This document shows positions 1-64,000 of a DNA stretch of 64,000 nt, in pieces. The translations under genes were made by a program, and so were the position numbers. The notes beneath the pieces were generated by a model. The model did not search any database. It worked only from the letters and a program-made list of their open reading frames with translations, and was not told where the DNA came from. This stretch comes from Aliihoeflea sp. 40Bstr573. Its GTDB lineage: Bacteria; Pseudomonadota; Alphaproteobacteria; Rhizobiales; Rhizobiaceae. The stretch covers positions 124,001-188,000 of the forward strand of contig NZ_JAAAMH010000003.1 of NCBI RefSeq assembly GCF_024105655.1. Direction: 5' to 3'. Position 1 is the stretch's first letter. Each line of letters starts with the position of its first letter.

Positions 1-1843
1 GCGCGATGTCGGCATTGACGAGGAGGCGGGTCGGATCGGCGATCGCGTCCGTGTCCATGGCGATGCCGATCGAGCCGCCGACGCGGCATTCGTGTTCCTC
101 GAATTGCGTCGGTTCCTGCAGGCGCACGATCGTGTTCGCCGCCAGGTCCGCCAGGCTTTCCATCGACAGATGGGCCGCATTCTGCGCCCGGCGCACGATC
201 ACGAATTCGTCGCCGCCGATCCGCGCAACGAAGTCGGTCGGTTGAACCGTCAGGCGCAAGACGTTCGCGGCATGGACGAGCATCGCGTCGCCGGCGGCGT
301 GGCCGAGCGTGTCGTTGATCTCCTTGAAGCGGTCGAGGTCGATCTGCAGCATCGCCGCGACTTCGCGTCCTTCGGCGAAGGCGCGCGCGTGCTCGGAGAC
401 GATCTGGTCGAGATAGCGCCGGTTTGGCAGCCCGGTGAGCGAATCGTGCAGGGCATTGAACTCGATCCGTTCGCGGATCGATTCCAGTTCGGCGTTGCGT
501 GCCTCCGAAAGGAGGACCGCCATGTTCAGTGCCTCGGCACGCTCCACATCCTCGGTCACGTCCCAGTTGACGCCGGCGATGCGCGGCGGCGCCGTCTCGT
601 CCTGGAACACCGAGCCGATGGCGCGGATATGGCGGATCGATCCGTCGTCGAGCACGAGGCGATAATCGGAATAATAGCGGCCGGTCTCGCGCATCGCTGT
701 CGAAAAATCCGCCTCGGCGCGCGCCTTGTCGTCGGGATGCAGGCGCCGCGCCCAGAACGGATAGTTGCGGATGCCGGCGTCCTGCGGGTAGCCGTAGAGC
801 TCGTTCATGCGGTCGTCCCAGAAGAGCGTGCCGTTCTGCACATCCATTTCCCAGATGCCGATCCGCGAGGCCTGCACCGCAAGCCGAAGCCGTCGCGAGA
901 TCCGCTCGAGTTCGAGCCTGCGTTCGCGCATGTCGGCAATGTTGCGCTGACGCTCGTCCATCAGCCGGCCCATGATGCCAGTCGGCACGAGCACGAGAAG
1001 TGCGGCGGCGATCAGCCAGGCATAGAGTTGGCCCCGGCCGGGGACTGGCTGATCCCAGCCTCCCTTCGGCCGTGCGGCGATCTGCCAGGTGCCCGAGGGC
1101 AGCAGCACGTCGACCGTGACCGGATCGTCCGTGAGAATCGAGGCCGGCCCGAAGAAGCGTTCGCCGCGCTGTCCGGCCGCGTCGCGCCCCACGATCGCGA
1201 TCTCGATCGAAAGATCGTCGTCGAGCAGCCCGCTCTGGCGGTAGAGTTGCTCGACATCGACGACGGCCGAGACGATGCCCCAGAATTCGCGAACTCCCAT
1301 CGCGTTGCGCGCGAAGACGGGGAAGTGGCCGATGAAGCCCTGTCCGCCCTGGACGAGATCGACGGGGCCGGCGAGCACGAGGCCGCCGGAATTGCGTGCC
1401 TGCAACACCGCGTCGCGCTGTGTGTCGTTCGCGCGGTAGTCGAGGCCGATCGCGCGTTCGTTGCCTTCGAACGGATGGATCAGCTGGATCACGAGGTTGG
1501 GCGCGGCGGCGATGTGGCGAATCTGCAGTTCCTGCGTCAGAAGACTGCCGACGAGGTCGGAGAACTCTTCCTGCCAGATGCCGGGGTTGGTCTCGATCGA
1601 GGCGACGAGGCCGCGCACGAGTTGGATGTTGGCGTTGATGGAGCCTTCGAGCTTGGCGCGCACGAGGCTCGCCTTGGACAGGACGTCCGAGCGAAGCTTC
1701 TGGTCGAAGACGTTCTGGTTCTGGATCAGCGCGAAGGCCGCGGCGGCCACGACGACAATCGTCGCCAGGAGCAGATGCAGGTGGCTGGCGCGTATGCGCC
1801 ACACCCCCTTGCGATTGCTCTTCTGGTCGAACACTTCGCCCAT
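1..1843 (-). CDS. Membrane-anchored diguanylate cyclase (CHASE-like sensor, PAS, GGDEF), 3' end outside window
   Basis: Predicted to make cyclic di-GMP at the inner membrane in response to an extracytoplasmic signal. It reads on the minus strand from ATG at 1843 with no stop before the window edge, giving 614 codons. An N-terminal membrane segment (about residues 22-40) is followed by a periplasmic stretch of roughly 230 residues resembling a CHASE domain. A second membrane segment (near 1040-970), a PAS/PAC region (about 890-560) and a cyclase domain follow. The cyclase domain carries DSLTGLPNRRYL and the intact active-site motif GGDEF (near 215-200). The start at 1843 is preceded by GAGGCAGGCGA; an in-frame ATG at 1885 is an alternative. 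Whether an EAL domain follows cannot be seen. The domain call is confident; the CHASE label is less so. Confidence 0.85.
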   Translation of the reverse strand, partial: MGEVFDQKSNRKGVWRIRASHLHLLLATIVVVAAAAFALIQNQNVFDQKLRSDVLSKASLVRAKLEGSINANIQLVRGLVASIETNPGIWQEEFSDLVGSLLTQELQIRHIAAAPNLVIQLIHPFEGNERAIGLDYRANDTQRDAVLQARNSGGLVLAGPVDLVQGGQGFIGHFPVFARNAMGVREFWGIVSAVVDVEQLYRQSGLLDDDLSIEIAIVGRDAAGQRGERFFGPASILTDDPVTVDVLLPSGTWQIAARPKGGWDQPVPGRGQLYAWLIAAALLVLVPTGIMGRLMDERQRNIADMRERRLELERISRRLRLAVQASRIGIWEMDVQNGTLFWDDRMNELYGYPQDAGIRNYPFWARRLHPDDKARAEADFSTAMRETGRYYSDYRLVLDDGSIRHIRAIGSVFQDETAPPRIAGVNWDVTEDVERAEALNMAVLLSEARNAELESIRERIEFNALHDSLTGLPNRRYLDQIVSEHARAFAEGREVAAMLQIDLDRFKEINDTLGHAAGDAMLVHAANVLRLTVQPTDFVARIGGDEFVIVRRAQNAAHLSMESLADLAANTIVRLQEPTQFEEHECRVGGSIGIAMDTDAIADPTRLLVNADIA

Positions 1844-1980
1844 TCGCCTGCCTCGACGCTGCCCCAAGCACGATTGGGCCAGCATGGAAGGCGAGACCTT
1901 AAATTAGCATTGAGGCGGCGCAGCATGTGACCTGCGCAGGCGCAAAAACCACCCGGCGCGCCACTCTTTGCCAAACAGGG

Positions 1981-2757
1981 TTAAATGGCGGTAATGCCGC
2001 CATCGACCGCCAGCGTCTGGCCGGTCATGAAGCTGTTGTTCGGTTCGCCGGCAAAAAGCATGACCTCGATCACCTCGTCGACCTCGGCCAGACGGCGCAT
2101 CGGCACGCCGCGCACCAGATCCTTCTCGGCGGAAGCCGCGTCCTCGCCGATCGCGCCGAGCGCATCCGTCGCCATCGGCGTGCGGGCGTAGGAGGGGCAG
2201 ACGGCGTTGATGCGGATGCCTTTGGAGGCATATTCCGCCGCTGCCGATCGCGTCAGGCCGACCACGCCATGCTTGGCGGCGGAATAGACTGCCAGTCGCG
2301 GCGCTCCGGCAATGCCGGCAACGGAGGCGACGTTGACGATTGCACCCTTGGTTCCATCAAGGCGATACTGCCGTTCGAGCGCCGGCAACTGGTGCTTCAT
2401 TGCGTAGAACACGCCCATCAGGTCGATGTCGATGACGCGCCGCGCCTCCTCTGAATCCATCGAGGGCAGCTTGGAAAATGCATGCGCGATGCCGGCATTG
2501 TTGAAGGCGACGTCGAGCTTGCCGAACCGCTTCAGTGCCAGGTTGACGAGGTCGCGCGAGTGCTCCTCCTTCGAGACGTCGCCCGAAAGCGTGGCCGCCC
2601 GTTCCCCCAGCGGCCCGGCGACGGCGTTGAGTTCCGGCTGGCGAATGTCCGACAGGACGAGATTGGCGCCTTGCTCGGCCAGCCGCTCGGCGAGCCTCTT
2701 GCCAAACCCGCCGCCCGCGCCGGTGACGATCACCGTCAGCCCCTCGTAACGCTTCAT
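1981..2757 (-). CDS. SDR family NAD(P)-dependent oxidoreductase
   Basis: A classical short-chain dehydrogenase of 258 residues, expected to interconvert a hydroxyl and a keto group using NAD(H). The cofactor motif TGAGGGFG is at residues 12-19, an Asp at 37 at the end of beta-2 suggests NAD rather than NADP, NNAG is at 86-89, and the catalytic Ser145, Tyr158 and Lys162 (YSAAK) are all present. The C-terminus MTGQTLAVDGG is typical of the family. The start at MKRYEGL was chosen because the open frame upstream of it lies over the neighbouring kinase gene. It is the last gene of a minus-strand run (SDR, MaoC, kinase, SDR) diverging from a TetR/acyl-CoA dehydrogenase operon. A 3-hydroxyacyl or 4-hydroxyacyl substrate is an inference from this context. 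Confidence 0.9.
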   Translation of the reverse strand: MKRYEGLTVIVTGAGGGFGKRLAERLAEQGANLVLSDIRQPELNAVAGPLGERAATLSGDVSKEEHSRDLVNLALKRFGKLDVAFNNAGIAHAFSKLPSMDSEEARRVIDIDLMGVFYAMKHQLPALERQYRLDGTKGAIVNVASVAGIAGAPRLAVYSAAKHGVVGLTRSAAAEYASKGIRINAVCPSYARTPMATDALGAIGEDAASAEKDLVRGVPMRRLAEVDEVIEVMLFAGEPNNSFMTGQTLAVDGGITAI

Positions 2758-2780
2758 GTCAGCCCCCCGATGGTGCCGGC

Positions 2781-3815
2781 TCACTTGCCGGTCTTGATGG
2801 TTTCGACGGCCAGCCCGGCGAGCAGCTTCACCGCCTCGCCATAGGTTTTCGCCTTTTCCGGATTGGATGCGTTGCCATCGAGCGCGCGTTTGTAGACGCC
2901 CTGGCAGATTGCTGCGAGGCGGAAGAACGAGAAGGCGAGGTAGTAGGTCCAATTGTCGATCCCGGCTATGCCGCGGCGCTCGCAATAGGCCTCGACATAT
3001 TCGGCCTCGCTCGGCAGGCCGATCCGCTTGCGGTCGACGCCGCCGAGCCCCTTGAAGGCCGATGTGTGCGGCAATCGCCACTGCATGCACTGGTAGGACA
3101 GGTCCGCATAGGGATGGCCGAGCGTCGACAGCTCCCAGTCCAGCACCGCGACGACTTTCGGCGCATCGGGCGCGAAGATCATGTTGTCGAGCCGGTAGTC
3201 GCCGTGGACGAGCGAGACGAGCCCGTCGTCGGGCACGGCGTTCGCCTCGAGCCAGTCGAGCAACGTCTCCATATCCTCGATCCGGCCTGTCTCAGAGGCG
3301 CGGTATTGGCTCGACCAACGTGCGAACTGGCGGTCGAAATAGCTGCCCGGTCGGCCAAAATCGGCAAGTCCGGCGGCTTCGAAGTCGACCGAATGGAGCG
3401 CCGCAAGCACCCGGTTCATGTCGTCGTAGATCGCCTTGCGCTCGGCGTTGTCCTTCGCGTCGGGCAGGGCAGGGTCCCAGAAGATGCGCCCATCGACGAA
3501 GTCCATGACGTAGAACATGCGCCCGATCGGCGAATCCTCGGGCGCCAGATGCACCATGTTCGGCACCGGCACGCCCGTCGCCCCCAGCGCCTTCATGACG
3601 CGAAACTCGCGGTCCACCTGGTGGGCCGACTTCAAAAGTTCGCCCGGCGGTTTGGCCCGCAGCACGTACCGCCCGCTCTGCGTCGTCAGGAGATAGGTCG
3701 GGTTCGACTGGCCGGCATTGAATTTCTTGATGTCGGCGAGCTCCGAAAACCCCGGGATCTCGGCCTCGAGATAGGGCGCGAGCGTATCGATCTCGAGTGC
3801 GTTGGGGTCACTCAT
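2781..3815 (-). CDS. APH-family kinase resembling the N-terminal domain of ACAD10/ACAD11
   Basis: A 344-residue protein with the aminoglycoside-phosphotransferase/choline-kinase fold. Visible motifs are the catalytic loop VHGDYRLDNMIF and the metal-binding segment VLDWELSTLGHPYADL. The latter wording is characteristic of the kinase domain of ACAD10/ACAD11 and of bacterial proteins annotated as phosphotransferase family proteins beside acyl-CoA dehydrogenases. It is therefore unlikely to be an antibiotic-resistance enzyme. In related systems (LvaA in Pseudomonas levulinate catabolism; ACAD11) this domain phosphorylates a 4-hydroxyacyl-CoA; applying that here is inference. Its ATG overlaps the stop of the upstream MaoC-like gene by four bases (ATGA), so the two are probably translationally coupled. 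A separate acyl-CoA dehydrogenase lies about 2 kb away across the divergent promoter. Confidence 0.88.
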   Translation of the reverse strand: MSDPNALEIDTLAPYLEAEIPGFSELADIKKFNAGQSNPTYLLTTQSGRYVLRAKPPGELLKSAHQVDREFRVMKALGATGVPVPNMVHLAPEDSPIGRMFYVMDFVDGRIFWDPALPDAKDNAERKAIYDDMNRVLAALHSVDFEAAGLADFGRPGSYFDRQFARWSSQYRASETGRIEDMETLLDWLEANAVPDDGLVSLVHGDYRLDNMIFAPDAPKVVAVLDWELSTLGHPYADLSYQCMQWRLPHTSAFKGLGGVDRKRIGLPSEAEYVEAYCERRGIAGIDNWTYYLAFSFFRLAAICQGVYKRALDGNASNPEKAKTYGEAVKLLAGLAVETIKTGK

Positions 3816-4303
3816 GCCTGTGCTTCCTCGCGCTGCAGGACGGCGAGCGTCAGCCAGCGCGCCGTCAGCGCGGGCTTCTTCGCGCCCTCGATCTCCACCG
3901 TCACGTCGGTCGCGACCTGGATCCAGCCCGAGGGCCGCACGTTGACGTCGGCGAGCGTGAACCGGCCGCGCACGCGCGCGCCGGTCTTCACGGGCGTCAC
4001 GAAGCGCACCTTCTCGAACCCGTAATTGACGCCCATCTCGGCATTCGCCAGCGGCGGGATCGATTCATAGGAAAACGTTGAGAGCAGCGAAAGCGACAGG
4101 AAACCATGCGCGATGGTTCCGCCGAAGGGCGTCGCCGCGGCGCGTTCGGGGTCGACGTGGATGAACTGGTGATCGTCGATCGCATCGGCGAACATGTCGA
4201 TCATGCCTTGCGTGACGGTGCGCCAGGGTGACACGCCGATCTCGTTGCCGACACTGGCCACGAGCTGGTCGATCGAGACCGGCTCCAGACGGGGACCTTC
4301 CAT
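3812..4303 (-). CDS. MaoC-like (hotdog) enoyl-CoA hydratase/dehydratase
   Basis: A 163-residue single-hotdog protein of the R-specific enoyl-CoA hydratase family. The hydratase signature is visible: DDHQFIHVDPERA followed by FGGTIAHGFLSLSLL, giving the catalytic Asp and His. It is expected to add water across a 2-enoyl-CoA or to remove it. The start MEGPRLEP at 4303 was preferred over longer reading because the stretch upstream overlaps the SDR gene ending at 4315 and has no family likeness. It shares an ATGA overlap with the downstream kinase gene and sits 11 bases after the upstream SDR, so it is part of the minus-strand catabolic operon. Confidence 0.88.
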   Translation of the reverse strand: MEGPRLEPVSIDQLVASVGNEIGVSPWRTVTQGMIDMFADAIDDHQFIHVDPERAAATPFGGTIAHGFLSLSLLSTFSYESIPPLANAEMGVNYGFEKVRFVTPVKTGARVRGRFTLADVNVRPSGWIQVATDVTVEIEGAKKPALTARWLTLAVLQREEAQA

Positions 4304-4314
4304 GGGCGGGAATC

Positions 4315-5130
4315 CTAATCCTTGAACAGCGACATGCCGTGCTGGACAGACTGCCCGCCGTCGATCGGCAGAATCGCGCCCGTCACGTAGCTTCCGGCTT
4401 TCGAGCACAGATACAGCGTCGCGCCGGCGATGTCATGAGGGGCGCCGATGCGGCCGAGCGGAACGCGCGAGCCGACATGGTCCGCCTTCTCCTCGGTACC
4501 CGTGGCGAAGGCCGTCATCCGGCTCTGGAAGGGACCGGGCGCGAAAGCGTTGACGGTGATGCGCCGTTCGGCGAACTCGATCGCCAGCGTGCGCGTGAGG
4601 TGATGCACCGCGGCCTTCGAGGCGGTGTAGGAATAGGCGCCATCGGCGATCGGCTGCGTGCCCATCACCGATCCCAGATTGACGATGCGGGCAGGGTCCT
4701 CGTCGCTTGCCGCCCGTTCGAGTTCGGGCAGGAGTTCGCGCGTCAGGTGGAAGAGGCCGGTCACGTTGACGTTCAACACCTTCGCCCAGGCCGAATAGGG
4801 AAAGTCGCCAAGCTCGGCGCCCCAGGAGACGCCGGCATTGTTGAACAGGATGTTCAGCTTGTCCGTGCGCTGGCGCACCTCGGCGACGAGTGCGGCGATG
4901 CCTTCCTCCGTGGAGACGTCCCCGCCGAAGCCTTCCGCCGTGCCTTGAGTTCCCATGGCGTTCAGCTCTTCGGCGGTGCGGGCGCAGTCATGGCCCTTGC
5001 GCGATGCGATCAGCACGCGGGCGCCGCCATGCATCAGCGCGGTCGCGGCCATGCGGCCGATGCCGGTCGCCGCGCCGGTGACGAGTGCGGTCTTTCCGGC
5101 CACGGAAAACAGGTCTTCGATGTAGCTCAT
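4315..5130 (-). CDS. SDR family oxidoreductase
   Basis: A 271-residue classical SDR and the first gene of the minus-strand operon. TGAATGIG is at residues 18-25; Ser-Arg at 43-44 after beta-2 points to NADP(H); NNAG is at 97-100; the catalytic YTASK and the C-terminal VTGAILPIDGG are present. Two ATG codons are adjacent (5133 and 5130); the second gives better spacing to the strong GGGGAGGA site and is used here. The intergenic region to the divergent TetR gene carries a perfect palindrome that could control both directions. Substrate is unknown; a keto- or hydroxy-acyl-CoA is likely from the neighbours. Confidence 0.9.
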   Translation of the reverse strand: MSYIEDLFSVAGKTALVTGAATGIGRMAATALMHGGARVLIASRKGHDCARTAEELNAMGTQGTAEGFGGDVSTEEGIAALVAEVRQRTDKLNILFNNAGVSWGAELGDFPYSAWAKVLNVNVTGLFHLTRELLPELERAASDEDPARIVNLGSVMGTQPIADGAYSYTASKAAVHHLTRTLAIEFAERRITVNAFAPGPFQSRMTAFATGTEEKADHVGSRVPLGRIGAPHDIAGATLYLCSKAGSYVTGAILPIDGGQSVQHGMSLFKD

Positions 5131-5173
5131 CATTCCTCCCCAAGAAGTTTCGCAACGCCGTTTCGAAGTCGCG

Positions 5174-5198
5174 TTGACAACATACCCGGTAGTATGTT
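5174..5198. promoter_or_regulatory. Probable TetR operator overlapping a -35 element
   Basis: Between the divergent SDR and TetR genes lies a perfect inverted repeat: AACATAC at 5179-5185 and GTATGTT at 5192-5198, with a 6-base spacer. A consensus TTGACA (5174-5179) overlaps its left edge on the plus strand. The position beside a tetR gene, symmetry and size fit an autoregulatory TetR-family operator; a clear -10 hexamer at 17 bases is not evident. Confidence 0.6.
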
Positions 5199-5288
5199 CA
5201 TCATTCGAACGTCCGTAAAGGCCCTTCGCGAAAACCGGCAAAAGACTGGTGGAGAGCCTTGCAGAACGGCGGGAGGAAATCGGTTCGC

Positions 5289-5933
5289 ATGGCGCTCGGC
5301 ATACGGGAACGCACGCTCGACAGTTCGCGAGCCGCCATCTTGGAGGCAGCCGCACGCTGTTTCCACGAGCGCGGCTACGCGGCGACGTCGATCGACGACG
5401 TGGCCCGGGCGCTGCAGTCGACCAAGGGCCGCATCTACCACCATTTCGAATCCAAGGCCGACCTTTTCGCCGAGGTGTTTCGCGCCGGCATGGACATGAA
5501 CTATGCCGCGCTCGAACCCTTGCGCAGCATGAAGGCAGAGGCCTACCAGCTGTGGCGCCGCTTCGCCTGGGTCCATGTCGACCAGATGATCACCACCCGT
5601 GCCTTCCAGCGCGTCGTGTGGATGGGCGTCGAGATGCATCTCGTGGGCGCGCCGACGCCCCACCAGCGCGCCCTGTTCGAGGAACTGTTCGAGACCCGCT
5701 CGCGCTATGGCGACATCTTCCGCAAGCTGATCGCAGAAGGGCGCGAAACGGGCCATTTCCATTTCCCCAATCTCAGCGTCGCGAACCAGCTGATGTTCAT
5801 GACGCTCAATTCGCCGATCTTCTGGTACTCGCCGCGCACCGGAGAGACGCGCGCCGACGTCGAGGATCTCATCGCACAAGTCGTCACCTGCGCCTGGCGC
5901 GGGCTGGGCGGTACGGAAGGAACCACCACATGA
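5289..5933 (+). CDS. TetR/AcrR family transcriptional regulator
   Basis: A 214-residue repressor-type protein with an N-terminal helix-turn-helix ([20 protein letters not shown], then [23 protein letters not shown]) and a divergent C-terminal ligand domain. It probably senses an acyl-CoA or the free acid handled by the surrounding enzymes, which is inference. The ATG at 5289 follows GGGAGGA at a rather long 12-base spacing; a TTG at 5259 (ten residues longer, preceded by GGAGA) is an alternative start. Its stop overlaps the ATG of the acyl-CoA dehydrogenase gene (ATGA), so regulator and enzyme are co-transcribed. The palindrome at 5179-5198 just upstream is the likely binding site. Confidence 0.9.
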
Positions 5934-7180
5934 GCGTCAATCCCGAGATGAACCTCGCCATGAGCGAGCGGGTCAAACCGCTGCACGAAAAGGTCGCGCG
6001 CATGGTGCGCGAGGAGATCATCCCGCTCGACGAGGAGTTCCTGGCCGAGATCGGCAAGGATGGCGACCGGTGGACCTATACGAAGCGCCAGACCGAAATC
6101 CTCGAAGGCCTGAAGGCCAAGGCGCGCGAACGCGGCCTGTGGAATTTCTGGCTCACCCATTCCGACCAGGGCTACGGCCTGTCGACCGTCGAATACGCCT
6201 ATCTGGCCGAGGAGATGGGCAAGGCGCATCTGGGCGCGGAAACCTTCAACTGCTCGGCGCCCGACACCGGCAACATGGAGGTGCTGGAGCGCTACGGCAC
6301 GCCCGAGCACAAGGAACGTTGGCTGAAGCCGCTCCTGAACGGAGAGATCCGCTCCGCCTATTTGATGACCGAGCCGGACGTCGCCTCGTCGGACGCCACC
6401 AACATCGCCATGAGTTGCGAGCGCGACGGTGACGACTACGTTCTGAACGGCGAGAAATGGTGGTCGTCGGGTGCCGGCGATCCGCGCTGCAAGATCTACA
6501 TCACCATGGTCGCTTCCCCCTCTTCAGACCGGCCGAAGCACCAGCAGCATTCGATGATCCTGGTTCCCGCCGACACGAAGGGCATTACCAAGCTGCGCGC
6601 GATGCAGGTCTATGGCGACGACGACGCGCCGCACGGCCATCTGCACCTGAAATTCGAGGATGTGCGCGTTCCCGCCTCGAACCTGATCCTCGGCGAGGGC
6701 AGGGGCTTCGAAATCGCGCAGGGCCGGCTCGGGCCGGGCCGCATCCATCACTGCATGCGCGCCATCGGCCAGGCCGAAATGGCGCTGGAGCTGATGTGCA
6801 AGCGCTCCTTGCGCCGCGAGGCCTTCGGCAAGAAACTCGCGCAACTGGGCGCCAATTTCGATATCATCGCCGAGTGCCGCATGGAGATCGAGATGGCCCG
6901 GCTCCTCTGCCTCAAGGCCGCCTGGATGATCGACCAGGGCGACAAGAAGGCCGCCGCGCCGTGGATCAGCCAGATCAAGGTCGTCGCGCCGCGCGTCGCG
7001 CTCAAGGTCACGGACGAGGCGGTGCAGATGTATGGCGGGCAGGGCATCAGCCAGGACACCCCGCTCGCCCGCTCATGGACGCATCTGCGCACGCTGCGTC
7101 TTGCCGACGGCCCCGACGCCGTCCACCGCCGCCAGGTCGCGCGCGAAGAACTGAAGAAGTACACGCAGGAAAAGGTTTGA
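5930..7180 (+). CDS. Acyl-CoA dehydrogenase family protein, ACAD10/ACAD11 type
   Basis: A 416-residue flavoprotein of the acyl-CoA dehydrogenase superfamily. Visible are the FAD/substrate-binding stretch [17 protein letters not shown], the [13 protein letters not shown] segment, the RREAFGK helix, and [14 protein letters not shown]. Near the C-terminus the sequence reads [16 protein letters not shown]. In ordinary acyl-CoA dehydrogenases this place carries the E-G-T catalytic motif; here Asp-Gly-Pro replaces it, as in the ACAD10/11 group. It may be a canonical dehydrogenase or, with the nearby kinase, act on a phosphorylated 4-hydroxyacyl-CoA as LvaC does; the latter is inference. It starts within the TetR stop (ATGA overlap) and is followed 2 bases later by an oxidoreductase gene. 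Confidence 0.92.
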
Positions 7181-7182
7181 CC

Positions 7183-8151
7183 ATGAAGGCCATCGTCGCT
7201 CGCGATTTCGGGCCGCTCGACCAACTCGACTATATTGACTGGCCGGAGCCGGAGGTCGGGCCGAAGACCGTCGTCATCGATGCCGCGATGGTCGGCGTCA
7301 ACTATCCCGACGGCCTGCTCGTACAGGGCCTCTACCAGATGAAACCCGAGACACCCTTCGTGCCCGGCATGGAGGTGGCGGGCCGCGTCTCGGCCATCGG
7401 CGAGGGCGTGACGCGCTTCAAGGTCGGCGATCGCGTCGGCTCGGTTTCCGCGCTTGGCTCCTATGCCGAGAAGGTCGCGGCCGACGAGAGCGCCGTCATG
7501 CCACTGCCGGATGGCCTCACCGACGCGGATGCCTGCGCGCTGATGTGCGGCTACGGCACGTCGCACTACGCGCTGAAGCAGCGCGCTCAGCTCAAGCCCG
7601 GCGAGACGCTGTGCGTGCTCGGCGCATCCGGCGCCACCGGCGTCGCCGCCGTCCAGATCGGCAAGGCGATGGGCGCACGTGTCATCGCCGTCGCCTCGAC
7701 GCCGCAAAAGCAGGACGTGGCGAAGGCGGCCGGCGCCGATATCGTGCTCGGCTATGACAACCTCAAGGACGCTTTGAAGGAAGCGACCGGCGGCAAGGGC
7801 GTCGACGTCGCCTTCGATCCGGTCGGCGGCGAGGGCTTCGACGTCCTGTCGCGCTCGATGGGTTGGGGCGGGCGCCTGCTCGTCATCGGCTTTGCCTCCG
7901 GCACGATCCCGAAGCTTGCCGTGAACCTGACCCTGGTCAAGGGCTACAGCGTCGTCGGCGTCTTCTGGGGCGCGTTCACCGCCAAGGAGCCGAAGGCCTA
8001 TGCCGACAACATGAAGGAGCTGATCGGCTGGTATCTCGATGGCAAGGTCAAGCCGGTCATCGAGGGCATCTACCCGCTCGCCGATGCGCCGTCCATTCTG
8101 GAACGCGTGCTGGGTCGCGGCGCGACCGGCAAGATCGTTCTCAAGCCGTGA
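7183..8151 (+). CDS. NADPH:quinone oxidoreductase-like MDR protein
   Basis: A 322-residue medium-chain dehydrogenase/reductase without zinc ligands. The N-terminal GroES-like half includes GVNYPDGLLVQGLY and PGMEVAGRV; the Rossmann half carries LGASGATGVAAVQIGKAMGA and the ADIVLGY segment, typical of the QOR/enoyl reductase subgroup. Likely an NADPH-dependent reductase of a 2-enoyl thioester or quinone. It follows the acyl-CoA dehydrogenase gene by two bases and precedes a second MDR gene by ten bases, so it belongs to the TetR-headed operon. In that setting an enoyl-CoA or enone reductase role is more likely than quinone detoxification, but this is inference. Confidence 0.88.
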   Translation: MKAIVARDFGPLDQLDYIDWPEPEVGPKTVVIDAAMVGVNYPDGLLVQGLYQMKPETPFVPGMEVAGRVSAIGEGVTRFKVGDRVGSVSALGSYAEKVAADESAVMPLPDGLTDADACALMCGYGTSHYALKQRAQLKPGETLCVLGASGATGVAAVQIGKAMGARVIAVASTPQKQDVAKAAGADIVLGYDNLKDALKEATGGKGVDVAFDPVGGEGFDVLSRSMGWGGRLLVIGFASGTIPKLAVNLTLVKGYSVVGVFWGAFTAKEPKAYADNMKELIGWYLDGKVKPVIEGIYPLADAPSILERVLGRGATGKIVLKP

Positions 8152-8161
8152 AGGAGACATG

Positions 8162-9196
8162 ATGGCTCTTCCCAAGACCATGAACGCCCTCATCCTGAAG
8201 AACGAGGGCTATGCGCGCGACCATTCCGGAACGGCTCTGGAAGCGATGGAGCCCTATGTCGAAAAGGGAACCATCGAGGTGCCCGAGCCCGGCCCGAGCC
8301 AGGTTCTGGTCAAGGTCGCGCTCGCGTCCATCAATCCCTCCGACGTCATGTTCCTGAAAGGGCTCTACGGCCAGCCGCGCAAGCAGGGCCGGCCCGCCGG
8401 CTTCGAAGGCGTCGGTGAGGTGGTGGCTGCCGGCGCCGACGCGCAGGGCCTTGTCGGCAAGCGCGTCGCCTTCGCCACGGGCCTGTCCAACTGGGGAAGC
8501 TGGGCCGATTACGCGCTCGCCGAAGCCGGCGCGGCGATCCCGATCATGGACGGCGTGCGCGACGAGGATGCGGCCGCGATGATCGTCAACCCGCTCACCG
8601 CGCTCGCCATGTTCGGCATCGTCAAGGACGAAGGCGAGAAGGCCTTCGTCGTCACCGCCGGCGCGAGCCAGCTTTGCAAGCTGATGATCGCGGTCGCGAA
8701 GGACGAGGGCTACCGTCCCGTCGCCATCGTGCGCCGCGACGACCAGATCGAGCCCTTGAAGGCCATTGGCGCCGCGCATGTGCTCAACGCGGAAAGCGCC
8801 GATTTCGACCGCCGGCTCGCCGAGGTGCTGGGCTCCGAAAGGCCGCGCATCTTCCTCGACGCGGTCACCGGGCCGCTCGCCGCCAAGGTGTTCCACACGA
8901 TGGGCAAGCGCGCGCGCTGGATCATCTATGGCCGGCTCGATCCGGAAACGACGCCGATCATCGAACCGGGCCAGATGATCTTCATGCACAAGAAGATCGA
9001 GGGCTTCTGGCTGACCGAATGGATGCGCACGGCCGGCAACGACAAGCGCATGGCCGCCGTCATCGAGGCGCAAAAGCGCTTTGCCGACGGGCGCTGGAAG
9101 ACGGACGTAACCGCTGTCGTGCCGCTTGCCGATGCGGTCGAACGGGTGGCCGGCGAACTCGCCCGGCCGAACGGAAAGGTATTCATCAGGCCATGA
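8162..9196 (+). CDS. Second MDR (zinc-independent alcohol dehydrogenase-like) oxidoreductase
   Basis: A 344-residue MDR-fold protein. SINPSDVMFLKGLYG and GFEGVGEVVAAGADAQGLVG mark the GroES-like domain; the Rossmann segment reads VVTAGASQLCKLMIAVAKDEG, a variant of the usual glycine-rich GxxGxxG turn, so cofactor binding may differ from its neighbour. No zinc-ligand Cys cluster is seen. Two ATGs are adjacent (8159, 8162); the second is better spaced from AAGGAG. It is closely packed behind the first MDR gene. The two are clearly different sequences rather than a recent duplication. Substrate unknown. Confidence 0.85.
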   Translation: MALPKTMNALILKNEGYARDHSGTALEAMEPYVEKGTIEVPEPGPSQVLVKVALASINPSDVMFLKGLYGQPRKQGRPAGFEGVGEVVAAGADAQGLVGKRVAFATGLSNWGSWADYALAEAGAAIPIMDGVRDEDAAAMIVNPLTALAMFGIVKDEGEKAFVVTAGASQLCKLMIAVAKDEGYRPVAIVRRDDQIEPLKAIGAAHVLNAESADFDRRLAEVLGSERPRIFLDAVTGPLAAKVFHTMGKRARWIIYGRLDPETTPIIEPGQMIFMHKKIEGFWLTEWMRTAGNDKRMAAVIEAQKRFADGRWKTDVTAVVPLADAVERVAGELARPNGKVFIRP

Positions 9197-9202
9197 CGAA
9201 AA

Positions 9203-9227
9203 GGTGCGCGGGAGGAGCTTGCGCACC
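9203..9227. other. Inverted repeat in the gap before the ABC transporter genes
   Basis: GGTGCGC at 9203-9209 and GCGCACC at 9221-9227 form a perfect 7-bp stem with an 11-base loop containing GGGAGGAG. No T-run follows, so it is not a clear terminator; it could stabilise or partition the upstream message, or pause polymerase ahead of livH. The rest of the 102-base gap holds the livH ribosome-binding site only. Confidence 0.4.
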
Positions 9228-9298
9228 CGTACTGGCAGCTTAAGGTTGAAGGACATCGCGGCGTCAGATCGCGTGTCATAAAGTGGAGGAGAACGTCC

Positions 9299-10174
9299 TT
9301 GGACGTGTTGCAGCTCATCGTCAGCGGCCTTGCGAACGGCTGTGTGTACGGCCTCATCGCCATGGGGTTCGTGCTGATCTACAAGGCGACCGAAGCGGTG
9401 AATTTCGCCCAGGGCGATTTCATGATGCTCGGCGCCTTCATCTGCCTCGGGCTCACAAATCCGCAATTCATGGGCCTGCCCTTTTGGGTGTCGGTGCCCA
9501 TCGCCATCGCCATCATGGGCGCCTTCGGCTATGCGCTCGATCTCGTCGTCCTGCGGCGCATGTTCGGGCAGTCGCAGATCGCCATCGTCATCCTCACCAT
9601 CGCACTCGGCTTCGTGCTTCGCTTTGCCGCCGGGGTCATCTGGGGGCACGAGCCGATCTCGCTGGCCTCGCCGATCGCCGGCCGCGACGTGCGCTTTGCC
9701 GGCGTGGTGCTCGGGCTCGACGAGGTGATGGTCATCTGCGTCACCGCCGTCTTGACGCTGCTCCTCTATCTCTACTTCAACCGCACCAAGCTCGGCGTCG
9801 CCATGCAGGCATCCTCGCAGAACCAGCTTGCCGCCTATTACATGGGCATCCCGGTCAAGCGCATCCATTCCTTGATCTGGGCGCTGTCGGGCATGACGGC
9901 GGCGGTCGCCGGCATCCTCTTCGCCTCAAAGGGGTCCATCGATCCGTCGATCGGGCTTCTGGGCATCAAGGCCTTCGCGGCTGCGGTCATCGGCGGTTTC
10001 GGCTCTCTGCCGGGCGCGCTCCTGGGCGGCATCATCGTCGGCCTGATCGAGCCCTTCTCTGGCCGCTACATGCCGTCCGGCTACTCGCAGATCATGCCGT
10101 ATCTCCTGCTTTTCCTCATTCTGATTTTCCGACCGCACGGCATCCTGGCCCAGGTCCACGCGAAGAAGGTGTGA
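9299..10174 (+). CDS. livH: Branched-chain amino acid-type ABC transporter permease (LivH)
   Basis: A 291-residue inner-membrane permease of the HAAT family, one half of the channel of a Liv-type importer. Family landmarks are LQLIVSGLANGCVYGLIAMG at the start, EAVNFAQGDFMMLGAF, and the cytoplasmic EAA-like stretch FAAAVIGGFGSLPGALLGG that contacts the ATPases. About eight hydrophobic segments are visible. The start is TTG at 9299: GGAGGA lies 8 bases upstream and no ATG fits. It is followed by livM after four bases. With an acyl-CoA ligase in the same operon the substrate is more likely a carboxylic acid (aromatic, branched or keto acid) than an amino acid. Confidence 0.93.
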   Translation: MDVLQLIVSGLANGCVYGLIAMGFVLIYKATEAVNFAQGDFMMLGAFICLGLTNPQFMGLPFWVSVPIAIAIMGAFGYALDLVVLRRMFGQSQIAIVILTIALGFVLRFAAGVIWGHEPISLASPIAGRDVRFAGVVLGLDEVMVICVTAVLTLLLYLYFNRTKLGVAMQASSQNQLAAYYMGIPVKRIHSLIWALSGMTAAVAGILFASKGSIDPSIGLLGIKAFAAAVIGGFGSLPGALLGGIIVGLIEPFSGRYMPSGYSQIMPYLLLFLILIFRPHGILAQVHAKKV

Positions 10175-10178
10175 GGGC

Positions 10179-11279
10179 ATGAGAACCGTTTTCAAGACGT
10201 CCTACGACGCCGACATCAACCTCTTCCGCCATCCTCAGCAGATGGGCTGGTATCTGGCCTTGTTCGCACTGGCTTTGGCGCTGCCCCTCCTGTTGTCGAA
10301 CTTCGCCCTTGGCGAGGCGACCAACGTGCTCATCTGGGCCATCGCCTGCATGGGGCTGATGATCCTGGTCGGCCAGTCGGGCCAGGCGAGCCTCGGCCAT
10401 GCCGCGTTCCTCGCCATCGGCTGCTATGCCAACATCCTCCTGCAGACGCGGCTCGGCGTGCCCTTCCTGATCTCCTTCCCGCTCGCGGGGCTGATCGCGG
10501 GTGTCGCCGGCGCGCTCATCGCCATGCCGATGACCAAGCTGCACGGCATCTATCTCGCCATCGGCACCATCGCGGTCGTCATCCTCGTGGAGGATTTCAT
10601 CGTCATCGCGACGCCGCTCACCAACGGCGTCATCGGGCTGGTCGCGCCGCCGATCCAGATCTTCGGCCTGGTCATCGACCGCTATTCGACGCCGAACCTC
10701 CTCTATTACCTGACGCTGGCGATCACGCTTCTCGTCGTGCTGCTTTACCGCAATCTCCTGCGCTCGCCGCTTGGCCGTTCCTTCGCCGCGATCCGCGATT
10801 CGGAGATTTCGGCGCAGGCGATGGGCGTCAACGTGGCGCGCACCAAGACCGTCGCCTTCGGCATCTCTTCCGGCATCACGGGCCTGGCCGGCGCGCTGAT
10901 GGGCCACTATGCCGGCATCTTCAACAACGAGACCTTCAATCTCATCATCTCGATCCAGCTCCTGCTCGCCATCGTCATCGGCGGCCTGGGGTCCATCCAC
11001 GGCGCCTTCTTCGGCGCGGCGGTGGTCGCGATGCTGCCGCAGTCCATCGCGGTCGCCCGCGACTTCCTGACCCGCATGATCGGCGGTGGATCGATCGCGA
11101 TCCCGGGCATGGAAACGGCGATCTTCGGCCTGATCCTCATCCTGTTCATCCTGTTCGAGCCGATGGGCATCTACGGCCGCTGGGTGAAGATCCGGACCTA
11201 TTTCGAGCTCTTTCCCTTCTACCGGAAGGACATGTTCCGCCGCCAGAAAGCCTATCTCAAGACGGAGCGTATGCGATGA
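10179..11279 (+). CDS. livM: Branched-chain amino acid-type ABC transporter permease (LivM)
   Basis: A 366-residue permease pairing with LivH. It has an N-terminal cytoplasmic extension, then multiple membrane helices starting near residue 25. GQSGQASLGHAAFLAIGCYA is the typical LivM motif, and AIRDSEISAQAMGVNV followed by LLAIVIGGLGSIHGAFFGAA forms the ATPase-coupling loop. The C-terminal tail (RWVKIRTYFELFPFYRKD) is charged and cytoplasmic. Its stop overlaps the livG start (ATGA), so permease and ATPases are translated together. Confidence 0.94.
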   Translation: MRTVFKTSYDADINLFRHPQQMGWYLALFALALALPLLLSNFALGEATNVLIWAIACMGLMILVGQSGQASLGHAAFLAIGCYANILLQTRLGVPFLISFPLAGLIAGVAGALIAMPMTKLHGIYLAIGTIAVVILVEDFIVIATPLTNGVIGLVAPPIQIFGLVIDRYSTPNLLYYLTLAITLLVVLLYRNLLRSPLGRSFAAIRDSEISAQAMGVNVARTKTVAFGISSGITGLAGALMGHYAGIFNNETFNLIISIQLLLAIVIGGLGSIHGAFFGAAVVAMLPQSIAVARDFLTRMIGGGSIAIPGMETAIFGLILILFILFEPMGIYGRWVKIRTYFELFPFYRKDMFRRQKAYLKTERMR

Positions 11280-12061
11280 GCTTGCTCGAACTCGACAATG
11301 TCACGCTGCGCTTCGGTGGCCTCACCGCCGTCAGTCAGGTCTCCTTTTCGGTCGAGGAGGGAGAGGTGTTCGCACTGGTCGGCCCGAACGGCGCCGGCAA
11401 ATCGACGATCTTCAACCTCATCAGCCGCATCTACGATCCGGCCGAAGGCGACATCCGCTTCGACGGCAGGTCGATCCTCGACAGGAAGCCGCACGAGATC
11501 GCGGGGCTCGGCATCGCGCGCACCTTTCAGAACATCGAGCTGTTCGACCACGCCACGGTATTGCAGAACCTGCTCGTCGGGCGCCATCGGCACCGCCACA
11601 GCAGCATGTGGTCCGAGCTCCTCTTCACGCCCTACGTGCGGGCCGAGGAGCGACGCCACCGCGAGGCGATCGAGAAGGTGATCGACTTCCTCGACCTGCA
11701 GGCCTATCGCGAAAAATACATCGCGGGCCTGCCCTACGGCGTGCGCAAGGTCGTCGAAATGGGCCGTGCGCTGGCCATCGAGCCGCGCCTGTTGCTCCTC
11801 GACGAACCGGCCTCCGGCCTTTCGGTCGAGGAAACGCAGGACGTCGCCTTCTGGGTCGAGGACATCAAGAAGCAGATGGGCATCACCGTCCTGATGGTGG
11901 AGCATGACATGCACCTCGTCGCATCCGTGTCCGATCGCGTGCTGGCACTTGCCGACGGCATGATGCTCGCCATGGGAACGCCGCAAGAGGTGCAGAACCA
12001 CCCCAAGGTGGTCGAGGCCTATATCGGCGTCGCCGACGAACACGAAAAGGTGCTGGCATGA
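11276..12061 (+). CDS. livG: ABC transporter ATP-binding protein (LivG)
   Basis: A 261-residue cytoplasmic ATPase of the importer. Walker A is GPNGAGKST, the Q-loop region reads ARTFQNIELFDHATVLQNLL, and Walker B is LLLLDEPASGL. The switch His occurs in MVEHDMHLV. The signature is degenerate: instead of LSYG(E)Q(Q) the sequence reads LPYGVRKVVEMGRAL, as in other LivG proteins. It overlaps livM and livF by four bases each. The protein is intact and of normal length for the family. Confidence 0.94.
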   Translation: MSLLELDNVTLRFGGLTAVSQVSFSVEEGEVFALVGPNGAGKSTIFNLISRIYDPAEGDIRFDGRSILDRKPHEIAGLGIARTFQNIELFDHATVLQNLLVGRHRHRHSSMWSELLFTPYVRAEERRHREAIEKVIDFLDLQAYREKYIAGLPYGVRKVVEMGRALAIEPRLLLLDEPASGLSVEETQDVAFWVEDIKKQMGITVLMVEHDMHLVASVSDRVLALADGMMLAMGTPQEVQNHPKVVEAYIGVADEHEKVLA

Positions 12062-12873
12062 ACATGAGCGCCGCAACGCCGGCTCCCGTCGACAGAACCG
12101 ACGGCAAGTCCATACTGTCGATCCGCAACCTTGAAAGCTATTACGGGCCGATCATGGCGATCCGTGGCGCCAGCCTCGACGTCCGAGAGGGCCAGATCGT
12201 CACCGTCCTCGGCGCCAACGGCGCCGGCAAGACGACGCTTCTCAAGACGATCTCCGGCGTCATGGACCCGGAGAAGGGCCAGATATTCTATGCCGGCCAG
12301 AACATCGCAGGCGCCAATCCCGACAAGGTCGTGCGCCTCGGCATGGTTCACGTCCCCGAAGGCCGCGAGGTCTTTCCTTTGCTGACCGTCGAGGAAAACC
12401 TGAAGATGGGCGCCTTCACGCGCTCCGATACCGACGGCATCGCCCGCGACGAGGAGATGGTCTACGGCTATTTCCCGATCCTCGCCGAGCGTCGCAAGCA
12501 GGCTGCGGGCACCCTTTCGGGCGGCCAGCAGCAGATGCTGGCCATCGGTCGCGGCCTGATGGCAAGGCCGAAGGTCATGCTTCTCGACGAGCCCTCGCTC
12601 GGCCTCTCGCCGCTTCTGGTCAAGGAAATCTTCCAGATCGTGCGCCGTCTCAACAAGGAGCGCGGCGTGACCATCGTCCTCGTCGAGCAGAACGCGAAGG
12701 TTGCCCTCGAAGTGGCCGACTACGGCTATGTCATGGAACTCGGCCGCATCGTCATGGCCGACACCGCCCAGCGGTTGCTTGCGTCCAAGGACATCCAGGA
12801 ATTCTATCTTGGCGTCGTCGAGGAAACCCAGCGCGGCCAGAAGCGCTGGAAGCAGAAGAAGACTTGGCGATGA
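12058..12873 (+). CDS. livF: ABC transporter ATP-binding protein (LivF)
   Basis: A 271-residue ATPase forming the second half of the motor. Walker A is GANGAGKTT, signature LSGGQQQML, Walker B VMLLDEPSLGLS and the switch region IVLVEQNAKVAL. It is longer than ordinary LivF: about 17 extra residues at the N-terminus and a basic tail (QRGQKRWKQKKTWR) after the usual EFYLG end. I recall this tail from Liv operons that also encode an acyl-CoA synthetase, which is the case here (22 bases downstream). The ATGA overlap with livG supports coupled translation. Confidence 0.93.
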   Translation: MNMSAATPAPVDRTDGKSILSIRNLESYYGPIMAIRGASLDVREGQIVTVLGANGAGKTTLLKTISGVMDPEKGQIFYAGQNIAGANPDKVVRLGMVHVPEGREVFPLLTVEENLKMGAFTRSDTDGIARDEEMVYGYFPILAERRKQAAGTLSGGQQQMLAIGRGLMARPKVMLLDEPSLGLSPLLVKEIFQIVRRLNKERGVTIVLVEQNAKVALEVADYGYVMELGRIVMADTAQRLLASKDIQEFYLGVVEETQRGQKRWKQKKTWR

Positions 12874-12895
12874 CCGCAGTCGGGAGGAGGTCCAC

Positions 12896-14785
12896 ATGAC
12901 CATCGCAGAAAAACTGCCGCCCATGCAGACCGTGCGCGGCCATTCCTTCAACCAGGACCTTCAGCGCGCGCCGTTCTATTTCGACGGCTGCGACACGCTG
13001 GTGAAGCTGTTTCGCCAGCGCTGTCTGGAACTTGGTCCCAAGATCGCCCACCGCGAGAAGGATTACGGCATCTGGCTCGCCTATAGCTGGACCGATTTCT
13101 ACGAGCATGCGCGGCTGATCGGCCTCGGCCTCATCGCACTCGGGCTGAAACGAGGCGAGGTCGTCTCCATCCTCTCGGAAGACAACAAGGAGTGGATCTA
13201 CTCCGATCTCGGCATCCAGTCGGTCGGTGGCATCGCGTCGGGGGTCTACACGACCGATTCTGCCAAGCAGCTCCAGTATCTCGTCAACGATTCCGACAGC
13301 CGCTTCCTCTTCGTCGAAAATGACGAGCAGCTCGACAAGTTCCTGTCCGTGCGCGGCGAGATGCCTGGCCTTTCCAAGGTCGTCGTCTTCGACCGCGACG
13401 GCCTGCACGAATTCGCCGACGACCAGGTCATCTTCCTCGACGACCTCTACCGGCTCGGCCGGGATTTCCTGAAGGAGAACCCGAACCGGTTCGACGAGGA
13501 AATCGCGAAGTCGCAGCCGCAGGATACCGCGATCCTCGTCTATACGTCCGGCACGACCGGGCCGCCCAAGGGCGCGATGATCTCGCATTCCAACATCATC
13601 GCCTCGGTCATCGGCTCGGCGCTGACGCTGCCGGTCACGCCCGACGACGAGCAGGTCTGCTTCCTCCCGCTCTGCCACATCCTCGAGCGCCTGATCACCG
13701 TCTTCACCCCGATCGGGCTGAAATCGACCGTCAACTTCGCCGAAAGCCCGGAAACCGTCTTCGACAACGTCCGCGAGGTCTCGCCGCACGTCTTCACCGG
13801 CGTGCCGCGCGTATGGGAAAAGATCTACAGCCGCATCTCCATCATGGCGAACGATTCCACGCCAATCGGCCGCTGGGCGTATCGTCAGGCAGTCAAGACG
13901 GGCATGAAACGTGCCGCAGCGCTGGAGGCCGGCGAACCGGTCCCGGGCGGGACAAGGCTCGCCTATGCGTTCTGGGATTTCATGGTGCTCTCCAACCTGC
14001 GCCGGATGCTCGGCTTCGACCGGCTGCGGCGCGGCACGACGGGCGCGGCGCCGATCTCGCCCGATCTTTTGAAATGGTACAAGGCCGTCGGCATCACCGT
14101 CCTGGAAGGCTACGGGATGACGGAAAGCTCGGGCGTCATCTCGATCAACCTGCTCGACGATTCCAAGAACGGCAGCGTCGGCAAGGTCGTGCCGGGGTCT
14201 GAAGTCCGCATCTCCCCGGAAGGGGAGATCCAGTACAAGGGCGCCAACGTCTTCAAGGGCTATTGGATGAAGCCCGACAAGACCGCCGAGACGATCACCG
14301 AGGATGGCTGGCTGAAGACCGGCGACGTCGGACGCATCGACAATGAAGGCTTTCTCTTCGTCACCGGCCGCGTCAAGGACATCATCATCACCGCCGGCGG
14401 CAAGAACATCACGCCGGCCGAGATCGAGAACCGGCTGAAATTCTCGCCTTACATCTCGGACGCGGTGGTGATCGGCGACAAGCGCAAGTTCCTCTCCTGC
14501 CTGATCATGATCGACCAGGAAAACGTCGAGAAATTCGCGCAGGACAAGAAGGTGCCCTTCAACAATTTCAAGTCGTTGTGCGCCGCGCAAGAGGTGCGCG
14601 ATCTGATCGGCTCGATCGTCGAGGAAACCAACCGCGAATTCGCTCGCGTGGAGCAGATCAAGGATTTCAGGCTCATCGACGTCCTCCTCACCGCCGAGGA
14701 CGAGGAACTGACGGCGACGATGAAGCTGAAGAGAAGTTTCGTCGAGCAGAAGCACAAGCCTCTGATCGACGAGATGTACGGTTGA
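12896..14785 (+). CDS. AMP-dependent acyl-CoA synthetase (long-chain type)
   Basis: A 629-residue member of the ANL superfamily that activates a carboxylic acid to its CoA thioester through an acyl-adenylate. The P-loop TSGTTGPPKGAMISH, the A5-like motif EGYGMTESSGV, the adenylate-binding GWLKTGDVGRID and the linker GRVKDIIITAGGKNITP are all present; the last leads to the C-terminal cap. Length and the GGKNITP form fit long-chain/FadD15-like enzymes, but substrate length cannot be read from sequence alone. The gene lies between livF and the binding-protein gene with an excellent GGAGGAGG site, which argues that the imported compound is its substrate. Confidence 0.92.
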   Translation: MTIAEKLPPMQTVRGHSFNQDLQRAPFYFDGCDTLVKLFRQRCLELGPKIAHREKDYGIWLAYSWTDFYEHARLIGLGLIALGLKRGEVVSILSEDNKEWIYSDLGIQSVGGIASGVYTTDSAKQLQYLVNDSDSRFLFVENDEQLDKFLSVRGEMPGLSKVVVFDRDGLHEFADDQVIFLDDLYRLGRDFLKENPNRFDEEIAKSQPQDTAILVYTSGTTGPPKGAMISHSNIIASVIGSALTLPVTPDDEQVCFLPLCHILERLITVFTPIGLKSTVNFAESPETVFDNVREVSPHVFTGVPRVWEKIYSRISIMANDSTPIGRWAYRQAVKTGMKRAAALEAGEPVPGGTRLAYAFWDFMVLSNLRRMLGFDRLRRGTTGAAPISPDLLKWYKAVGITVLEGYGMTESSGVISINLLDDSKNGSVGKVVPGSEVRISPEGEIQYKGANVFKGYWMKPDKTAETITEDGWLKTGDVGRIDNEGFLFVTGRVKDIIITAGGKNITPAEIENRLKFSPYISDAVVIGDKRKFLSCLIMIDQENVEKFAQDKKVPFNNFKSLCAAQEVRDLIGSIVEETNREFARVEQIKDFRLIDVLLTAEDEELTATMKLKRSFVEQKHKPLIDEMYG

Positions 14786-14834
14786 GGAGAACCGTATGAA
14801 AACAATGCGGAACAACCCCAGGAGGAGTTTGAAA

Positions 14835-16079
14835 ATGAGACTGTTGTTCGGAAAATCCATTCTCGCGCTCGGACTTGCCGCCGGCATGTCCACCGCCGCC
14901 TTCGCCACGCAGGGCGTCACCGACACGGAGGTCGTGATCGGCTCCAACGGCGACCTGTCGGGCATCTTCGCCGCGTTCAATGTCGGCGCCATCAAGGCCG
15001 CGCAGAACCTCTTCGACGAGGTCAACGCAGAAGGCGGCATCCATGGCCGCCAGATCCGCTTCGTCGTCGAGGATCACGGCTACCAGGTGCCGCGCGCCGT
15101 GCAGAACTTCAACAAGCTGGTCAATTCCGACCAGGTCTTCGCGATGATCCTGAACCTCGGCACGCCGCACAACATCGCCGGCTTCCAGATCATGGAGCCC
15201 AAGCAGGTCGCCAATATCGGCCCGCTCACCTCGGCCCGGCAGATGCTCGAAGGCGACATCACCTACAAGTATTCGGGCTTCGCGGCCTACTATGACGGCC
15301 TTCGCGCCGGCATCAAGATGCTGGCCGAAGAGGGCGGCGACGAGGTCCAGAACATCTGCTCGATGTACCTGCCGTCCGATTTCGGCCTCGAAGTCCATGA
15401 AGCCGCCGTCGACGAGGCCGAAGCGCTCGGGCTCAACTTCGCCGGCGAAACGACCCACCGCCCCGACGAGCAGGACTTCGTCGGCGCCGTCACGCGTCTT
15501 CGCGAACTTGATTGCGACATCATCGCCACCGGCGTCGGCGTGCGCCAGACGATCATCGCGCTCGGCACCGCCAAGCGTCTCGGCTGGGATGACGTCAAGT
15601 TCATCGGCTCGTCGGCCGGCTTCAACACCGCCATCGCCAAGGTCGAGGGCGGGGTGACGGAAGGCTACTACGCCGCTGCCGGCTGGGCCGACCACGAGGA
15701 CCGGATGGACAATCCGGAAGTCAAGGCCTGGGCCGACGGCTACGCCGAGAAGAACGGCGAGCCGGCCGGCACGGCCGCGATCCTCGGCCACGGCGCCGCC
15801 ACGACCCTCATCAGGGCGCTGGAAGCTGCCGGTCCGGACCTCACCGCCGAGAGCTTCAAGGATGCCATGGAGAGCCTTGAATATACCGACGTCATCTCCG
15901 GCAACATCCCCGTCAAGTACACGCCCGAAGACCACCAGGGCGGCTCGACGATCGTGATCTCGAAGATCGAGGGCGGCAAGTGGATCGAGGTCGGCCGCGT
16001 CGACCCGACCGCGGAAGGCGGTGCCGATGCTGCGGCGGCGTCTGCTGAAGGCGCGGAAGAGACGGACGCCGCCGACTGA
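14835..16079 (+). CDS. livK: ABC transporter substrate-binding protein (LivK/HAAT family)
   Basis: A 414-residue periplasmic binding protein. A signal peptide is visible (MRLLFGKSILALGLAAG, probable cleavage after AFA at residue 24), followed by the type I fold typical of HAAT receptors: DTEVVIGSNGDLSG, EVNAEGGIHGRQIRFVVEDH and the hinge region. The C-terminus has an unusual Ala/Glu/Asp-rich tail of about 20 residues. The start at 14835 was chosen over 14796 because GGAGGAG lies just upstream and the signal peptide then begins correctly. It ends the operon and is followed by a strong terminator. Placement of the receptor gene last, after the acyl-CoA synthetase, suggests its ligand is a carboxylate. 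Confidence 0.92.
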   Translation: MRLLFGKSILALGLAAGMSTAAFATQGVTDTEVVIGSNGDLSGIFAAFNVGAIKAAQNLFDEVNAEGGIHGRQIRFVVEDHGYQVPRAVQNFNKLVNSDQVFAMILNLGTPHNIAGFQIMEPKQVANIGPLTSARQMLEGDITYKYSGFAAYYDGLRAGIKMLAEEGGDEVQNICSMYLPSDFGLEVHEAAVDEAEALGLNFAGETTHRPDEQDFVGAVTRLRELDCDIIATGVGVRQTIIALGTAKRLGWDDVKFIGSSAGFNTAIAKVEGGVTEGYYAAAGWADHEDRMDNPEVKAWADGYAEKNGEPAGTAAILGHGAATTLIRALEAAGPDLTAESFKDAMESLEYTDVISGNIPVKYTPEDHQGGSTIVISKIEGGKWIEVGRVDPTAEGGADAAAASAEGAEETDAAD

Positions 16080-16100
16080 TCGAACGGCTTTCGAAATGAA

Positions 16101-16132
16101 GACGCCGCCCGGTTTTCCGGGCGGCGTTCTTC
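16101..16132 (+). terminator. Rho-independent terminator of the Liv/acyl-CoA operon
   Basis: A perfect 10-bp stem CGCCGCCCGG / CCGGGCGGCG (16103-16112 and 16117-16126) closed by a TTTT loop and followed by TTCTTC. It lies between convergent genes and may also serve the minus-strand efflux gene's end on the other side. Confidence 0.85.
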
Positions 16133-16150
16133 ATTGCGCGATCGCTTTGC

Positions 16151-19100
16151 CTATTCGGCGGGGGCGAGCTTTTCTTCGGTGGCAGAGGCATGCGCCAGTT
16201 CGCGCTCCAGCCGTTCTTCTTCCTCCACCTTCGGCGTTACCCAGCGGCCGAGCAACAGATAGGCGACCGGCGTCAGGTAAAGCGTCGAAAGCGTCGCGAG
16301 CCCGAGCCCGCCGACGATCACCCAGCCGAGCGCGATGCGCGCCTCGGCTCCGGCGCCGGAGGCAAGGACCAGCGGCAGGCCGCCGACGATCGTGCACAGC
16401 ATGGTCATCATCACCGGGCGCAGGCGCACGTTCGACGCTTCCTCGATCGCGTCGCGCACGTTGCGGCCGCGGTCGCGCAGCTGATTGGCGAATTCGACGA
16501 TCAGGATGCCGTTCTTGGCCATGATGCCGACGAGAAGCACCAGCCCGATCTGCGAATAGACATTGAGCGTCGTGCCGGTCATCAGCATGGCGAAGACCGC
16601 GCAGGCGAGCCCCAGCGGCACCGTCGCCATGATGATGATCGCGCTGGTGAAGCTTTCGAACTGCGCGCCCAGCACCAGGAGCACGATGACAAGCGCAAAG
16701 CCCATGATCGTGAACATCGCGCTCGACGTTTCGCCCAGCGTCGCGGCCTCCGCGAGCGGCAGCACGCGCGCGCCTTCGGGCATGTGGCGCTCTGCGATCT
16801 GGCTTGCCACAGCCAGCGCCTCGCCGAGGGGGAAGCCGTCGGCAAGCGCGGACGTGATCGCCACGGAACGCAGCTGCTCCTCGCGCGACAGTTCCGGCGG
16901 CACCGCGATCTCGCGGATCGAGGCGATTGTGGAGACGGGGACGAAGCGGCCGTCACCGGTCTTCAGATAGATGTTTTCAAGGTCGGTCGGGTCGTTGATC
17001 GGGTTGGTGGTCGAGACGAGCTTCACCGCGAAGGCGCGGTCGTCGATGAAGACCTCGCCGATTTCCCGGCCATCGAGCAGCGATTGCAGCGCCTGCGCCA
17101 GTCCGGAAATCTCGATTCCGAGGTCGGAAGCGCGGTCTCGGTCGATCGCAACGGCAAGCTGCGGCTGGGTGGATTCCGTCGAAAGGCGCGCCTGCTGGAA
17201 GCGCGGGTCTTCCTGCATGTCGGCGACGATCGCCGCTGCGGCAACGCCAAGATCCTGATAGTTGTTGCCGAGGATCGCGAATTGCAGGCCCGAGCCTGCG
17301 CCGCGAATGCCCAGGCTGTTCGGCTGGAACGCGAAGGCGCGCACGCCCGGCACCTGTTCGACCAGCCCGTTCACTTCGTCGAGGATTTCGCCCTGGCTGC
17401 GCTCGCGCTCGTCCCAGGGCGCGAGCGTCATGGCGATGAAGCCGGAATTCGTCGAGCCGCCCGAACCCGCCAGCGAGAACGTGCTTTCGATCTCGCCGGA
17501 ATCGCGCAGCGGCTGGATCAGCCGCTCCACTTCGGCCATCTGCTGGGCAAGATATTCGATCGATACGCCCTGCGGCGCGGAAATCCGCATGAAGGCGGCG
17601 GAGCGATCCTCCGGAGGCGTCAGTTCGGATTCCAGGCTGCCGAACGTCAAGGCTGCCGCGCCGGCGAAGAGAACGGAAACCATCACCACGACGACAGGCG
17701 CGTTGAGGCAGGCGGCGAGCGTGCGCCGGTAGAAGGCGGCCAGAAAGCCGCCGATCCGGCCGAGAATGCCGTTGTCGTGTCCGTCGTGACTGCCTTCCTT
17801 CAGGAGCCGTGACGCGACCATCGGGCAAAGCGACAGCGAAACGATCGACGACAGGAACACCGCGATCGCCATGACGAAGCCGAACTCGCGGAACAGTCCG
17901 CCGGCCTGTCCAGGCAGGAAGGAGAGGGGCACGAAGACGGCGACCAGTGTCGCGGTCGTCGCCAGAATGGCGAAAAAGACTTCGCGCGTGCCGAGCACGG
18001 CGGCCGCGCGCGGGCCCATGCCCTGGTTTCGCCGGCGCACGATGTTTTCCAGCACCACGATGGCGTCGTCGACGACGAGGCCGGTCGCCAGCACCAGGGC
18101 GAGCAGGGTCAGGATGTTGAGCGAAAAGCCGAGCAGATAGACCGCCGCCACCGTGCCGATCAGCGAGATCGGCAGGGCCAGCGCGGGAATGATCGTCGCG
18201 CGCCAATCGCGCAGGAAAACGAAGATGATCAGGAGGACCACCGTCACCGAGATGCCGAGTGCGATCTCGACCTCATGGATCGCGCCCTGAATGAAGGTCG
18301 CGTCGTCGCTGCGCACGGAAACGTTCATGCCCTCGGGCAATGTCGGGCGCACGCGTTCCACCGCCGCGCGCACGCCCTCGGAAATGTCGAGGGTGTTGGA
18401 CTGCGCCTGGCGGATGATGCCGAGGCCGATGCCCGGCACGCCGTCGGAACGCAGGATGGATTCGCCGATGTCGGGACCGAGCGTGACATTGGCGACATCG
18501 CGCAGGCGGGCGCCGCCCGCGATGACGATGTTCTCGAAATCCTCCGGTGTCGTCACCGGCGCCGTGGCGCGTACGACGAGATCCTGAGTGCTCGACGAGA
18601 GACTGCCGGCCGGCGTGTCGAAGGAGATGGTATCGAGCGCGGTCTGGATGTCGGCCACCGTCAGGCCGAGGCTGGCCAAGCGGTTCTGGTCGATGTCGAT
18701 GCGAAAGATCTTCTCGCGATCGCCATAGATCTGAACGTCGGCCACGCCGGGAACTGACGCGAACTGGTCGACGAGCTGGTCTTCGATGAACAGCGTCATG
18801 TCCTCGATGTTCATCGAGGACGACGTCACCGACAGGCGCATGATTGCCTGCGCATTGTCGTCCGCCTTGACGATCAGCGGCGCCTCGGCGTTGTCGGGCA
18901 GGTTGTTCTGGACGCGGCTGACCGCATCGCGCATGTCCGAGGCGGCGGTATCGAGATTGACGTTGTCGTTGAATTCCACGGTCACGCGCGAACGGCCGAA
19001 GGAGGACGAGGACGAGATCGAGTTGACGCCTGGAACGCGCGATACCGCGCCTTCGAGGATCGACGTCAGCTCCCGGTCGATGGTTTCCGCCGCCGCGCCG

Positions 19101-19288
19101 ACATAGTCGGTGCGAATGGTGATGACGGGACGATCGACATCGGGGAGTTCGCGGATTTCGACGCCGAAGAAGGCGGCAAGGCCCGCCACGGCGATCAGCA
19201 CGTTGACGACGAAGGCCAGCACCGCGCGCCGCACGAACAGGGCGGTCATGTCGTTGACGTTCCGGGTGGGGGCGGTCTCGCTCGACAT
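16151..19288 (-). CDS. RND efflux transporter, HAE1/AcrB-like inner-membrane pump
   Basis: A 1045-residue proton-driven exporter with twelve predicted membrane helices and two large periplasmic loops. The start MSSETAPTRNVNDM precedes helix 1 (AVLAFVVNVLIAVAGLAAFF). Proton-relay residues are present: Asp-Asp in TGLVVDDAIVVLENI and the Lys in GIMAKNGILIVEFANQLRD. IFVFLRDWRATIIPALALPIS and the second-half PLGLACAVFAMLMTGTTLN are typical of the HAE1 family. The adaptor gene ends 12 bases upstream, so the two form an operon; no outer-membrane factor is encoded nearby. Substrate is unknown: detergents, drugs or aromatic acids are all possible. Confidence 0.94.
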   Translation of the reverse strand: MSSETAPTRNVNDMTALFVRRAVLAFVVNVLIAVAGLAAFFGVEIRELPDVDRPVITIRTDYVGAAAETIDRELTSILEGAVSRVPGVNSISSSSSFGRSRVTVEFNDNVNLDTAASDMRDAVSRVQNNLPDNAEAPLIVKADDNAQAIMRLSVTSSSMNIEDMTLFIEDQLVDQFASVPGVADVQIYGDREKIFRIDIDQNRLASLGLTVADIQTALDTISFDTPAGSLSSSTQDLVVRATAPVTTPEDFENIVIAGGARLRDVANVTLGPDIGESILRSDGVPGIGLGIIRQAQSNTLDISEGVRAAVERVRPTLPEGMNVSVRSDDATFIQGAIHEVEIALGISVTVVLLIIFVFLRDWRATIIPALALPISLIGTVAAVYLLGFSLNILTLLALVLATGLVVDDAIVVLENIVRRRNQGMGPRAAAVLGTREVFFAILATTATLVAVFVPLSFLPGQAGGLFREFGFVMAIAVFLSSIVSLSLCPMVASRLLKEGSHDGHDNGILGRIGGFLAAFYRRTLAACLNAPVVVVMVSVLFAGAAALTFGSLESELTPPEDRSAAFMRISAPQGVSIEYLAQQMAEVERLIQPLRDSGEIESTFSLAGSGGSTNSGFIAMTLAPWDERERSQGEILDEVNGLVEQVPGVRAFAFQPNSLGIRGAGSGLQFAILGNNYQDLGVAAAAIVADMQEDPRFQQARLSTESTQPQLAVAIDRDRASDLGIEISGLAQALQSLLDGREIGEVFIDDRAFAVKLVSTTNPINDPTDLENIYLKTGDGRFVPVSTIASIREIAVPPELSREEQLRSVAITSALADGFPLGEALAVASQIAERHMPEGARVLPLAEAATLGETSSAMFTIMGFALVIVLLVLGAQFESFTSAIIIMATVPLGLACAVFAMLMTGTTLNVYSQIGLVLLVGIMAKNGILIVEFANQLRDRGRNVRDAIEEASNVRLRPVMMTMLCTIVGGLPLVLASGAGAEARIALGWVIVGGLGLATLSTLYLTPVAYLLLGRWVTPKVEEEERLERELAHASATEEKLAPAE

Positions 19289-19299
19289 CGGCGCGGTCC

Positions 19300-20466
19300 T
19301 CACGAACCGCGCGCTTCGACGGCCGGAATGCCTTCGCCGGTCTCGCCGCGACGCTGTGCGATGCGCACGTCGCCGCCCTCCCGCACGAGGTGGATGCCTT
19401 CGGAGATGATCTGCATCCCCGGCTCGACCTCGGCTGCGATCAGGATGGAGTCCGTGTTGCGCTGGACGACGCGCACGGGCACGCGGCGCGCGACGCCGTC
19501 TTCCACGGCCCAGACGAAGGCACCATCCGTGCCCCACTGCACGGTCAGCGGATCGACCGCCGGATAGGTTTCACCTGGAAAGCTCATGCGGACCTGGAAC
19601 GACATGCCTGCGCGCAGCGCGTCGCTTGGGTTTTCGATCGTGGCTTCGACGCGCAAGGTGCGGCTTTGGCCATCGACCCGGTTGTCGACGGCGCTCACCT
19701 GGCCGCGGAAAACCTCGTTGGGCCGGGCGATCAACGAAGCTTCGATCTCCGCGCCGACCTGGATGGCGCCCGCATAGCGCTCGGGCGCCCAGAAATCGAT
19801 CAGGATTGATGAGCGGTCGTCGATCGACGCGATCTCGGTCGCATTCGTCACGTAGTTGCCGACCGAGACCGGCAAAATGCCGACCACGCCCGAGATCGGC
19901 GCTTCCACCTCGCGGCGGTCGAGCGCAAGCTCGGCTTCGGCAAGTTCGAGCCGGGCATTTTCGAGGCCCAGTTGCGCCTCGGTCACCTGCACCTGCGAAG
20001 CCGTGTTGGAGGTGCGCAATTGGTTGACGCGCTCCAGCCGCGCCTGCGCATCTTCAAGCGCCAAACGCGCGCGCTCGGCCGTGATCGTCTCGGCCTGCGC
20101 ATCCAGCCGGGCAATGATGTCGCCGGCCTCGACGGTCGAGCCGGAACGAACGAGGAGTTCAGTCAGCCTTCCCGATGCAAAAGGCGTCACAGCCACCGTC
20201 TCGGCTGCGCGGCCGGTACCGATGGCCTGGAGCCGATCGTTGATCGTCGCGGTCGTCACGGGCGAGGTAATAACCCCGCCGCCGGCGCCGGGGCCGCGTC
20301 CGCCGCCGCGCCCTGCAGCGGGCGCCGCTGCTTCGGTCGAGGCGGGGGCGTTGCCGATGCCGAGCCCCGCAAGCGTCTCGCGCGATCCGGGCACGAAAAA
20401 CAGCCAGGCTGCAGCGCCGATGGCGAGCAAGGCGATGCAGACGATGAACTGTTTCCAGATCGGCAT
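19300..20466 (-). CDS. RND efflux periplasmic adaptor (membrane fusion protein)
   Basis: A 388-residue adaptor anchored by one N-terminal helix (FIVCIALLAIGAAAWLFF). A Pro/Ala/Gly linker (PAAGRGGGRGPGAGGG) is followed by the barrel-sandwich lipoyl halves (LTELLVRSGSTVEAGDIIARLD and REVEAPISGVVGILPVSVG) around a helical hairpin (about residues 130-185), then beta-barrel and membrane-proximal domains. The start at 20466 (MPIWKQF) has GGAGA seven bases upstream; earlier in-frame codons lack family likeness. It is the first gene of the efflux operon and connects the pump to an outer-membrane channel encoded elsewhere. The 288-base gap upstream to the next gene contains only a possible small ORF. 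Confidence 0.92.
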   Translation of the reverse strand: MPIWKQFIVCIALLAIGAAAWLFFVPGSRETLAGLGIGNAPASTEAAAPAAGRGGGRGPGAGGGVITSPVTTATINDRLQAIGTGRAAETVAVTPFASGRLTELLVRSGSTVEAGDIIARLDAQAETITAERARLALEDAQARLERVNQLRTSNTASQVQVTEAQLGLENARLELAEAELALDRREVEAPISGVVGILPVSVGNYVTNATEIASIDDRSSILIDFWAPERYAGAIQVGAEIEASLIARPNEVFRGQVSAVDNRVDGQSRTLRVEATIENPSDALRAGMSFQVRMSFPGETYPAVDPLTVQWGTDGAFVWAVEDGVARRVPVRVVQRNTDSILIAAEVEPGMQIISEGIHLVREGGDVRIAQRRGETGEGIPAVEARGS

Positions 20467-20638
20467 GAATGTCTCCGGTTCAGATTCCGGCCGCAGCGCG
20501 AAGTGGCCACTTGGATGCAAACGCGGCAGCATGCGAAAAGATGAGGGGCGAGGCGCCGCTCCATGAGTTATGCCAGCAGGCGTGCGGCCATGCACCAGTT
20601 TTGTTGTTAAATATCCGTAAGGAAGGGGCTTGTGGATC

Positions 20639-20758
20639 ATGCTTTCGGGCTGGAGGGCCGCACGAATGCGTGATCTAACTGCGCAAACGGACGGCTCGCG
20701 CCGCCAGGTGAACAGGCACGAGCGCCGGCAGGCGGCGCCGGACAGAGGGGCCGCATGA
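20639..20758 (+). CDS. Possible 39-residue leader ORF coupled to the glutamine-synthetase-like gene
   Basis: An ATG at 20639 opens a frame of 39 codons whose TGA overlaps the ATG of the next gene (ATGA at 20755-20758). GGAAGGGG lies upstream, at about 11 bases. The product would be Arg/Ala-rich and basic, with no membrane segment or known domain. The exact stop-start overlap hints at translational coupling or a regulatory leader, but composition could equally reflect chance in GC-rich DNA. The rest of the 288-base gap (20467-20638) shows nothing I can identify. Confidence 0.25.
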   Translation: MLSGWRAARMRDLTAQTDGSRRQVNRHERRQAAPDRGAA

Positions 20759-22125
20759 CCGGATCGCTATCTTTCGACGCATTGAAGAAGCGGGTTGCCG
20801 ACGGGTCGATCGACACCGTTCTCGTCGCCGCCGCCGACATGCAGGGCCGCCTGATCGGCAAGCGCTTCACAGGCCGCCACTTCGTCGAAAGCGCCTATGA
20901 CGAGACCCATGGCTGCAACTATCTTCTGGCCAACGACATCGATATGGAGCCGGTGCCGGGCTACAAGGCCGCAAGCTGGCAAAAGGGCTATGGCGATTTC
21001 GTCATCAAGCCGGACCTTTCCACGATCCGCCTGACGCCGTGGCTGGAAAAGACAGCCCTCGTCCTTTCCGACCTTCTCGACCATCACAGCCACGAGGATC
21101 TGCCCCATTCGCCGCGCGCGATCCTCAAGCGCCAGGTCGAGCGGCTGAAGGAGCGCGGCTATCTGGCAAATTTCGCCTCCGAACTGGAATTCTACCTCTT
21201 CGAGGAAAGCTATGACAGTGCGCGCGGGCAGGGCTGGAAGGACCTGCGCACCGCCTCTCCGCATATCGGCGACTACCTGATCCAGATCACGTCGAAGGAA
21301 GAAGAGTATATGCGCGCGCTGCGCAACGGCCTCGAGGAAGCCGGCATCCCGGTCGAAAATTCCAAGGGCGAATGGGGACCGGGGCAGGAAGAGATCAACG
21401 TCTACTATTCCGACGCGCTGGAAATGGCCGACCGCCACGTCTTCCTGAAGAACGCCGCCAAGGAGATCGCGCATCTTCAGGGCAAGGCCGTCACCTTCAT
21501 GGCGAAATACGACTATGCGCTCGCCGGCAATTCGAGCCACATCCACAATTCGCTCTGGTCGGTCAACGGCAAGACGCCGCTCTTCTTCGACAAGAAGGGC
21601 GAATACACGATGACCCCGCTGATGCGCTCATGGGTCGCCGGCCAGCTCAAATATGCGGCCGACTACACCTGGTTCCTCGCGCCCTATGTCAATTCCTACA
21701 AGCGCTTTCAGGCCGGCACCTTCGCGCCGACCAAGATGATCTGGAGCCGCGACAACCGCACGGCCGGTTTCCGCCTTTGCGGGGAGGGCACCAAGGGCAT
21801 CCGCACCGAATGCCGCATCGGCGGCGCGGACCTGAACCCCTATCTGGCCTTCGCCGCGCTCATCGCCGCCGGCCTTGCCGGCATCGACGAAAAGCTCGAT
21901 CTGCCTCCTCCCTTCGAGGGTGACGCCTACCAGGGCGCTGACCTGCCCGAAATTCCCAAGACGCTTCGCGCGGCCATCGCGACGCTGGAGCGTTCCGATA
22001 TGCTGCGCAATGCCCTCGGCCATGATGTCGTCGAACACTATCTTCACACCGCGCGCTGGGAGCAGATGGAATACGACCGCCGCGTCACCGACTGGGAACT
22101 CCATCGCGGATTCGAGCGGTACTGA
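20755..22125 (+). CDS. Glutamine synthetase family protein, likely gamma-glutamyl-amide ligase
   Basis: A 456-residue member of the GS superfamily. Active-site features include SELEFYLFE (metal ligands), the GEWGPGQEEINVYY segment and AGNSSHIHNSLW with the catalytic His. NSYKRFQAG follows, and the CRIGGADLNPYLAFAALIAAG segment is typical of the C-terminal half. It lacks the adenylylation-site context of GlnA and matches the group that ligates glutamate to amines (PuuA, IpuC-like). With an aldehyde and an iron alcohol dehydrogenase immediately downstream, it probably starts catabolism of an amine or amino alcohol. The amine itself cannot be named. No PuuB oxidase or PuuD hydrolase gene is in the window. 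Confidence 0.88.
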   Translation: MTGSLSFDALKKRVADGSIDTVLVAAADMQGRLIGKRFTGRHFVESAYDETHGCNYLLANDIDMEPVPGYKAASWQKGYGDFVIKPDLSTIRLTPWLEKTALVLSDLLDHHSHEDLPHSPRAILKRQVERLKERGYLANFASELEFYLFEESYDSARGQGWKDLRTASPHIGDYLIQITSKEEEYMRALRNGLEEAGIPVENSKGEWGPGQEEINVYYSDALEMADRHVFLKNAAKEIAHLQGKAVTFMAKYDYALAGNSSHIHNSLWSVNGKTPLFFDKKGEYTMTPLMRSWVAGQLKYAADYTWFLAPYVNSYKRFQAGTFAPTKMIWSRDNRTAGFRLCGEGTKGIRTECRIGGADLNPYLAFAALIAAGLAGIDEKLDLPPPFEGDAYQGADLPEIPKTLRAAIATLERSDMLRNALGHDVVEHYLHTARWEQMEYDRRVTDWELHRGFERY

Positions 22126-22140
22126 GAACCGGAGACGATC

Positions 22141-23523
22141 GTGGACACCATCAAACTCATCTCGCCCGTCGACGGGTCGGTCTATGCCGAGCGCCCGGTC
22201 GCGAGCGACGCCGAAATCAACGCGATCACGGAGCGTGCGAAGACCGCGCAGATCGCATGGGCGCAAACGCCGCTCGCCGAGCGCGGCCGCTACCTCCTAG
22301 CCTTCCTCGAAGCCCTCCTTGCCATGAACGAGGAGATCGTGCCGGAACTCGCCTGGCAGATGGGCCGGCCGGTGCGCTATGGCGGCGAGAAGGGCGGCGT
22401 GGAGGAGCGCACCCGCTACATGGTGGACCTTGCCGCCGCCGCGCTCGCTGATGTCCTGCCGCCGGATTCCAAGCAAGGCTTCCATCGCTATCTGAAGAAG
22501 GTTCCGCTCGGCACCGTCCTCGTCATCGCGCCATGGAACTACCCGTATCTGACCGCGATCAACACCATCGTCCCGGCGCTGATGGCGGGCAACGCCGTCA
22601 TTTTGAAGCACGCCGCGCAGACGCTTCTCGTCGGCGAGCGCTTCGCGAAGGCCTTCGAGGCGGCCGGCCTGCCGAGGGGCGTCTTCCAGAACATCGTCCT
22701 CGACCATGCGCAGACCGAGGCGCTGCTCGGCTCGGGCCGGATCGACCATTGCAACTTCACCGGCTCGGTCGCCGGCGGCCGCGCGATCGAGAAGGCCGCC
22801 GCTGGCACCTTCATGACGCTCGGCCTCGAACTCGGCGGCAAGGACCCGGCCTATGTGCTGCCCGACGTCAAGCTCGACCACGCCGTCGCCAATCTCGTCG
22901 ATGGCGCGTTCTACAATTCGGGCCAGTGCTGCTGCGGCATCGAGCGCGTCTACGTCCACGAGAAGGTCTATGACGATTTCGTCGAGGGCTTCATCGCCGA
23001 GACGAAGAACTACGTGGTCGGCAATCCGCTCGACCAGGCGACCACGATGGGCCCGATGGCGCAGCCGCGCTTTGCCGATTTCGTGCGCGAGCAGAAGGCC
23101 GAGGCCCTGCGCAAGGGCGCTGTGGCCCATGTCGGCATGAAGGTCGACGATGACCGCGAAGGCTCGCCTTATCTCGCGCCCGAGGTGCTGACCAACGTCA
23201 ACCACCAGATGAGCGTCATGCGCGAGGAGAGTTTCGGCCCCATCGTCGGCATCATGAAGGTGCGCGACGACGACGAGGCCATCCAACTCATGAATGACAG
23301 CCCCTACGGCCTCACCGCCTCGATTTGGACCACCGATGCCGACCGCGCCGCCTCGCTCGGCGACCGGATCGAGACCGGCACGGTCTTCATGAACCGCTGC
23401 GACTATGTCGATCCCGGTCTCGTGTGGACCGGCGTCAAGGACACCGGCAAGGGCGGCGCCATGGGCCGCACCGGCTACGACAACCTCACCCGCCCCAAGG
23501 GCTATCACTTGCGCGAAGTCTGA
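22141..23523 (+). CDS. NAD(P)-dependent aldehyde dehydrogenase
   Basis: A 460-residue ALDH. Key residues visible: PWNYPYLTAINTIVPALMAG (cofactor entry), the Glu of LELGGKDPAYVL, and the nucleophilic Cys in FYNSGQCCCGIERVYV. EESFGPIVGIMKV marks the C-terminal domain. It is shorter than the roughly 490-residue betaine/aminobutyraldehyde enzymes and resembles the gabD/medium-chain group. The start is GTG at 22141 with CCGGAGA upstream. It lies 15 bases after the GS-like gene and is followed by the alcohol dehydrogenase gene, so it likely oxidises the aldehyde made in the same pathway. Confidence 0.92.
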   Translation: MDTIKLISPVDGSVYAERPVASDAEINAITERAKTAQIAWAQTPLAERGRYLLAFLEALLAMNEEIVPELAWQMGRPVRYGGEKGGVEERTRYMVDLAAAALADVLPPDSKQGFHRYLKKVPLGTVLVIAPWNYPYLTAINTIVPALMAGNAVILKHAAQTLLVGERFAKAFEAAGLPRGVFQNIVLDHAQTEALLGSGRIDHCNFTGSVAGGRAIEKAAAGTFMTLGLELGGKDPAYVLPDVKLDHAVANLVDGAFYNSGQCCCGIERVYVHEKVYDDFVEGFIAETKNYVVGNPLDQATTMGPMAQPRFADFVREQKAEALRKGAVAHVGMKVDDDREGSPYLAPEVLTNVNHQMSVMREESFGPIVGIMKVRDDDEAIQLMNDSPYGLTASIWTTDADRAASLGDRIETGTVFMNRCDYVDPGLVWTGVKDTGKGGAMGRTGYDNLTRPKGYHLREV

Positions 23524-23531
23524 TCACCGAC

Positions 23532-24689
23532 ATGACCCTCACCTCCAAGTGGAACTTGCCGACCACCGTCCTCTTCGGCGCCGGCCGCATCGCCGAACTG
23601 CCCGCCATCCTCCAATCCGCCGGCATCGCGCGCCCGCTCTTCGTCACCGATCCGGGCCTTGCGAAGCTACCCGTCGTCGCCGACACGCTCGATATCCTCG
23701 ACAAGGCCGGCGTCGACCATGCCGTCTTTTCCGACGTTCGCCCGAACCCGGTCGAATCCAGCCTTGCCGCCGGCATCCAGGCGTTCAAGTTCGGCAATCA
23801 TGACGGTGTCATCGCGTTCGGCGGCGGTTCGGCGCTCGATCTTGGTAAGCTCATCGCCTTCCAGGCCGGGCAGACGCGCCCGATTTGGGACTTCGAGGAT
23901 GTCGGCGACTGGTGGACCCGCGCCGACGCATCCGCCATTGCCCCCGTCATCGCCGTGCCGACCACCGCCGGCACCGGCTCCGAGGTCGGCCGCGCGGGCG
24001 TCCTCACAAACGAGGCGACGCACACCAAGAAAGTCATCTTCCATCCGAAGATGCTGCCCGTCACCGTCATCGCCGATCCCGAACTCACGGTCGGCATGCC
24101 GAAGGCGATCACCGCCGGAACCGGCATGGATGCGCTGGCGCATTGCCTCGAAGCCTACTGCGCCCCCGGTTACCACCCAATGGCCGACGGCATCGCGCTC
24201 GAAGGCATCCGGCTCGTCCTCGAAAACCTGCCCAAGGCCTATGCCGACGGCACGGACATCGAAGCGCGCGCGCACATGATGTCGGCCGCCGCCATGGGTG
24301 CCACCGCGTTCCAGAAAGGTCTCGGCGCGATCCACGCGCTGTCGCATCCGATCGGTGCGCTCTATGACACCCATCACGGCATGACGAACGCGCTCTTCAT
24401 GCCCCATGTGCTCGATTTCAATCGCCCCGCGATCGAGGAGCGCATCGAGCGCCTCGCCGCCTATTGCGGCATTTCCGGCGGCTTCGACGGGTTTCGCGCC
24501 CGCATCATGGCGCTGCGCACCGAACTCGGCGTGCCTGAGACGCTGGGCGGCCTCATTCCCGGACTTCGCATGGATGACGCGCGCCGCGACCTGATCGCGG
24601 AAATGGCTATCGTCGATCCGACGGCTGGCGGCAATCCGGTCGAACTGACCAAGGAGGCCGCGCTGGCGCTTCTCGACAAGTCGTTGTGA
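23532..24689 (+). CDS. Iron-containing (group III) alcohol dehydrogenase
   Basis: A 385-residue enzyme of the Fe-ADH family. The NAD(P)-binding GGGSALDLGK and the phosphate loop PTTAGTGSEV are intact. The metal ligands are the Asp in GTGMDALAHCLEA, its His, and the two His in GLGAIHALSHPIGALYDTHHGMTNA. It probably oxidises an alcohol to the aldehyde used by the preceding dehydrogenase, or reduces the aldehyde when it accumulates. It begins 8 bases after the ALDH stop and ends the operon; no clear terminator was seen before the BCKDH genes. Confidence 0.92.
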   Translation: MTLTSKWNLPTTVLFGAGRIAELPAILQSAGIARPLFVTDPGLAKLPVVADTLDILDKAGVDHAVFSDVRPNPVESSLAAGIQAFKFGNHDGVIAFGGGSALDLGKLIAFQAGQTRPIWDFEDVGDWWTRADASAIAPVIAVPTTAGTGSEVGRAGVLTNEATHTKKVIFHPKMLPVTVIADPELTVGMPKAITAGTGMDALAHCLEAYCAPGYHPMADGIALEGIRLVLENLPKAYADGTDIEARAHMMSAAAMGATAFQKGLGAIHALSHPIGALYDTHHGMTNALFMPHVLDFNRPAIEERIERLAAYCGISGGFDGFRARIMALRTELGVPETLGGLIPGLRMDDARRDLIAEMAIVDPTAGGNPVELTKEAALALLDKSL

Positions 24690-24761
24690 GAAATTCATGT
24701 CCGATGAGGGGGTGACTAGGTCAGTAATCCTGTCCTAAGTTGTCCCAAAGGGAGGAATGGA

Positions 24762-25994
24762 ATGGTCGAGACACCTAAAGGCGGTCTTTTCGTGCCGGAG
24801 CCGGAAGTGCGCCCCGGTGGCCAACCGGATTTCTCCAAGGTCAAGATCCCGCGCGCCGGCTCCGTCGAGCGCCCGCCGGTCGATGTGGACCCGCGCGACA
24901 TCCGCGAGATGGCGTTCTCGATCATCCGCGTCCTCAACCGCGACGGCGAGGCGGTCGGCCCCTGGGCCGGCACCCTCTCCGACGAGGAGCTTCTGGAGGG
25001 CCTCAAGCACATGATGACGCTGCGCGCCTTCGATGCGCGCATGCAGATGGCCCAGCGCCAGGGCAAGACCTCGTTCTACATGCAGCATATGGGCGAGGAG
25101 GCGGTCTCCTGCGCTTTCCGCCGGGCCATGGAGCCCGGCGACATGAACTTCCCGACCTATCGGCAAGCCGGCCTCCTCATCGCCGGCGACTATCCGATGG
25201 TCGACATGATGAACCAGATCTATTCCAACGAGGCCGATCCGCTGAAGGGCCGGCAGTTGCCGATCATGTATTCGGCGAAGGATCACGGCTTCTTCTCGAT
25301 CTCCGGCAATCTCGGCACCCAGTTCATCCAGGCAGTCGGCTGGGCGATGGCCTCGGCCATCAAGAACGATAGCCGTATCGCGGCCGGCTGGATCGGCGAC
25401 GGCTCGACGGCCGAGAGCGACTTTCACGCCGCGCTCGTCTTCGCCTCCACCTATCGCGCGCCGGTCGTCCTCAACATCGTCAACAACCAGTGGGCGATCT
25501 CGACCTTCCAGGGCATCGCGCGGGGTGGTGCGGGCACCTTCGCCGCGCGCGGCCTCGGTTTCGGGCTTCCGGCGCTGCGCGTCGACGGCAACGACTATCT
25601 CGCGGTCCACGCGGTCGCCAAATGGGCCGTCGAGCGCGCCCGCATGGGCCTCGGCGCAACGCTGGTCGAATACGTGACCTATCGCGTCGGCGCGCATTCC
25701 ACCTCCGACGATCCGTCCGCCTACCGCCCCAAGACCGAATCCGACAGCTGGCCGCTCGGCGACCCGGTCATCCGCCTGAAGAACCATCTGATCCGCCGCG
25801 GCGTGTGGACCGACGACCGCCACAAGCAGGCCGAGGCCGAAGTGCTCGACGGCGTGATTTCCGCGCAGAAGGAAGCCGAAAAGCACGGCACCCTCCACGC
25901 CGGCGGCCGCCCTTCCGCGCGCGACATGTTCGAGGGCGTCTACGCCGAAATGCCGCCGCACCTGCGGCGCCAGCGCCAGCAGGCGGGAGTCTAG
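24762..25994 (+). CDS. bkdA1: Branched-chain 2-oxoacid dehydrogenase E1 alpha subunit
   Basis: A 410-residue thiamine-diphosphate enzyme subunit that decarboxylates the 2-oxo acids of Leu, Ile and Val. The ThDP motif is GWIGDGSTAESDFHAALVFA ending in IVNNQWAIST; RVGAHSTSDDPSAYRP is the phosphorylation-loop equivalent of the mammalian enzyme. The long N-terminal extension (VPEPEVRPGG) and the FYMQHMGEEAVSCAF segment fit the BCKDH rather than pyruvate type. The ATG at 24762 has GGGAGG six bases upstream. It heads a complete bkd operon. The gap of 72 bases upstream shows no clear promoter. Confidence 0.94.
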   Translation: MVETPKGGLFVPEPEVRPGGQPDFSKVKIPRAGSVERPPVDVDPRDIREMAFSIIRVLNRDGEAVGPWAGTLSDEELLEGLKHMMTLRAFDARMQMAQRQGKTSFYMQHMGEEAVSCAFRRAMEPGDMNFPTYRQAGLLIAGDYPMVDMMNQIYSNEADPLKGRQLPIMYSAKDHGFFSISGNLGTQFIQAVGWAMASAIKNDSRIAAGWIGDGSTAESDFHAALVFASTYRAPVVLNIVNNQWAISTFQGIARGGAGTFAARGLGFGLPALRVDGNDYLAVHAVAKWAVERARMGLGATLVEYVTYRVGAHSTSDDPSAYRPKTESDSWPLGDPVIRLKNHLIRRGVWTDDRHKQAEAEVLDGVISAQKEAEKHGTLHAGGRPSARDMFEGVYAEMPPHLRRQRQQAGV

Positions 25995-25997
25995 ACA

Positions 25998-27011
25998 ATG
26001 CCGCGCATGACCATGATCGAGGCGATCCGCGACGCCATGGACGTGTCCATGGGCCGCGACGAGAATGTCGTCGTCTTCGGCGAGGATGTCGGCTATTTCG
26101 GCGGCGTCTTCCGCTGCACGGCGGGCCTTCAGCAGAAATACGGCACCAGCCGCTGCTTCGATGCGCCGATCTCCGAGCTCGGCATCGTCGGCACCGCCAT
26201 CGGCATGGCGGCCTACGGCCTCAAGCCCTGTGTCGAAATCCAGTTTGCCGACTACGTCTATCCGGCCTACGACCAGATCGTTTCCGAAGCCGCGCGCATC
26301 CGCTACCGTTCGGCCGGCCAGTTCACCTGCCCGATCGTGATCCGCATGCCCACCGGCGGCGGCATCTTCGGCGGCCAGACGCACAGCCAGAGCCCCGAAG
26401 CGCTGTTCACGCATGTGTCGGGCCTCAAAGTCGTCGTCCCGTCGAACCCGCAGGACGCCAAGGGCCTTTTGATCTCCGCCATCGAAGACCCCGACCCGGT
26501 GATCTTCCTCGAACCCAAGCGCCTTTACAACGGCCCCTTCGATGGCCACCACGACAGGCCCGTCACGCCCTGGTCGAAGCACGAATTGGGCGACGTCGCC
26601 GCCGATCATGTCACCGTCCCGCTCGGCAAGGCCGTCACCCGTCGCGAGGGCTCGGCGGTCACGATCCTTGCCTACGGCACGATGGTTCATGTCGCGCTCG
26701 CCGCCACCGAGGACACCGGCATCGACGCCGAAGTGATCGATTTGAGAACGCTCCTGCCGCTCGACCTCGATGCCATCGTGGCGTCGGTGAAGAAGACCGG
26801 CCGCTGCGTCGTGGTCCACGAAGCAACCATGACGTCCGGCTTCGGCGCCGAACTCGTCAGCCTCGTTCAGGAGCATTGCTTCTACCACCTCGAAGCGCCC
26901 GTTGCGCGCGTGGCGGGCTGGGACACGCCCTATCCGCACGCGCAGGAATGGGACTACTTCCCCGGCCCCGCCCGCCTCAGCGAGGCTTTGCGCGGCGTGA
27001 TGGAGGCTTGA
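25998..27011 (+). CDS. bkdA2: Branched-chain 2-oxoacid dehydrogenase E1 beta subunit
   Basis: A 337-residue transketolase-like subunit pairing with E1 alpha. FGEDVGYFGGVFR carries the ThDP-contacting Glu; IQFADYVYPAYDQIVSEAA and MPTGGGIFGGQTHSQSPEA are conserved in the family; the C-terminal half holds VIDLRTLLPLDLDAI and the closing DTPYPHAQEWDYFP. It begins three bases after the E1 alpha stop. It is intact and of normal length. The 154 bases that follow before E2 are filled with palindromic repeats rather than a normal tight junction. Confidence 0.94.
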   Translation: MPRMTMIEAIRDAMDVSMGRDENVVVFGEDVGYFGGVFRCTAGLQQKYGTSRCFDAPISELGIVGTAIGMAAYGLKPCVEIQFADYVYPAYDQIVSEAARIRYRSAGQFTCPIVIRMPTGGGIFGGQTHSQSPEALFTHVSGLKVVVPSNPQDAKGLLISAIEDPDPVIFLEPKRLYNGPFDGHHDRPVTPWSKHELGDVAADHVTVPLGKAVTRREGSAVTILAYGTMVHVALAATEDTGIDAEVIDLRTLLPLDLDAIVASVKKTGRCVVVHEATMTSGFGAELVSLVQEHCFYHLEAPVARVAGWDTPYPHAQEWDYFPGPARLSEALRGVMEA

Positions 27012-27044
27012 GGATGGCTCGTCGGTTCACCTCTCTCGCGCCCG

Positions 27045-27065
27045 CCCCTGTGCTCGGCACAGGGG
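27045..27065. repeat. Perfect palindrome in the E1 beta-E2 gap
   Basis: CCCCTGTG at 27045-27052 and CACAGGGG at 27058-27065 form an 8-bp stem with a five-base loop. It looks like a second kind of rhizobial intergenic palindrome, distinct from the C/G-rich family at 27104. No T-run follows, so it is unlikely to end transcription within the operon. Confidence 0.55.
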
Positions 27066-27103
27066 AACACGCCTCGCTTCAGCCTCGACGCGCTGCTTTT
27101 TCG

Positions 27104-27135
27104 CTATGGGGAGGAGTGAGGGGTGGGGGTATCCC
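27104..27135 (-). repeat. GC-rich palindromic repeat, copy A (degenerate, minus orientation)
   Basis: TATGGGGAGGAGTGAGGGGT and the following GGGGGTATCCCC resemble the reverse complement of the family best seen at 40629 (ACCCCCACCC, then CCTCCCCA). It sits 31 bases before the E2 start. This copy is the least conserved and lacks the full CACAAGGGG arm. Confidence 0.5.
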
Positions 27136-27165
27136 CGCCTCGATGATGAAGAAAGGGCTCTGATC

Positions 27166-28506
27166 ATGGCTGAACACACGATCAAGATGCCCGATGTGGG
27201 CGAAGGCGTTGCCGAGGCGGAGCTGGTCGAATGGCACGTCAAGGTCGGCGATCCGGTCCGCGAGGACATGGTGCTCGCGGCCGTCATGACGGACAAGGCC
27301 ACGGTCGAGATTCCATCGCCCTTCGAGGGCGAGATTTCGTGGCTCGGCGCCGAGATCGGCGACGTGGTCGCGGTCGGATCGCCGTTGATCCGGATCAAGA
27401 CGGCGGGCGAGGGGCTCAAAGAAGAGTCTCCCAAAGAAGTGACCCCCACCCCTAACCCCTCCCCACAAGGGCGAGGGGAACCGGATAGCGCACCGCCAAA
27501 AGCCGAGAAAGCATCCACGGATGAGGCGGCTGCGCCGGTGCAGAGTAAGGCAAAAACGTCGGCGCCTCCCTCCCCCCTGTGGGGAGGGATAAAGGGTGGG
27601 GGTAGCTCCCTCTCCTCCGGCGCTCCCCGCGCCGAAGGCGAAAAGCCGCTGGCCTCGCCCGCCGTCCGGCTTCGCGCCAAGGACGCGGGTATCGACCTGC
27701 GCCAGGTCGCAGGTTCCGGCCCTGCCGGCCGCATCAGCCACGAGGACCTCGACGCGTTTCTCTCGGCAGGCCGCTCGACGAGCGCTGCCCGCGGCCTTGC
27801 CCGCAACACCGAAGTCACCGAGATCAAGGTCGTCGGGCTTCGCCGCAAGATCGCGGAGAAGATGGCACTCGCCAAGCGATCGATCCCGCACATAACCTAT
27901 GTCGAGGAGATCGACGTCACTGCGCTCGAAGAGCTTCGCGCGGCGATGAATGCGGCCAGAAAGCCCGACCAACCCAAGCTGACCATGTTGCCCTTCCTGA
28001 TGCGCGCCATGGCGAAGGCGATCGGCGAGCAGCCGGAAATCAATGCGATCTACGACGACGAGGCCGGCATCATCCGCCAGCATGGCGGCATCCATATCGG
28101 CATCGCCGCGCAGACGGCGACCGGGCTCGTCGTACCCGTCGCCCGCCATGTCGAGGCGCGCGACATCTGGGATTGCGGCGCGGAGGTGAACCGTCTTGCC
28201 GAAGCGGCGAAGTCCGGCACAGCCAGCCGCGACGAGCTTTCGGGTTCGACCATCACCATCACTTCGCTGGGCGCGATGGGCGGCATCGTCACCACCCCCG
28301 TCATCAACCATCCCGAGGTCGCCATCGTCGGCGTCAACAAGATGATGATGCGCCCCGTCTGGGACGGCACGCAGTTCATTCCGCGCAAGATGATGAACCT
28401 GTCGTCATCCTTCGACCACCGCGTCATCGACGGTTGGGACGCGGCTCGGTTCATCCAGCGGATCAAGACGCTACTCGAAGCGCCCGCGCTGATTTTCGTC
28501 GATTGA
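27166..28506 (+). CDS. bkdB: Branched-chain 2-oxoacid dehydrogenase E2 (dihydrolipoyl acyltransferase)
   Basis: The 446-residue core of the BCKDH complex. The lipoyl domain (residues 1-80) has Lys44 in [12 protein letters not shown] as the lipoylation site. The peripheral subunit-binding domain is [20 protein letters not shown] through [10 protein letters not shown]. The catalytic domain ends with [17 protein letters not shown], giving the active-site His and Asp. The start [14 protein letters not shown] at 27166 was chosen because upstream codons are repeat-derived. Two copies of a GC-rich palindromic repeat lie in frame in the linker (as [12 protein letters not shown] and [13 protein letters not shown]), making it unusually low in the normal Ala/Pro character there. 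The frame is intact, so function is probably kept. Confidence 0.94.
27441..27480 (+). repeat. GC-rich palindromic repeat, copy B, inside the E2 coding sequence
   Basis: GACCCCCACCCCTAACCCCT followed by CCCCACAAGGGCGAGGGG, matching the family's leading arm and hairpin. It adds residues in the linker between the lipoyl and subunit-binding domains without breaking the frame. Same orientation as copies D and F. Confidence 0.75.
27567..27603 (-). repeat. GC-rich palindromic repeat, copy C, inside the E2 coding sequence
   Basis: CCCTCCCCCCTGTGGGGAGG then GATAAAGGGTGGGGG, the reverse complement of copies D and F almost base for base. It is also in frame and inverted relative to copy B, about 87 bases away, so the E2 mRNA could form a long hairpin between B and C. 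Confidence 0.78.
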
Positions 28507-28522
28507 GCAGGAGACGACCCAC

Positions 28523-29917
28523 ATGAAAGACATCTCCTGCAAGCTGCTCGTCATCGGCGCCGGGCCCGGCGGCTATGTCTGCGCGATCCGCGCCGGGCAG
28601 CTCGGCATCGACACCGTCATCGTCGAGGAGAAGCGCCCCGGTGGCACCTGCCTCAATGTCGGCTGCATCCCGTCGAAGGCCATCATTCACGCGGCGGACG
28701 AGTTCCACATCGCGACGGAGGCCTCCAAAGGCGCATCGCCGGTCGGCATCTCGCTCTCCACGCCCGCGATCGACCTCAAGAAAACCATCGGCTGGAAGGA
28801 CAACATAGTCGGCCGTCTGACGACCGGCGTTTCCGGGCTTTTGAAAAAGGCGAAGGTGAAGAGCGTCGAAGGCCGGGCGCGGTTTCGCGACGGCAAGACG
28901 GTCGAGGTCGAGACATCGACCGGGACGCAGATCATCCGCGCCGAGAACATCGTGATTGCGACCGGCTCGCAGTCGGTCGAGCTGCCGAACCTGCCCTTCG
29001 GCGGCAAGGTCATGTCCTCCACGGGAGCGCTGTCGCTAACGGAGCTGCCGGAGAAAATCGCCGTCATCGGCGCCGGCTATATCGGGCTCGAACTGGGCAC
29101 CGCCTTCGCCAAGCTCGGAGCAAAGGTCACGATCGTCGAGGCGCTGGACCGCATCCTGCCGGTCTACGACAAGGAACTGGTGCGCCCGGTCGAAAAGCGC
29201 ATCGGTGATCTCGGCATCGAGCTCCTGCTGTCGGCGAAGGCCAAGGGCCTTTCTGGAACCGGGGCATTGCTGGTCGAAACCGGCGACGGCGCAGAGCAGA
29301 AGATCGAGGCCGACGCGATCCTCGTCACGGTCGGGCGCAAGCCGGCGACCGAGAACTGGGGGCGCGAGGAACTGGTGCTCGACATGGACGGCCGCTTCGT
29401 GCGCATCGACGACCAGTGTCGCACCTCCATGCGCGGCATCTTCGCCATTGGCGACGTGACCGGCGAGCCGATGCTCGCCCACCGCGCGATGGCGCAAGGC
29501 GAGATGGTCGCGGAGATCGTCGCGGGACACAAACGGAGCTGGGACAAGGTGGCGATCGCCGCCGTCTGCTTCACCGATCCCGAGATCGTCTCGGTCGGCC
29601 TTTCGCCGGAACAGGCGAAGGCTGCGGGGCGCGAGATCAAGTCTGCGCAGTTCCCCTTCACCGCCAATGGCCGCGCCATGTCGATGGCCGACGAGACGGG
29701 CTTCGTGCGGGTCGTGGCACGGGCCGACAACCATCTGGTGCTCGGCATCCAGGCGGTCGGGCGCGGCGTCTCGGAACTGTCGGCCGCCTTCGGCCTGGCG
29801 CTCGAAATGGGCGCGCGGCTGGAGGACATCGCTGACACGATCCACGCTCATCCGACGCAGGGCGAAGCCTTGCAGGAAGCGGCTTTGCGTACGCTCGGCC
29901 ACGCCCTGCACATCTAG
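28523..29917 (+). CDS. lpdA: Dihydrolipoyl dehydrogenase (E3) of the BCKDH complex
   Basis: A 464-residue FAD flavoprotein that reoxidises dihydrolipoyl E2 with NAD. The FAD-binding GAGPGG is at residues 12-17, the redox disulfide Cys43/Cys48 is in [14 protein letters not shown], the NAD-binding motif is [12 protein letters not shown], and [12 protein letters not shown] is the second FAD motif. The C-terminal [15 protein letters not shown] holds the active-site His and Glu. It starts 16 bases after E2. Genome-encoded E3 for pyruvate dehydrogenase is usually a separate gene, so this one is probably dedicated to the bkd operon. Confidence 0.94.
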
Positions 29918-29920
29918 GTT

Positions 29921-30148
29921 TCAAGGCGCGAGATTGCCTGCCTCCTGTGCTGCCATTTCGACCGCCATGCGCCCTTCGGAAAGTGAGCGGTGGCCGTCGC
30001 GGACCTTGAGGCAGATGTCCAGCGCCTCGTCATGCCGGGGCCCGCGCTGCGGCCAGCCGGTGTCGGACAGGGCGGTGATGGCATCGTCGAGCGAGTCGAG
30101 GCTGCGGCCGTCGGTGAGGCGGACGGGGGTTTCGAAATGCTTGGTCAT
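29921..30148 (-). CDS. DUF982 domain-containing small protein
   Basis: A 75-residue acidic-neutral protein of the DUF982 family, which is expanded in Rhizobiales. The typical pattern is visible: FETPVRLTDGRS, a central WP (TGWPQRG), DEALDICLKVRDG and the C-terminal AVEMAAQEAG. Function is unknown for the family; no membrane segment or signal is present. It lies convergent with the E3 gene, three bases from its stop, and diverges from bioY, with a 149-base gap that shows no recognisable operator. Confidence 0.85.
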   Translation of the reverse strand: MTKHFETPVRLTDGRSLDSLDDAITALSDTGWPQRGPRHDEALDICLKVRDGHRSLSEGRMAVEMAAQEAGNLAP

Positions 30149-30297
30149 GGCAAGGCCCCCTTCGGCACCATGAACTCGCGGGATGTGGACAGGTTGCCGC
30201 CGGACTTATCCGCGCGTTGAAGATTTTGCCGCAAAGGCGTAACGAACGAGCTCAAAATCGGCCGGAACGAGCCGGAATTTTCTGAAACGGGACCACA

Positions 30298-30852
30298 ATG
30301 AACACCAAAGACATCGTCTTCATCGCACTTTTCGCTGCTCTCACCGCAGCCCTGGGAGTTTTCCCCCCGTTCACGCTGCCGGTCGTCGGCGTGCCGATCA
30401 CGGCGCAGTCGATGGGCGCGATGCTGGCCGGTTCCGTGCTCGGTGCGAAGCGCGGTTCGCTGGCCCTGGCTCTCTTCCTCGTCCTCGTCGCGGCGGGCCT
30501 TCCGCTTCTGGCCGGTGGGCGCGGCGGCTTCGCGGTCTTCGCGGGACCGGGCGGCGGCTTCCTCGTTTCGTGGATTCTGGTCGCCTTCGTGGTCGGCCTT
30601 CTGTGCGAGCGTTTCTGGCGCAATCTCGGCTTCTTCCAGGCGCTCGGGATCAACATACTCGGCGGTATCCTCGTCCTCTATCCGATCGGCATCGCCTGGA
30701 TCAGCCTGACGACCGGGCTCTCCTATTTCGAAGCCGCGGCGGGCTCGATCGGCTTTATTCCGGGCGACCTGATCAAGGCCGCGATCGCGGCGACGGTGGC
30801 GGTGACGGTGCGCAAGTCCTATCCGCTGATCGAGGCGCCCCGCCGCGCATGA
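30298..30852 (+). CDS. bioY: Biotin ECF transporter substrate-binding protein BioY
   Basis: A 184-residue membrane S-component with six predicted helices that binds biotin. Typical features are FIALFAALTAALGVFPPFTL near the start, the loop PVVGVPITAQSMGAMLAGSVLG, and the glycine-rich AGGRGGFAVFAGPGGGFLVSW segment. It heads an operon with overlapping bioM (ATGA), so the complete energised transporter is encoded here. I looked for a BioR-type box (TTATnnATAA) in the upstream gap and did not find one. Confidence 0.95.
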   Translation: MNTKDIVFIALFAALTAALGVFPPFTLPVVGVPITAQSMGAMLAGSVLGAKRGSLALALFLVLVAAGLPLLAGGRGGFAVFAGPGGGFLVSWILVAFVVGLLCERFWRNLGFFQALGINILGGILVLYPIGIAWISLTTGLSYFEAAAGSIGFIPGDLIKAAIAATVAVTVRKSYPLIEAPRRA

Positions 30853-31523
30853 TTCGCGTTTCCGGCGTCAGCCACCGCTTCGGCGAGCGCGAGGTCCTTA
30901 AGCCTTTCAGCCTCGAACTCGTCGAGCGGCGCATCGCCGTGATCGGCGCCAATGGGTCTGGCAAGAGCACTTTCGTGCGCCTGATCAATGGCTTGCTGGT
31001 GCCGACGACGGGCAGCGTCCTGGTCGACGGGCTCGACACGAAACGCGACGGCAAGGAGGTGCGCGGCAAGGTCGGCTTCGTCTTCCAGAACCCGGACAAC
31101 CAGATCGTCTATCCCGTCGTGGAAGAGGATCTGGCATTCGGTCTGAAGAACCGGAAACTGCCGAAGGACGAGATCGCGCGAAGGGTCGAGGCCGGGCTTG
31201 CCCGGTTTGGACTTTCCCACCTCGCCAAGGAGCAGACGCACCGGCTTTCGGGCGGCGAAAAGCAGATGGTCGCGATTGCCGGCGTGACAATCCTCGAACC
31301 GCAGATCATCATCTTCGACGAGCCGACGACGCTGCTCGACCTGCGCAACAAGCGGCGCGTCGCGCGGACGATTTCGGAACTGGACGAGATGGCGATCGTG
31401 GTGACGCATGACCTCGATCTCGTCGCCGATTTCGACCGCGCGCTGGTATTCGACGAAGGCGGGCTCGTCTTCGACGGAAATCCCTTCGATGCGATCCGCC
31501 ACTATGAAGGCCTGATGGGATGA
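30849..31523 (+). CDS. bioM: Biotin ECF transporter ATPase BioM
   Basis: A 224-residue A-component. Walker A is GANGSGKST, the Q-loop region FVFQNPDNQIVYPVVEEDLA contains the family's characteristic Q-x-V motif, the signature is LSGGEKQMV, and Walker B is IIIFDEPTTLLD. The switch His is in VVTHDLDL. The start at 30849 was chosen because it overlaps the bioY stop and gives a full-length ATPase; longer readings run through bioY out of frame. Its own stop overlaps the bioN start. Confidence 0.95.
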   Translation: MIRVSGVSHRFGEREVLKPFSLELVERRIAVIGANGSGKSTFVRLINGLLVPTTGSVLVDGLDTKRDGKEVRGKVGFVFQNPDNQIVYPVVEEDLAFGLKNRKLPKDEIARRVEAGLARFGLSHLAKEQTHRLSGGEKQMVAIAGVTILEPQIIIFDEPTTLLDLRNKRRVARTISELDEMAIVVTHDLDLVADFDRALVFDEGGLVFDGNPFDAIRHYEGLMG

Positions 31524-32125
31524 TCTCCGCCTACCGGCCCGGAACCAGTCCGATCCACCGTCTCGCGGCGGGGCCAAAGATGGCGGCGCTTGCCATTGCC
31601 GGAACCGGGCTCTTTTTCGTCACGGGCCTTATTGGAACGGCGGCCGCGCTCTCCGTCTCGATCGCGCTCTACCTTGTGGCGCGACTTACGCTCCGTGACC
31701 TCTGGTCGGTGCTGCGACCACTCCTGATCGTCATGATCATTCTCGTCTCGGCTCATGCCTGGCTGAACGGCTGGGCGGCGGCGTTTGCGATGGGGATGCG
31801 GCTTGGCGCGCTCGTGCTTCTCGCCGGTCTCGTGACGCTGACGACGCCGTCCTCGGCGATCATGGCGGCGATCGAGACCGGACTGCAGCCACTTGTCCGG
31901 CTTGGCGTCGATGTCGAAAAAATCAGTCTCGCGCTCTCGCTTGCCTTGCGGTTCCTGCCGTTGATCGCGTCCGTGGGCGCGGAGGTGCGCGAGGCGCAGC
32001 GGGCGCGTGGTCTCGACGGCAGCCTCGTCGCGCTCGCCGTGCCGCTTCTCGTGCGCACGCTCAAAATGGGCGAGGACATCGCCGACGCGATCGACGCGCG
32101 GGGTTTTGGCAGCGCACGCAAATGA
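31520..32125 (+). CDS. bioN: Biotin ECF transporter transmembrane protein BioN
   Basis: A 201-residue T-component with about five membrane helices. The two coupling motifs that contact the ATPase are seen as AQRARGLDG and DAIDARGFG near the C-terminus. It is short, as expected for BioN. ATGA overlaps join it to bioM upstream and to pabB downstream, so transport of biotin and a folate gene are in one transcript. Confidence 0.93.
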   Translation: MISAYRPGTSPIHRLAAGPKMAALAIAGTGLFFVTGLIGTAAALSVSIALYLVARLTLRDLWSVLRPLLIVMIILVSAHAWLNGWAAAFAMGMRLGALVLLAGLVTLTTPSSAIMAAIETGLQPLVRLGVDVEKISLALSLALRFLPLIASVGAEVREAQRARGLDGSLVALAVPLLVRTLKMGEDIADAIDARGFGSARK

Positions 32126-33285
32126 CGCCATCGTCACATCGCGGCTTCGCGCTTTTCCGCGACGATCTTTCGGGGCGCGAACTGCTCTTTGCCGAGCCGG
32201 AACGACTGATCGCCGCCTGGGACGAAAAGGGCTTCCTTCACGCGATCGAGGAGGCGCAGGCGGCGCGGGAAGCGGGCAAATGGCTGGCCGGCTATGTCTC
32301 CTATGAAGCCGGCTATCTGCTCGAGCCGAAACTGCGCCCACTGCTACCCGAGAACCGCCGTGCGCCTCTCCTGTGCTTCGGCGTCTTCGAGGGGCCGTTC
32401 GAGGGTGACGCGTTCGGGGTTTTCCGGCCGCATTCGAATGCCCAGCCGGCGATCCTCGACGCGCAAGCGTCATGGTCCTCATCGACCTATGCCACGCGTT
32501 TTCGCAAGCTTCACGATCACCTGCGCGCCGGCGACAGCTATCAGGCGAATCTGACCTTTCCGGTCGTTGCCCGGTGGGAGGGCGATCCCCTCGCGATCTT
32601 CAGCCAGCTCGCCGCCCGGCAACCGGTGCGCCATTCGGCCTTGGTCGAACTCGACGGGCCGGTTGTCGTCTCGCGCTCGCCGGAACTCTTCTTCGACGTT
32701 GCGCGCGACGGCTGGATCGAGACGCTGCCGATGAAGGGCACGGCACCTCGAGGTGCGACGCCGCAGGAGGACGCTCGCCAGCGCGATTTCCTCGCCGGCG
32801 ATCCGAAGAACCAGGCCGAGAACCGGATGATCGTCGATCTCCTGCGCAACGACATCTCGCTGATCAGCGAAGTCGGGACGCTCGACGTGCCAGACCTTTT
32901 CAGCGTCGAAACCTATGCGACGGTGCATCAGATGGTGAGCCGGGTGCGCGCGAAGCTGCGACCGGGGCTCACCATCGCCGATGTATTCGCCGCGCTCTTT
33001 CCCTGCGGGTCGATTACCGGCGCGCCGAAGATCCGCGCGATGGAAATCTTGCGCGAACTGGAAGACGGCCCGCGCGACGTCTATTGCGGCGCGGTCGGCT
33101 GGATCGCGCCCGGTCACCGGATGCGGTTCAACGTTGCGATCCGGACCCTCTCGCTCTATCCGTCGGGCGAGGCCGTCTACAATGTCGGCGGCGGTGTCGT
33201 CTTCGATTCCACGGCGGAAGGGGAATATGCCGAATGCCTCCTGAAAGCGCGCTTCGCGACGGGCAGCCCGCCGGCTACGCCCTGA
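32122..33285 (+). CDS. pabB: Aminodeoxychorismate synthase component I (PabB)
   Basis: A 387-residue chorismate-binding enzyme of the PabB/TrpE family making 4-amino-4-deoxychorismate for folate. Characteristic motifs are SRSPELFFDV, the LPMKGTAPRG segment whose Lys forms the covalent intermediate in PabB (PIKGT type), and LPxxSITGAPK-like FPCGSITGAPKIRAMEI near the end. The N-terminal domain is reduced compared with the 450-residue E. coli protein. It overlaps bioN by four bases and the aminotransferase-like gene by 52 bases, so the latter is the likely lyase partner; pabA (glutaminase) is not in the window. Confidence 0.93.
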   Translation: MTPSSHRGFALFRDDLSGRELLFAEPERLIAAWDEKGFLHAIEEAQAAREAGKWLAGYVSYEAGYLLEPKLRPLLPENRRAPLLCFGVFEGPFEGDAFGVFRPHSNAQPAILDAQASWSSSTYATRFRKLHDHLRAGDSYQANLTFPVVARWEGDPLAIFSQLAARQPVRHSALVELDGPVVVSRSPELFFDVARDGWIETLPMKGTAPRGATPQEDARQRDFLAGDPKNQAENRMIVDLLRNDISLISEVGTLDVPDLFSVETYATVHQMVSRVRAKLRPGLTIADVFAALFPCGSITGAPKIRAMEILRELEDGPRDVYCGAVGWIAPGHRMRFNVAIRTLSLYPSGEAVYNVGGGVVFDSTAEGEYAECLLKARFATGSPPATP

Positions 33286-33896
33286 TCGAGACCATGCGCC
33301 GCGAGGCGGATGGAGCGATGCCGCGCCGCGCGCGGCATCTGGATCGCATGGAGAGGTCGGCCGCCGCGCTGGGCTTTGTGTTCGACCGGCAGAATGCGCA
33401 GAAGCTGCTGGACGGCATTGACGGCGACGAGGCGCTGCGGGTGCGGCTGGAACTTCGGGCGGATGGCGTAATCGGGCTTACGACCACGCCTTTTGCAGCG
33501 CTGCCCCAAAATGCGATGTGGCATCTCGCCATCGCACGCACGCGGCTCGACGCCGCCGATCCGCTGCGCTGCCACAAGACCGATAGCCGTGCCGTCTACG
33601 CCAAGGCGCGCAGCGAGTTTCCGACCGGGATCATCGACGAGGTTCTGTTGCTCAACGGCGAAGGCGAACTTGCCGAGGGGACGATCACAAATCTCTTTCT
33701 CGACCTTGGCGAGGGCGTGCTTGCGACGCCGCCAGTGGAGGCCGGCGCGCTGCCGGGGGTGCTGCGGGCGCAACTTCTGGACCAAGGCAAGGCGGTTGAA
33801 GCACGGCTTTTGCCAAGCGACATTGCGCGGGCGCGGGCGGTCTTCGTCGGCAACTCGCTGCGCGGGTTGATCGCGGCGCGACTGGAGAGAGACTGA
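33234..33896 (+). CDS. pabC: Aminotransferase class IV protein, probable aminodeoxychorismate lyase
   Basis: A 220-residue PLP enzyme of fold type IV, somewhat shorter than the 270-residue E. coli PabC. LIETMRREADGAMPRRARHLDRM is the N-terminal family motif; the PLP Lys is in CHKTDSRAVYAKA; the cofactor-holding Glu is in LLNGEGELAEGTITNLFL. VFVGNSLRGLIAAR closes the domain. The start at 33234 is needed to include the N-terminal motif and overlaps pabB by 52 bases. Release of 4-aminobenzoate from aminodeoxychorismate is inferred from the pabB neighbour; a D-amino-acid transaminase role is less likely. Confidence 0.88.
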   Translation: MPPESALRDGQPAGYALIETMRREADGAMPRRARHLDRMERSAAALGFVFDRQNAQKLLDGIDGDEALRVRLELRADGVIGLTTTPFAALPQNAMWHLAIARTRLDAADPLRCHKTDSRAVYAKARSEFPTGIIDEVLLLNGEGELAEGTITNLFLDLGEGVLATPPVEAGALPGVLRAQLLDQGKAVEARLLPSDIARARAVFVGNSLRGLIAARLERD

Positions 33897-34802
33897 ATGC
33901 GATACACGCCCTTCGACGGGTCGGCCAAGCCCTTCACCATCGGCCTGAAGCCGCTCGACCTCGCTACCTGGCTGGAGGTGGACGAGGCGCTGGAGCCCTA
34001 TCTGGCGGAGAAGGACCGGCTTTACGCGGAACTGCCGGAGAAGGTGTTCGCCGAGCGCGCCCACACGCGCGCGGCCCAGCAGGAAGTGCTCGACCTGATC
34101 GTCGAGAACCTCGCCCAACGGCATGGCGGCACGCATGTGGTCGAGGACGGCCAGGTTCGGATCGGGGAACGTGTGGTTGCGCTTGCAGACGGTACGGCGC
34201 CGCTCAAGATCGCCTCGCATCTGGTTCAGGAAGACCTCGTCCTGATGCGCAAGGATGTCGATGGCTGGCGGCTCGTCGCCGCGTCGCTGTGCTTTCCCTC
34301 GTCCTGGTCGCTGACGGAAAAGTACGACCGCGCGCTGGAGGACATCCACCAGCCGGTGCCGCAATTCGGGCGCGGCACGCGGATGGCCGAACTCATCGCG
34401 CGGATGTTCGACAAGCTGCAGCCGGGCAATCCGGTCGAGCGCATGAACTGGTCGCTGCAGGGAAATCCCGACCTCTATCACCCGCTGTCCCACGCAAGTC
34501 GCATCGACCGCGCCGGCGAGGGCATTCGCGAACTCTCCGCACAGGAGGTGGCCGCGCGCGCATTCATCCGCGTCGAGCGACAGACGCTGCGCAAGCTGCC
34601 GCAAACGGGCGACATCCTCTTCTCCATACGGATTTATTTGAACCCGCTGGCGCGGATCGCTGCGCATGAGGATCATCGGCGCGTGGCGGACGGGTTCGCC
34701 GGGCAGCTTGGCGCGATGGACCACGATCAGCTTGCCTATAAGGGTCTCTTGCAGGATCGCGATCGGCTGGTTTCGGCGCTCCAGGCCATTTCACGCAACT
34801 GA
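33897..34802 (+). CDS. DUF3445 protein, heme-dependent oxidative N-demethylase-like
   Basis: A 301-residue soluble protein that I recognise as DUF3445, the family of heme-dependent N-demethylases such as those of dimethylamine metabolism. Conserved stretches are MRKDVDGWRLVAASLCFPSSW, the LTEKYDRALEDIHQPVP segment and RVERQTLRKLPQTGDILFSIRIY. Heme ligands cannot be assigned by eye. It starts directly after the pabC-like stop (no gap), so it is in the bio/pab transcript. What links a demethylase-like protein to folate and biotin is unclear; one-carbon transfer to folate is possible but speculative. Confidence 0.8.
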   Translation: MRYTPFDGSAKPFTIGLKPLDLATWLEVDEALEPYLAEKDRLYAELPEKVFAERAHTRAAQQEVLDLIVENLAQRHGGTHVVEDGQVRIGERVVALADGTAPLKIASHLVQEDLVLMRKDVDGWRLVAASLCFPSSWSLTEKYDRALEDIHQPVPQFGRGTRMAELIARMFDKLQPGNPVERMNWSLQGNPDLYHPLSHASRIDRAGEGIRELSAQEVAARAFIRVERQTLRKLPQTGDILFSIRIYLNPLARIAAHEDHRRVADGFAGQLGAMDHDQLAYKGLLQDRDRLVSALQAISRN

Positions 34803-34887
34803 CACGCCACTGCCGCATTGATGGCTATCGGCGTGGCGCGATCTGTGGTTTAGCAATCCGTCATCAATCACGAAGGAGACGCCTCGA

Positions 34888-36333
34888 ATGGCAGAACGCA
34901 ACTGGCCCGTCCATGGTGAAATCACCGGACCTATCGTCCTGGTTGGCTTCGGTTCTATCGGACGCGGCGTGCTGCCGCTGATCGAGCGTCACTTCAAATA
35001 CGACAAGTCGCGCTTCGTGGTCATCGACCCGCGCGACGAGGACAAGGCGCTGCTCGACGAGCGCGGCATTCCCTTCATCCAGGAGCATGTGACGCGCGAA
35101 AATTATCGCGACCTGCTCACCCCCTATCTGACAGAAGGCGAGGGGCAGGGGTTCTGCATCAACCTGTCGGTCGATACGGGTTCGCTCGACATGATGAAGA
35201 TGTGCCGGGAACTGGGCGTTCTCTACATCGACACCGTGGTGGAGCCCTGGCTCGGCTTTTATTTCGACATGAGCGCATCGAATGCCGAGCGCACGAACTA
35301 TGCGCTGCGCGAGAGCGTGCGGCGCGAGAAGGCGGCCAATCCGGGCGGGACGACGGCCGTTTCCTGCTGCGGCGCGAACCCGGGCATGGTGTCCTGGTTC
35401 GTCAAGAAGGCGCTGGTCGATCTTGCAACGGAAATGAAGCTCAACTTCACCGAGCCGGCGGTCGGCGACCGCGTAGGCTGGGCGAAGCTGATGCAGCGCG
35501 TCGGCGTCAAGGGCATCCATATCGCCGAACGCGACACGCAGCGCACCAAGAAGGCGAAGCCGATGGACGTGTTCTGGAACACGTGGTCGGTCGAAGGCTT
35601 CATTTCGGAAGGGCTGCAGCCGGCCGAGCTTGGCTGGGGCACGCACGAGACCTGGAAGCCGGCGAACCTCAAGGAGCACGACCATGGCTGCAAGGCCGGC
35701 GTCTTTCTCGAACAGCCGGGCGCCGATACGCGCGTTCGCAGCTGGTGCCCGACCCCCGGTGCACAATACGGTTTCCTTGTCACCCATAACGAAGCGATCT
35801 CGATCGCCGATTTCTTCACCGTGAAGAGCATCGACGGGGCGGCGGAATACCGCCCGACCTGCCACTACGCGTACCACCCCTGCAACGACGCGGTGCTGTC
35901 GCTGCACGAGATGTTCGGCGCGGCCGGCAAGGCGCAGTCGGTGCAGCACGTTCTCGACGAGGACGAACTGACCGACGGCATCGACGAGCTTGGCGTCCTG
36001 CTCTACGGCCACGAACTGAACGCCTACTGGTACGGCTCGCAGCTTTCGCTTGACGAGACGCGCGAGCTTGCGCCCTACCAGAACGCGACCGGCCTGCAGG
36101 TGACCTCGGCCGTGCTGGCCGGGATGGTCTGGGCGCTGGAGAACCCCGAGGCCGGCATCGTCGAGACGGATGAGATGGACTACCGCCGGTGCCTGGAGAT
36201 CCAGAAGCCCTATCTCGGCCCGGTGAAGGGCTACTATACGGACTGGACGCCGCTTGCCGGGCGGCCCGGGCTCTTTCCCGAAGACATCGACGAAAACGAT
36301 CCCTGGCAATTTCGCAACATTTTGGTCCGCTGA
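34888..36333 (+). CDS. hss: Homospermidine synthase
   Basis: A 481-residue NAD-dependent enzyme that condenses two putrescines (or putrescine and spermidine) to sym-homospermidine, a polyamine widespread in Rhizobiales. The NAD-binding VGFGSIGRGVLPL is near residue 20; VEPWLGFYFDMSASNAERTN, SCCGANPGMVSWF and LGWGTHETWKPANLKEHDHG are conserved in the bacterial family. Full length and intact. An AAGGAG site lies 9 bases before the ATG. The 85-base gap upstream contains an imperfect inverted repeat (CGCCACTGCCG ... CGGCGTGGCG) without a T-run. Confidence 0.95.
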   Translation: MAERNWPVHGEITGPIVLVGFGSIGRGVLPLIERHFKYDKSRFVVIDPRDEDKALLDERGIPFIQEHVTRENYRDLLTPYLTEGEGQGFCINLSVDTGSLDMMKMCRELGVLYIDTVVEPWLGFYFDMSASNAERTNYALRESVRREKAANPGGTTAVSCCGANPGMVSWFVKKALVDLATEMKLNFTEPAVGDRVGWAKLMQRVGVKGIHIAERDTQRTKKAKPMDVFWNTWSVEGFISEGLQPAELGWGTHETWKPANLKEHDHGCKAGVFLEQPGADTRVRSWCPTPGAQYGFLVTHNEAISIADFFTVKSIDGAAEYRPTCHYAYHPCNDAVLSLHEMFGAAGKAQSVQHVLDEDELTDGIDELGVLLYGHELNAYWYGSQLSLDETRELAPYQNATGLQVTSAVLAGMVWALENPEAGIVETDEMDYRRCLEIQKPYLGPVKGYYTDWTPLAGRPGLFPEDIDENDPWQFRNILVR

Positions 36334-36435
36334 GCATTAAGGGGGCGGGGGCGGCATGGCGACACGCCGTGCGACGCCTTGCTTTTGCCGCCGAAAGCGG
36401 TGAATTTAGGCTCGGGGACGAGGAGAATTTCCAAC

Positions 36436-36846
36436 ATGACCAAGACACGAATTTGGGGTTCGGCCGGTACGGCCATGCTCATGCTGGTGCTGGCCGGCTG
36501 CCAGGGCATGGGACCGGGGCCGGGCCAGATGGCCTCGCGCCCGATGATCCAGGCCCCGCAGATGAGCGCGTCGCAGGTCGACGGCGAATGGGCGAGCACC
36601 GACGGCGTCGCCATCTCGCGCTTCTCGAACGGCCGGTTCGAGACGGTGGCCACCGACACAGGGAACCGGCTCGCCGAAGGCACCTATGTCGACCGCGGCC
36701 AGGGTTCCGTGGAGATCACACTGACCTCGCTGATCCGCCAGACGACCTCGCGCGTCAATTGCCAGATGGCGGGCGCCGGGCAGCTCAACTGTACTGGCGA
36801 GGCCGGCAACCAGTTCTCGCTGATCCGCAGCCAGGGCGTTTCGTAA
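36436..36846 (+). CDS. Outer-membrane lipoprotein, Omp10-like
   Basis: A 136-residue lipoprotein with a lipobox LVLAGC (Cys22). The mature part matches what I remember of Brucella Omp10: GRFETVATDTGNRLAEGTY, LTSLIRQTTSRVNCQM and QLNCTGEAGNQFSLIR correspond closely to that antigen's core. It is therefore probably anchored in the outer membrane; its biochemical role is not known. The two Cys at the TSRVNC and QLNC positions could form a disulfide. The start MTKTRIWG has GAGGAGAA nearby; a terminator follows directly. Confidence 0.85.
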   Translation: MTKTRIWGSAGTAMLMLVLAGCQGMGPGPGQMASRPMIQAPQMSASQVDGEWASTDGVAISRFSNGRFETVATDTGNRLAEGTYVDRGQGSVEITLTSLIRQTTSRVNCQMAGAGQLNCTGEAGNQFSLIRSQGVS

Positions 36847-36868
36847 CGCCGGCTTGCGGGAGCGAATG

Positions 36869-36899
36869 AAAAAGGGTCGCCGTCCGGCGGCCCTTTTTT
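36869..36899 (+). terminator. Rho-independent terminator after the Omp10-like gene
   Basis: AAGGGTCGCCG / CGGCGGCCCTT stem (one T-G wobble) followed by TTTT. Position 23-30 bases after the stop codon is ideal. Confidence 0.85.
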
Positions 36900-37064
36900 G
36901 CGACTGAGGGTGGGCGAACCGTCGGCAGCGACCCCTCACGTGAGGGACAAAAGCGCTTGCGCGGGCGCAGCGCAGGTGTGAACATGTTCAGCAACACGCC
37001 TTTGCACGACTGTCACGGTCGCGTGGCAGGTATCGATAAGTACACTCCGGGAGCGTCAAGCAAG

Positions 37065-39320
37065 ATGAAGAAACTCACCCTCGTCGCGGCCATGTCGGTG
37101 TCGACGCTGGCCCTTTCAGCCGGCCAGTCCTTTGCCGACTACACCTTGTCCATCCTGCACATCAACGACATGCATTCGCGCATCCAGTCGATCAATTCGT
37201 CGGATGCGACCTGTTCGGAGGAAGACGAGACGGCGGGCGAGTGCTTCGGCGGCGTGGCGCGTGTTGCGACCAAGATCAACGAGCGGCGCGATGCTCTTTC
37301 CGCCGACGAGGGCAACGTCATCGTGCTGGACGCAGGCGACCAGTTCCAGGGCTCGCTGTTCTACACGACCTACAAGGGCGAGGATTCCGCCGAGTTCATG
37401 AACATGATCGGCTTCGACGCGATGGCCGTCGGCAATCATGAGTTCGACGACGGGCCGTCCGTGCTCGCCGACTTCATCGACGCGGCCGAATTCCCGGTGA
37501 TCTCCGGCAACACGGCCGTCGCCGAGGCCGAGACCAGCCTTGCCGGCAAGATCGAAGAATGGGCGGTCGTCGAAAAGGGCGGCGAGAAGATCGGCATCCT
37601 TTCGGTTCTGGCCACCGATACGGACGTGACCTCGCAGGGCGGGCCGAACGTCACCTTCAACGACGAGATCGAATATCTCAACGATGCCGTCTCGCGCATG
37701 GAAGGCGAGGGCATCAACAAGATCGTGCTGCTGTCGCATGTCGGCTTTGCGCGCGACCAGGAGATCGCCGCGGCGGTCGACGGCATCGACGTGATCGTGG
37801 GCGGGCATAGCCACACGCGCTTCTCCAACACGGAAGAGGGCGCCGAAGCCTATCCGACGATGGTCGCCAACCCATCTGGCACGGACGTACCGATCGTCCA
37901 CGCCTATGCCAACTCGAAATATGTCGGCGAGCTCGAAGTGACCTTCGATGACGAGGGCAACGTCACGGCGGCGACCGGTGACACGATCCTCCTCGACAAT
38001 TCCGTCGAGCCAGATGCCGAGATCGCAGCGCGTGTGGAAGAACTCGCCGCGCCGATCGAGGAACTGATGAGCCAGCCCGTCTCCGAGACGACGGCGGCCA
38101 TCGACGGCAGCCGCGAGACGTGCCGCACGCAGGAATGCACGATGGGCAACCTCGTCGCCGATGCGATGCTCGACCGCACGGCAGACCAGGGCGTGCGCGT
38201 CGTCATCCAGAATGGCGGCGGATTGCGTGCCTCGATCGACGCCGGCGAGATCACGATGGGCGAGGTGCTCGCCGTCCTGCCGTTCCAGAACACGCTCGCG
38301 ACCTTCGAACTGACCGGTGCCGACATCATTGCGTCGCTGGAACACGGCGTTTCGGGCATCGAGGAAGGCGCCGGCCGCTTCCCGCAGGTGGCGGGCATCC
38401 GCTACTCGTTCGATCCGAACGGCACGCCGAACGAGGGGCGCATCCAGTCGGTCGAGATCGAGGAGAACGGCGAATGGGTCGCGCTCGACGAGGCGGCGAC
38501 TTACGGCGTTGCGACCAACAACTTCATGCGCGGCGGCGGCGACGGCTACGAGCTGTTCGAGACCAATGCGCAGAACGCCTATGATTACGGTCCGGGCCTC
38601 GAAATGGTCGTCGCCGACTATCTGCGCGAGAACGCCCCCTACGAGCCGATGCTCGACGGCCGCATCACCGACGTCGCCCAGGCCGAGCCCACCGAGCCGG
38701 TCGTCGACGAGGCCGCGCCGAGCGACGCGTCGGAAGAGCCGGCGCCTTCGGCCGAGGAACTGACGACCCCGCAGCCCGAAGCAGCCCCGGCCGAGGAAGC
38801 TGCACCGGCTGAAGACGCCGCTCCGGCGACGGATGAAGCGGCTCCGATGGAAGACGAAGCCGACCCGATGGAAGCCGCTCCGGCTGAAGATGCTGCCCCG
38901 GCAACGCAGGAAGCTGCGCCGGCTGAGGATGCCGCACCGGCAGAAGACGCCGCTCCGACGACGGAGGAAGCTGCTCCGATGGAAGACGAAGCCGATCCGA
39001 TCGAAGCGGCTCCGGCACAAGAGGCCGCGCCGGCAATGGAGGAAGCAGCACCGGCTGAGGATGCCGCTCCTGTAGACGAAGCCGCTCCGGCGACGGAAGA
39101 AGCGGCTCCGATGGAAGACGAGGCCGACCCCATCGAGGCCACCCCGGCAGACGCAGGCCCGCGCACGCACACGGTCGTGGCCGGCGACAATCTGTGGGAA
39201 CTGGCCGAGCAGTATCTGAACGATGGCGAACGCTTCAGGGAAATCGCCGAGGCGAATCCCGAGCTGCGCAACCCCAACCGCCTGCATGTCGGCCAGGAAC
39301 TGACTATCCCGGCAAACTGA
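37065..39320 (+). CDS. Secreted 5'-nucleotidase/UshA-like phosphoesterase with repeat linker and LysM
   Basis: A 751-residue periplasmic protein. The signal peptide ends near AFS/FAD at residue 24. A calcineurin-like metallophosphatase domain follows (LHINDMHSR, DAGDQFQGS, GNHEFDDG, GGHSHT) and then the 5'-nucleotidase C-terminal domain (NLVADAMLDR, IQNGGGLRASID, TNNFMRGGGDGYELF). From about residue 545 comes a Pro/Ala/Glu/Asp-rich linker built from a 44-residue unit, then one LysM domain (HTVVAGDNLWELAEQYL to LHVGQELTIPAN) that should hold the protein on peptidoglycan. It probably releases nucleosides and phosphate from extracellular nucleotides. ATG at 37065 was chosen for the signal peptide. 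Confidence 0.92.
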   Translation: MKKLTLVAAMSVSTLALSAGQSFADYTLSILHINDMHSRIQSINSSDATCSEEDETAGECFGGVARVATKINERRDALSADEGNVIVLDAGDQFQGSLFYTTYKGEDSAEFMNMIGFDAMAVGNHEFDDGPSVLADFIDAAEFPVISGNTAVAEAETSLAGKIEEWAVVEKGGEKIGILSVLATDTDVTSQGGPNVTFNDEIEYLNDAVSRMEGEGINKIVLLSHVGFARDQEIAAAVDGIDVIVGGHSHTRFSNTEEGAEAYPTMVANPSGTDVPIVHAYANSKYVGELEVTFDDEGNVTAATGDTILLDNSVEPDAEIAARVEELAAPIEELMSQPVSETTAAIDGSRETCRTQECTMGNLVADAMLDRTADQGVRVVIQNGGGLRASIDAGEITMGEVLAVLPFQNTLATFELTGADIIASLEHGVSGIEEGAGRFPQVAGIRYSFDPNGTPNEGRIQSVEIEENGEWVALDEAATYGVATNNFMRGGGDGYELFETNAQNAYDYGPGLEMVVADYLRENAPYEPMLDGRITDVAQAEPTEPVVDEAAPSDASEEPAPSAEELTTPQPEAAPAEEAAPAEDAAPATDEAAPMEDEADPMEAAPAEDAAPATQEAAPAEDAAPAEDAAPTTEEAAPMEDEADPIEAAPAQEAAPAMEEAAPAEDAAPVDEAAPATEEAAPMEDEADPIEATPADAGPRTHTVVAGDNLWELAEQYLNDGERFREIAEANPELRNPNRLHVGQELTIPAN
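38841..39150 (+). repeat. 132-bp tandem repeat coding for an acidic linker
   Basis: GCTCCGATGGAAGACGA begins at 38841, 38973 and 39105, giving an exact 132-base (44-residue) period; the third unit is cut short by the LysM domain. Smaller GAAG/GCTCCGGC-type repeats lie within. Such arrays change copy number easily, so the linker length may vary between strains. Confidence 0.85.
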
Positions 39321-39358
39321 GGGGCCCGGCGAACTGACGAGCCACAAGGGCATGAATG

Positions 39359-39390
39359 AACGGGCCGCCTTCGAGCGGCCCGTTTCGTTT
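39359..39390 (+). terminator. Rho-independent terminator after the 5'-nucleotidase gene
   Basis: Perfect 10-bp stem AACGGGCCGC / GCGGCCCGTT (39359-39368 and 39375-39384), six-base loop, then TTCGTTT. Confidence 0.85.
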
Positions 39391-39438
39391 GATGCGGGCG
39401 CCGATCCGGCTGCGGCCAGACGCCGTATTGATTGACGG

Positions 39439-39459
39439 CCGGAAGCGCATAGCTTCCGG
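39439..39459. promoter_or_regulatory. Palindrome upstream of hemH, possible operator
   Basis: CCGGAAGC at 39439-39446 and GCTTCCGG at 39452-39459, perfect over 8 bp with a 5-base spacer, about 58 bases before the ferrochelatase start. It has no T-run. It does not match the ICE or RirA consensus that I know, so the regulator, if any, is unclear. Confidence 0.4.
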
Positions 39460-39516
39460 TCACCTACGGTTTTCAAGGCAGACATCCGCACCGGCACGGG
39501 CGGCAAGGAGACGGCG

Positions 39517-40581
39517 ATGACGCTGCACACGACGATCGACAGTGAAAAGGCGCGGGCGACCGGTCCGCTTCCGAGCGGGCATCCGGCGGTGAAGGCCAAG
39601 AAGGTCGGCGTCCTGCTCGCCAATCTGGGCACGCCCGACGGCACCGACTATTCCTCGATGCGGCGCTACCTGAAAGAGTTTCTGTCCGATCCGCGGGTCA
39701 TCGAACTCAACAAGGCGATCTGGTATCCGATCCTCCACGGCGCGGTCCTGACAACGCGGCCTTCCAAATCAGGCGCGAATTACCGGAAAATCTGGAACAC
39801 GGAAAAGGACGAGTCTCCGCTGCGCACCATCACGCGCGGCCAGGCCGAAAAGCTCGCCGCCGCGCTTTCCGGCGACGAGCGGATCGTCGTCGACTGGGGC
39901 ATGCGCTACGGTCAGCCGTCGATCGCGAGCGCGGTCGACAATCTGATGAAGGCGGGCTGCGACCGCATCGTCATGTTCCCGCTCTATCCGCAATTCTCGG
40001 CGACGACGACGGCGACCGCCAACGACCAGCTTTATCGCGCGCTGATGAAAATCAGGCACATGCCAACGGTTCGTTCCGTGCCGCCCTACTACGACGAGCC
40101 GATCTATATCGAGGCGCTGGCGCGCTCGCTCGAAAAGCACCTGGCCGCGCTCGACTTCGAGCCGGAGATCGTCCTCGCCTCCTATCACGGCATTCCGAAG
40201 GTCTATTTCGAGCGCGGCGACCCCTATCACTGCCATTGCCAGAAGACGACGCGTCTCCTGCGCGAGCGGCTCGGCTGGGACAAGGACCGGCTGATGACGA
40301 CCTTCCAGTCACGCTTTGGCGCACAGGAATGGCTGCAGCCCTATACGGACAAGACCGTGGAGCGGCTTGCGAAGGAGGGGGTGAAGCGGATCGCCATCGT
40401 CAATCCGGGCTTTTCGGCCGATTGCATCGAGACGCTCGAGGAAATCGACGGCGAGGTGCGCGAGATTTTCGAGCATGGCGGCGGGGAGAAGTTCGCGCAC
40501 ATCCCGTGCCTGAACGACTCGGAGGAAGGGATGGCCGTGATCGAGACGATCGTGCGCCGGGAACTGCAGGGGTGGGTTTAG
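39517..40581 (+). CDS. hemH: Ferrochelatase
   Basis: A 354-residue enzyme inserting Fe(II) into protoporphyrin IX, the last step of protoheme synthesis. VLLANLGTPDGTDYSSMRRYLKEF is the N-terminal motif, the catalytic His is in LASYHGIPKVYFERGDPYHCHC and the Glu is in NPGFSADCIETLEEI. The HCHCQKT cysteines are notable but may only be coincidence; some bacterial ferrochelatases carry [2Fe-2S] clusters. It stands alone between two terminators/repeats and is probably transcribed on its own from a promoter at about 39400-39500. Confidence 0.95.
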   Translation: MTLHTTIDSEKARATGPLPSGHPAVKAKKVGVLLANLGTPDGTDYSSMRRYLKEFLSDPRVIELNKAIWYPILHGAVLTTRPSKSGANYRKIWNTEKDESPLRTITRGQAEKLAAALSGDERIVVDWGMRYGQPSIASAVDNLMKAGCDRIVMFPLYPQFSATTTATANDQLYRALMKIRHMPTVRSVPPYYDEPIYIEALARSLEKHLAALDFEPEIVLASYHGIPKVYFERGDPYHCHCQKTTRLLRERLGWDKDRLMTTFQSRFGAQEWLQPYTDKTVERLAKEGVKRIAIVNPGFSADCIETLEEIDGEVREIFEHGGGEKFAHIPCLNDSEEGMAVIETIVRRELQGWV

Positions 40582-40628
40582 AGGGCACGGCTGCGGCTTA
40601 AACGGGGGCTGTGCCGGGAGTCGGGCGA

Positions 40629-40671
40629 AGGGGACCCCCACCCTTTATTCCTCCCCACAAGGGGGAGGGAG
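40629..40671 (+). repeat. GC-rich palindromic repeat, copy D
   Basis: GGGGACCCCCACCCTTTATT followed by CCTCCCCACAAGGGGGAGGG. This copy is the clearest example of the family; its right part folds into a CCTCCCC/GGGGGAGG hairpin. It lies in the 228-base gap between hemH and the convergent beta-barrel gene, facing copy E. Confidence 0.8.
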
Positions 40672-40738
40672 AGCGCCGGCGTCCTGCGAACCCTTCGAGC
40701 CGGGTGACGCATTGATGGGCATGTACGAGGCGGACGAA

Positions 40739-40777
40739 TTCCCTCCCCCTTGTGGGGAGGGATACCGGGAGGGGGTC
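40739..40777 (-). repeat. GC-rich palindromic repeat, copy E (inverted)
   Basis: TTCCCTCCCCCTTGTGGGGA then GGGATACCGGGAGGGGGTC, the reverse complement of copy D with a few changes. D and E form a head-to-head pair about 67 bases apart in the convergent gap, as REP/BIME-like elements often do. The remainder of the gap holds nothing else that I recognise. Confidence 0.78.
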
Positions 40778-40809
40778 AATTCAGAAAAGACTCCTGAATG
40801 CTGGCCGCG

Positions 40810-42495
40810 CTATCTCTGCGCCCGAACCCCCACGAACACGCTTGCCGTATCGCTCTCGCGTCCCGCGTCGCTGCTTGTGACGGTCTCGTATCGCGCCCGT
40901 CCCGTCACCCCCAGAAAGCGGTTGAGCCACCAGGTCAGTGCCAGTTGCCCGTTCCACGTCATGTCGTAGGCGGACGAATTCGCGTAGTCGCGATAGTCGA
41001 GGCCGATCCCGGCCGTTCCCGTCAGGTTCGCGCGCAGTTCGCGCGTCAGCGACAGGTTGCCCGCATAGAGCAGGGAGCCGCTTGCGCCCGGAGACGTCGT
41101 CCCTTCCACGGTCGTCAGCGCGTTGAGGTCGACTACGGTCCCGCGCAGCGGTGACCAGGCAAGGTTGCCGCCGATCTCCAGCCCCGACACGGCGTCGAGC
41201 GCATCGTCGTCGGGGTCTTCGGAGAGCCAGCCGGCATAGGCCTCGCCGCGCCATTTCTCGGCGATGTCGATGCCGATGCCGCCACGCAGCGCCAGCCGGT
41301 CGGCCGAGCGCTCGAAGCCGGCGGCGTCGACGCGGTTGTCGTAGGTTCGCCGGCCGATTTCGACCTCGGCGAAGGGGATGAGGGCCGGCGAGACTTCGTA
41401 GCCGGTGCGCAGCCTGAGGCTCGCCAGCGTCGAGTTCCGGTCTTCCTGGCTGAGCACGGTCCCGTCGCCAAGCTCGGCGTCGGAGAACATGTCGCGCGTC
41501 ACGTTGCCGGTGAGGCCGAGGCGCAGCCGCGCCACCTCGCGCCCGATGCCGAGTTCGCCGGCGAGCGTGTCGCGGTCGGGCCTTGAGGCACCCGCCGTCA
41601 GTTCGACCGGCGAGGAGGCGGATTCGGGCCGGTGCAGATAGCTGAACGCGGCCCGACCCTCATACCCGCCGGCGAAATCGAGCAGCAGTTCCCCGTCAAG
41701 CCCGGCCTCCGTGTCGCGAATTTCCGCGCCCGAAAGCTCTCGCCTGAGGATGCCGAAGCCGTTCAGCCGCGCCTCGTGCCGCGACCAGTCGGAGCGCAGC
41801 TCGAACCGCGCGGTGGTCTCCGAATAGACGGCACTTTCGGCTTCCGCACTGCCATTGGCGTTCGTCGTCGCGCCCAATCCCTGTTCGATCGACGGGAAAA
41901 GCTCGAAGGTGCCGACGCGCAGGCCGATCGGCGCATAGGGATTGTCATCCGGCAGGCGCCGCCTGATCTCGATCGAATTGACCCGCGAAGCGTCCGCGCC
42001 GATACGCAGATTGCGTTCCAGATCAAGCGAATCGACGGCGGCGAGGGGCACCGTGGCGGTCACCGTGTCGTCGAGCTGCCCTTCCGGGCCCGCGCGCTCC
42101 GCGCCGCGGTCAGGCTCGTTCTCGCGACCTTCGCGTAGCCGCGGCCGGGCAAGATCGATTGCTGGCTGCCCGGCGAACGGGTCGACGACCTCTTCGCCGT
42201 CCGACGTTTCAGCGCGGTCGCGCTCGCCTGCAAGAGGCTCGCCTGGCGAAAGCGCGCCCCCGGAGAATGGGCGATACGCCGCATCAGCCCGCGCCGCCTC
42301 TTCCTCGAGCACGCTGCGCCCGGCGAGCGGAGGGCCTGTGAGAAGGTCGCGTGCGGGGTCCTCGCGCAGATCACCGCGCAGCGGCAATTGCGTCTGTTGC
42401 GCAAGCACCTGATGCCCGGCGAACAGGGCGGCCGCCGCGCAGGCAAGCCCGAGCGCGGCGGCAAGCCTGCGAAGCCGGAAACTCGTGTCTGCCAT
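40810..42495 (-). CDS. Outer-membrane beta-barrel protein (putative porin-like, BBP2 type)
   Basis: A 561-residue protein with a signal peptide (LAAALGLACAAAALFAGHQVLAQ), a disordered, charged N-terminal third (about residues 35-170) and a C-terminal region of alternating strands of the sort that forms a beta-barrel (LRVGTFELFPSIEQGLGATT through WNGQLALTWWLNRFLGVTGR). The family is frequent in Rhizobiales as an uncharacterised outer-membrane protein; some members are linked to polysaccharide export. It diverges from kdsD with a 134-base gap, and I cannot assign a substrate. Translation starts at MADTSFRL. Confidence 0.72.
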   Translation of the reverse strand: MADTSFRLRRLAAALGLACAAAALFAGHQVLAQQTQLPLRGDLREDPARDLLTGPPLAGRSVLEEEAARADAAYRPFSGGALSPGEPLAGERDRAETSDGEEVVDPFAGQPAIDLARPRLREGRENEPDRGAERAGPEGQLDDTVTATVPLAAVDSLDLERNLRIGADASRVNSIEIRRRLPDDNPYAPIGLRVGTFELFPSIEQGLGATTNANGSAEAESAVYSETTARFELRSDWSRHEARLNGFGILRRELSGAEIRDTEAGLDGELLLDFAGGYEGRAAFSYLHRPESASSPVELTAGASRPDRDTLAGELGIGREVARLRLGLTGNVTRDMFSDAELGDGTVLSQEDRNSTLASLRLRTGYEVSPALIPFAEVEIGRRTYDNRVDAAGFERSADRLALRGGIGIDIAEKWRGEAYAGWLSEDPDDDALDAVSGLEIGGNLAWSPLRGTVVDLNALTTVEGTTSPGASGSLLYAGNLSLTRELRANLTGTAGIGLDYRDYANSSAYDMTWNGQLALTWWLNRFLGVTGRARYETVTSSDAGRESDTASVFVGVRAQR

Positions 42496-42629
42496 CGGGG
42501 CGCGTCGCTTTCAGGTGAGGAAAATCATGCTTACGAAACCGTAAAGCGGCTTGGTTAACCAAGCGTTGAAATGCGCCCGCCAAGCCGACACGAATGGACA
42601 GACGGGCAAAGTGAGGCTAATCGCATCTC

Positions 42630-43628
42630 ATGCTGCGCCATAAATCGAACACCGCACCTGACCGCGAACAGATCGTCCAGTCGGCTGCCCGTACGCTGGC
42701 GACCGAGGCCGCCGGTCTCGCCACGCTCGCCCAATCCTTCGAAAACGGTCTTGCCGATGCGTTTTCCGCGGCCGTCGAGATCGTGGCCGACATTACCGGC
42801 CGGGTGATCGTGACGGGCGTCGGCAAGAGTGGCCATATAGGCTCGAAAATAGCCGCAACGCTCGCCTCGACGGGCACGCCGGCCTTCTTCGTTCATCCGG
42901 CCGAGGCCAATCACGGCGATCTCGGCATGATCGCAAAGGACGATGCGATCCTTGCCATCTCATGGTCGGGCGAGACGAGCGAGCTTGGCGGCATCATCGC
43001 CTATGCGCGCCGCTTCTCGATCCCGCTGATCGCCATCACATCGGGCACCCAGTCGGCGCTGGCGCGCGAGTCGAGCGTCGTGCTGGCGCTGCCGAAGGTC
43101 GCCGAGGCCTGCCCGCATGGGCTGGCGCCGACGACATCGACGCTGATGCAACTCGTCATCGGCGATGCGCTGGCCGTAGCCCTTCTTGAAGCGCGCGGCT
43201 TCACACCCGACCATTTCAGGACTTTCCATCCCGGCGGAAAGCTGGGCGCGAGCCTGACCCATGTCAGCGACCTGATGCATGTGGGCGACGAATTGCCTCT
43301 GGTGCCCCTCGGCACGGCGATGGCCGATGCGGTCCATGTCCTGTCGAAGAAGCGGTTCGGATGCGTGTGCGTGGTGGACGATGCGGGCCGGCTCGCGGGA
43401 ATCGTCACGGATGGCGATCTTGCCCGGAACCTTCACCGCAACCTCGCCGCGCTTGCCGTCGACGACGTCATGACGCGCACGCCGCAGACCGTTCCGCCCG
43501 ACATGCTGGCCGCAACGGCCACCGGCATCATCAACGAGAGGGGCATCTCCGCCCTGGTCGTGTGCGAGGACGATCGCCCGGTCGGCATCGTCCACTTCCA
43601 TGATCTCCTGCGCGTGGGCACCGCTTAG
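42630..43628 (+). CDS. kdsD: D-arabinose 5-phosphate isomerase (KpsF/GutQ family)
   Basis: A 332-residue cytoplasmic isomerase making arabinose 5-phosphate, the first precursor of Kdo for LPS. The SIS domain shows GVGKSGHIGSKIAATLASTG and EANHGDLGMIAKDDAI; the C-terminal half has two CBS repeats (VHVLSKKRFGCVCVVDDAG and INERGISALVVCEDDRP). It ends one base before the convergent DUF459 gene. ATG at 42630 is the only good start; a weak site (TGAGGCTAATC) precedes it. Confidence 0.92.
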   Translation: MLRHKSNTAPDREQIVQSAARTLATEAAGLATLAQSFENGLADAFSAAVEIVADITGRVIVTGVGKSGHIGSKIAATLASTGTPAFFVHPAEANHGDLGMIAKDDAILAISWSGETSELGGIIAYARRFSIPLIAITSGTQSALARESSVVLALPKVAEACPHGLAPTTSTLMQLVIGDALAVALLEARGFTPDHFRTFHPGGKLGASLTHVSDLMHVGDELPLVPLGTAMADAVHVLSKKRFGCVCVVDDAGRLAGIVTDGDLARNLHRNLAALAVDDVMTRTPQTVPPDMLAATATGIINERGISALVVCEDDRPVGIVHFHDLLRVGTA

Positions 43629-44876
43629 CTATCGCCTCAACGCGCCGGTTATCTCGGCATCGAACGGCTCGGGCGCTGTGCGCTCGCGCATGAAATTGTC
43701 GGCACGCCCGGCGGGCACCTCGTCCGCATCGTCCTCCGCCTCCGCCTCCACCCTTGGGGCGGGCGTTGCCAATCGCATTGGCCGAACGATGGTGCGGCCG
43801 AGCAGTTCGCTGCCGGCGCCTGGCGTGCCGAACAGGGCGACGGGCTGCGTCCTGTCGATGCGCGGCGCCTCGCGGGGACCGTCGAGGAAGCCCGGTGGCA
43901 GGTCCGGGCCGAAGAAGACGAGTTCGGGCGTCGGCGCGGCACCCAGCGCCTGCTGCAGGGGCTTTTCAACGAAGAACGCGATCTTGCGCTTGCCGGCGCG
44001 TGTCACGTTGATGCCGTCGTCGGCTCGAAGCTGAGTCGGCTGGCCGTTCATGTCAGGCCCGCTGGCGACGAACTTGCCGTTCTCGTCCACGAACCCGTCC
44101 CAGACATCGACGAACTGCCCGCCCGCCGCTTCCGCGACCTTGCGGTAGATATCGTTGAAGGCGAGCATGTCGGCCGACATCGTCGAGGGCCGGAAAGGGA
44201 TCATCCCGACCCAGATCAGCGGGACGTCCTTTGCCGCCACGGCGTCTGCGACCAGCCCTGCGCGGCGCTCATACTCCTTCAGCCACGCGTCGCTGCGCGC
44301 GGCTTCGGTGCTGCCGCCGGCGGACATCGCCTGCCGGTCGTTGGAGCCCAGCATCACCACCACGACCGCGGGGTCGACCTCTTCCAGCATGGTGCCGAGC
44401 GAGCCGGGCCAGTCGTAATAGTCATCGCGCACGAGGCCGGACGAGCCGTTCGAGCGCTCGATGATCTCAACCGAGGCGTCCGCCTCGAAGGCGGCTTCGA
44501 GCCCCTCGGCCAGTCCGGCGGCAACGAAATCGCCGACGACCAGAACCTTGCGTGCATCGTCCGCCTTGGCGACCGCAGCCGCGGCGGGCGCTGCCGCCTG
44601 GGCGCGCGAAGCCGAGCTCTGGCGAGGCTGCGTCTGACCGCGAACGTCCCGCTGGCGGCGCGGCTGTGCGCGCTGCCGTTGCGGCTGGCGCTGGGGCGCC
44701 TCATAAGCCTGCGGCTGGTCGCGCTGGAAGAGGAAGCGCAGCAGCCCGCCGCCCTGCCGCTGTTCCTGCGCGACGGCCGGCGAAACGGCGAAAGGCGCGC
44801 CTTGCGGCACGCCTCCGAAAGCCAGGATCATCGCCAGACAGACAAAAGCTGCTTTGCGCAGACCTCGCGATGCCAA
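43629..44876 (-). CDS. SGNH-like DUF459 protein, probably exported
   Basis: A 415-residue protein of the DUF459 family (SGNH/GDSL hydrolase fold). An N-terminal signal peptide (FVCLAMILAFGGVPQGAPFA) and a low-complexity Arg/Gln/Pro stretch (RQPQRQRAQPRRQ) come before the fold. The block I motif reads VLVVGDFVAAGLAEG: GDF replaces the GDS that carries the usual nucleophile. Block III is LGSNDRQ as expected, but the terminal D-x-x-H place reads DDGINVT, without the His. It is therefore likely a pseudo-hydrolase or one with an altered mechanism, possibly acting in the cell envelope. It shares the strand with the MltB gene, 14 bases upstream. Confidence 0.78.
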   Translation of the reverse strand: MASRGLRKAAFVCLAMILAFGGVPQGAPFAVSPAVAQEQRQGGGLLRFLFQRDQPQAYEAPQRQPQRQRAQPRRQRDVRGQTQPRQSSASRAQAAAPAAAAVAKADDARKVLVVGDFVAAGLAEGLEAAFEADASVEIIERSNGSSGLVRDDYYDWPGSLGTMLEEVDPAVVVVMLGSNDRQAMSAGGSTEAARSDAWLKEYERRAGLVADAVAAKDVPLIWVGMIPFRPSTMSADMLAFNDIYRKVAEAAGGQFVDVWDGFVDENGKFVASGPDMNGQPTQLRADDGINVTRAGKRKIAFFVEKPLQQALGAAPTPELVFFGPDLPPGFLDGPREAPRIDRTQPVALFGTPGAGSELLGRTIVRPMRLATPAPRVEAEAEDDADEVPAGRADNFMRERTAPEPFDAEITGALRR

Positions 44877-44890
44877 ATCGTACTCCGTTC

Positions 44891-46138
44891 CTACTGCCCG
44901 CGGATGCGGGACAGAACTTCCTTCGAGGGGTGGCCGTCTGCGCTCATTCCCATGCGCGACTGGAAGGCCTTGATCGCCTCGCGCGAGGCGGGGCCGATCT
45001 TGCCGTCGATATTGCCGTCATAATAGCCGCGCGTCAAAAGATGCTGCTGAAGCTCCTGCGTCTCGTCGAACGACAGCCGGGTGAAGGGGCGGTTCCAATC
45101 GCGCGCAAGCTGCGGCTGGCCGGCGATCTGGTCGGCCAGAAGTCCGACGGCGATCGCGTAACGGTCGGCATTGTTGTAGCGCTTGAGCATGTTGAAATTG
45201 TGCAGGACGAGGAAGGCGGGGCCTTCGCGGCCGTCCGGTACTTTCAGTTCGGCGCTGTCGCCGGGGCGCGGATAGGCCTGACCGTTGGCGCGCACGACGC
45301 CGATCGACTGCCACTGCGCAAGACTCATATTGCCCGCGGGGAACTTGCGTCCCTGGGGCAGCTTGACCTCGTAACCCCAGGCATGGCCGGCGCGCCAGCC
45401 ATTCTTGGCAAGCAGGTTGGCGGCCGTGGCGAGCGCATCGGGCACCGAGTTCCAGATGTCGCGGCGGCCATTGCCGTCGAAATCGACCGCATAGGCCTTG
45501 TAGCTCGTCGGGATGAACTGCGTATGGCCCATCGCGCCGGCCCATGAGCCCGTCAGGTGGCTGACGTCGATGTCGCCGCGCTGAAGGATCTCGAGTGCTG
45601 CGATCAATTGCTGGCGGGCGAAGCGCTGGCGTCGCTCGTCGGCATAGGCGAGCGTGGAGAGCGAGCGAACGACGTTGCGCATCACCCGGTCGTTGGTGAG
45701 GATCGCGCCATAGTTCGATTCCATCGACCAGATGGCCAGGAGGATATGGCGATCGACGCCGAAGCGGCTCTCGATCTGGCCGAGCAGACGGTCGTACTGG
45801 CGCGCCATCTGGCGGCCGGTGCCGATCGAGTTCTCGTTGATCCGGTTGTCGAAATAGTCCCAGACCGGCGCGACGAACTCGGGCTGGTAGCGGGCCTTTT
45901 CAAGGACTTCTGGGTCGGGCGCGGTCACGCCCTGGAACGCGCGGTCGAATGTCGCGTTGGATATGCCGCTTTGTGCCGCCGTCGCGCGGAACTGCGCGAC
46001 CCACCTTTGGAAACCGGCATCGGCCTGCGCCGGCTGGGAGATGACAGAAAGGCCGACCGCCATGCCCGTCACGGTCAGAACAGCGCCCAGCGACCGCGCA
46101 CCGGCGACGAGCGATTCCACGAATGTCTTCAAGCTCAT
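44891..46138 (-). CDS. Lytic murein transglycosylase, MltB family, with peptidoglycan-binding domain
   Basis: A 415-residue periplasmic enzyme cutting the MurNAc-GlcNAc bond to 1,6-anhydroMurNAc. A signal peptide ends near QPAQADA; the catalytic Glu is in LLAIWSMESNYGAIL; the substrate-binding motif GSWAGAMGHTQFIPTSYKAYA and the DFDGNGRRDIWNSVPDALA segment are typical of SLT_2 proteins. A C-terminal PG_binding_1 domain is present (ETQELQQHLLTRGYYDGNID and SREAIKAFQSRMG). GGAGGAAT lies directly before the ATG. It probably acts in cell-wall turnover together with the downstream DUF459 protein. Confidence 0.93.
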   Translation of the reverse strand: MSLKTFVESLVAGARSLGAVLTVTGMAVGLSVISQPAQADAGFQRWVAQFRATAAQSGISNATFDRAFQGVTAPDPEVLEKARYQPEFVAPVWDYFDNRINENSIGTGRQMARQYDRLLGQIESRFGVDRHILLAIWSMESNYGAILTNDRVMRNVVRSLSTLAYADERRQRFARQQLIAALEILQRGDIDVSHLTGSWAGAMGHTQFIPTSYKAYAVDFDGNGRRDIWNSVPDALATAANLLAKNGWRAGHAWGYEVKLPQGRKFPAGNMSLAQWQSIGVVRANGQAYPRPGDSAELKVPDGREGPAFLVLHNFNMLKRYNNADRYAIAVGLLADQIAGQPQLARDWNRPFTRLSFDETQELQQHLLTRGYYDGNIDGKIGPASREAIKAFQSRMGMSADGHPSKEVLSRIRGQ

Positions 46139-46364
46139 GAATTCCTCCTTGATTCAGGATTTGAAGCGATTCTGCACCGATCGGGTTAGGAAAGCGTTTA
46201 CCATGCAGTCCAAAGCCGCCCCCGATTCAACCTTTCCGTGCGGCAGATCAGCCACCGTCGTTCAAGACAGATCAACATTGACATGAAAATGTCCGCGACG
46301 GAACGTACGCGGCCGCGCCGATCACAAAGTCGCGATCATCGATAAACTCAGAATGGACCGTTAG

Positions 46365-47234
46365 ATGAAGAAAGTCAGAAAGGCCGTTTTCCCCGTCGCC
46401 GGGCTTGGAACGCGTTTCCTGCCCGCCACGAAGACGGTGCCCAAGGAAATGCTGACCGTCGTCGACCGTCCGGTGATCCAGTATGTCGTCGATGAAGCAC
46501 GCGAGGCGGGAATCGAGCACTTCATCTTCGTTACCGGACGCAACAAGGGCAATATCGAGGACTATTTCGACCTCCAGTTCGAGCTCAACGACACGCTGGA
46601 GCGGCGCGGCAAGACGGCGCAGCTCGAGCTCCTGCGCTCCATGCAGCCGGCCGCCGGCACGACCAGCTTCACCCGCCAGCAGGAACCGCTCGGCCTTGGC
46701 CATGCGGTGTGGTGCGCGCGCGATCTCGTCGGCGACGAGCCCTTTGCGCTGCTCTTGCCCGACATGATCATGCGGTCCGACAAGAGCTGCATGCGCGGCA
46801 TGGTCGAGCTTTACGGGGAAACCGGCTCCAATGTCATCGCGGTCGCCGAATGCGATCCGGCCGAGACGCACAAATACGGCATCGTCGGTGCGGGCGCGGC
46901 GCACGGCGACGGCTTCGAGATCACCGGAATGGTCGAGAAGCCCAAGCCCGCCGATGCGCCGTCGAACCTTTACATCAACGGTCGCTACATCCTGCAGCCG
47001 GAGATTTTCGACCTTCTCGCCACGCAGGAGCAGGGCGCCGGCAACGAGATCCAGCTGACCGACGCGATGCTGCGCCTCGGCGACAGCCAGAAGCTCTACG
47101 GCTACCAGTATCAAGGCGAGACCTATGATTGCGGTTCGCCCGAAGGCTTCATCGAAGCCAACCTCGCCTTCGCGCTCGGCCGCGACGATCTGCGTGGGCA
47201 GATCGAGGCGATCGTCAAGCGGCTCGCCGGCTAG
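46365..47234 (+). CDS. galU: UTP-glucose-1-phosphate uridylyltransferase
   Basis: A 289-residue nucleotidyltransferase making UDP-glucose for LPS, exopolysaccharide and osmolytes. The nucleotide-binding start is [18 protein letters not shown], with [22 protein letters not shown] next; [21 protein letters not shown] and the [17 protein letters not shown] end are standard. No frameshift or truncation. It is isolated between a long divergent gap (226 bases, in which I see no operator) and a hairpin followed by an oxidoreductase. Confidence 0.95.
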
Positions 47235-47250
47235 GAACCAAGGCCGCTTC

Positions 47251-47280
47251 GCCCCGTTGAAGAGCGCAATTCAACGGGGC
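47251..47280. terminator. Hairpin between galU and the FAD oxidoreductase gene
   Basis: Perfect 11-bp stem GCCCCGTTGAA / TTCAACGGGGC (47251-47261 and 47270-47280) with an 8-base loop. Only ACCTTCC follows and the next ATG is 8 bases on, so the stem covers the probable ribosome-binding site. It may be a weak terminator or a translational regulator. Confidence 0.5.
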
Positions 47281-47287
47281 ACCTTCC

Positions 47288-48496
47288 ATGCGCAAGCTTG
47301 ATCTTCGGACCGGCAAGCCGGTCTGGCACGCATATCGCGCGCCTTCTGTCCCTGTCGCCGCGCTCACCCGCGACATCACGACCGAGATACTCGTCGTCGG
47401 CATGGGCATTTCCGGAGCGATGATGGCCGAGGCGTTGACCGGCGCCGGCCACGAAGTCGTCCTGATCGACCGCCGCGGCCCGCTCCTGGGCTCGACGCCC
47501 GCGACCACGGCGCTCGTCCAGTACGAGATCGACACGCCGCTCTACCGGCTGAAGCTCATGATCGGCCGCGCCGATGCCGAACGTGCCTGGCGTCGCTCGC
47601 GCCTTGCCGTGATGAACTTGAAGTCGCATGTCGAGGCGCTGGGCATTGCCTGCGACCTATCTGCGAAACCGACGCTCTACCTCGCCGGCAACGAGCTTGC
47701 CGGCCGCGCGCTCGAAGCCGAAGCCGAGGCGCGCCGCGATGCGGGCATCCTGTCCAGGTACATGACCGCCAAGCCGCTGAAGGAGGAGTTCGGCCTCGAA
47801 CGCGACGGCGCGATCCTCTCCCATGACAATCTGGCGCTCGATCCGCGCAAACTGACCGCCGGCCTCCTCAACCTCGCCCGGTCGCGCGGCGCACGACTTT
47901 ACGCAAATGTAGAGGCGACCACGTTCGTCCATGGCAAGGACGGCGTCTCGGTCGAGACGGCCTCCGGCCCTGTCATCACCGCCGGCCATGTCGTCCTTTG
48001 CACGGGCTACGAGCTCGTGTCCTTCGTGCCAGCCGACAACCACCAGGTCATCTCCACCTGGGCGCTCGCCACGAAGCCGCAAAAGCAGAACCTGTGGCCG
48101 CAGGAAGCGTTTATCTGGGAAGCCTCGGACCCCTATCTGTACATGCGCGCGACAAAGGACGGCCGCGTGATCTGCGGCGGGGAGGACGAGGAGTTCCAGG
48201 ACGAGGAGCGCCGCGATGCGCTTCTGCCCGAAAGGATCGCTGCGATCCGCGCCAAGCTGAAGAAGCTGTTGCCTGGGCTCGACACGGAGCCGCAGTTCGC
48301 CTGGGCCGGTGCCTTCGGCTCCACCTCGACCGGCTTGCCGATCATCGGCGCCGTGCCGCGCAAACCGCGCATTCATGCCATCATGGGATATGGCGGCAAC
48401 GGCATCACGTTTTCGCGGATCGCGAGCGAGATCATCTCCGCGGCCATCGCCGGGCGCTCGGACAGCGATGCCGACCTCTTCGCATTCAAGACGTGA
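47288..48496 (+). CDS. FAD-dependent oxidoreductase (DAO family)
   Basis: A 402-residue flavoprotein of the D-amino-acid oxidase/GlpO superfamily. The FAD-binding motif is ILVVGMGISGAMMAEALTGA with the Asp-Arg-Arg at the end of the second strand; the C-terminal half includes WAGAFGSTSTGLPIIGAVPR and MGYGGNGITFSRIASEII. It probably oxidises an amine or amino acid with oxygen or a quinone, but no substrate can be assigned. It stands alone and convergent with the Aat-like gene, ten bases from its stop. Confidence 0.85.
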   Translation: MRKLDLRTGKPVWHAYRAPSVPVAALTRDITTEILVVGMGISGAMMAEALTGAGHEVVLIDRRGPLLGSTPATTALVQYEIDTPLYRLKLMIGRADAERAWRRSRLAVMNLKSHVEALGIACDLSAKPTLYLAGNELAGRALEAEAEARRDAGILSRYMTAKPLKEEFGLERDGAILSHDNLALDPRKLTAGLLNLARSRGARLYANVEATTFVHGKDGVSVETASGPVITAGHVVLCTGYELVSFVPADNHQVISTWALATKPQKQNLWPQEAFIWEASDPYLYMRATKDGRVICGGEDEEFQDEERRDALLPERIAAIRAKLKKLLPGLDTEPQFAWAGAFGSTSTGLPIIGAVPRKPRIHAIMGYGGNGITFSRIASEIISAAIAGRSDSDADLFAFKT

Positions 48497-48505
48497 GCCG
48501 CGTCT

Positions 48506-49324
48506 TCAGCGGTGCTCAACGCGCCATTCGGCCGTCTGGGCGGGCGTGAACAGTGCGCGCCATGCATCCGGGCTCGCTGCGGAAGGGCGATCGAGCAGCG
48601 CTCCATAGGCGTCCCGGTCCATCTCCACGCCGCCAAGATCGCGCACCCATCCGGAGATCACCTGATGGTCGACCGCGATGAAGCCACGGTGCGACAGGTG
48701 ATGGTAGAGGCTGACGATCGCGAGCTTGGACGCGTCATCCACAGTGTGGAACATCGACAGCGCGCTGAAGACGGGATCGACGTCGACACCGAAGACGCCG
48801 CCGACTAGATTGCCGCCTGAGTCCCACACTTCCACGGAATGCGCGTGGCCTGCCGCGTGAAGCCGGTTGTAGAGTGCCTGCGCGCGCGGGGTGAGCCACG
48901 TCAGGTGCGGGCGGCCGGGCCGCGGCGCTGCGCACGCTTCGAGCACGCGCTGGAAGGCACGGTCGATCGTCACGACCATGTCGGTATTGCGCAAGGTGCG
49001 CCGGAACCGCTTCGGCAGATGGACCTCGTCAAGCATCATCACGCCACGGCGTGGCGGCGACCACCACTTCATGGGACCGATATGGGCATGGGGATAAAAG
49101 CCGCGCCGCGCAGCTTCCACCACCGCAGCGGGGGCCGGGTTCCAGGCAATGCCGGCGAAGCCGGGCGGCCTTGAGCGGATGTCAGCCGCCTCGGGCATCT
49201 TCGCGCCCGACGCGAGCGCGCTCCCCATTGCCAGCGTCAGGTGGGGCAGGTCGCGGATGCGGGCCGGCTTCAGCCAGTATCCCGCGCCCATGACGATCTG
49301 CCGCGCACCGCCCACAACGCCCAT
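48506..49324 (-). CDS. Leucyl/phenylalanyl-tRNA-protein transferase-like protein (Aat family, divergent)
   Basis: A 272-residue protein, about 40 residues longer than typical Aat. Aat hallmarks are present: FYPHAHIGPMKWWSPPRRGV, LPKRFRRTLRN, VEVWDSGGNLVGGVFGV, DDASKLAIVSLYHHL and VDHQV. In the E. coli enzyme the segment before ASK reads GESMFS; here the Glu is missing and the sequence reads SALSMFH. The Asp of the D-x-Q motif (VDHQ) is retained. It may still transfer an amino acid to protein N-termini, or have a related activity. It is convergent with the FAD oxidoreductase gene and divergent from the QmcA gene. Confidence 0.75.
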   Translation of the reverse strand: MGVVGGARQIVMGAGYWLKPARIRDLPHLTLAMGSALASGAKMPEAADIRSRPPGFAGIAWNPAPAAVVEAARRGFYPHAHIGPMKWWSPPRRGVMMLDEVHLPKRFRRTLRNTDMVVTIDRAFQRVLEACAAPRPGRPHLTWLTPRAQALYNRLHAAGHAHSVEVWDSGGNLVGGVFGVDVDPVFSALSMFHTVDDASKLAIVSLYHHLSHRGFIAVDHQVISGWVRDLGGVEMDRDAYGALLDRPSAASPDAWRALFTPAQTAEWRVEHR

Positions 49325-49452
49325 TGTCCACCACCAAGCGATTGCCTCGACCCGGACCTAGCACGTATGCGTAAAGTCATTCTTGCCGTTGCCCGTTGAG
49401 ATCGGCGGCGATTCCCTTAAGTTCAGTTGCAGGCTGACCCAAGGGAGACACC

Positions 49453-50442
49453 ATGTTCTTGTCCGGTTTCGAGATCGCGATCCTCGTTTTCGCCGTTCTC
49501 GTCCTTCTGGTCATATTCGCCGGCGTCAAGACGGTGCCGCAGGGCCACAATTATACGGTCGAGCGCTTCGGTCGCTACACGCGCACGCTTTCTCCCGGCC
49601 TCAACCTCATCGTGCCATTCGTCGAGCGCATCGGCGCGCGCATGAACATGATGGAGCAGGTGCTCGACGTTCCCACGCAGGAGGTCATCACCCGCGACAA
49701 TGCCATCGTGGCGGTCGACGGCGTCGCGTTCTATCAGGTGCTGAACGCACCGCAGGCCGCCTATCAGGTCTCGGGCCTGCAGAACGCGATCCTGAACCTC
49801 ACCATGACCAACATCCGCTCGGTGATGGGCTCGATGGATCTCGATGAGCTCCTGTCCAACCGCGACCAGATCAACGACCGCCTGCTCCACATCGTCGACA
49901 ATGCGACGAGCCCATGGGGCATCAAGATGACGCGTGTCGAGATCAAGGACATCAACCCGCCGGCGAACCTGGTCGAATCCATGGCCCGCCAGATGATGGC
50001 GGAACGCAACAAGCGCGCGCAGATCCTCGAGGCCGAAGGCTTGAAGCAGGCGCAGGTTCTGGAAGCCGAAGGCCGCCGCGAAGCCGCATTCCGCGACGCC
50101 GAAGCGCGCGAGCGTGCGGCCGAGGCGGAGGCGCGTGCCACGCAGGTCGTCTCCGAGGCGATCGCTGCGGGCGACATGAACGCCGTGAACTATTTCGTCG
50201 CCCAGAAGTATACCGAGGCGATGGCGAAGATCGGCTCTGCGCCGAACTCGAAGGTGGTGCTGATGCCGCTCGAAGCTTCAGCGGTCATCGGTTCGCTCGG
50301 CGGCATCGGCCAGATCGCCAAGGAGGTGTTCGGCGAGGATGGCAAGCAACAGCCGGGCCGACGTTCCTCGCGGCTTCCAAACGTCCCGGCGCACAGCGTC
50401 GCCACCACGGGCACCGCCACCGACACCCAGGGCGAGCGATGA
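49453..50442 (+). CDS. SPFH/Band 7 (stomatin-like) membrane protein
   Basis: A 329-residue stomatin/QmcA-type protein. One N-terminal membrane helix ([19 protein letters not shown]) precedes an SPFH domain ([35 protein letters not shown], and [20 protein letters not shown]), then a coiled-coil rich in Ala/Glu/Arg (residues about 195-240). It should oligomerise in membrane microdomains and act in membrane-protein quality control. GGGAGA precedes the ATG. It overlaps the NfeD-like gene by four bases; the two families almost always pair. Confidence 0.92.
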
Positions 50443-50894
50443 GCGAATTCCTTGCCAGCCTCGGGGCATGGAACTGGATCGTTGTCGGCGCGGTTCTACT
50501 CGGGCTCGAAATCCTCGCGCCGGGCGTCTACCTTCTTTGGATCGGCGTGGCCGCGCTCCTGACCGGCGCGCTGTCCTTTCAGATCGGCGAGGCCCCCTGG
50601 TGGGGTTGGCCCGCTCAGCTCGCCGTTTTCCTGGTGCTGAGCCTCGCCAGTGTCCTGGCCGGCCGATACGCTTTCGGGTCCGACAAGGGCGAAAGCGACC
50701 AGCCGCTCCTCAACCAGCGCGAGCGGCAACTGATCGGGCAGATTTCGACGCTCGAAGAACCCCTGCGCGACGGCCATGGACGCATACGCCTTGGCGACAC
50801 GCTCTGGCTGATCACCGGCCCCGACCTTCCCGCCGGCACGCGGGTGCGCGTGGTCGGCGCGGAGGGCACGACGCTGAAGGTGGAGCCGGTGTAG
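50439..50894 (+). CDS. NfeD family protein
   Basis: A 151-residue partner of the SPFH protein. Two or three membrane helices ([21 protein letters not shown] and [19 protein letters not shown]) precede a soluble OB-fold-like C-terminal domain ([48 protein letters not shown]), as in short NfeD proteins. The serine-protease domain of long NfeD proteins is missing, which is normal for the short class. ATGA overlap with the upstream gene indicates translational coupling. Confidence 0.92.
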
Positions 50895-50946
50895 CGGCAG
50901 GGTCGCGAGGGGTTGGTCGTAGGGACAATCCACGAAAAATCCGCCG

Positions 50947-52800
50947 TCAGGCGGTCCGGTCCAGTGCTTCGAGTTCGTGGATCAGACCTTCGATTACCGA
51001 CAGGCCCTTTTTCCAGAAATCCGGGTCGGTCGCATCGAGCCCGAAGGGGGCGAGGAGTTCGGCGTGGTGCTTCGTGCCGCCGGCCTTCAGGAGGGCGAAG
51101 TACTTTTCCTGGAAGCCGGGCTCAGCCGACTGGTAGACGCCGTAGAGCGAGTTCACCAGGCAGTCGCCGAACGCGTAGGCGTAGACGTAGAAGGGCGAGT
51201 GGATGAAGTGGGGGACGTAGGCCCAGAAGGTCTCGTAGCCCTCGCGGATGCGGATCGCGGGACCAAGGCTTTCTGCCTGCACCTCAAGCCAGAACTGGCC
51301 GAGCTGGTCGGGCGTCAATTCGCCGTTCCTGCGCTCCGTGTGCACCTTGCGCTCGAACTCGTAGAAAGCGATCTGGCGCACCACGGTGTTGATCATGTCC
51401 TCCACCTTTTGCGCCAGCATCGCCTTGCGCTCGGCCTTGTCGGTGGTGCGGTCGAGAAGAGAGCGGAAGGTCAGCATCTCGCCGAAAACGGAGGCCGTTT
51501 CCGCAAGCGTCAGCGGGGTCGATGCCATCAACGCGCCCTGATCGGCGGCAAGCACCTGGTGGACGCCGTGGCCGAGCTCATGCGCGAGCGTCATCACGTC
51601 GCGCGGCTTGCCCATGTAGTTCATCATCACATAGGGGTGCACCGACGGCACGGTCGGGTGCGCGAAGGCGCCGGGCGACTTGCCGGGGCGCACGGCGGCG
51701 TCGATCCAGTTGCGATCGAAAAAGCGGCCGGCGATCTCGGCCATCTGCGGGTCGAATCCCTCATAGGCGGAGAGGATCGTCCGGCGGGCGTCCTCCCACG
51801 AGATGACCGCCTTCGGCGTCTCGGGCAGGGGGGCGTTGCGGTCCCAGTGGTTCATCTGCTCCATGCCGAGCCACTTCGCCTTCATCGCGTAGTAGCGGTG
51901 CGACAGGCGCGGATAGGCTTCGCGGACGGCCAAGGCGAGCGCGTCGACGACCTCGCGCTCGACGCGGTTGGCCAGATGGCGCGAATCCGCGATGTCCTTG
52001 AAGCCGCGCCAGCGGTCGGAGATTTCCTTGTCCTTGGCGAGCGTGTTGGTGATCAGCGTGAAGGTGCGCAGATTGTCCTTGAACACCTTGGCCAGCGCAT
52101 GGGCCGCTTCCTCGCGGATAGCCGGGTCCGCGTCCTGCAGCTTGTTCAAGGTCGGCTCGAGCGGCAGCGTCTCGCCGCCGACCTCGAAACGCAGTGACGT
52201 CATGGTTTCGTCGAACAGCCGGTTCCAGGCGCCGCGGCCGGTGACGGATTTTTCGTGGAAGAGCTGCTCGATGCGGTCCTCGAGCTGGTAGGGCTTGTCG
52301 AGCCTGAGATCGACGACCCAGGGGCGGTATCGGCCGAAGGACGCGTCGGCTTCGAGCGCGGCGTCGATCAGCGCGTCGTCGAGGCGGTTCATCTCCAGCG
52401 TGAAGAAGAGGAGGTGCGAGGAGGCGTCGGTGAGCTTTTCCTGGACATCGCCGTAAAGCTTGGCGCGCTTCGGATCGGACGTGTCGCCGGTATAGAGGAG
52501 CGCGGCATAGGAGGCGACCTTGCCGATCAGCTCTTCCAGCGCCTCGTACTCGGCCATCGCGCGGCCAAGGCCGCCGGCCGCGCCCTTCTCGGCCTCATCC
52601 TTGAGCTTGCCCTTCCAGTTCGCCTCGAACGTTTCGGCATCGGTGCGGGCGCGGGCGATGTCAGCCTTGAGCTCGGGCGCATCCATGGACGGGTAGAGAT
52701 CTGCGAGGTTCCACTCGGGCAGGTTGCCGAATTCGGTCTCGGCGCGGGCGGCGGAGGCCGGGGCGCAGACGGGCGCGAGCGGCGATGGCGAAGATTTCAT
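50947..52800 (-). CDS. M3 family oligoendopeptidase (PepF-like)
   Basis: A 617-residue cytoplasmic zinc peptidase. The metal motif HELGH is in MTLAHELGHGVHQVL, with the third ligand Glu in LAETASVFGEM and the M3 features HPYVMMNYMGKPRD and FYEFERKVHTER. It probably cuts oligopeptides of about 6-18 residues. The N-terminus begins MKSSPSPLAPV, and a low-complexity Ala-rich start may be disordered; no signal peptide is obvious. It diverges from the response regulator with a 142-base gap. Confidence 0.94.
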   Translation of the reverse strand: MKSSPSPLAPVCAPASAARAETEFGNLPEWNLADLYPSMDAPELKADIARARTDAETFEANWKGKLKDEAEKGAAGGLGRAMAEYEALEELIGKVASYAALLYTGDTSDPKRAKLYGDVQEKLTDASSHLLFFTLEMNRLDDALIDAALEADASFGRYRPWVVDLRLDKPYQLEDRIEQLFHEKSVTGRGAWNRLFDETMTSLRFEVGGETLPLEPTLNKLQDADPAIREEAAHALAKVFKDNLRTFTLITNTLAKDKEISDRWRGFKDIADSRHLANRVEREVVDALALAVREAYPRLSHRYYAMKAKWLGMEQMNHWDRNAPLPETPKAVISWEDARRTILSAYEGFDPQMAEIAGRFFDRNWIDAAVRPGKSPGAFAHPTVPSVHPYVMMNYMGKPRDVMTLAHELGHGVHQVLAADQGALMASTPLTLAETASVFGEMLTFRSLLDRTTDKAERKAMLAQKVEDMINTVVRQIAFYEFERKVHTERRNGELTPDQLGQFWLEVQAESLGPAIRIREGYETFWAYVPHFIHSPFYVYAYAFGDCLVNSLYGVYQSAEPGFQEKYFALLKAGGTKHHAELLAPFGLDATDPDFWKKGLSVIEGLIHELEALDRTA

Positions 52801-52942
52801 TGAATTTCCTCGTGGAGCGAGCCGGTTTAGGCGCTGCCGGTAAGGGTTCGTTCACCGGTCTTCTTGAGCGCCTGTTCATGGAGTTGTGCCAGTGTGGAGC
52901 AACTAAACCGGGATAGGCAACGCAAAAAATCGCGCGGGCGGC

Positions 52943-54427
52943 ATGACAGGCAGCATTCTCATCATCGACGACGATCCGGTCCAGCGCCGGCTGGTGGAGG
53001 CGGTCGTCACGCGCTGCGGCCACGGGGCGTTGACGGCTGAGAACGGGCGGCTCGGTCTTGAATGCCTGCAGGCTGCGCGCGCCGGTGAGATCGAGGCCGT
53101 AGTGCTCGACCTTGCCATGCCGGAGATGACCGGTATCGAAGTGCTCGAAGCGATGGGCCGGGCGGGGATCACAACGCCCGTCATCGTCCAGACCGCGCAG
53201 GGCACGATCGACACGGCGGTTTCCGCCATGCGGCTCGGCGCGTTCGACTTCGTGGTCAAGCCGGTCGGGCCCGATCGCCTGAAAGGCGCGGTCGAGGCGG
53301 CTATCAAGTTCGGCGCGCTTGCAGGCAAAGCGCGGACGCGCAAGTCGGGACCGGGCGCCGAGCGACGGATCGGGCTCGATGAAATCGGAGCGTCGCCGGC
53401 AATGCAGCGCACGGCAGCGCTCGCCCGCAAGGCGGCGGCGACGGATATGCCGATCCTCATCGAGGGCGAAACCGGCGTCGGCAAGGAAGTGCTGGCTCGC
53501 GCCATCCGGGCAGCGGGGCCGCGGGCAGGCAAGCCCTTCGTCACCGTCAATTGTGGCGCCATCCCGGAAAATCTCGTCGAAAGCATTCTGTTCGGCCACG
53601 AGAAGGGCGCGTTCACCGGCGCGACCGAGAAGCATCTGGGCAAATTCCTGGAGGCAGATGGCGGCACGCTCTTTCTCGACGAGGTCGGCGAACTGCCACC
53701 CGAAGCGCAGGTGAAACTGCTGCGCGCCATCCAGGAAGGCGAAGTCGATCCGGTGGGCGCGCGGCACACGATCAAGGTCGACGTGCGGCTGATCTCGGCC
53801 ACCAACCGCGACCTGGCGAAGCGCATGGCGGAAGGGCTCTTCCGCGAGGACCTCTACTATCGGCTGAATGTGCTGGCCATCCCGGTGCCCCCGCTTCGAG
53901 CGCGAACGAGTGAAATCGCTGAACTGGCGGGGATATTCGTCGACCAGGCAAGATCAGCGGCGCAGATCGGCGTATCGGGACTGTCAAAGGATGCACTCAA
54001 ACTGCTCGCAGCCTATGATTGGCCGGGAAATATCAGGCAGTTGCAAAATGTGATCTTCCGCGCCGCCGTGCTTGCCGAGGGCGACCGGCTGGAAGTGTCT
54101 GATTTCGCGCAAATTGCCTCCGAAATAGGCACGATACGGCCCGCGGAGCCGCCGCGCGCCGACGTGCCGTCGCACGTCGTCGAAGTTCCAGCGCAAGTGT
54201 CTGAAACAATAGACGAAATGTCGCTTCCGTTACTGGATTCGCGGGGCGAGATGCGCTCGTTGGCCGAACTGGAGCGGGAGACCATCCAGGCCGCCATCGA
54301 CCACTATGACGGCCGGCTTTCGGAAGTGGCGCGCAGGCTCGGCATCGGCCGATCGACGCTCTATCGCAAGCTCAAAGAGATGGGGATCGATGCCGACGAA
54401 GGCCGCGTCGGGCGGCTCGCATCTTGA
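52943..54427 (+). CDS. Sigma-54-dependent response regulator (NtrC family)
   Basis: A 494-residue activator. The receiver domain has the acidic pair at Asp9-11, phosphoacceptor Asp56 (VVLDLAMPEMTG) and Lys near 106 (VVKPVG). The AAA+ domain shows Walker A GETGVGKE, the sigma-54 contacting GAFTGA in LFGHEKGAFTGATEK, Walker B TLFLDEVGELPP and the R-finger region. The Fis-type helix-turn-helix is LSEVARRLGIGRSTLYRKLKE. It is complete and functional by motif. No histidine kinase gene lies beside it, so its signal is unknown. The start ATG at 52943 is preceded by a GCGGGCGG stretch, a weak site. Confidence 0.93.
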   Translation: MTGSILIIDDDPVQRRLVEAVVTRCGHGALTAENGRLGLECLQAARAGEIEAVVLDLAMPEMTGIEVLEAMGRAGITTPVIVQTAQGTIDTAVSAMRLGAFDFVVKPVGPDRLKGAVEAAIKFGALAGKARTRKSGPGAERRIGLDEIGASPAMQRTAALARKAAATDMPILIEGETGVGKEVLARAIRAAGPRAGKPFVTVNCGAIPENLVESILFGHEKGAFTGATEKHLGKFLEADGGTLFLDEVGELPPEAQVKLLRAIQEGEVDPVGARHTIKVDVRLISATNRDLAKRMAEGLFREDLYYRLNVLAIPVPPLRARTSEIAELAGIFVDQARSAAQIGVSGLSKDALKLLAAYDWPGNIRQLQNVIFRAAVLAEGDRLEVSDFAQIASEIGTIRPAEPPRADVPSHVVEVPAQVSETIDEMSLPLLDSRGEMRSLAELERETIQAAIDHYDGRLSEVARRLGIGRSTLYRKLKEMGIDADEGRVGRLAS

Positions 54428-54626
54428 CGGTGCCCCAAGGTTAGCGATAGCGCTTTTCGCCGGCAGTCGACCACAGTTTTGCCATCCGCGTCGCTTCCAT
54501 TCGCCGCGTCTGCCAAACGTGAACGGCTCCACTAAGTGCTGATTAACCATTAGCGCTGATATTTGGACGACAATTGCCGTCCGGAATCGGTCCGGGGACA
54601 CTCAACAGCCGACAAGGCGAGATGTT

Positions 54627-56441
54627 TTGATCAGTATCGCTGGAATGCCCAACACTCGGCAGATCAAGAGCGGCGGTTTCGTCCGCCGGGCCATGCAGGC
54701 CTTGATGATCGCCTTTGCCTTCTCCTTTTGCGCGACGGCCAATGCCGATGCGCAGACGCGCACGCTGAAGCTCTTCAACATCCACACCAAGGAACGCGCG
54801 GACATCACGTTCAAGCGCGGCAACCGGTTCGACCAGAACGGCCTGAACCAGGTGAACCGCTTCCTGCGCGACTGGCGCCAGAACGAGCCGACCAAGATGG
54901 ACCCGCGCGTCATCGACCTGTTGTGGGAAGTCTACCAGCAGGTGGGCGGGCGCGAGCCGATCCACGTCGTGTCGGCCTATCGCTCGCCGAAGACCAACGG
55001 CATGCTGCGCTCGCGCTCCTCGGGTGTCGCCGAGAAGAGCCAGCACACGCTCGGCAAGGCGATCGACTTCTACATCCCCGGCGTCAAGCTCTCGACGCTG
55101 CGTGCGGTGGGGCTGCGCATGGAAGGCGGCGGCGTTGGATACTACCCGACCTCGGGCGCGCCATTCGTGCATATGGATGTCGGCAATGTGCGCCACTGGC
55201 CGCGCATGCGCCGCAACGACCTGATGGCCGTCTTCCCCGACGGCAAGACCATTCACGTGCCGACCGACGGCAAGCCGCTGCCCGGCTACAAGCAGGCCCT
55301 GGCCGCCTATGAATCGCGCAAGCGCTCCGGCGGCTTCGCGGTTGCCAGCGCCGGTGGTGGCGGTGGCGGTGGCGGCGGATTGCTGGCAACGCTCTTCGGT
55401 GGCGGCGGCGGAGCCGACGACGAGGAAGACGTCGCGGTTGCAGCCGCGCCTGCACAGGCCGCGCCGCAGCGCCGCGAGGCTGCGCCGACGCCCGCTGCAC
55501 CCGTCGCGGAAACGCCCGAGACAATCATCGCCGCCCTGCCGACGCGCGCCGTGCCAGTGCCGCTGTCCGCGCCTCGCCCGCAGGCCGAGGTCGGCGCCCT
55601 GCCGGCCGCGCCGACCGTGGCGGCCGCCGCAATGGAAGACCGTTTCGACGCCTCAGGCGCCGTGCCTGACGAAGCCGCCGCGAGCGAGACTGAAATCGCG
55701 CTCAACGTTCCGCTGCCCACGCGCCGGCCCGACTATACGCCGGCACCGCAGGAGGCCGCCGACGCCCTGGTTGCCTCGATCAAGACGCCGGAGGCCGGCG
55801 TTCCGATCGCAGCACTTCTTGCCGAGCGCCCCAACCCGAACGGTTCGGAAGCGATCAGCCAGATCCTCAAGGAAGAGCCCAAGCTGGCGAGCGCCGACAC
55901 GCAGGTCGTGTCGGCCGAGCCGGCCGTGGGCGACGGGCGTACGGCGGGCGAGATTTTCGCACTCGCTGCCTTGCCGGAAGTGGCGCCGGCCGAGCCGTTC
56001 GATCTCGACGCGTCGCGCCGCGCCAATGGCATCGACGCCAAGGAGGCCGCTCAGGCGATCAAGCAGCAGCAGGTCGCCGCGCTCGAATCCTCTCCGCGTG
56101 CGGCGCTGATCGCGCGCGCCGAAGGAACCTCTCCGATGCACGCGATCGAATCGGGCGTGCGCACCACCGCCAAGCTCGGCAAGCCGAAGGCAGGGGACGC
56201 GCAGGCGCGCCGTTCACGCAATGTCGAGGCCACGCCCGCCGTCGCGCGCTGGGCGCTTGAGCCGGGCCGCGTCGAGCAGGTACAGACCGGCACCACCGCG
56301 CCGTCCTTCGCCTACAACATCGTGCGCACGCCGCCCGCGCAGATCTACACGGCCGGCTTCCAGCAAAGCGATGTGCAGCCCGACGCGAGTCGTTTCTCGG
56401 GCAAGGCAGTGCAGTTCATGTCGGTGGCCAGGTTCAACTAG
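54627..56441 (+). CDS. DUF882 (YcbK-like, peptidase M15_2) exported protein with long disordered tail
   Basis: A 604-residue envelope protein. An N-terminal signal/anchor (MQALMIAFAFSFCATANADA) is followed by a D,D-carboxypeptidase-like fold of the DUF882 type: VSAYRSPKTNGMLRSRS, the zinc ligands in SQHTLGKAIDFYIPG and the last His in APFVHMDVGNVRHW. From about residue 225 there is a Gly run, then an Ala/Pro-rich low-complexity tail of some 370 residues. It may trim peptidoglycan cross-links (as YcbK/MepK does). The start is TTG at 54627 or ATG at 54645; AAGGCGAG fits the TTG. It follows the NtrC-type regulator after 199 bases, and a strong terminator follows. Confidence 0.85.
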   Translation: MISIAGMPNTRQIKSGGFVRRAMQALMIAFAFSFCATANADAQTRTLKLFNIHTKERADITFKRGNRFDQNGLNQVNRFLRDWRQNEPTKMDPRVIDLLWEVYQQVGGREPIHVVSAYRSPKTNGMLRSRSSGVAEKSQHTLGKAIDFYIPGVKLSTLRAVGLRMEGGGVGYYPTSGAPFVHMDVGNVRHWPRMRRNDLMAVFPDGKTIHVPTDGKPLPGYKQALAAYESRKRSGGFAVASAGGGGGGGGGLLATLFGGGGGADDEEDVAVAAAPAQAAPQRREAAPTPAAPVAETPETIIAALPTRAVPVPLSAPRPQAEVGALPAAPTVAAAAMEDRFDASGAVPDEAAASETEIALNVPLPTRRPDYTPAPQEAADALVASIKTPEAGVPIAALLAERPNPNGSEAISQILKEEPKLASADTQVVSAEPAVGDGRTAGEIFALAALPEVAPAEPFDLDASRRANGIDAKEAAQAIKQQQVAALESSPRAALIARAEGTSPMHAIESGVRTTAKLGKPKAGDAQARRSRNVEATPAVARWALEPGRVEQVQTGTTAPSFAYNIVRTPPAQIYTAGFQQSDVQPDASRFSGKAVQFMSVARFN

Positions 56442-56460
56442 GCGCCGCTGAAAGGTCTAA

Positions 56461-56499
56461 ACTGAAAACGGCAGCCAGCGGCTGCCGTTTTCAGTTTTT
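56461..56499 (+). terminator. Strong Rho-independent terminator after the DUF882 gene
   Basis: A perfect 16-bp stem ACTGAAAACGGCAGCC / GGCTGCCGTTTTCAGT (56461-56476 and 56480-56495) with an AGC loop, followed by TTTT. Among the best terminators in this window. Confidence 0.92.
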
Positions 56500-56502
56500 C
56501 CG

Positions 56503-56545
56503 AGGGGACCCCCACCCTTTATCCCTCCCCACAAGAGGGAGGGAG
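56503..56545 (+). repeat. GC-rich palindromic repeat, copy F
   Basis: GGGGACCCCCACCCTTTATC followed by CCTCCCCACAAGAGGGAGGG; matches copy D apart from a few bases. It starts four bases after the terminator, in the convergent gap with the KDPG aldolase gene. Confidence 0.8.
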
Positions 56546-56663
56546 GGCGTCAACGGTGCGTGCGCCCGTCGGGGTTGATACTTGGCTGAAGGTGAGCTGG
56601 AGGCTGAGGACGCCCTTCTTACACGGAAGAGGGGGATGTTCTTCTTATGGTGGGCTGCACCTG

Positions 56664-56700
56664 TCTCCCTCCCCACAAAGGCGGAGGATCCAGGATGGGC
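56664..56700 (+). repeat. GC-rich palindromic repeat, copy G (partial)
   Basis: TCTCCCTCCCCACAAAGGCG then GAGGATCCAGGATGGGC keeps the central CTCCCCACAA hairpin but has lost the leading CCCCACCC arm. The gap 56442-56763 (322 bases) therefore contains a terminator and two repeat copies; 56546-56663 and 56701-56763 hold nothing I recognise. Confidence 0.6.
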
Positions 56701-56763
56701 GTCATCTTCAAAGGAAACCGACACCCGATCGTCGGGCAGAAGTTCGACGCGGAGCCGCCTGGA

Positions 56764-57405
56764 CTACGGCCGCAGCGCTGCCGCCTCTCGTGACAGCCGT
56801 TCCACCTCGGCCCAGTCGCCAGCCTTGACGGCGGCGTCCGGCACGACCCAGGAGCCGCCCACGCAGGCGACGTTGGGGAGGACGAGATAGTCTTTGACGT
56901 TCGACGGCGAGACGCCGCCCGTGGGACAGAAGACCATGTCCGGCATGGGCGCCGAGATGGCCTTGAGGAAAGCGGCGCCGCCGGATTGCTCGGCGGGAAA
57001 GAATTTCAGGAAACCATAGCCTTCCTCGCGCATCGCCATGATTTCGCTCGGCGTGGTCGCGCCGGGCAGGAGCGGGGTTGCGGCGCTGCGGGCGGCGTCC
57101 ATGAGTTCCTGCGTCGTTCCGGGGCTGACGATGAACTTCGCGCCGGCCTTTTCGGCCGCGACGAACTGCCGGGCGTCGAGGATCGTGCCGGCGCCGACGA
57201 CGGCATCGGGAACCTCGTCGATGATCAGCCGGATCGCGTCGAGCGCAACCGGGGTGCGCAAGGTGACCTCGATGGCCGGCAGACCGCCCGCAACCAGCGC
57301 CCTTGCCATCGGGACCGCATGCGCCAACGCGTCGATGCGGATGACCGGGATGACGGGCTGGGTGCCGACAAGGGCTGAAAGCCGCTCGGCCTGTGATATG
57401 GCCAT
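56764..57405 (-). CDS. eda: 2-dehydro-3-deoxy-phosphogluconate (KDPG) aldolase
   Basis: A 213-residue class I aldolase of the Entner-Doudoroff pathway, splitting KDPG into pyruvate and glyceraldehyde 3-phosphate. The catalytic Glu is in AIEVTLRTP, the Schiff-base Lys in [15 protein letters not shown], and the phosphate-binding GGVSPSN is present. The start MAISQAERL at 57405 has GGAGAT upstream; longer reading runs through the adjacent muramidase gene. It lies 49 bases downstream of that gene on the same strand. No edd gene is in the window. Confidence 0.94.
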
Positions 57406-57454
57406 GACGCAATCTCCTTTTTTCAACCGATTTAGCACGGTCGCGGCCTGCGAG

Positions 57455-58312
57455 TCACCCTCGGGTAAAAAGGGAGCTGAACATTTCAAACATGCGGCCC
57501 AGCAGCGTGGGGGACGCCGCCAGCGCGGCAAGGGTGGCGGCATCGGACATGCCGGTGGCCGAGAGCCCGCGGCGGGACTGAAAGGCGAGAAGCGCGCTTT
57601 CGGTGGCGGGGCCGAACATGCCGTCGAAGGCAATGTTTGCGCCGTGGGCGACGAGACGGCGCTGGAGAGAACGGACCTGTTCGCCCGTATCGCCTCTTCG
57701 AAGCACGGCGCTGCCGGCTGACCAGTCGAGCCGGGCGAGGCGGGCATGCGCGGATGCGACCTTCACGTCGTAGGCGTTGCGCGCGAAGCCGGGGCCATTG
57801 TAGCCACGCGCGAAGGCGGCCCAGTCGCGACGAGACAGGGCGTCGGCGAGGCCGGCTTTCTCAATGTAGCGCGCCATGAGCCGCAACTGGCCCTCCGTGC
57901 CCGAGCGGGCTTCCGTGACGAGCGCTTCGACCGAGCCGAAGCCGAGCCACGCCCAGTGTGCGCCCATGACCTGACCCATTCCCCATGAGGTGGATTCATC
58001 GGCCGCACGGGCATCGATGGCGCGGGCGCGGGCAAGCATTGCCCAGCGGGCCACCTGCGACGCGGGGTTGCGGATCGCGCCCGCAATGGGGGAGGCGAGG
58101 CCGGCGGCGCGGGCTTTGGCCTGCGCGGCGCCGGAGAGACGGCGATCGAAATAGTGACCCTCGAGACGGATCAGCGGTTCGCGGCGGCCGTCGATCATCG
58201 CATGGGCGACAAGGTCGCTCTCGACCGAAGCAACGGCGGCGAGGGCGTCGGCGTCCAGGCCGAAGGCGCGGGACACGGCAATGAGGGCGGCGCGGATTTC
58301 GGGATCGAGCAT
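57455..58312 (-). CDS. N-acetylmuramidase-like endolysin with peptidoglycan-binding domain
   Basis: A 285-residue protein combining a DUF3380/N-acetylmuramidase domain ([50 protein letters not shown], and [13 protein letters not shown]) with a C-terminal PG_binding_1 domain ([20 protein letters not shown] through [12 protein letters not shown]). The presumed catalytic Glu is in VASVES. No signal peptide is seen. The domain is common in phage lysins, but no phage structural, holin or integrase gene is nearby. The start at MLDPEI was chosen because GAGGATAT lies just upstream. It diverges from trhO and precedes eda. Confidence 0.82.
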
Positions 58313-58412
58313 GGCAATATCCTCTTCGATGGTCGAGGTATATTTTCCTCTCGTTTGCAAGGAGGGGGATAAGTCCGTTGCGCGTTCTTGCCGGACGGCT
58401 TATCTGCGCGCC

Positions 58413-59336
58413 ATGCATACCGTTTCCGACATGCCGATCAAGGTCGCCGCGCTCTACCGCTTCGCCCGTCTTCCCGACTGGCGCGAGATGCGCATGCCGT
58501 TGCTCGACTTCTGCACGCGGCACGGCGTCAAGGGCACGCTGCTCCTGGCCCATGAGGGGGTCAACGGGACGGTAGCGGGCGCGCCTGACGCGATCGATGC
58601 GCTCGTCGCTCATCTGGATGCAATGCCGGCGCTGAGCGGGCTCGACGTCAAATATTCAGGCGCGCGCGAAATGCCGTTCCACCGGATGAAGGTTCGGCTC
58701 AAGGCCGAGATCGTGACCATGGGTGTTGCCGGCGTCGATCCCGAGCGCGACGCCGGCACCTATGTCGAGCCGGCCGACTGGAACGCGCTGATCGCCGACC
58801 CCGATACGGTCGTGATCGACACGCGCAACGACTATGAGGTCGGGCTCGGCACGTTCGACAGGTCGCTCGATCCGAAGACGGCCAGCTTTCGCGAGTTTCC
58901 GCACTGGCTGGAGGCCAATCGGGCCGCGCTGGAGGGCAAGAAGCTGGCGATGTTCTGCACCGGCGGCATTCGCTGCGAAAAGGCGACGGCCTATGCAAAG
59001 TCGATCGGGCTGGACGAGGTCTATCATCTCAAGGGCGGCATCCTGCGCTATCTGGAGGAGGTGGCGGAAGCTGCGAGCCGGTGGCAGGGGGAGTGCTTCG
59101 TCTTCGACGAACGCGTGGCCGTCGGGCATGGATTGCGCGAAGGAGAGGCCGAGCTTTGCCGCGCCTGCCGGCGGCCCTTGACGCCGCAGGACCGGCGCTC
59201 GCCGCTCTTTTCGGAAGGCATCTCCTGTGCGGCCTGCCACGAGGAGCGCTCGCAAGCCGACCGCGAGCGCTATGCCGAGCGCCATCGCCAGGTGGCGCGG
59301 GCGAAAACGAAAGGTGCAAGGCATATCGGCGGTTGA
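58413..59336 (+). CDS. trhO: tRNA uridine(34) hydroxylase (TrhO/YceA, rhodanese-like)
   Basis: A 307-residue protein of the YceA/TrhO family, which hydroxylates wobble uridine of tRNA as the first step to 5-methoxyuridine-type modifications. The N-terminal acylphosphatase-like part has [13 protein letters not shown]; the rhodanese domain has [15 protein letters not shown] and the active Cys in [15 protein letters not shown]. The C-terminal Cys-x2-Cys pairs (CRACRRPL and CAACHEE) suggest a small zinc site. An alternative start is the ATG at 58431. It is a monocistronic gene diverging from the muramidase. Confidence 0.92.
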
Positions 59337-59426
59337 GCGCTTTTGCGCGGCCGCATTGCAATTAGACGGGTCGGCCCCTAGCTAATCTCGACTGCCGCAA
59401 TGGCACGAATAGATGAGGAGAAGCCG

Positions 59427-60185
59427 ATGTTCGACCCGAAGAAGCTCATCGACGGCCTGCTGGGCTCGTCAGGTTCCCTCTCCAAGGGCGGTCTCGGCGG
59501 CCTCGGGGGACTGGCCGGCGGCGGTCAGGCAGGTGGGCTGGGCGGCCTTGCCAGCGGCGGCGGGCTCGGCAAGATCGGGCAACTCGCCAAGGACAACCCC
59601 ATGGCCACGGCAGCGCTGGCGGGGCTTCTTCTTTCCGGCAAGGGGCGCAAGCTCGGCGGCTCGGCGCTCAAGATCGGCGGCATGGCCGCGATCGCCGGCC
59701 TGGCCTACAAGGCCTATTCGGACTACCAGAAAGGGCAGCAGCCGCAGGCGACGCCCGCCGCGCGCGAGCCCGAACTCCTGCCGCCGCCTTCCGACACCCC
59801 GTTCAACCCCACTCGCGCGCCGCAGGGCGAGGACGCCTTCGCGCTGACCATCGTACGCGCGATGATCGCGGCGGCACGTGCCGACGGTCATATCGACGAG
59901 GCGGAGCGCGCAAAGATCGGCGGCCGCATCGGCGGTGCGGGCATCGACGACGAAGCCGAGCAGTTCCTGCTGGCGGAGCTCGACAAGCCCGTCAATCTCG
60001 ACGACATCGTGCGCGAGGCGCAAAGCGAGGAGCAGCGCGTCGAGATCTACACCGCCGCCCGGCTGACGATCGACCCCGAGACGCGCGCCGAACGCGGCTT
60101 TCTCGACCAGCTTGCCGGACGGCTGAACCTGCCGGACGCGCTTGTGGATCATATCGAGGCGAATGTCGCGAGCGTGAAGGTCTAG
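59427..60185 (+). CDS. DUF533 family (TerB-like) protein with glycine-rich N-terminus
   Basis: A 252-residue protein. The N-terminal half is glycine-rich with short imperfect repeats (GGLGGLAGGGQ type) and one hydrophobic helix (GGMAAIAGLAYKAYSDY region). The C-terminal half is an all-helical DUF533/TerB-like domain (residues about 140-245: ALTIVRAMIAAARADGHIDE, GGRIGGAGIDDEAEQFLLAE, LTIDPETRAERGFLDQLAGR). The molecular role is not known; the family is sometimes annotated as inner-membrane YebE-like. ATG at 59427 has GAGGAGAA upstream. It is not in an evident operon. Confidence 0.85.
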   Translation: MFDPKKLIDGLLGSSGSLSKGGLGGLGGLAGGGQAGGLGGLASGGGLGKIGQLAKDNPMATAALAGLLLSGKGRKLGGSALKIGGMAAIAGLAYKAYSDYQKGQQPQATPAAREPELLPPPSDTPFNPTRAPQGEDAFALTIVRAMIAAARADGHIDEAERAKIGGRIGGAGIDDEAEQFLLAELDKPVNLDDIVREAQSEEQRVEIYTAARLTIDPETRAERGFLDQLAGRLNLPDALVDHIEANVASVKV

Positions 60186-60243
60186 CGAAACTTTCGCCGC
60201 GCATCGGCCGTTGCTGGAAAATCATCTTCCAGCCGCGGTGCCC

Positions 60244-61026
60244 ATGCGCTTCCTCAATGTCCTGCTTTTCGTCGTCCTCATCGTTCTGCCGGGTTGCGGC
60301 GGGGTGGTGGGGCTCGTCAATTCCATGTCCGACACGGATGCGGTGGCGGTCGAGACGGGCCGTGCCTACGGCTCGGAGCCACGTCAGCGGTACGACGTCT
60401 ATCGACCGGTACGCGCCGCGGACGATGCGCCGGTGGTCGTCTTCCTCTATGGCGGAAGCTGGTCGAGCGGGGACCGGGCGATGTATCGGTTCGTCGGCAA
60501 TGCGCTTGCCGAACAGGGCTTCGTCGCGGCCATTCCTGACTATCGCGTCTATCCGCAGGTGCGTTTCCCGCAATTCGTCGAGGATGCGGCGAGGGCGGTG
60601 GCCGCGATCCGGCGCGAGGTGGCGGGTGGACGGCCGGTCGTGCTCGTCGGACACTCGGCGGGCGCGCAGATCGGTGCTCTGCTGGCGCTCGACGAGCGCT
60701 ATCTCGGCGGCACGGCCTGCGGCACGATTTCCGGCTTCGTCGGCATTGCCGGTCCCTACGACTTCCTGCCGCTGACCAGCGAGCGCTACCGGCGCATCTT
60801 TCCCGAAGCGACGCGGGACCAGAGCCAGCCGATCAATTTTGCGGGCGGGCGCGCGCCGGCGAGCTTGTTGCTCCATGGCTCGTCGGATGGGACGGTCGCG
60901 GCGCAGGATAGCCGAGACCTGGCGCAGGCGCTTCAGGCGGCGGGTAACCGGGCGGAACTTCGCATCTACGATGCCGTCGGGCACATCAACATCGTCGGCG
61001 CCATCGCTTCGCCGCTGCGCGGCTAG
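60244..61026 (+). CDS. Alpha/beta hydrolase, esterase-like lipoprotein, possibly truncated
   Basis: A 260-residue hydrolase with a lipoprotein signal (MRFLNVLLFVVLIVLPGC, Cys18). The nucleophile elbow is VLVGHSAGAQIGA; the HGG-like oxyanion region is VVFLYGGSWSSGDRAMY; the catalytic Asp and His are probably in LLLHGSSDGTV and DAVGHINIV. It resembles carboxylesterases of the BD-FAE/Aes type. The reading frame continues past its TAG (61024-61026) for 20 more codons with family-like sequence (APTLADISRFVRERAGR) to a TAG at 61087-61089, suggesting a recent nonsense change. All catalytic residues lie before the stop, so activity may be kept. Confidence 0.85.
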   Translation: MRFLNVLLFVVLIVLPGCGGVVGLVNSMSDTDAVAVETGRAYGSEPRQRYDVYRPVRAADDAPVVVFLYGGSWSSGDRAMYRFVGNALAEQGFVAAIPDYRVYPQVRFPQFVEDAARAVAAIRREVAGGRPVVLVGHSAGAQIGALLALDERYLGGTACGTISGFVGIAGPYDFLPLTSERYRRIFPEATRDQSQPINFAGGRAPASLLLHGSSDGTVAAQDSRDLAQALQAAGNRAELRIYDAVGHINIVGAIASPLRG

Positions 61027-61085
61027 GCGCCGACGCTGGCGGATATCAGCCGGTTCGTGCGCGAGCGGGCGGGGCGGCCAGGATG

Positions 61086-61700
61086 CTAGCGCCTGGGCGC
61101 GGAGCGGCGGATGACGGCCGAGATCAGGGCTTCGAGCGCTTGGCGGGGCATATCTGCGGGCAGGTGCAGTTTGCCGCCGATGAGAAGTTCGGAAAGACCG
61201 TGGACCATCGCCCAGGCGGCGATGACGTCTTCGCCGGCGGCGGGGTCGGTTGCGTAGTCCCTGCCGGTCATGGCGAGGATGTTGCCGGTCAGCACGGCGA
61301 AGGCTTCGCTGCCGGCGTCTGACAGAGGCGGACGCTCGTGGTCGGGGCGGCGCGAGCCGAACATCAGGTGAAAAAGCGCAGGGTTGGCGCAGGCAAAGTC
61401 GACATAGCCGACGCCTGAGGCAACGTATTTTTCCTCCAGCCCGCCTTCCGCCCCGGCCATCGCCGTCGTCATCGAGGCGCGAAGGCGGTCAAAGCCTTCG
61501 GCGGCCAGCGCCGAGAGGAGCGCATCTGCATCCTTAAAATGATGGGCGGGCGCGGCGTGGGAGACGCCTGCACGCTTGGCACAACCACGCAGCGAAAAGG
61601 CTTCGAGACCTTTTTCCGCCAGTTCGGCCTCTGCGGCGGCAATGAGCGTCTGGCGCAGGTCGCCATGGTGGTAGGTCTTGCGGGTCTGCGGCGGTTTCAA
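61086..61700 (-). CDS. TetR/AcrR family regulator with WHG-type C-terminal domain
   Basis: A 204-residue regulator. The helix-turn-helix is LIAAAEAELAEKGLEAFSLR followed by GCAKRAGVSHAAPAHHFKDADALLS; the C-terminal half with FACANPALFHLMFGSRRPD matches the WHG-domain group. Start TTG at 61700 was preferred because GGAG lies six bases before it and the length is then normal; a TTG at 61733 is possible. It diverges from an ABA4-like/membrane gene pair, and two palindromes lie in between. Ligand unknown. Confidence 0.88.
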   Translation of the reverse strand: MKPPQTRKTYHHGDLRQTLIAAAEAELAEKGLEAFSLRGCAKRAGVSHAAPAHHFKDADALLSALAAEGFDRLRASMTTAMAGAEGGLEEKYVASGVGYVDFACANPALFHLMFGSRRPDHERPPLSDAGSEAFAVLTGNILAMTGRDYATDPAAGEDVIAAWAMVHGLSELLIGGKLHLPADMPRQALEALISAVIRRSAPRR

Positions 61701-61742
61701 GTCAGTCTCCGATCTTCCCTTACATGGCCACAATCTTCGATG

Positions 61743-61789
61743 TTGACAATGTCAAGATATCTGGCAGTCTTAATCTTGACGCTGTCAAG
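61743..61789. promoter_or_regulatory. Twin palindromic operators between the tetR gene and a membrane operon
   Basis: TTGAC-AAT-GTCAA at 61743-61755 and CTTGAC-GCT-GTCAAG at 61775-61789, two copies of the same 5-6 bp inverted repeat with centres 33 bases apart (about three helical turns). TTGACA within the first copy may also be a -35 element. Placement between a tetR gene and the divergent genes it probably controls makes repressor binding the likely role. Confidence 0.65.
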
Positions 61790-61822
61790 TCTGTCGATGG
61801 GCGCGGGATCGAGGAGGATGCC

Positions 61823-62272
61823 ATGAGTGCCGACCTGATTTTCCAGTATGCCACGCTGATCGCGGTCGCCGGCTGGGCGACGCTGCTGATCAGTCCATTG
61901 ATCCCGCGCATCAGCGATCTTGTCGCCGCCTATACGATGCCGGCGCTGATCTCGGTCGCCTATGCAGGGCTGATCCTTGCTTTCTGGACGCGGGCGCAGG
62001 GCGGGTTCGGGTCGCTCGACGAAGTTGCGCAACTCTTTCAGACGCGCGAGATCCTTCTGGCCGGCTGGCTGCACTACCTTGCCTTTGATCTCTTCGTCGG
62101 CGCGTGGATCGTGCGGCGCGGGCGTGTCGACGGCGTGCCGTTCTGGCTCGTGCTGCCCTGCCTGCCGCTGACATTCCTGTTCGGCCCTGTCGGTTATCTC
62201 GCTTTCGTTGCCATCCGCGCCATACGGATTCAGGTTCGTGCCGCGCCCGCCATCGAGGGACGGCGACCATGA
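61823..62272 (+). CDS. ABA4-like integral membrane protein
   Basis: A 149-residue membrane protein with about four hydrophobic segments. The pattern FQTREILLAGWLHYLAFDLF followed by VPFWLVLPCLPLTFLFGPVG is what I recognise from the ABA4-like family (named after a plant neoxanthin-synthesis protein; bacterial role unknown). ATG at 61823 follows GGAGGATGCC and is clearly the better start than 61724, which lies in the operator region. It overlaps the next membrane gene by four bases. Confidence 0.8.
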   Translation: MSADLIFQYATLIAVAGWATLLISPLIPRISDLVAAYTMPALISVAYAGLILAFWTRAQGGFGSLDEVAQLFQTREILLAGWLHYLAFDLFVGAWIVRRGRVDGVPFWLVLPCLPLTFLFGPVGYLAFVAIRAIRIQVRAAPAIEGRRP

Positions 62273-63105
62273 CGACGCTCGCACTCGACGGTCGCGATTC
62301 GCCGCCGCTGACGCTCAATTCGCTTCTTGGCTCGGAACGCGCACTCGCCGCGCTCGGATTGCTGCTGCTTGCGCTTTTGCCCCCGACGCTTTTCGCCGGC
62401 CTCGTCGACGGACGGATGACCAACGACGTCACGGTCTGGTCGAAGCCGGTGAAGTTCCAGGTGGCGCTTGGTGTCTATGTTCTGACGCTCGCCTTCTTCG
62501 CCCGCTGGCTGCCGGAAGGCACGCAGCAAAAGGGCTGGTATCGGATCTATATCGGCGCGGTGATCGGCGCGATCGGGCTCGAGACGATCTGGCTGATGGC
62601 AGCAGCGGCGAATGGCGTGCCTGCGCATTTCAACGAGACGCCTGTCGGCGAGGTCATCTACATGGCGATGGGCGGTTTCGCGGTCGTCCTGACCTCCGCA
62701 AGCGCCGTCTATGCCTGGCAGATCGGCCGCAACCGCCAGACGGAACTGGCGCCGGTCGTCAAGGAAAGCATCGTCGCGGGACTGGCGCTCGTCCTGCCGC
62801 TGACGGTGATCACCGCTGGAACGATGAGCGCATTCGGCGGCCACTGGGTCGGCGGCGTGCGGTCCGATGCCGCCGGGCTCGCCATCTTCGGCTGGGCGCG
62901 GGACGGGGGCGACCCGCGCGTGGCGCATTTCTTCTCGACCCATGCGATGCACTTCCTGCCCGTGGCCGGCCTTGGGTCGCTGGTGGTCTTCGGGCGGGAC
63001 GAGGTCAGGCCGATCCGCGTGGCCACGATCCTTCTCGTCGCGCTGGTGGCGTTCACCTTCGTGCAGGCGTTGGCTGGGCGGCCCTTCCTTGGCTTTCTGG
63101 GATGA
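62269..63105 (+). CDS. Multi-spanning membrane protein of unknown function
   Basis: A 278-residue protein with about seven hydrophobic helices. I do not recognise a named family with certainty; the stretch NDVTVWSKPVKFQVALGVY and WLMAAAANGVPAHFNETPVG occur in uncharacterised proteins of alphaproteobacteria. HFSTHAMHFLP-like histidines (FFSTHAMHFLPVAG) lie in a late loop or helix and could bind heme or metal, but this is a guess. ATGA overlap with the ABA4-like gene and the shared operator region suggest that both are controlled by the divergent TetR. It is followed by a small RNA candidate. Confidence 0.7.
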   Translation: MTTLALDGRDSPPLTLNSLLGSERALAALGLLLLALLPPTLFAGLVDGRMTNDVTVWSKPVKFQVALGVYVLTLAFFARWLPEGTQQKGWYRIYIGAVIGAIGLETIWLMAAAANGVPAHFNETPVGEVIYMAMGGFAVVLTSASAVYAWQIGRNRQTELAPVVKESIVAGLALVLPLTVITAGTMSAFGGHWVGGVRSDAAGLAIFGWARDGGDPRVAHFFSTHAMHFLPVAGLGSLVVFGRDEVRPIRVATILLVALVAFTFVQALAGRPFLGFLG

Positions 63106-63149
63106 GGGGCATCGCGCAGTTAACCTTCGGTTAAGCTTCGTATCGCATT

Positions 63150-63230
63150 CTTAACGAACGAATCGGACGTTCCTCCTCCTCCCAAGCACCGATTCCAAAC
63201 TCAGGCGGCCGCAAATGGCCGCCTTCCTTT
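63150..63230 (+). ncRNA. Candidate small RNA with anti-Shine-Dalgarno loop (cuckoo/alpha-r14-like)
   Basis: Two hairpins in tandem in an intergenic region. The first has a 7-bp stem GAATCGG / CCGATTC (63160-63166 and 63189-63195), with CCTCCTCCTCCC (63172-63183) in its 22-base loop. The second is a terminator (63203-63230). A C/U-rich loop able to pair with ribosome-binding sites, followed by a terminator hairpin, is the layout of the alphaproteobacterial cuckoo RNAs (alpha-r14, CcsR). The 5' end is uncertain; a promoter could lie at about 63115-63150. Both the layout and motif support the call; identity to a known Rfam family is not tested. Confidence 0.6.
63203..63230 (+). terminator. Terminator hairpin at the end of the small RNA candidate
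   Basis: AGGCGGCC / GGCCGCCT (63203-63210 and 63217-63224), loop GCAAAT, then TCCTTT. It separates the upstream membrane operon from the SDR gene. Confidence 0.75.
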
Positions 63231-63294
63231 GTGTCCTCCCCTTGCACTGCCTCCATGCTTCTGCAATCCGTCTCTCAACGGAAGGGAACTCGAC

Positions 63295-64000
63295 ATGCAG
63301 GACAAATTCGCGCTCGTCACCGGCGCGGGCTCCGGTATCGGGCAGGCGGTCGCGACCGCGCTCGTGCGGGCCGGGTGGCACACGATCTTCACCGGACGCC
63401 GGCAGGAAAAGCTCGACGCGGCGATGGCCGAAATCGGGCAGGCGCCGGCGCGGGGCCTTGCCATCGCCTGCGACGTCGCGCGCGCCGAACAGGTGGAAAA
63501 GCTCTTCGAGCGGGTGGAGGAGGAATTCGGTCGCATCGACCTTCTCTTCAACAATGCCGGCATGGGTTACAAATCGACGCTGATCGACGAGATACCGGTC
63601 GACGTGTGGCATGACGTCGTCGACGTCAACCTGACCGGCTCGTTCCTGTGCGCGCGCTCGGCTTTCGGCCTGATGCGCCGGCAACGCCCGATGGGTGGGC
63701 GGATCATCAACAACGGGTCGATCTCCGCTTACGCGCCGCGGCCGGGTTCGGTGCCCTACACCGCCACCAAGCACGCGATCACCGGCCTGACCAAGACGCT
63801 GGCGCTCGACGGGCGCGCCTTCGACATTGCCTGCGGGCAGATCGACATCGGCAATGCCTTCACCGAAATGGCCGCTCCGATGGCGCAAGGCGTGCCGCAG
63901 GCCAATGGCGAGATCGCGCCGGAAGCGGTGATGGACGTGCGCCATGTGGCCGACGCGGTTCTTCACATGGCGAGCCTGCCGCTCGACGCCAACGTCCTTT
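63295..64000 (+). CDS. SDR family oxidoreductase, 3' end outside window
   Basis: The first 235 codons of a classical [11 protein letters not shown] is at residues 9-16, an Arg-Arg at 34-35 (FTGRRQEK) after the second strand suggests NADP(H), NNAGMGYKS follows, and the catalytic Ser ([14 protein letters not shown]) and Tyr-Lys ([10 protein letters not shown]) are present. The family form with [18 protein letters not shown] is usual in alphaproteobacteria. ATG at 63295 has GGAAGGGAA upstream. It starts after the small RNA terminator and runs off the window, so its operon partners are unknown. Confidence 0.9.

Follow-up and report, generated by a model that had tools for sequence, protein, structure and literature searches.

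A candidate TetR-associated regulon joins a split ACAD10/11-type kinase/dehydrogenase pair to a Liv-type importer in Aliihoeflea sp. 40Bstr573

We analysed a 64,000-nucleotide stretch of the genome of the soil bacterium Aliihoeflea sp. 40Bstr573 (the window), which contains a cluster of 14 intact genes arranged as two divergent operons flanking a TetR gene (Table 1). All parts that the original prediction had named are present, and none has internal stops. The same gene order is seen again in relatives, which argues that the arrangement is beyond chance.

Table 1. Genes and DNA elements of the cluster (positions in the window)
Feature	Position	Strand	Remarks
SDR-A, short-chain dehydrogenase	1981..2757	-	PF13561 192.7 bits; intact
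APH-family kinase	2781..3815	-	PF01636; motifs VHGDYRLDN and VLDWELSTLGHP
MaoC-family enoyl-CoA hydratase	3812..4303	-	PF01575 86.3 bits
SDR-B	4315..5130	-	PF13561 189 bits; best PDB relative 2b4q, 218.7 bits
TTGACA abutting palindrome	5174..5179	+	possible -35 box of TetR operon (putative function)
20-bp palindrome AACATAC-N6-GTATGTT, exact	5179..5198		between the divergent operons
TetR-family regulator	5289..5933	+	PF00440 64.6 bits, PF17932 37.6 bits; ATG start
Acyl-CoA dehydrogenase (ACAD)	5930..7180	+	ACAD10/11 type, ACAD fold
MDR1, PIG3-like quinone/enal reductase	7183..8151	+	TIGR02824 208.4 bits, below 296.8 cut-off
MDR2, MDR reductase	8159..9196	+	PDB 3pi7 531.7 bits
LivH permease	9299..10174	+	TTG start; PF02653 135.5 bits; kept in Liv-bearing relatives
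LivM permease	10179..11279	+	PF02653 112.4 bits; kept in Liv-bearing relatives
LivG ATPase	11276..12061	+	PF00005 102 bits, PF12399 39.2 bits; kept in Liv-bearing relatives
LivF ATPase	12058..12873	+	PF00005 103.6 bits; kept in Liv-bearing relatives
AMP-forming long-chain-type acyl-CoA ligase	12896..14785	+	PF00501 232.2 bits
LivK-type periplasmic binding protein	14796..16079	+	nearest PDB sequence and Foldseek match 4n03

SDR-A adjoins the kinase in 34 of the 59 loci without Liv genes and in all 19 full loci, and is a candidate 3-hydroxyacyl-CoA or 4-oxoacyl-CoA oxidoreductase; SDR-B is, by analogy with LvaD, a candidate 4-oxoacyl-CoA reductase. The next PDB matches of MDR2 are a putative quinone oxidoreductase (94.9 bits) and mitochondrial enoyl thioester reductases (86–87 bits). 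Its sequence is distantly related to 2-enoyl thioester reductases, and none of the relatives in the PDB sequence search indicated a substrate. The ligase has FadD11 as its best NCBIfam match (400 bits, below the cut-off of 950). An in-frame TTG lies upstream of the TetR start codon, at 5259.

The kinase and the ACAD are of the ACAD10/11 kind, as the original prediction held. In a phmmer search of PDB sequences, the kinase scores 357 bits with 3dxp and 259.5 bits with ACAD11, and its residues D206, N211 and R162, which include the catalytic Asp (D206) and the assisting Asn (N211), map onto D220, N225 and R176 of ACAD11; R86 of the ACAD11 kinase had no certain counterpart. The ACAD scores 415 bits with ACAD11 versus 157 bits with the next ordinary ACAD, and its residues H236, R265, R270, H273, R276 and D392 (counted from the codon after the start) correspond to H597, R626, R631, H634, R637 and D753 of ACAD11. 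The available part of PMC12440821 assigns the roles of these residues in ACAD11, D753 being catalytic, and reports that conventional ACADs lack the mapped phosphate-site residues. The motif GRLGPGR[IVL]HHCMR is found in 79 of 80 named ACAD relatives, the 80th (L177) retaining HHCMR, and DGPDAVH is kept in all 80. These similarities and retained residues confirm, at the level of sequence, a split ACAD10/11-type pair, in which the kinase is a predicted 4-hydroxyacyl-CoA kinase and the ACAD a predicted 4-phosphoacyl-CoA dehydratase. The two are encoded by separate genes on opposite strands and are not fused as in ACAD10/11 proper.

A kinase tree, computed by a quick method and rooted on 9o56 and three 32%-identical kinases, supports this assignment. 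The ACAD11 kinase and the window kinase both belong to its 92-row side (SH-aLRT 100), and 9o56 and the three 32%-identical kinases, representatives of a second bacterial clade, lie outside it; the tree omits LvaA and rows L043–L045, dropped as near-copies, and ACAD11 and 9o56 were flagged as long branches. No confirmed LvaA was found among 20 stretches around the ACAD matches of the phylum or in the plasmids searched. It was the search for an lva operon that turned up the 32%-identical clade, in two plasmids adjoining histidine phosphatase genes.

The chemistry of such pairs has already been described for lva, for ACAD10/11 and for bacterial orthologs, and others have tested it on relatives. 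The cluster shares both protein families with mammalian ACAD10/ACAD11, and the mapped catalytic and phosphate-binding residues are identical to those of ACAD11, but here there are two proteins, accompanied by an importer, a TetR regulator and accessory reductases. Similarly, Pseudomonas lva has an APH-family kinase, an ACAD, an SDR and an acyl-CoA ligase and presumably performs the same chemistry (PMC6692424, in the part available), whereas lvaB, the LvaR-type sigma-54 regulator and the ActP-type symporter are missing from our cluster, which has TetR, a Liv importer, MaoC and two MDRs. The absence of an lvaB-like gene had been taken as one sign of a distinct version. The gene set does differ from lva, and the minus operon, with gaps of 23 bp and 11 bp on either side of one overlap, has no space for a 12-kDa lvaB; however, a missing lvaB is not diagnostic by itself, because the gene is also absent from the lva cluster of P. 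citronellolis (same source). The Burkholderia LvaA/LvaC orthologs are likewise a split pair, closer to ACAD10 than LvaA/LvaC, and according to the available part of PMC11342911 they replaced the ACAD10 domains in vitro on 4-hydroxyhexanoyl-CoA.

LivK is most similar among PDB sequences to 4n03 (90.4 bits; next match 43.2 bits), which is titled 'Fatty acid ABC transporter substrate-binding protein' and also ranks first in a Foldseek search with the LivK model. Glu226 of leucine-binding protein holds the amino group of the ligand. In LivK, unlike in the LIV-I importer, this position is occupied by a serine, Ser273, which is invariant across 20 orthologs. Sequence and model together suggest that LivK probably binds fatty-acid-like acids. 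The model is also matched by many Liv-type binders of other ligands. In R. palustris, Liv-type binding proteins adjoining pim bind fatty and dicarboxylic acids, and pimFABCDE resembles our cluster in that this transporter adjoins a CoA ligase and beta-oxidation genes; its description mentions no 4-hydroxyacyl-CoA kinase/ACAD pair (all in the part of PMC3223731 available). The cluster ligase differs from that of the pim dicarboxylate operon in being FadD11-like and not a PimA equivalog. Downstream of its importer operon, one relative (locus L226) has FadB, thiolase and PimC/PimD-like ACADs, whose PimC/PimD matches fall below the curated cut-offs.

To see how firmly the importer is associated with the kinase and the ACAD, we compared their distribution in 121 genomes of the family. 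Ligase and LivK occur in an identical set of 33 genomes (raw genome counts, kinship ignored), all of which lie inside the ACAD set (53 genomes) and the kinase set (61 genomes); at the thresholds used, neither ligase nor LivK occurs without kinase and ACAD. In 23 of the 33, ligase and kinase are 9–14 kb apart on opposite strands. The neighbourhood survey that the original prediction had suggested shows the gene order recurring in relatives, with Liv-module genes following the MDR genes in 21 of the 80 named loci that were retrieved through their similarity to the ACAD (L106 and L123 failed the coverage filter and were counted as Liv-bearing from neighbourhood data). Since the module is absent from the other 59 loci and from 20 of the 53 ACAD-bearing genomes, it is dispensable, and those cells obtain the substrate otherwise or make it. 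Liv presence changes three times on the 79-row tree, too few events for an independent-pairs test against TetR or MDR1. The importer module stands apart, with the ACAD still beside the kinase, in G621, G645, G658 and G689; in G687 and G626, the ACAD gene belongs to the importer operon, at a distance from that of the kinase. The pairing of importer and kinase/ACAD that had been proposed is supported by their co-occurrence, by shared operons and by a common palindrome (see below).

The palindrome between the divergent operons, which the original prediction missed, is a candidate operator common to both. All 28 TetR-bearing loci have it and none of 52 TetR-less promoters does, and in three genomes whose importer operon has moved off the kinase genes it is found at both places; in G645 and G658, no site was found at the detached Liv module within the stretch examined. 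Among other kinase-bearing genomes of the family, 32 of 36 contain the palindrome (30 of them at the cluster), compared with 2 of 36 controls. The 36 test genomes are the 32 ligase-bearing genomes other than our own and four that have the kinase but lack the ligase (G617, G639, G652 and G705). The controls, hand-chosen from the survey tables, comprise 23 genomes without a kinase match, four with only a distant kinase (42–45%), four Mesorhizobium-like genomes that have the kinase but no TetR at the cluster (G069, G136, G209 and G229), three kinase- or ACAD-bearing genomes of unchecked TetR status (G537, G688 and G709), and G567 and G591, which lack the ACAD and were not searched for the kinase. 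We also tested whether the palindrome could be due to chance and rejected this: the same pattern reversed gives 6 matches in 36 genomes versus 59 for the pattern itself, in addition to the low count in the controls. Four of the 32 other ligase-bearing genomes (G608, G611, G640 and G689) have no cluster site at one mismatch. In G640 and G617 the sole sites seem to have arisen by chance, as does the site of control G651; the site of control G567, with an enoyl-CoA hydratase/Liv operon on one side and a CoA ligase gene on the other, looks like a related one.

Beta-oxidation genes adjoin 24 of 27 further palindrome sites, 19 of these 24 preceding a PcaD-family hydrolase and FadB; further sites in relatives stand before FadB, thiolase and FadE genes. 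The second site of our own genome, before a hydrolase-FadB operon, has one mismatch and another centre, and a PimA-like ligase (618.3 bits versus a cut-off of 705.6) lies after the hydrolase-FadB pair. One common DNA switch thus seems to tie the importer, the kinase/ACAD pair and ordinary beta-oxidation genes together, with TetR as its presumed binder.

The original prediction, that the locus takes up, activates, phosphorylates and dehydrates a 4-hydroxy or 4-keto acid, is partly supported as a whole. With moderate confidence, we propose that the cluster belongs to a regulon under TetR control that serves to import carboxylic acids with oxygen at carbon 4 and to break them down by beta-oxidation. 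What the sequences themselves show are intact genes, conserved residues, co-occurrence, a common palindrome and the genes beside other copies of that palindrome; the order of steps, the ligand and TetR as the DNA-binding protein are what we infer beyond these. LivK and LivHMGF would import a hydrophobic acid, and the ligase would form its CoA thioester. Any 4-oxo group would be reduced by an SDR, and conjugated double bonds possibly by the MDRs. The kinase would then phosphorylate the 4-hydroxyl of the acyl-CoA, and the ACAD would remove the phosphate to give a 2-enoyl-CoA, whose breakdown would be completed by MaoC, an SDR and co-regulated beta-oxidation enzymes (those of the hydrolase-FadB operon in our genome, and in relatives also thiolase and FadE). 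TetR would bind the palindrome in the divergent promoter and the second one before the hydrolase-FadB operon, and would probably be released by an acyl-CoA. The sequence comparisons point to fatty-acid-like or dicarboxylic acids feeding beta-oxidation as the substrate class. A lactone route is possible, and we offer it tentatively: TetR would jointly control a PcaD-family gamma-lactone hydrolase, the ABC importer and CoA ligase, FadB and the kinase/dehydratase pair. Plant or oxidised lipids would be the source of gamma-lactones or 4-hydroxy (di)carboxylic acids, which the cell would import, open, activate and phosphorylate ahead of beta-oxidation. We are not aware of any route from importer to beta-oxidation described for 4-hydroxy acid or lactone chemistry.

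The same genes could instead form a Pim-like system. Importer and ligase would then carry unsubstituted fatty or dicarboxylic acids, and the sole task of the kinase/ACAD pair would be to rescue 4-hydroxyacyl-CoA arising as a by-product or from oxidised lipids. This would agree with the resemblance of LivK to a fatty-acid-binding protein, the sites before FadB, thiolase and FadE genes, the PimA-like ligase in our genome, the PimC/PimD-like ACADs of L226, the R. palustris precedent (PMC3223731, in the part available) and the four genomes with a detached importer module. Yet a mere rescue function fits poorly with the nesting of ligase and LivK within the kinase and ACAD sets and with the two genomes in which the ACAD accompanies the importer and not the kinase, and we regard this explanation as unlikely. 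Alternatively, the kinase might act on another hydroxyl, such as a tertiary alcohol in the side chain of a terpenoid or steroid, the ACAD being an ordinary dehydrogenase. Foldseek places a 25-hydroxy steroid kinase, which serves anaerobic sterol breakdown (PMC8449060, in the part available), at ranks 2, 3 and 5 for the kinase model, with no ACAD11 chain among the 50 matches listed. In sequence, however, the steroid kinase scores only 39.4 bits compared with 259.5 for ACAD11, and the ACAD has the mapped ACAD11 phosphate-site residues that conventional ACADs lack (PMC12440821, in the part available), which makes this alternative quite improbable.

It is more improbable still that LivHMGFK simply imports branched-chain amino acids and adjoins a fatty-acid locus by happenstance. 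The family names (PF02653, PF12399 and PF13458) and several leucine-binding proteins among the matches of the LivK model would suit such a function, but Ser273 replaces Glu226, the closest solved relative of LivK is a fatty-acid-binding protein, the identical ligase and LivK genome sets are nested in those of ACAD and kinase, and the palindrome is common to the importer and kinase operons.

We thus return to the 4-oxygenated acid regulon as the preferred reading. To our knowledge, no natural feed of a bacterial ACAD10/11-type ACAD is known outside levulinate. The enzyme is widespread in bacteria, with matches at E <= 1e-90 in 109 of 349 sampled Pseudomonadota genomes, and papers of 2024–2025 assigned the entry of 4-hydroxy acids into beta-oxidation to mammalian enzymes. 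New here are the nested co-occurrence of ligase and LivK, the 20-bp palindrome, its presence at both separated places and the beta-oxidation genes beside its further sites. Through the palindrome, the pair is connected with an importer and its CoA ligase as well as with FadB and a lactonase-like hydrolase; this yields a concrete regulon with a candidate sensor and a handful of inducers to try, so that the question of the natural substrate can be tested directly. No such cluster is named in the titles and abstract starts of the open-licence PMC literature searched, though it may be in print elsewhere. A Sulfitobacter plasmid locus (L222) resembles the cluster in having a 57%-identical kinase, two MDR genes and a Liv-type importer nearby, but its LivH, LivG and LivF are only 25–35% identical and it contains an IclR regulator and an extra histidine phosphatase; it looks like a separate assembly.

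All fourteen reading frames of the locus are intact and form two divergent operons flanking a TetR gene. The kinase, the acyl-CoA dehydrogenase (ACAD), two SDRs, MaoC, two MDR reductases, the ligase and LivHMGFK are all present, as the original prediction described. The host is Mesorhizobium-like, and the closest of the 80 loci collected by ACAD similarity (named loci) belong to a Rhizobiaceae MAG (98%) and Mesorhizobium sp. YIM 152430 (97%). In core-only relatives, pump-like reading frames likewise lie on the RND side of the locus.

Features of the locus, the second palindrome site of the host genome and phosphatase genes in relatives
Feature	Position	Strand	Remarks
Minus-strand operon		-	order SDR-B, MaoC, kinase, SDR-A
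Plus-strand operon		+	order TetR, ACAD, MDR1, MDR2, LivH, LivM, LivG, LivF, acyl-CoA ligase, LivK
Palindrome AACATACCCGGTAGTATGTT	5179-5198		divergent promoter; 7-6-7 architecture, abuts TTGACA
RND efflux pump gene	16151-19537	-	right of LivK; PF00873
Second site, own genome (C12)	4742 in L273		1 mismatch, different centre, 21 bp upstream of ATG
Histidine phosphatase gene, L222	11335-11982
Histidine phosphatase gene, L225	11306-11977
Histidine phosphatase gene, L266	7058-7750
Histidine phosphatase gene, L267	7062-7766

The kinase belongs to the APH family; among solved structures, its sequence scores highest against 3dxp (357 bits), ACAD11 (259.5) and 9o56 (179.5). The ACAD matches 4hr3 (420.5 bits) and ACAD11 (414.9), followed by medium-chain ACADs at only 157. 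The phosphate-binding and catalytic residues of ACAD11 (R626, H634, R637 and D753, also R631 and H597; PMC12440821, as excerpted) correspond to R265, H273, R276, D392, R270 and H236 of the window ACAD, respectively, counted from the codon after the start (chain index equals the paper's number minus one). In the kinase, D206, N211 and R162 correspond to D220, N225 and R176 of ACAD11. Among the named relatives, GRLGPGR..HHCMR is complete in 79 of 80 ACADs (the 80th retains HHCMR alone), DGPDAVH is kept in all 80, and HGD(Y/F)RLDN is kept in 78/78 kinases. A quick maximum-likelihood analysis of 96 kinases places the ACAD11 kinase, a long branch, with the window kinase and splits both from the outgroup (9o56 and three 32%-identical kinases) with SH-aLRT 100. 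Foldseek with the kinase model (mean pLDDT 83.3) ranks 3dxp first and a 25-hydroxy steroid kinase (PMC8449060, in excerpt) next; no ACAD11 chain was found among the 50 matches listed. The proposed ACAD10/11 kinship is thus borne out by the mapped residues, the ACAD scores and the kinase tree, and homology strongly supports 4-hydroxyacyl-CoA kinase/dehydratase chemistry as the predicted function of the pair. The split pair is not new, since the excerpted literature reports the reaction for ACAD10/11 (PMC12440821) and replacement of the ACAD10 domains by a bacterial ortholog pair (PMC11342911).

Liv genes follow the MDR genes in 21 of the 80 named loci and are absent from 59; TetR is present in 21/21 of the former versus 7/59 of the latter. 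Since the RND gene follows MDR2 immediately in L177, which has no Liv module, and after a few other genes in L133, L154 and L043, the module was evidently gained or lost at one site. A 79-row tree built from kinase and ACAD shows three changes in the module's presence. Across 121 family genomes, the ligase and LivK sets coincide (33 genomes) and lie, at the thresholds used, inside the ACAD set (53), itself inside the kinase set (61); co-occurrence of ligase and kinase gives a Fisher p of 5.6e-13 with kinship ignored. In 23 of the 33, the ligase gene is 9-14 kb from the kinase gene and on the other strand. Among the other ten, separation in G670 and G679 may reflect contig breaks. G687 and G626 carry the entire operon from TetR to LivK at a distance from SDR-B-kinase-SDR-A. 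The importer module is detached in G621 (where a TetR accompanies it), G645, G658 and G689, and there ACAD remains beside the kinase; in G608 and G611 the Liv-ligase-LivK module is off the kinase contig. The predicted association of importer and pair therefore holds in this nesting and spacing, and coupling of importer, pair and beta-oxidation genes is strongly supported by genomics. Elsewhere in the kinase clade (L052, L053, L058, L059, L063, L066, L222, L224), kinases have Liv importers nearby that share only 24-46% identity with the window's, which suggests repeated, independent pairing.

The palindrome occurs in 28/28 TetR-bearing named loci (27 exact, L123 with one mismatch) and, allowing up to two mismatches, in none of the 52 TetR-less promoters; a two-mismatch match in L178 lies outside the promoter and is unrelated. 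Where the importer operon has been relocated, the palindrome stands at both places in G687 (L226, L227), G621 (L230, L231) and G626 (L229, L272). No copy was found beside the separated Liv modules in G645 and G658, within the stretch fetched, nor genome-wide at one mismatch in G608, G611, G689 and G652. At least one site is present in 32 of 36 other kinase-bearing family genomes, versus 2/36 controls (Fisher p 1.9e-13), with 59 sites in total versus 6 for the reversed-order pattern. The site is at the cluster in 30/36, namely 28 of 32 ligase-bearing genomes plus ligase-less G639 and G705. In G567 (L302, near 6314; no ACAD), a same-centred palindrome separates a CoA ligase gene from an operon for an enoyl-CoA hydratase, a binding protein and Liv components, an arrangement that would suit control of another importer by a regulator of this class.

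The 36-genome scan gave 26 sites outside the cluster, all of which we read along with the own genome's second site. Nineteen of these 27, the own genome's included, immediately precede an alpha/beta hydrolase and then a FadB-like protein; three lie near FadB and/or thiolase genes (L279, L284, L288), two near a FadE-type ACAD (L285, L290), and three have no obvious neighbour (L287, L300, L301). Beyond the importer operon of G687 come genes for FadB, thiolase, PimC/PimD-like ACADs (below cut-offs) and a thioesterase. Because most of the extra sites and this operon adjoin beta-oxidation genes, the regulator apparently governs beta-oxidation. The two hydrolases tested, the own genome's and that of L281, exceed the curated cut-off of PcaD (3-oxoadipate enol-lactonase) at 341.9 and 331.4 versus 255.85 bits, and a lactonase-like enzyme appears to be the regulator's most frequent second target.

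These data are probably best explained by a TetR regulon through which carboxylic acids oxygenated at carbon 4 are taken up and beta-oxidised; the pair would remove the 4-hydroxyl of the imported acid's acyl-CoA. The exact substrate is weakly indicated. LivK is closest to 4n03, entitled a fatty acid ABC transporter binding protein, both by sequence (90.4 bits versus 43.2 for the next) and by fold (Foldseek rank 1; mean pLDDT 76.6). Since many other Liv-type proteins match the fold too, among them binders of aromatic acids, urea and amino acids, this likeness is a pointer to the ligand, not proof. Ser273, invariant in 20 orthologs, occupies the position of Glu226 in leucine-binding protein, the residue that holds the ligand's amino group there.

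The leading rival is a Pim-like system for fatty or dicarboxylic acids, where the pair would handle 4-hydroxylated by-products. In R. palustris, binding proteins encoded beside the pim operon have fatty and dicarboxylic acids as ligands (PMC3223731, in excerpt), and the own genome's ligase gene after FadB is PimA-like, below its curated cut-off; we regard this rival as unlikely. A bolder version of the carbon-4 regulon, for lactones and 4-hydroxy acids with a PcaD-family lactonase, would fit; it draws on a family model and is a doubtful possibility.

In L048, L049 and L051-L053, kinases about 60% identical adjoin ordinary ACADs (26-29%), and an ACAD11-type ACAD (56-58%) is encoded at another place in the same genomes; kinase and ACAD genes thus need not adjoin. 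G029 and G126 have such a kinase, yet no ACAD match was found at E 1e-60, and the kinase may have other partners there. A histidine phosphatase gene adjoins kinases in very different bacteria (L222, L225, L266, L267) and, in an excerpted report, the P. citronellolis homologue of LvaA, the kinase of levulinate catabolism (PMC6692424); it is a recurrent companion of such kinases.
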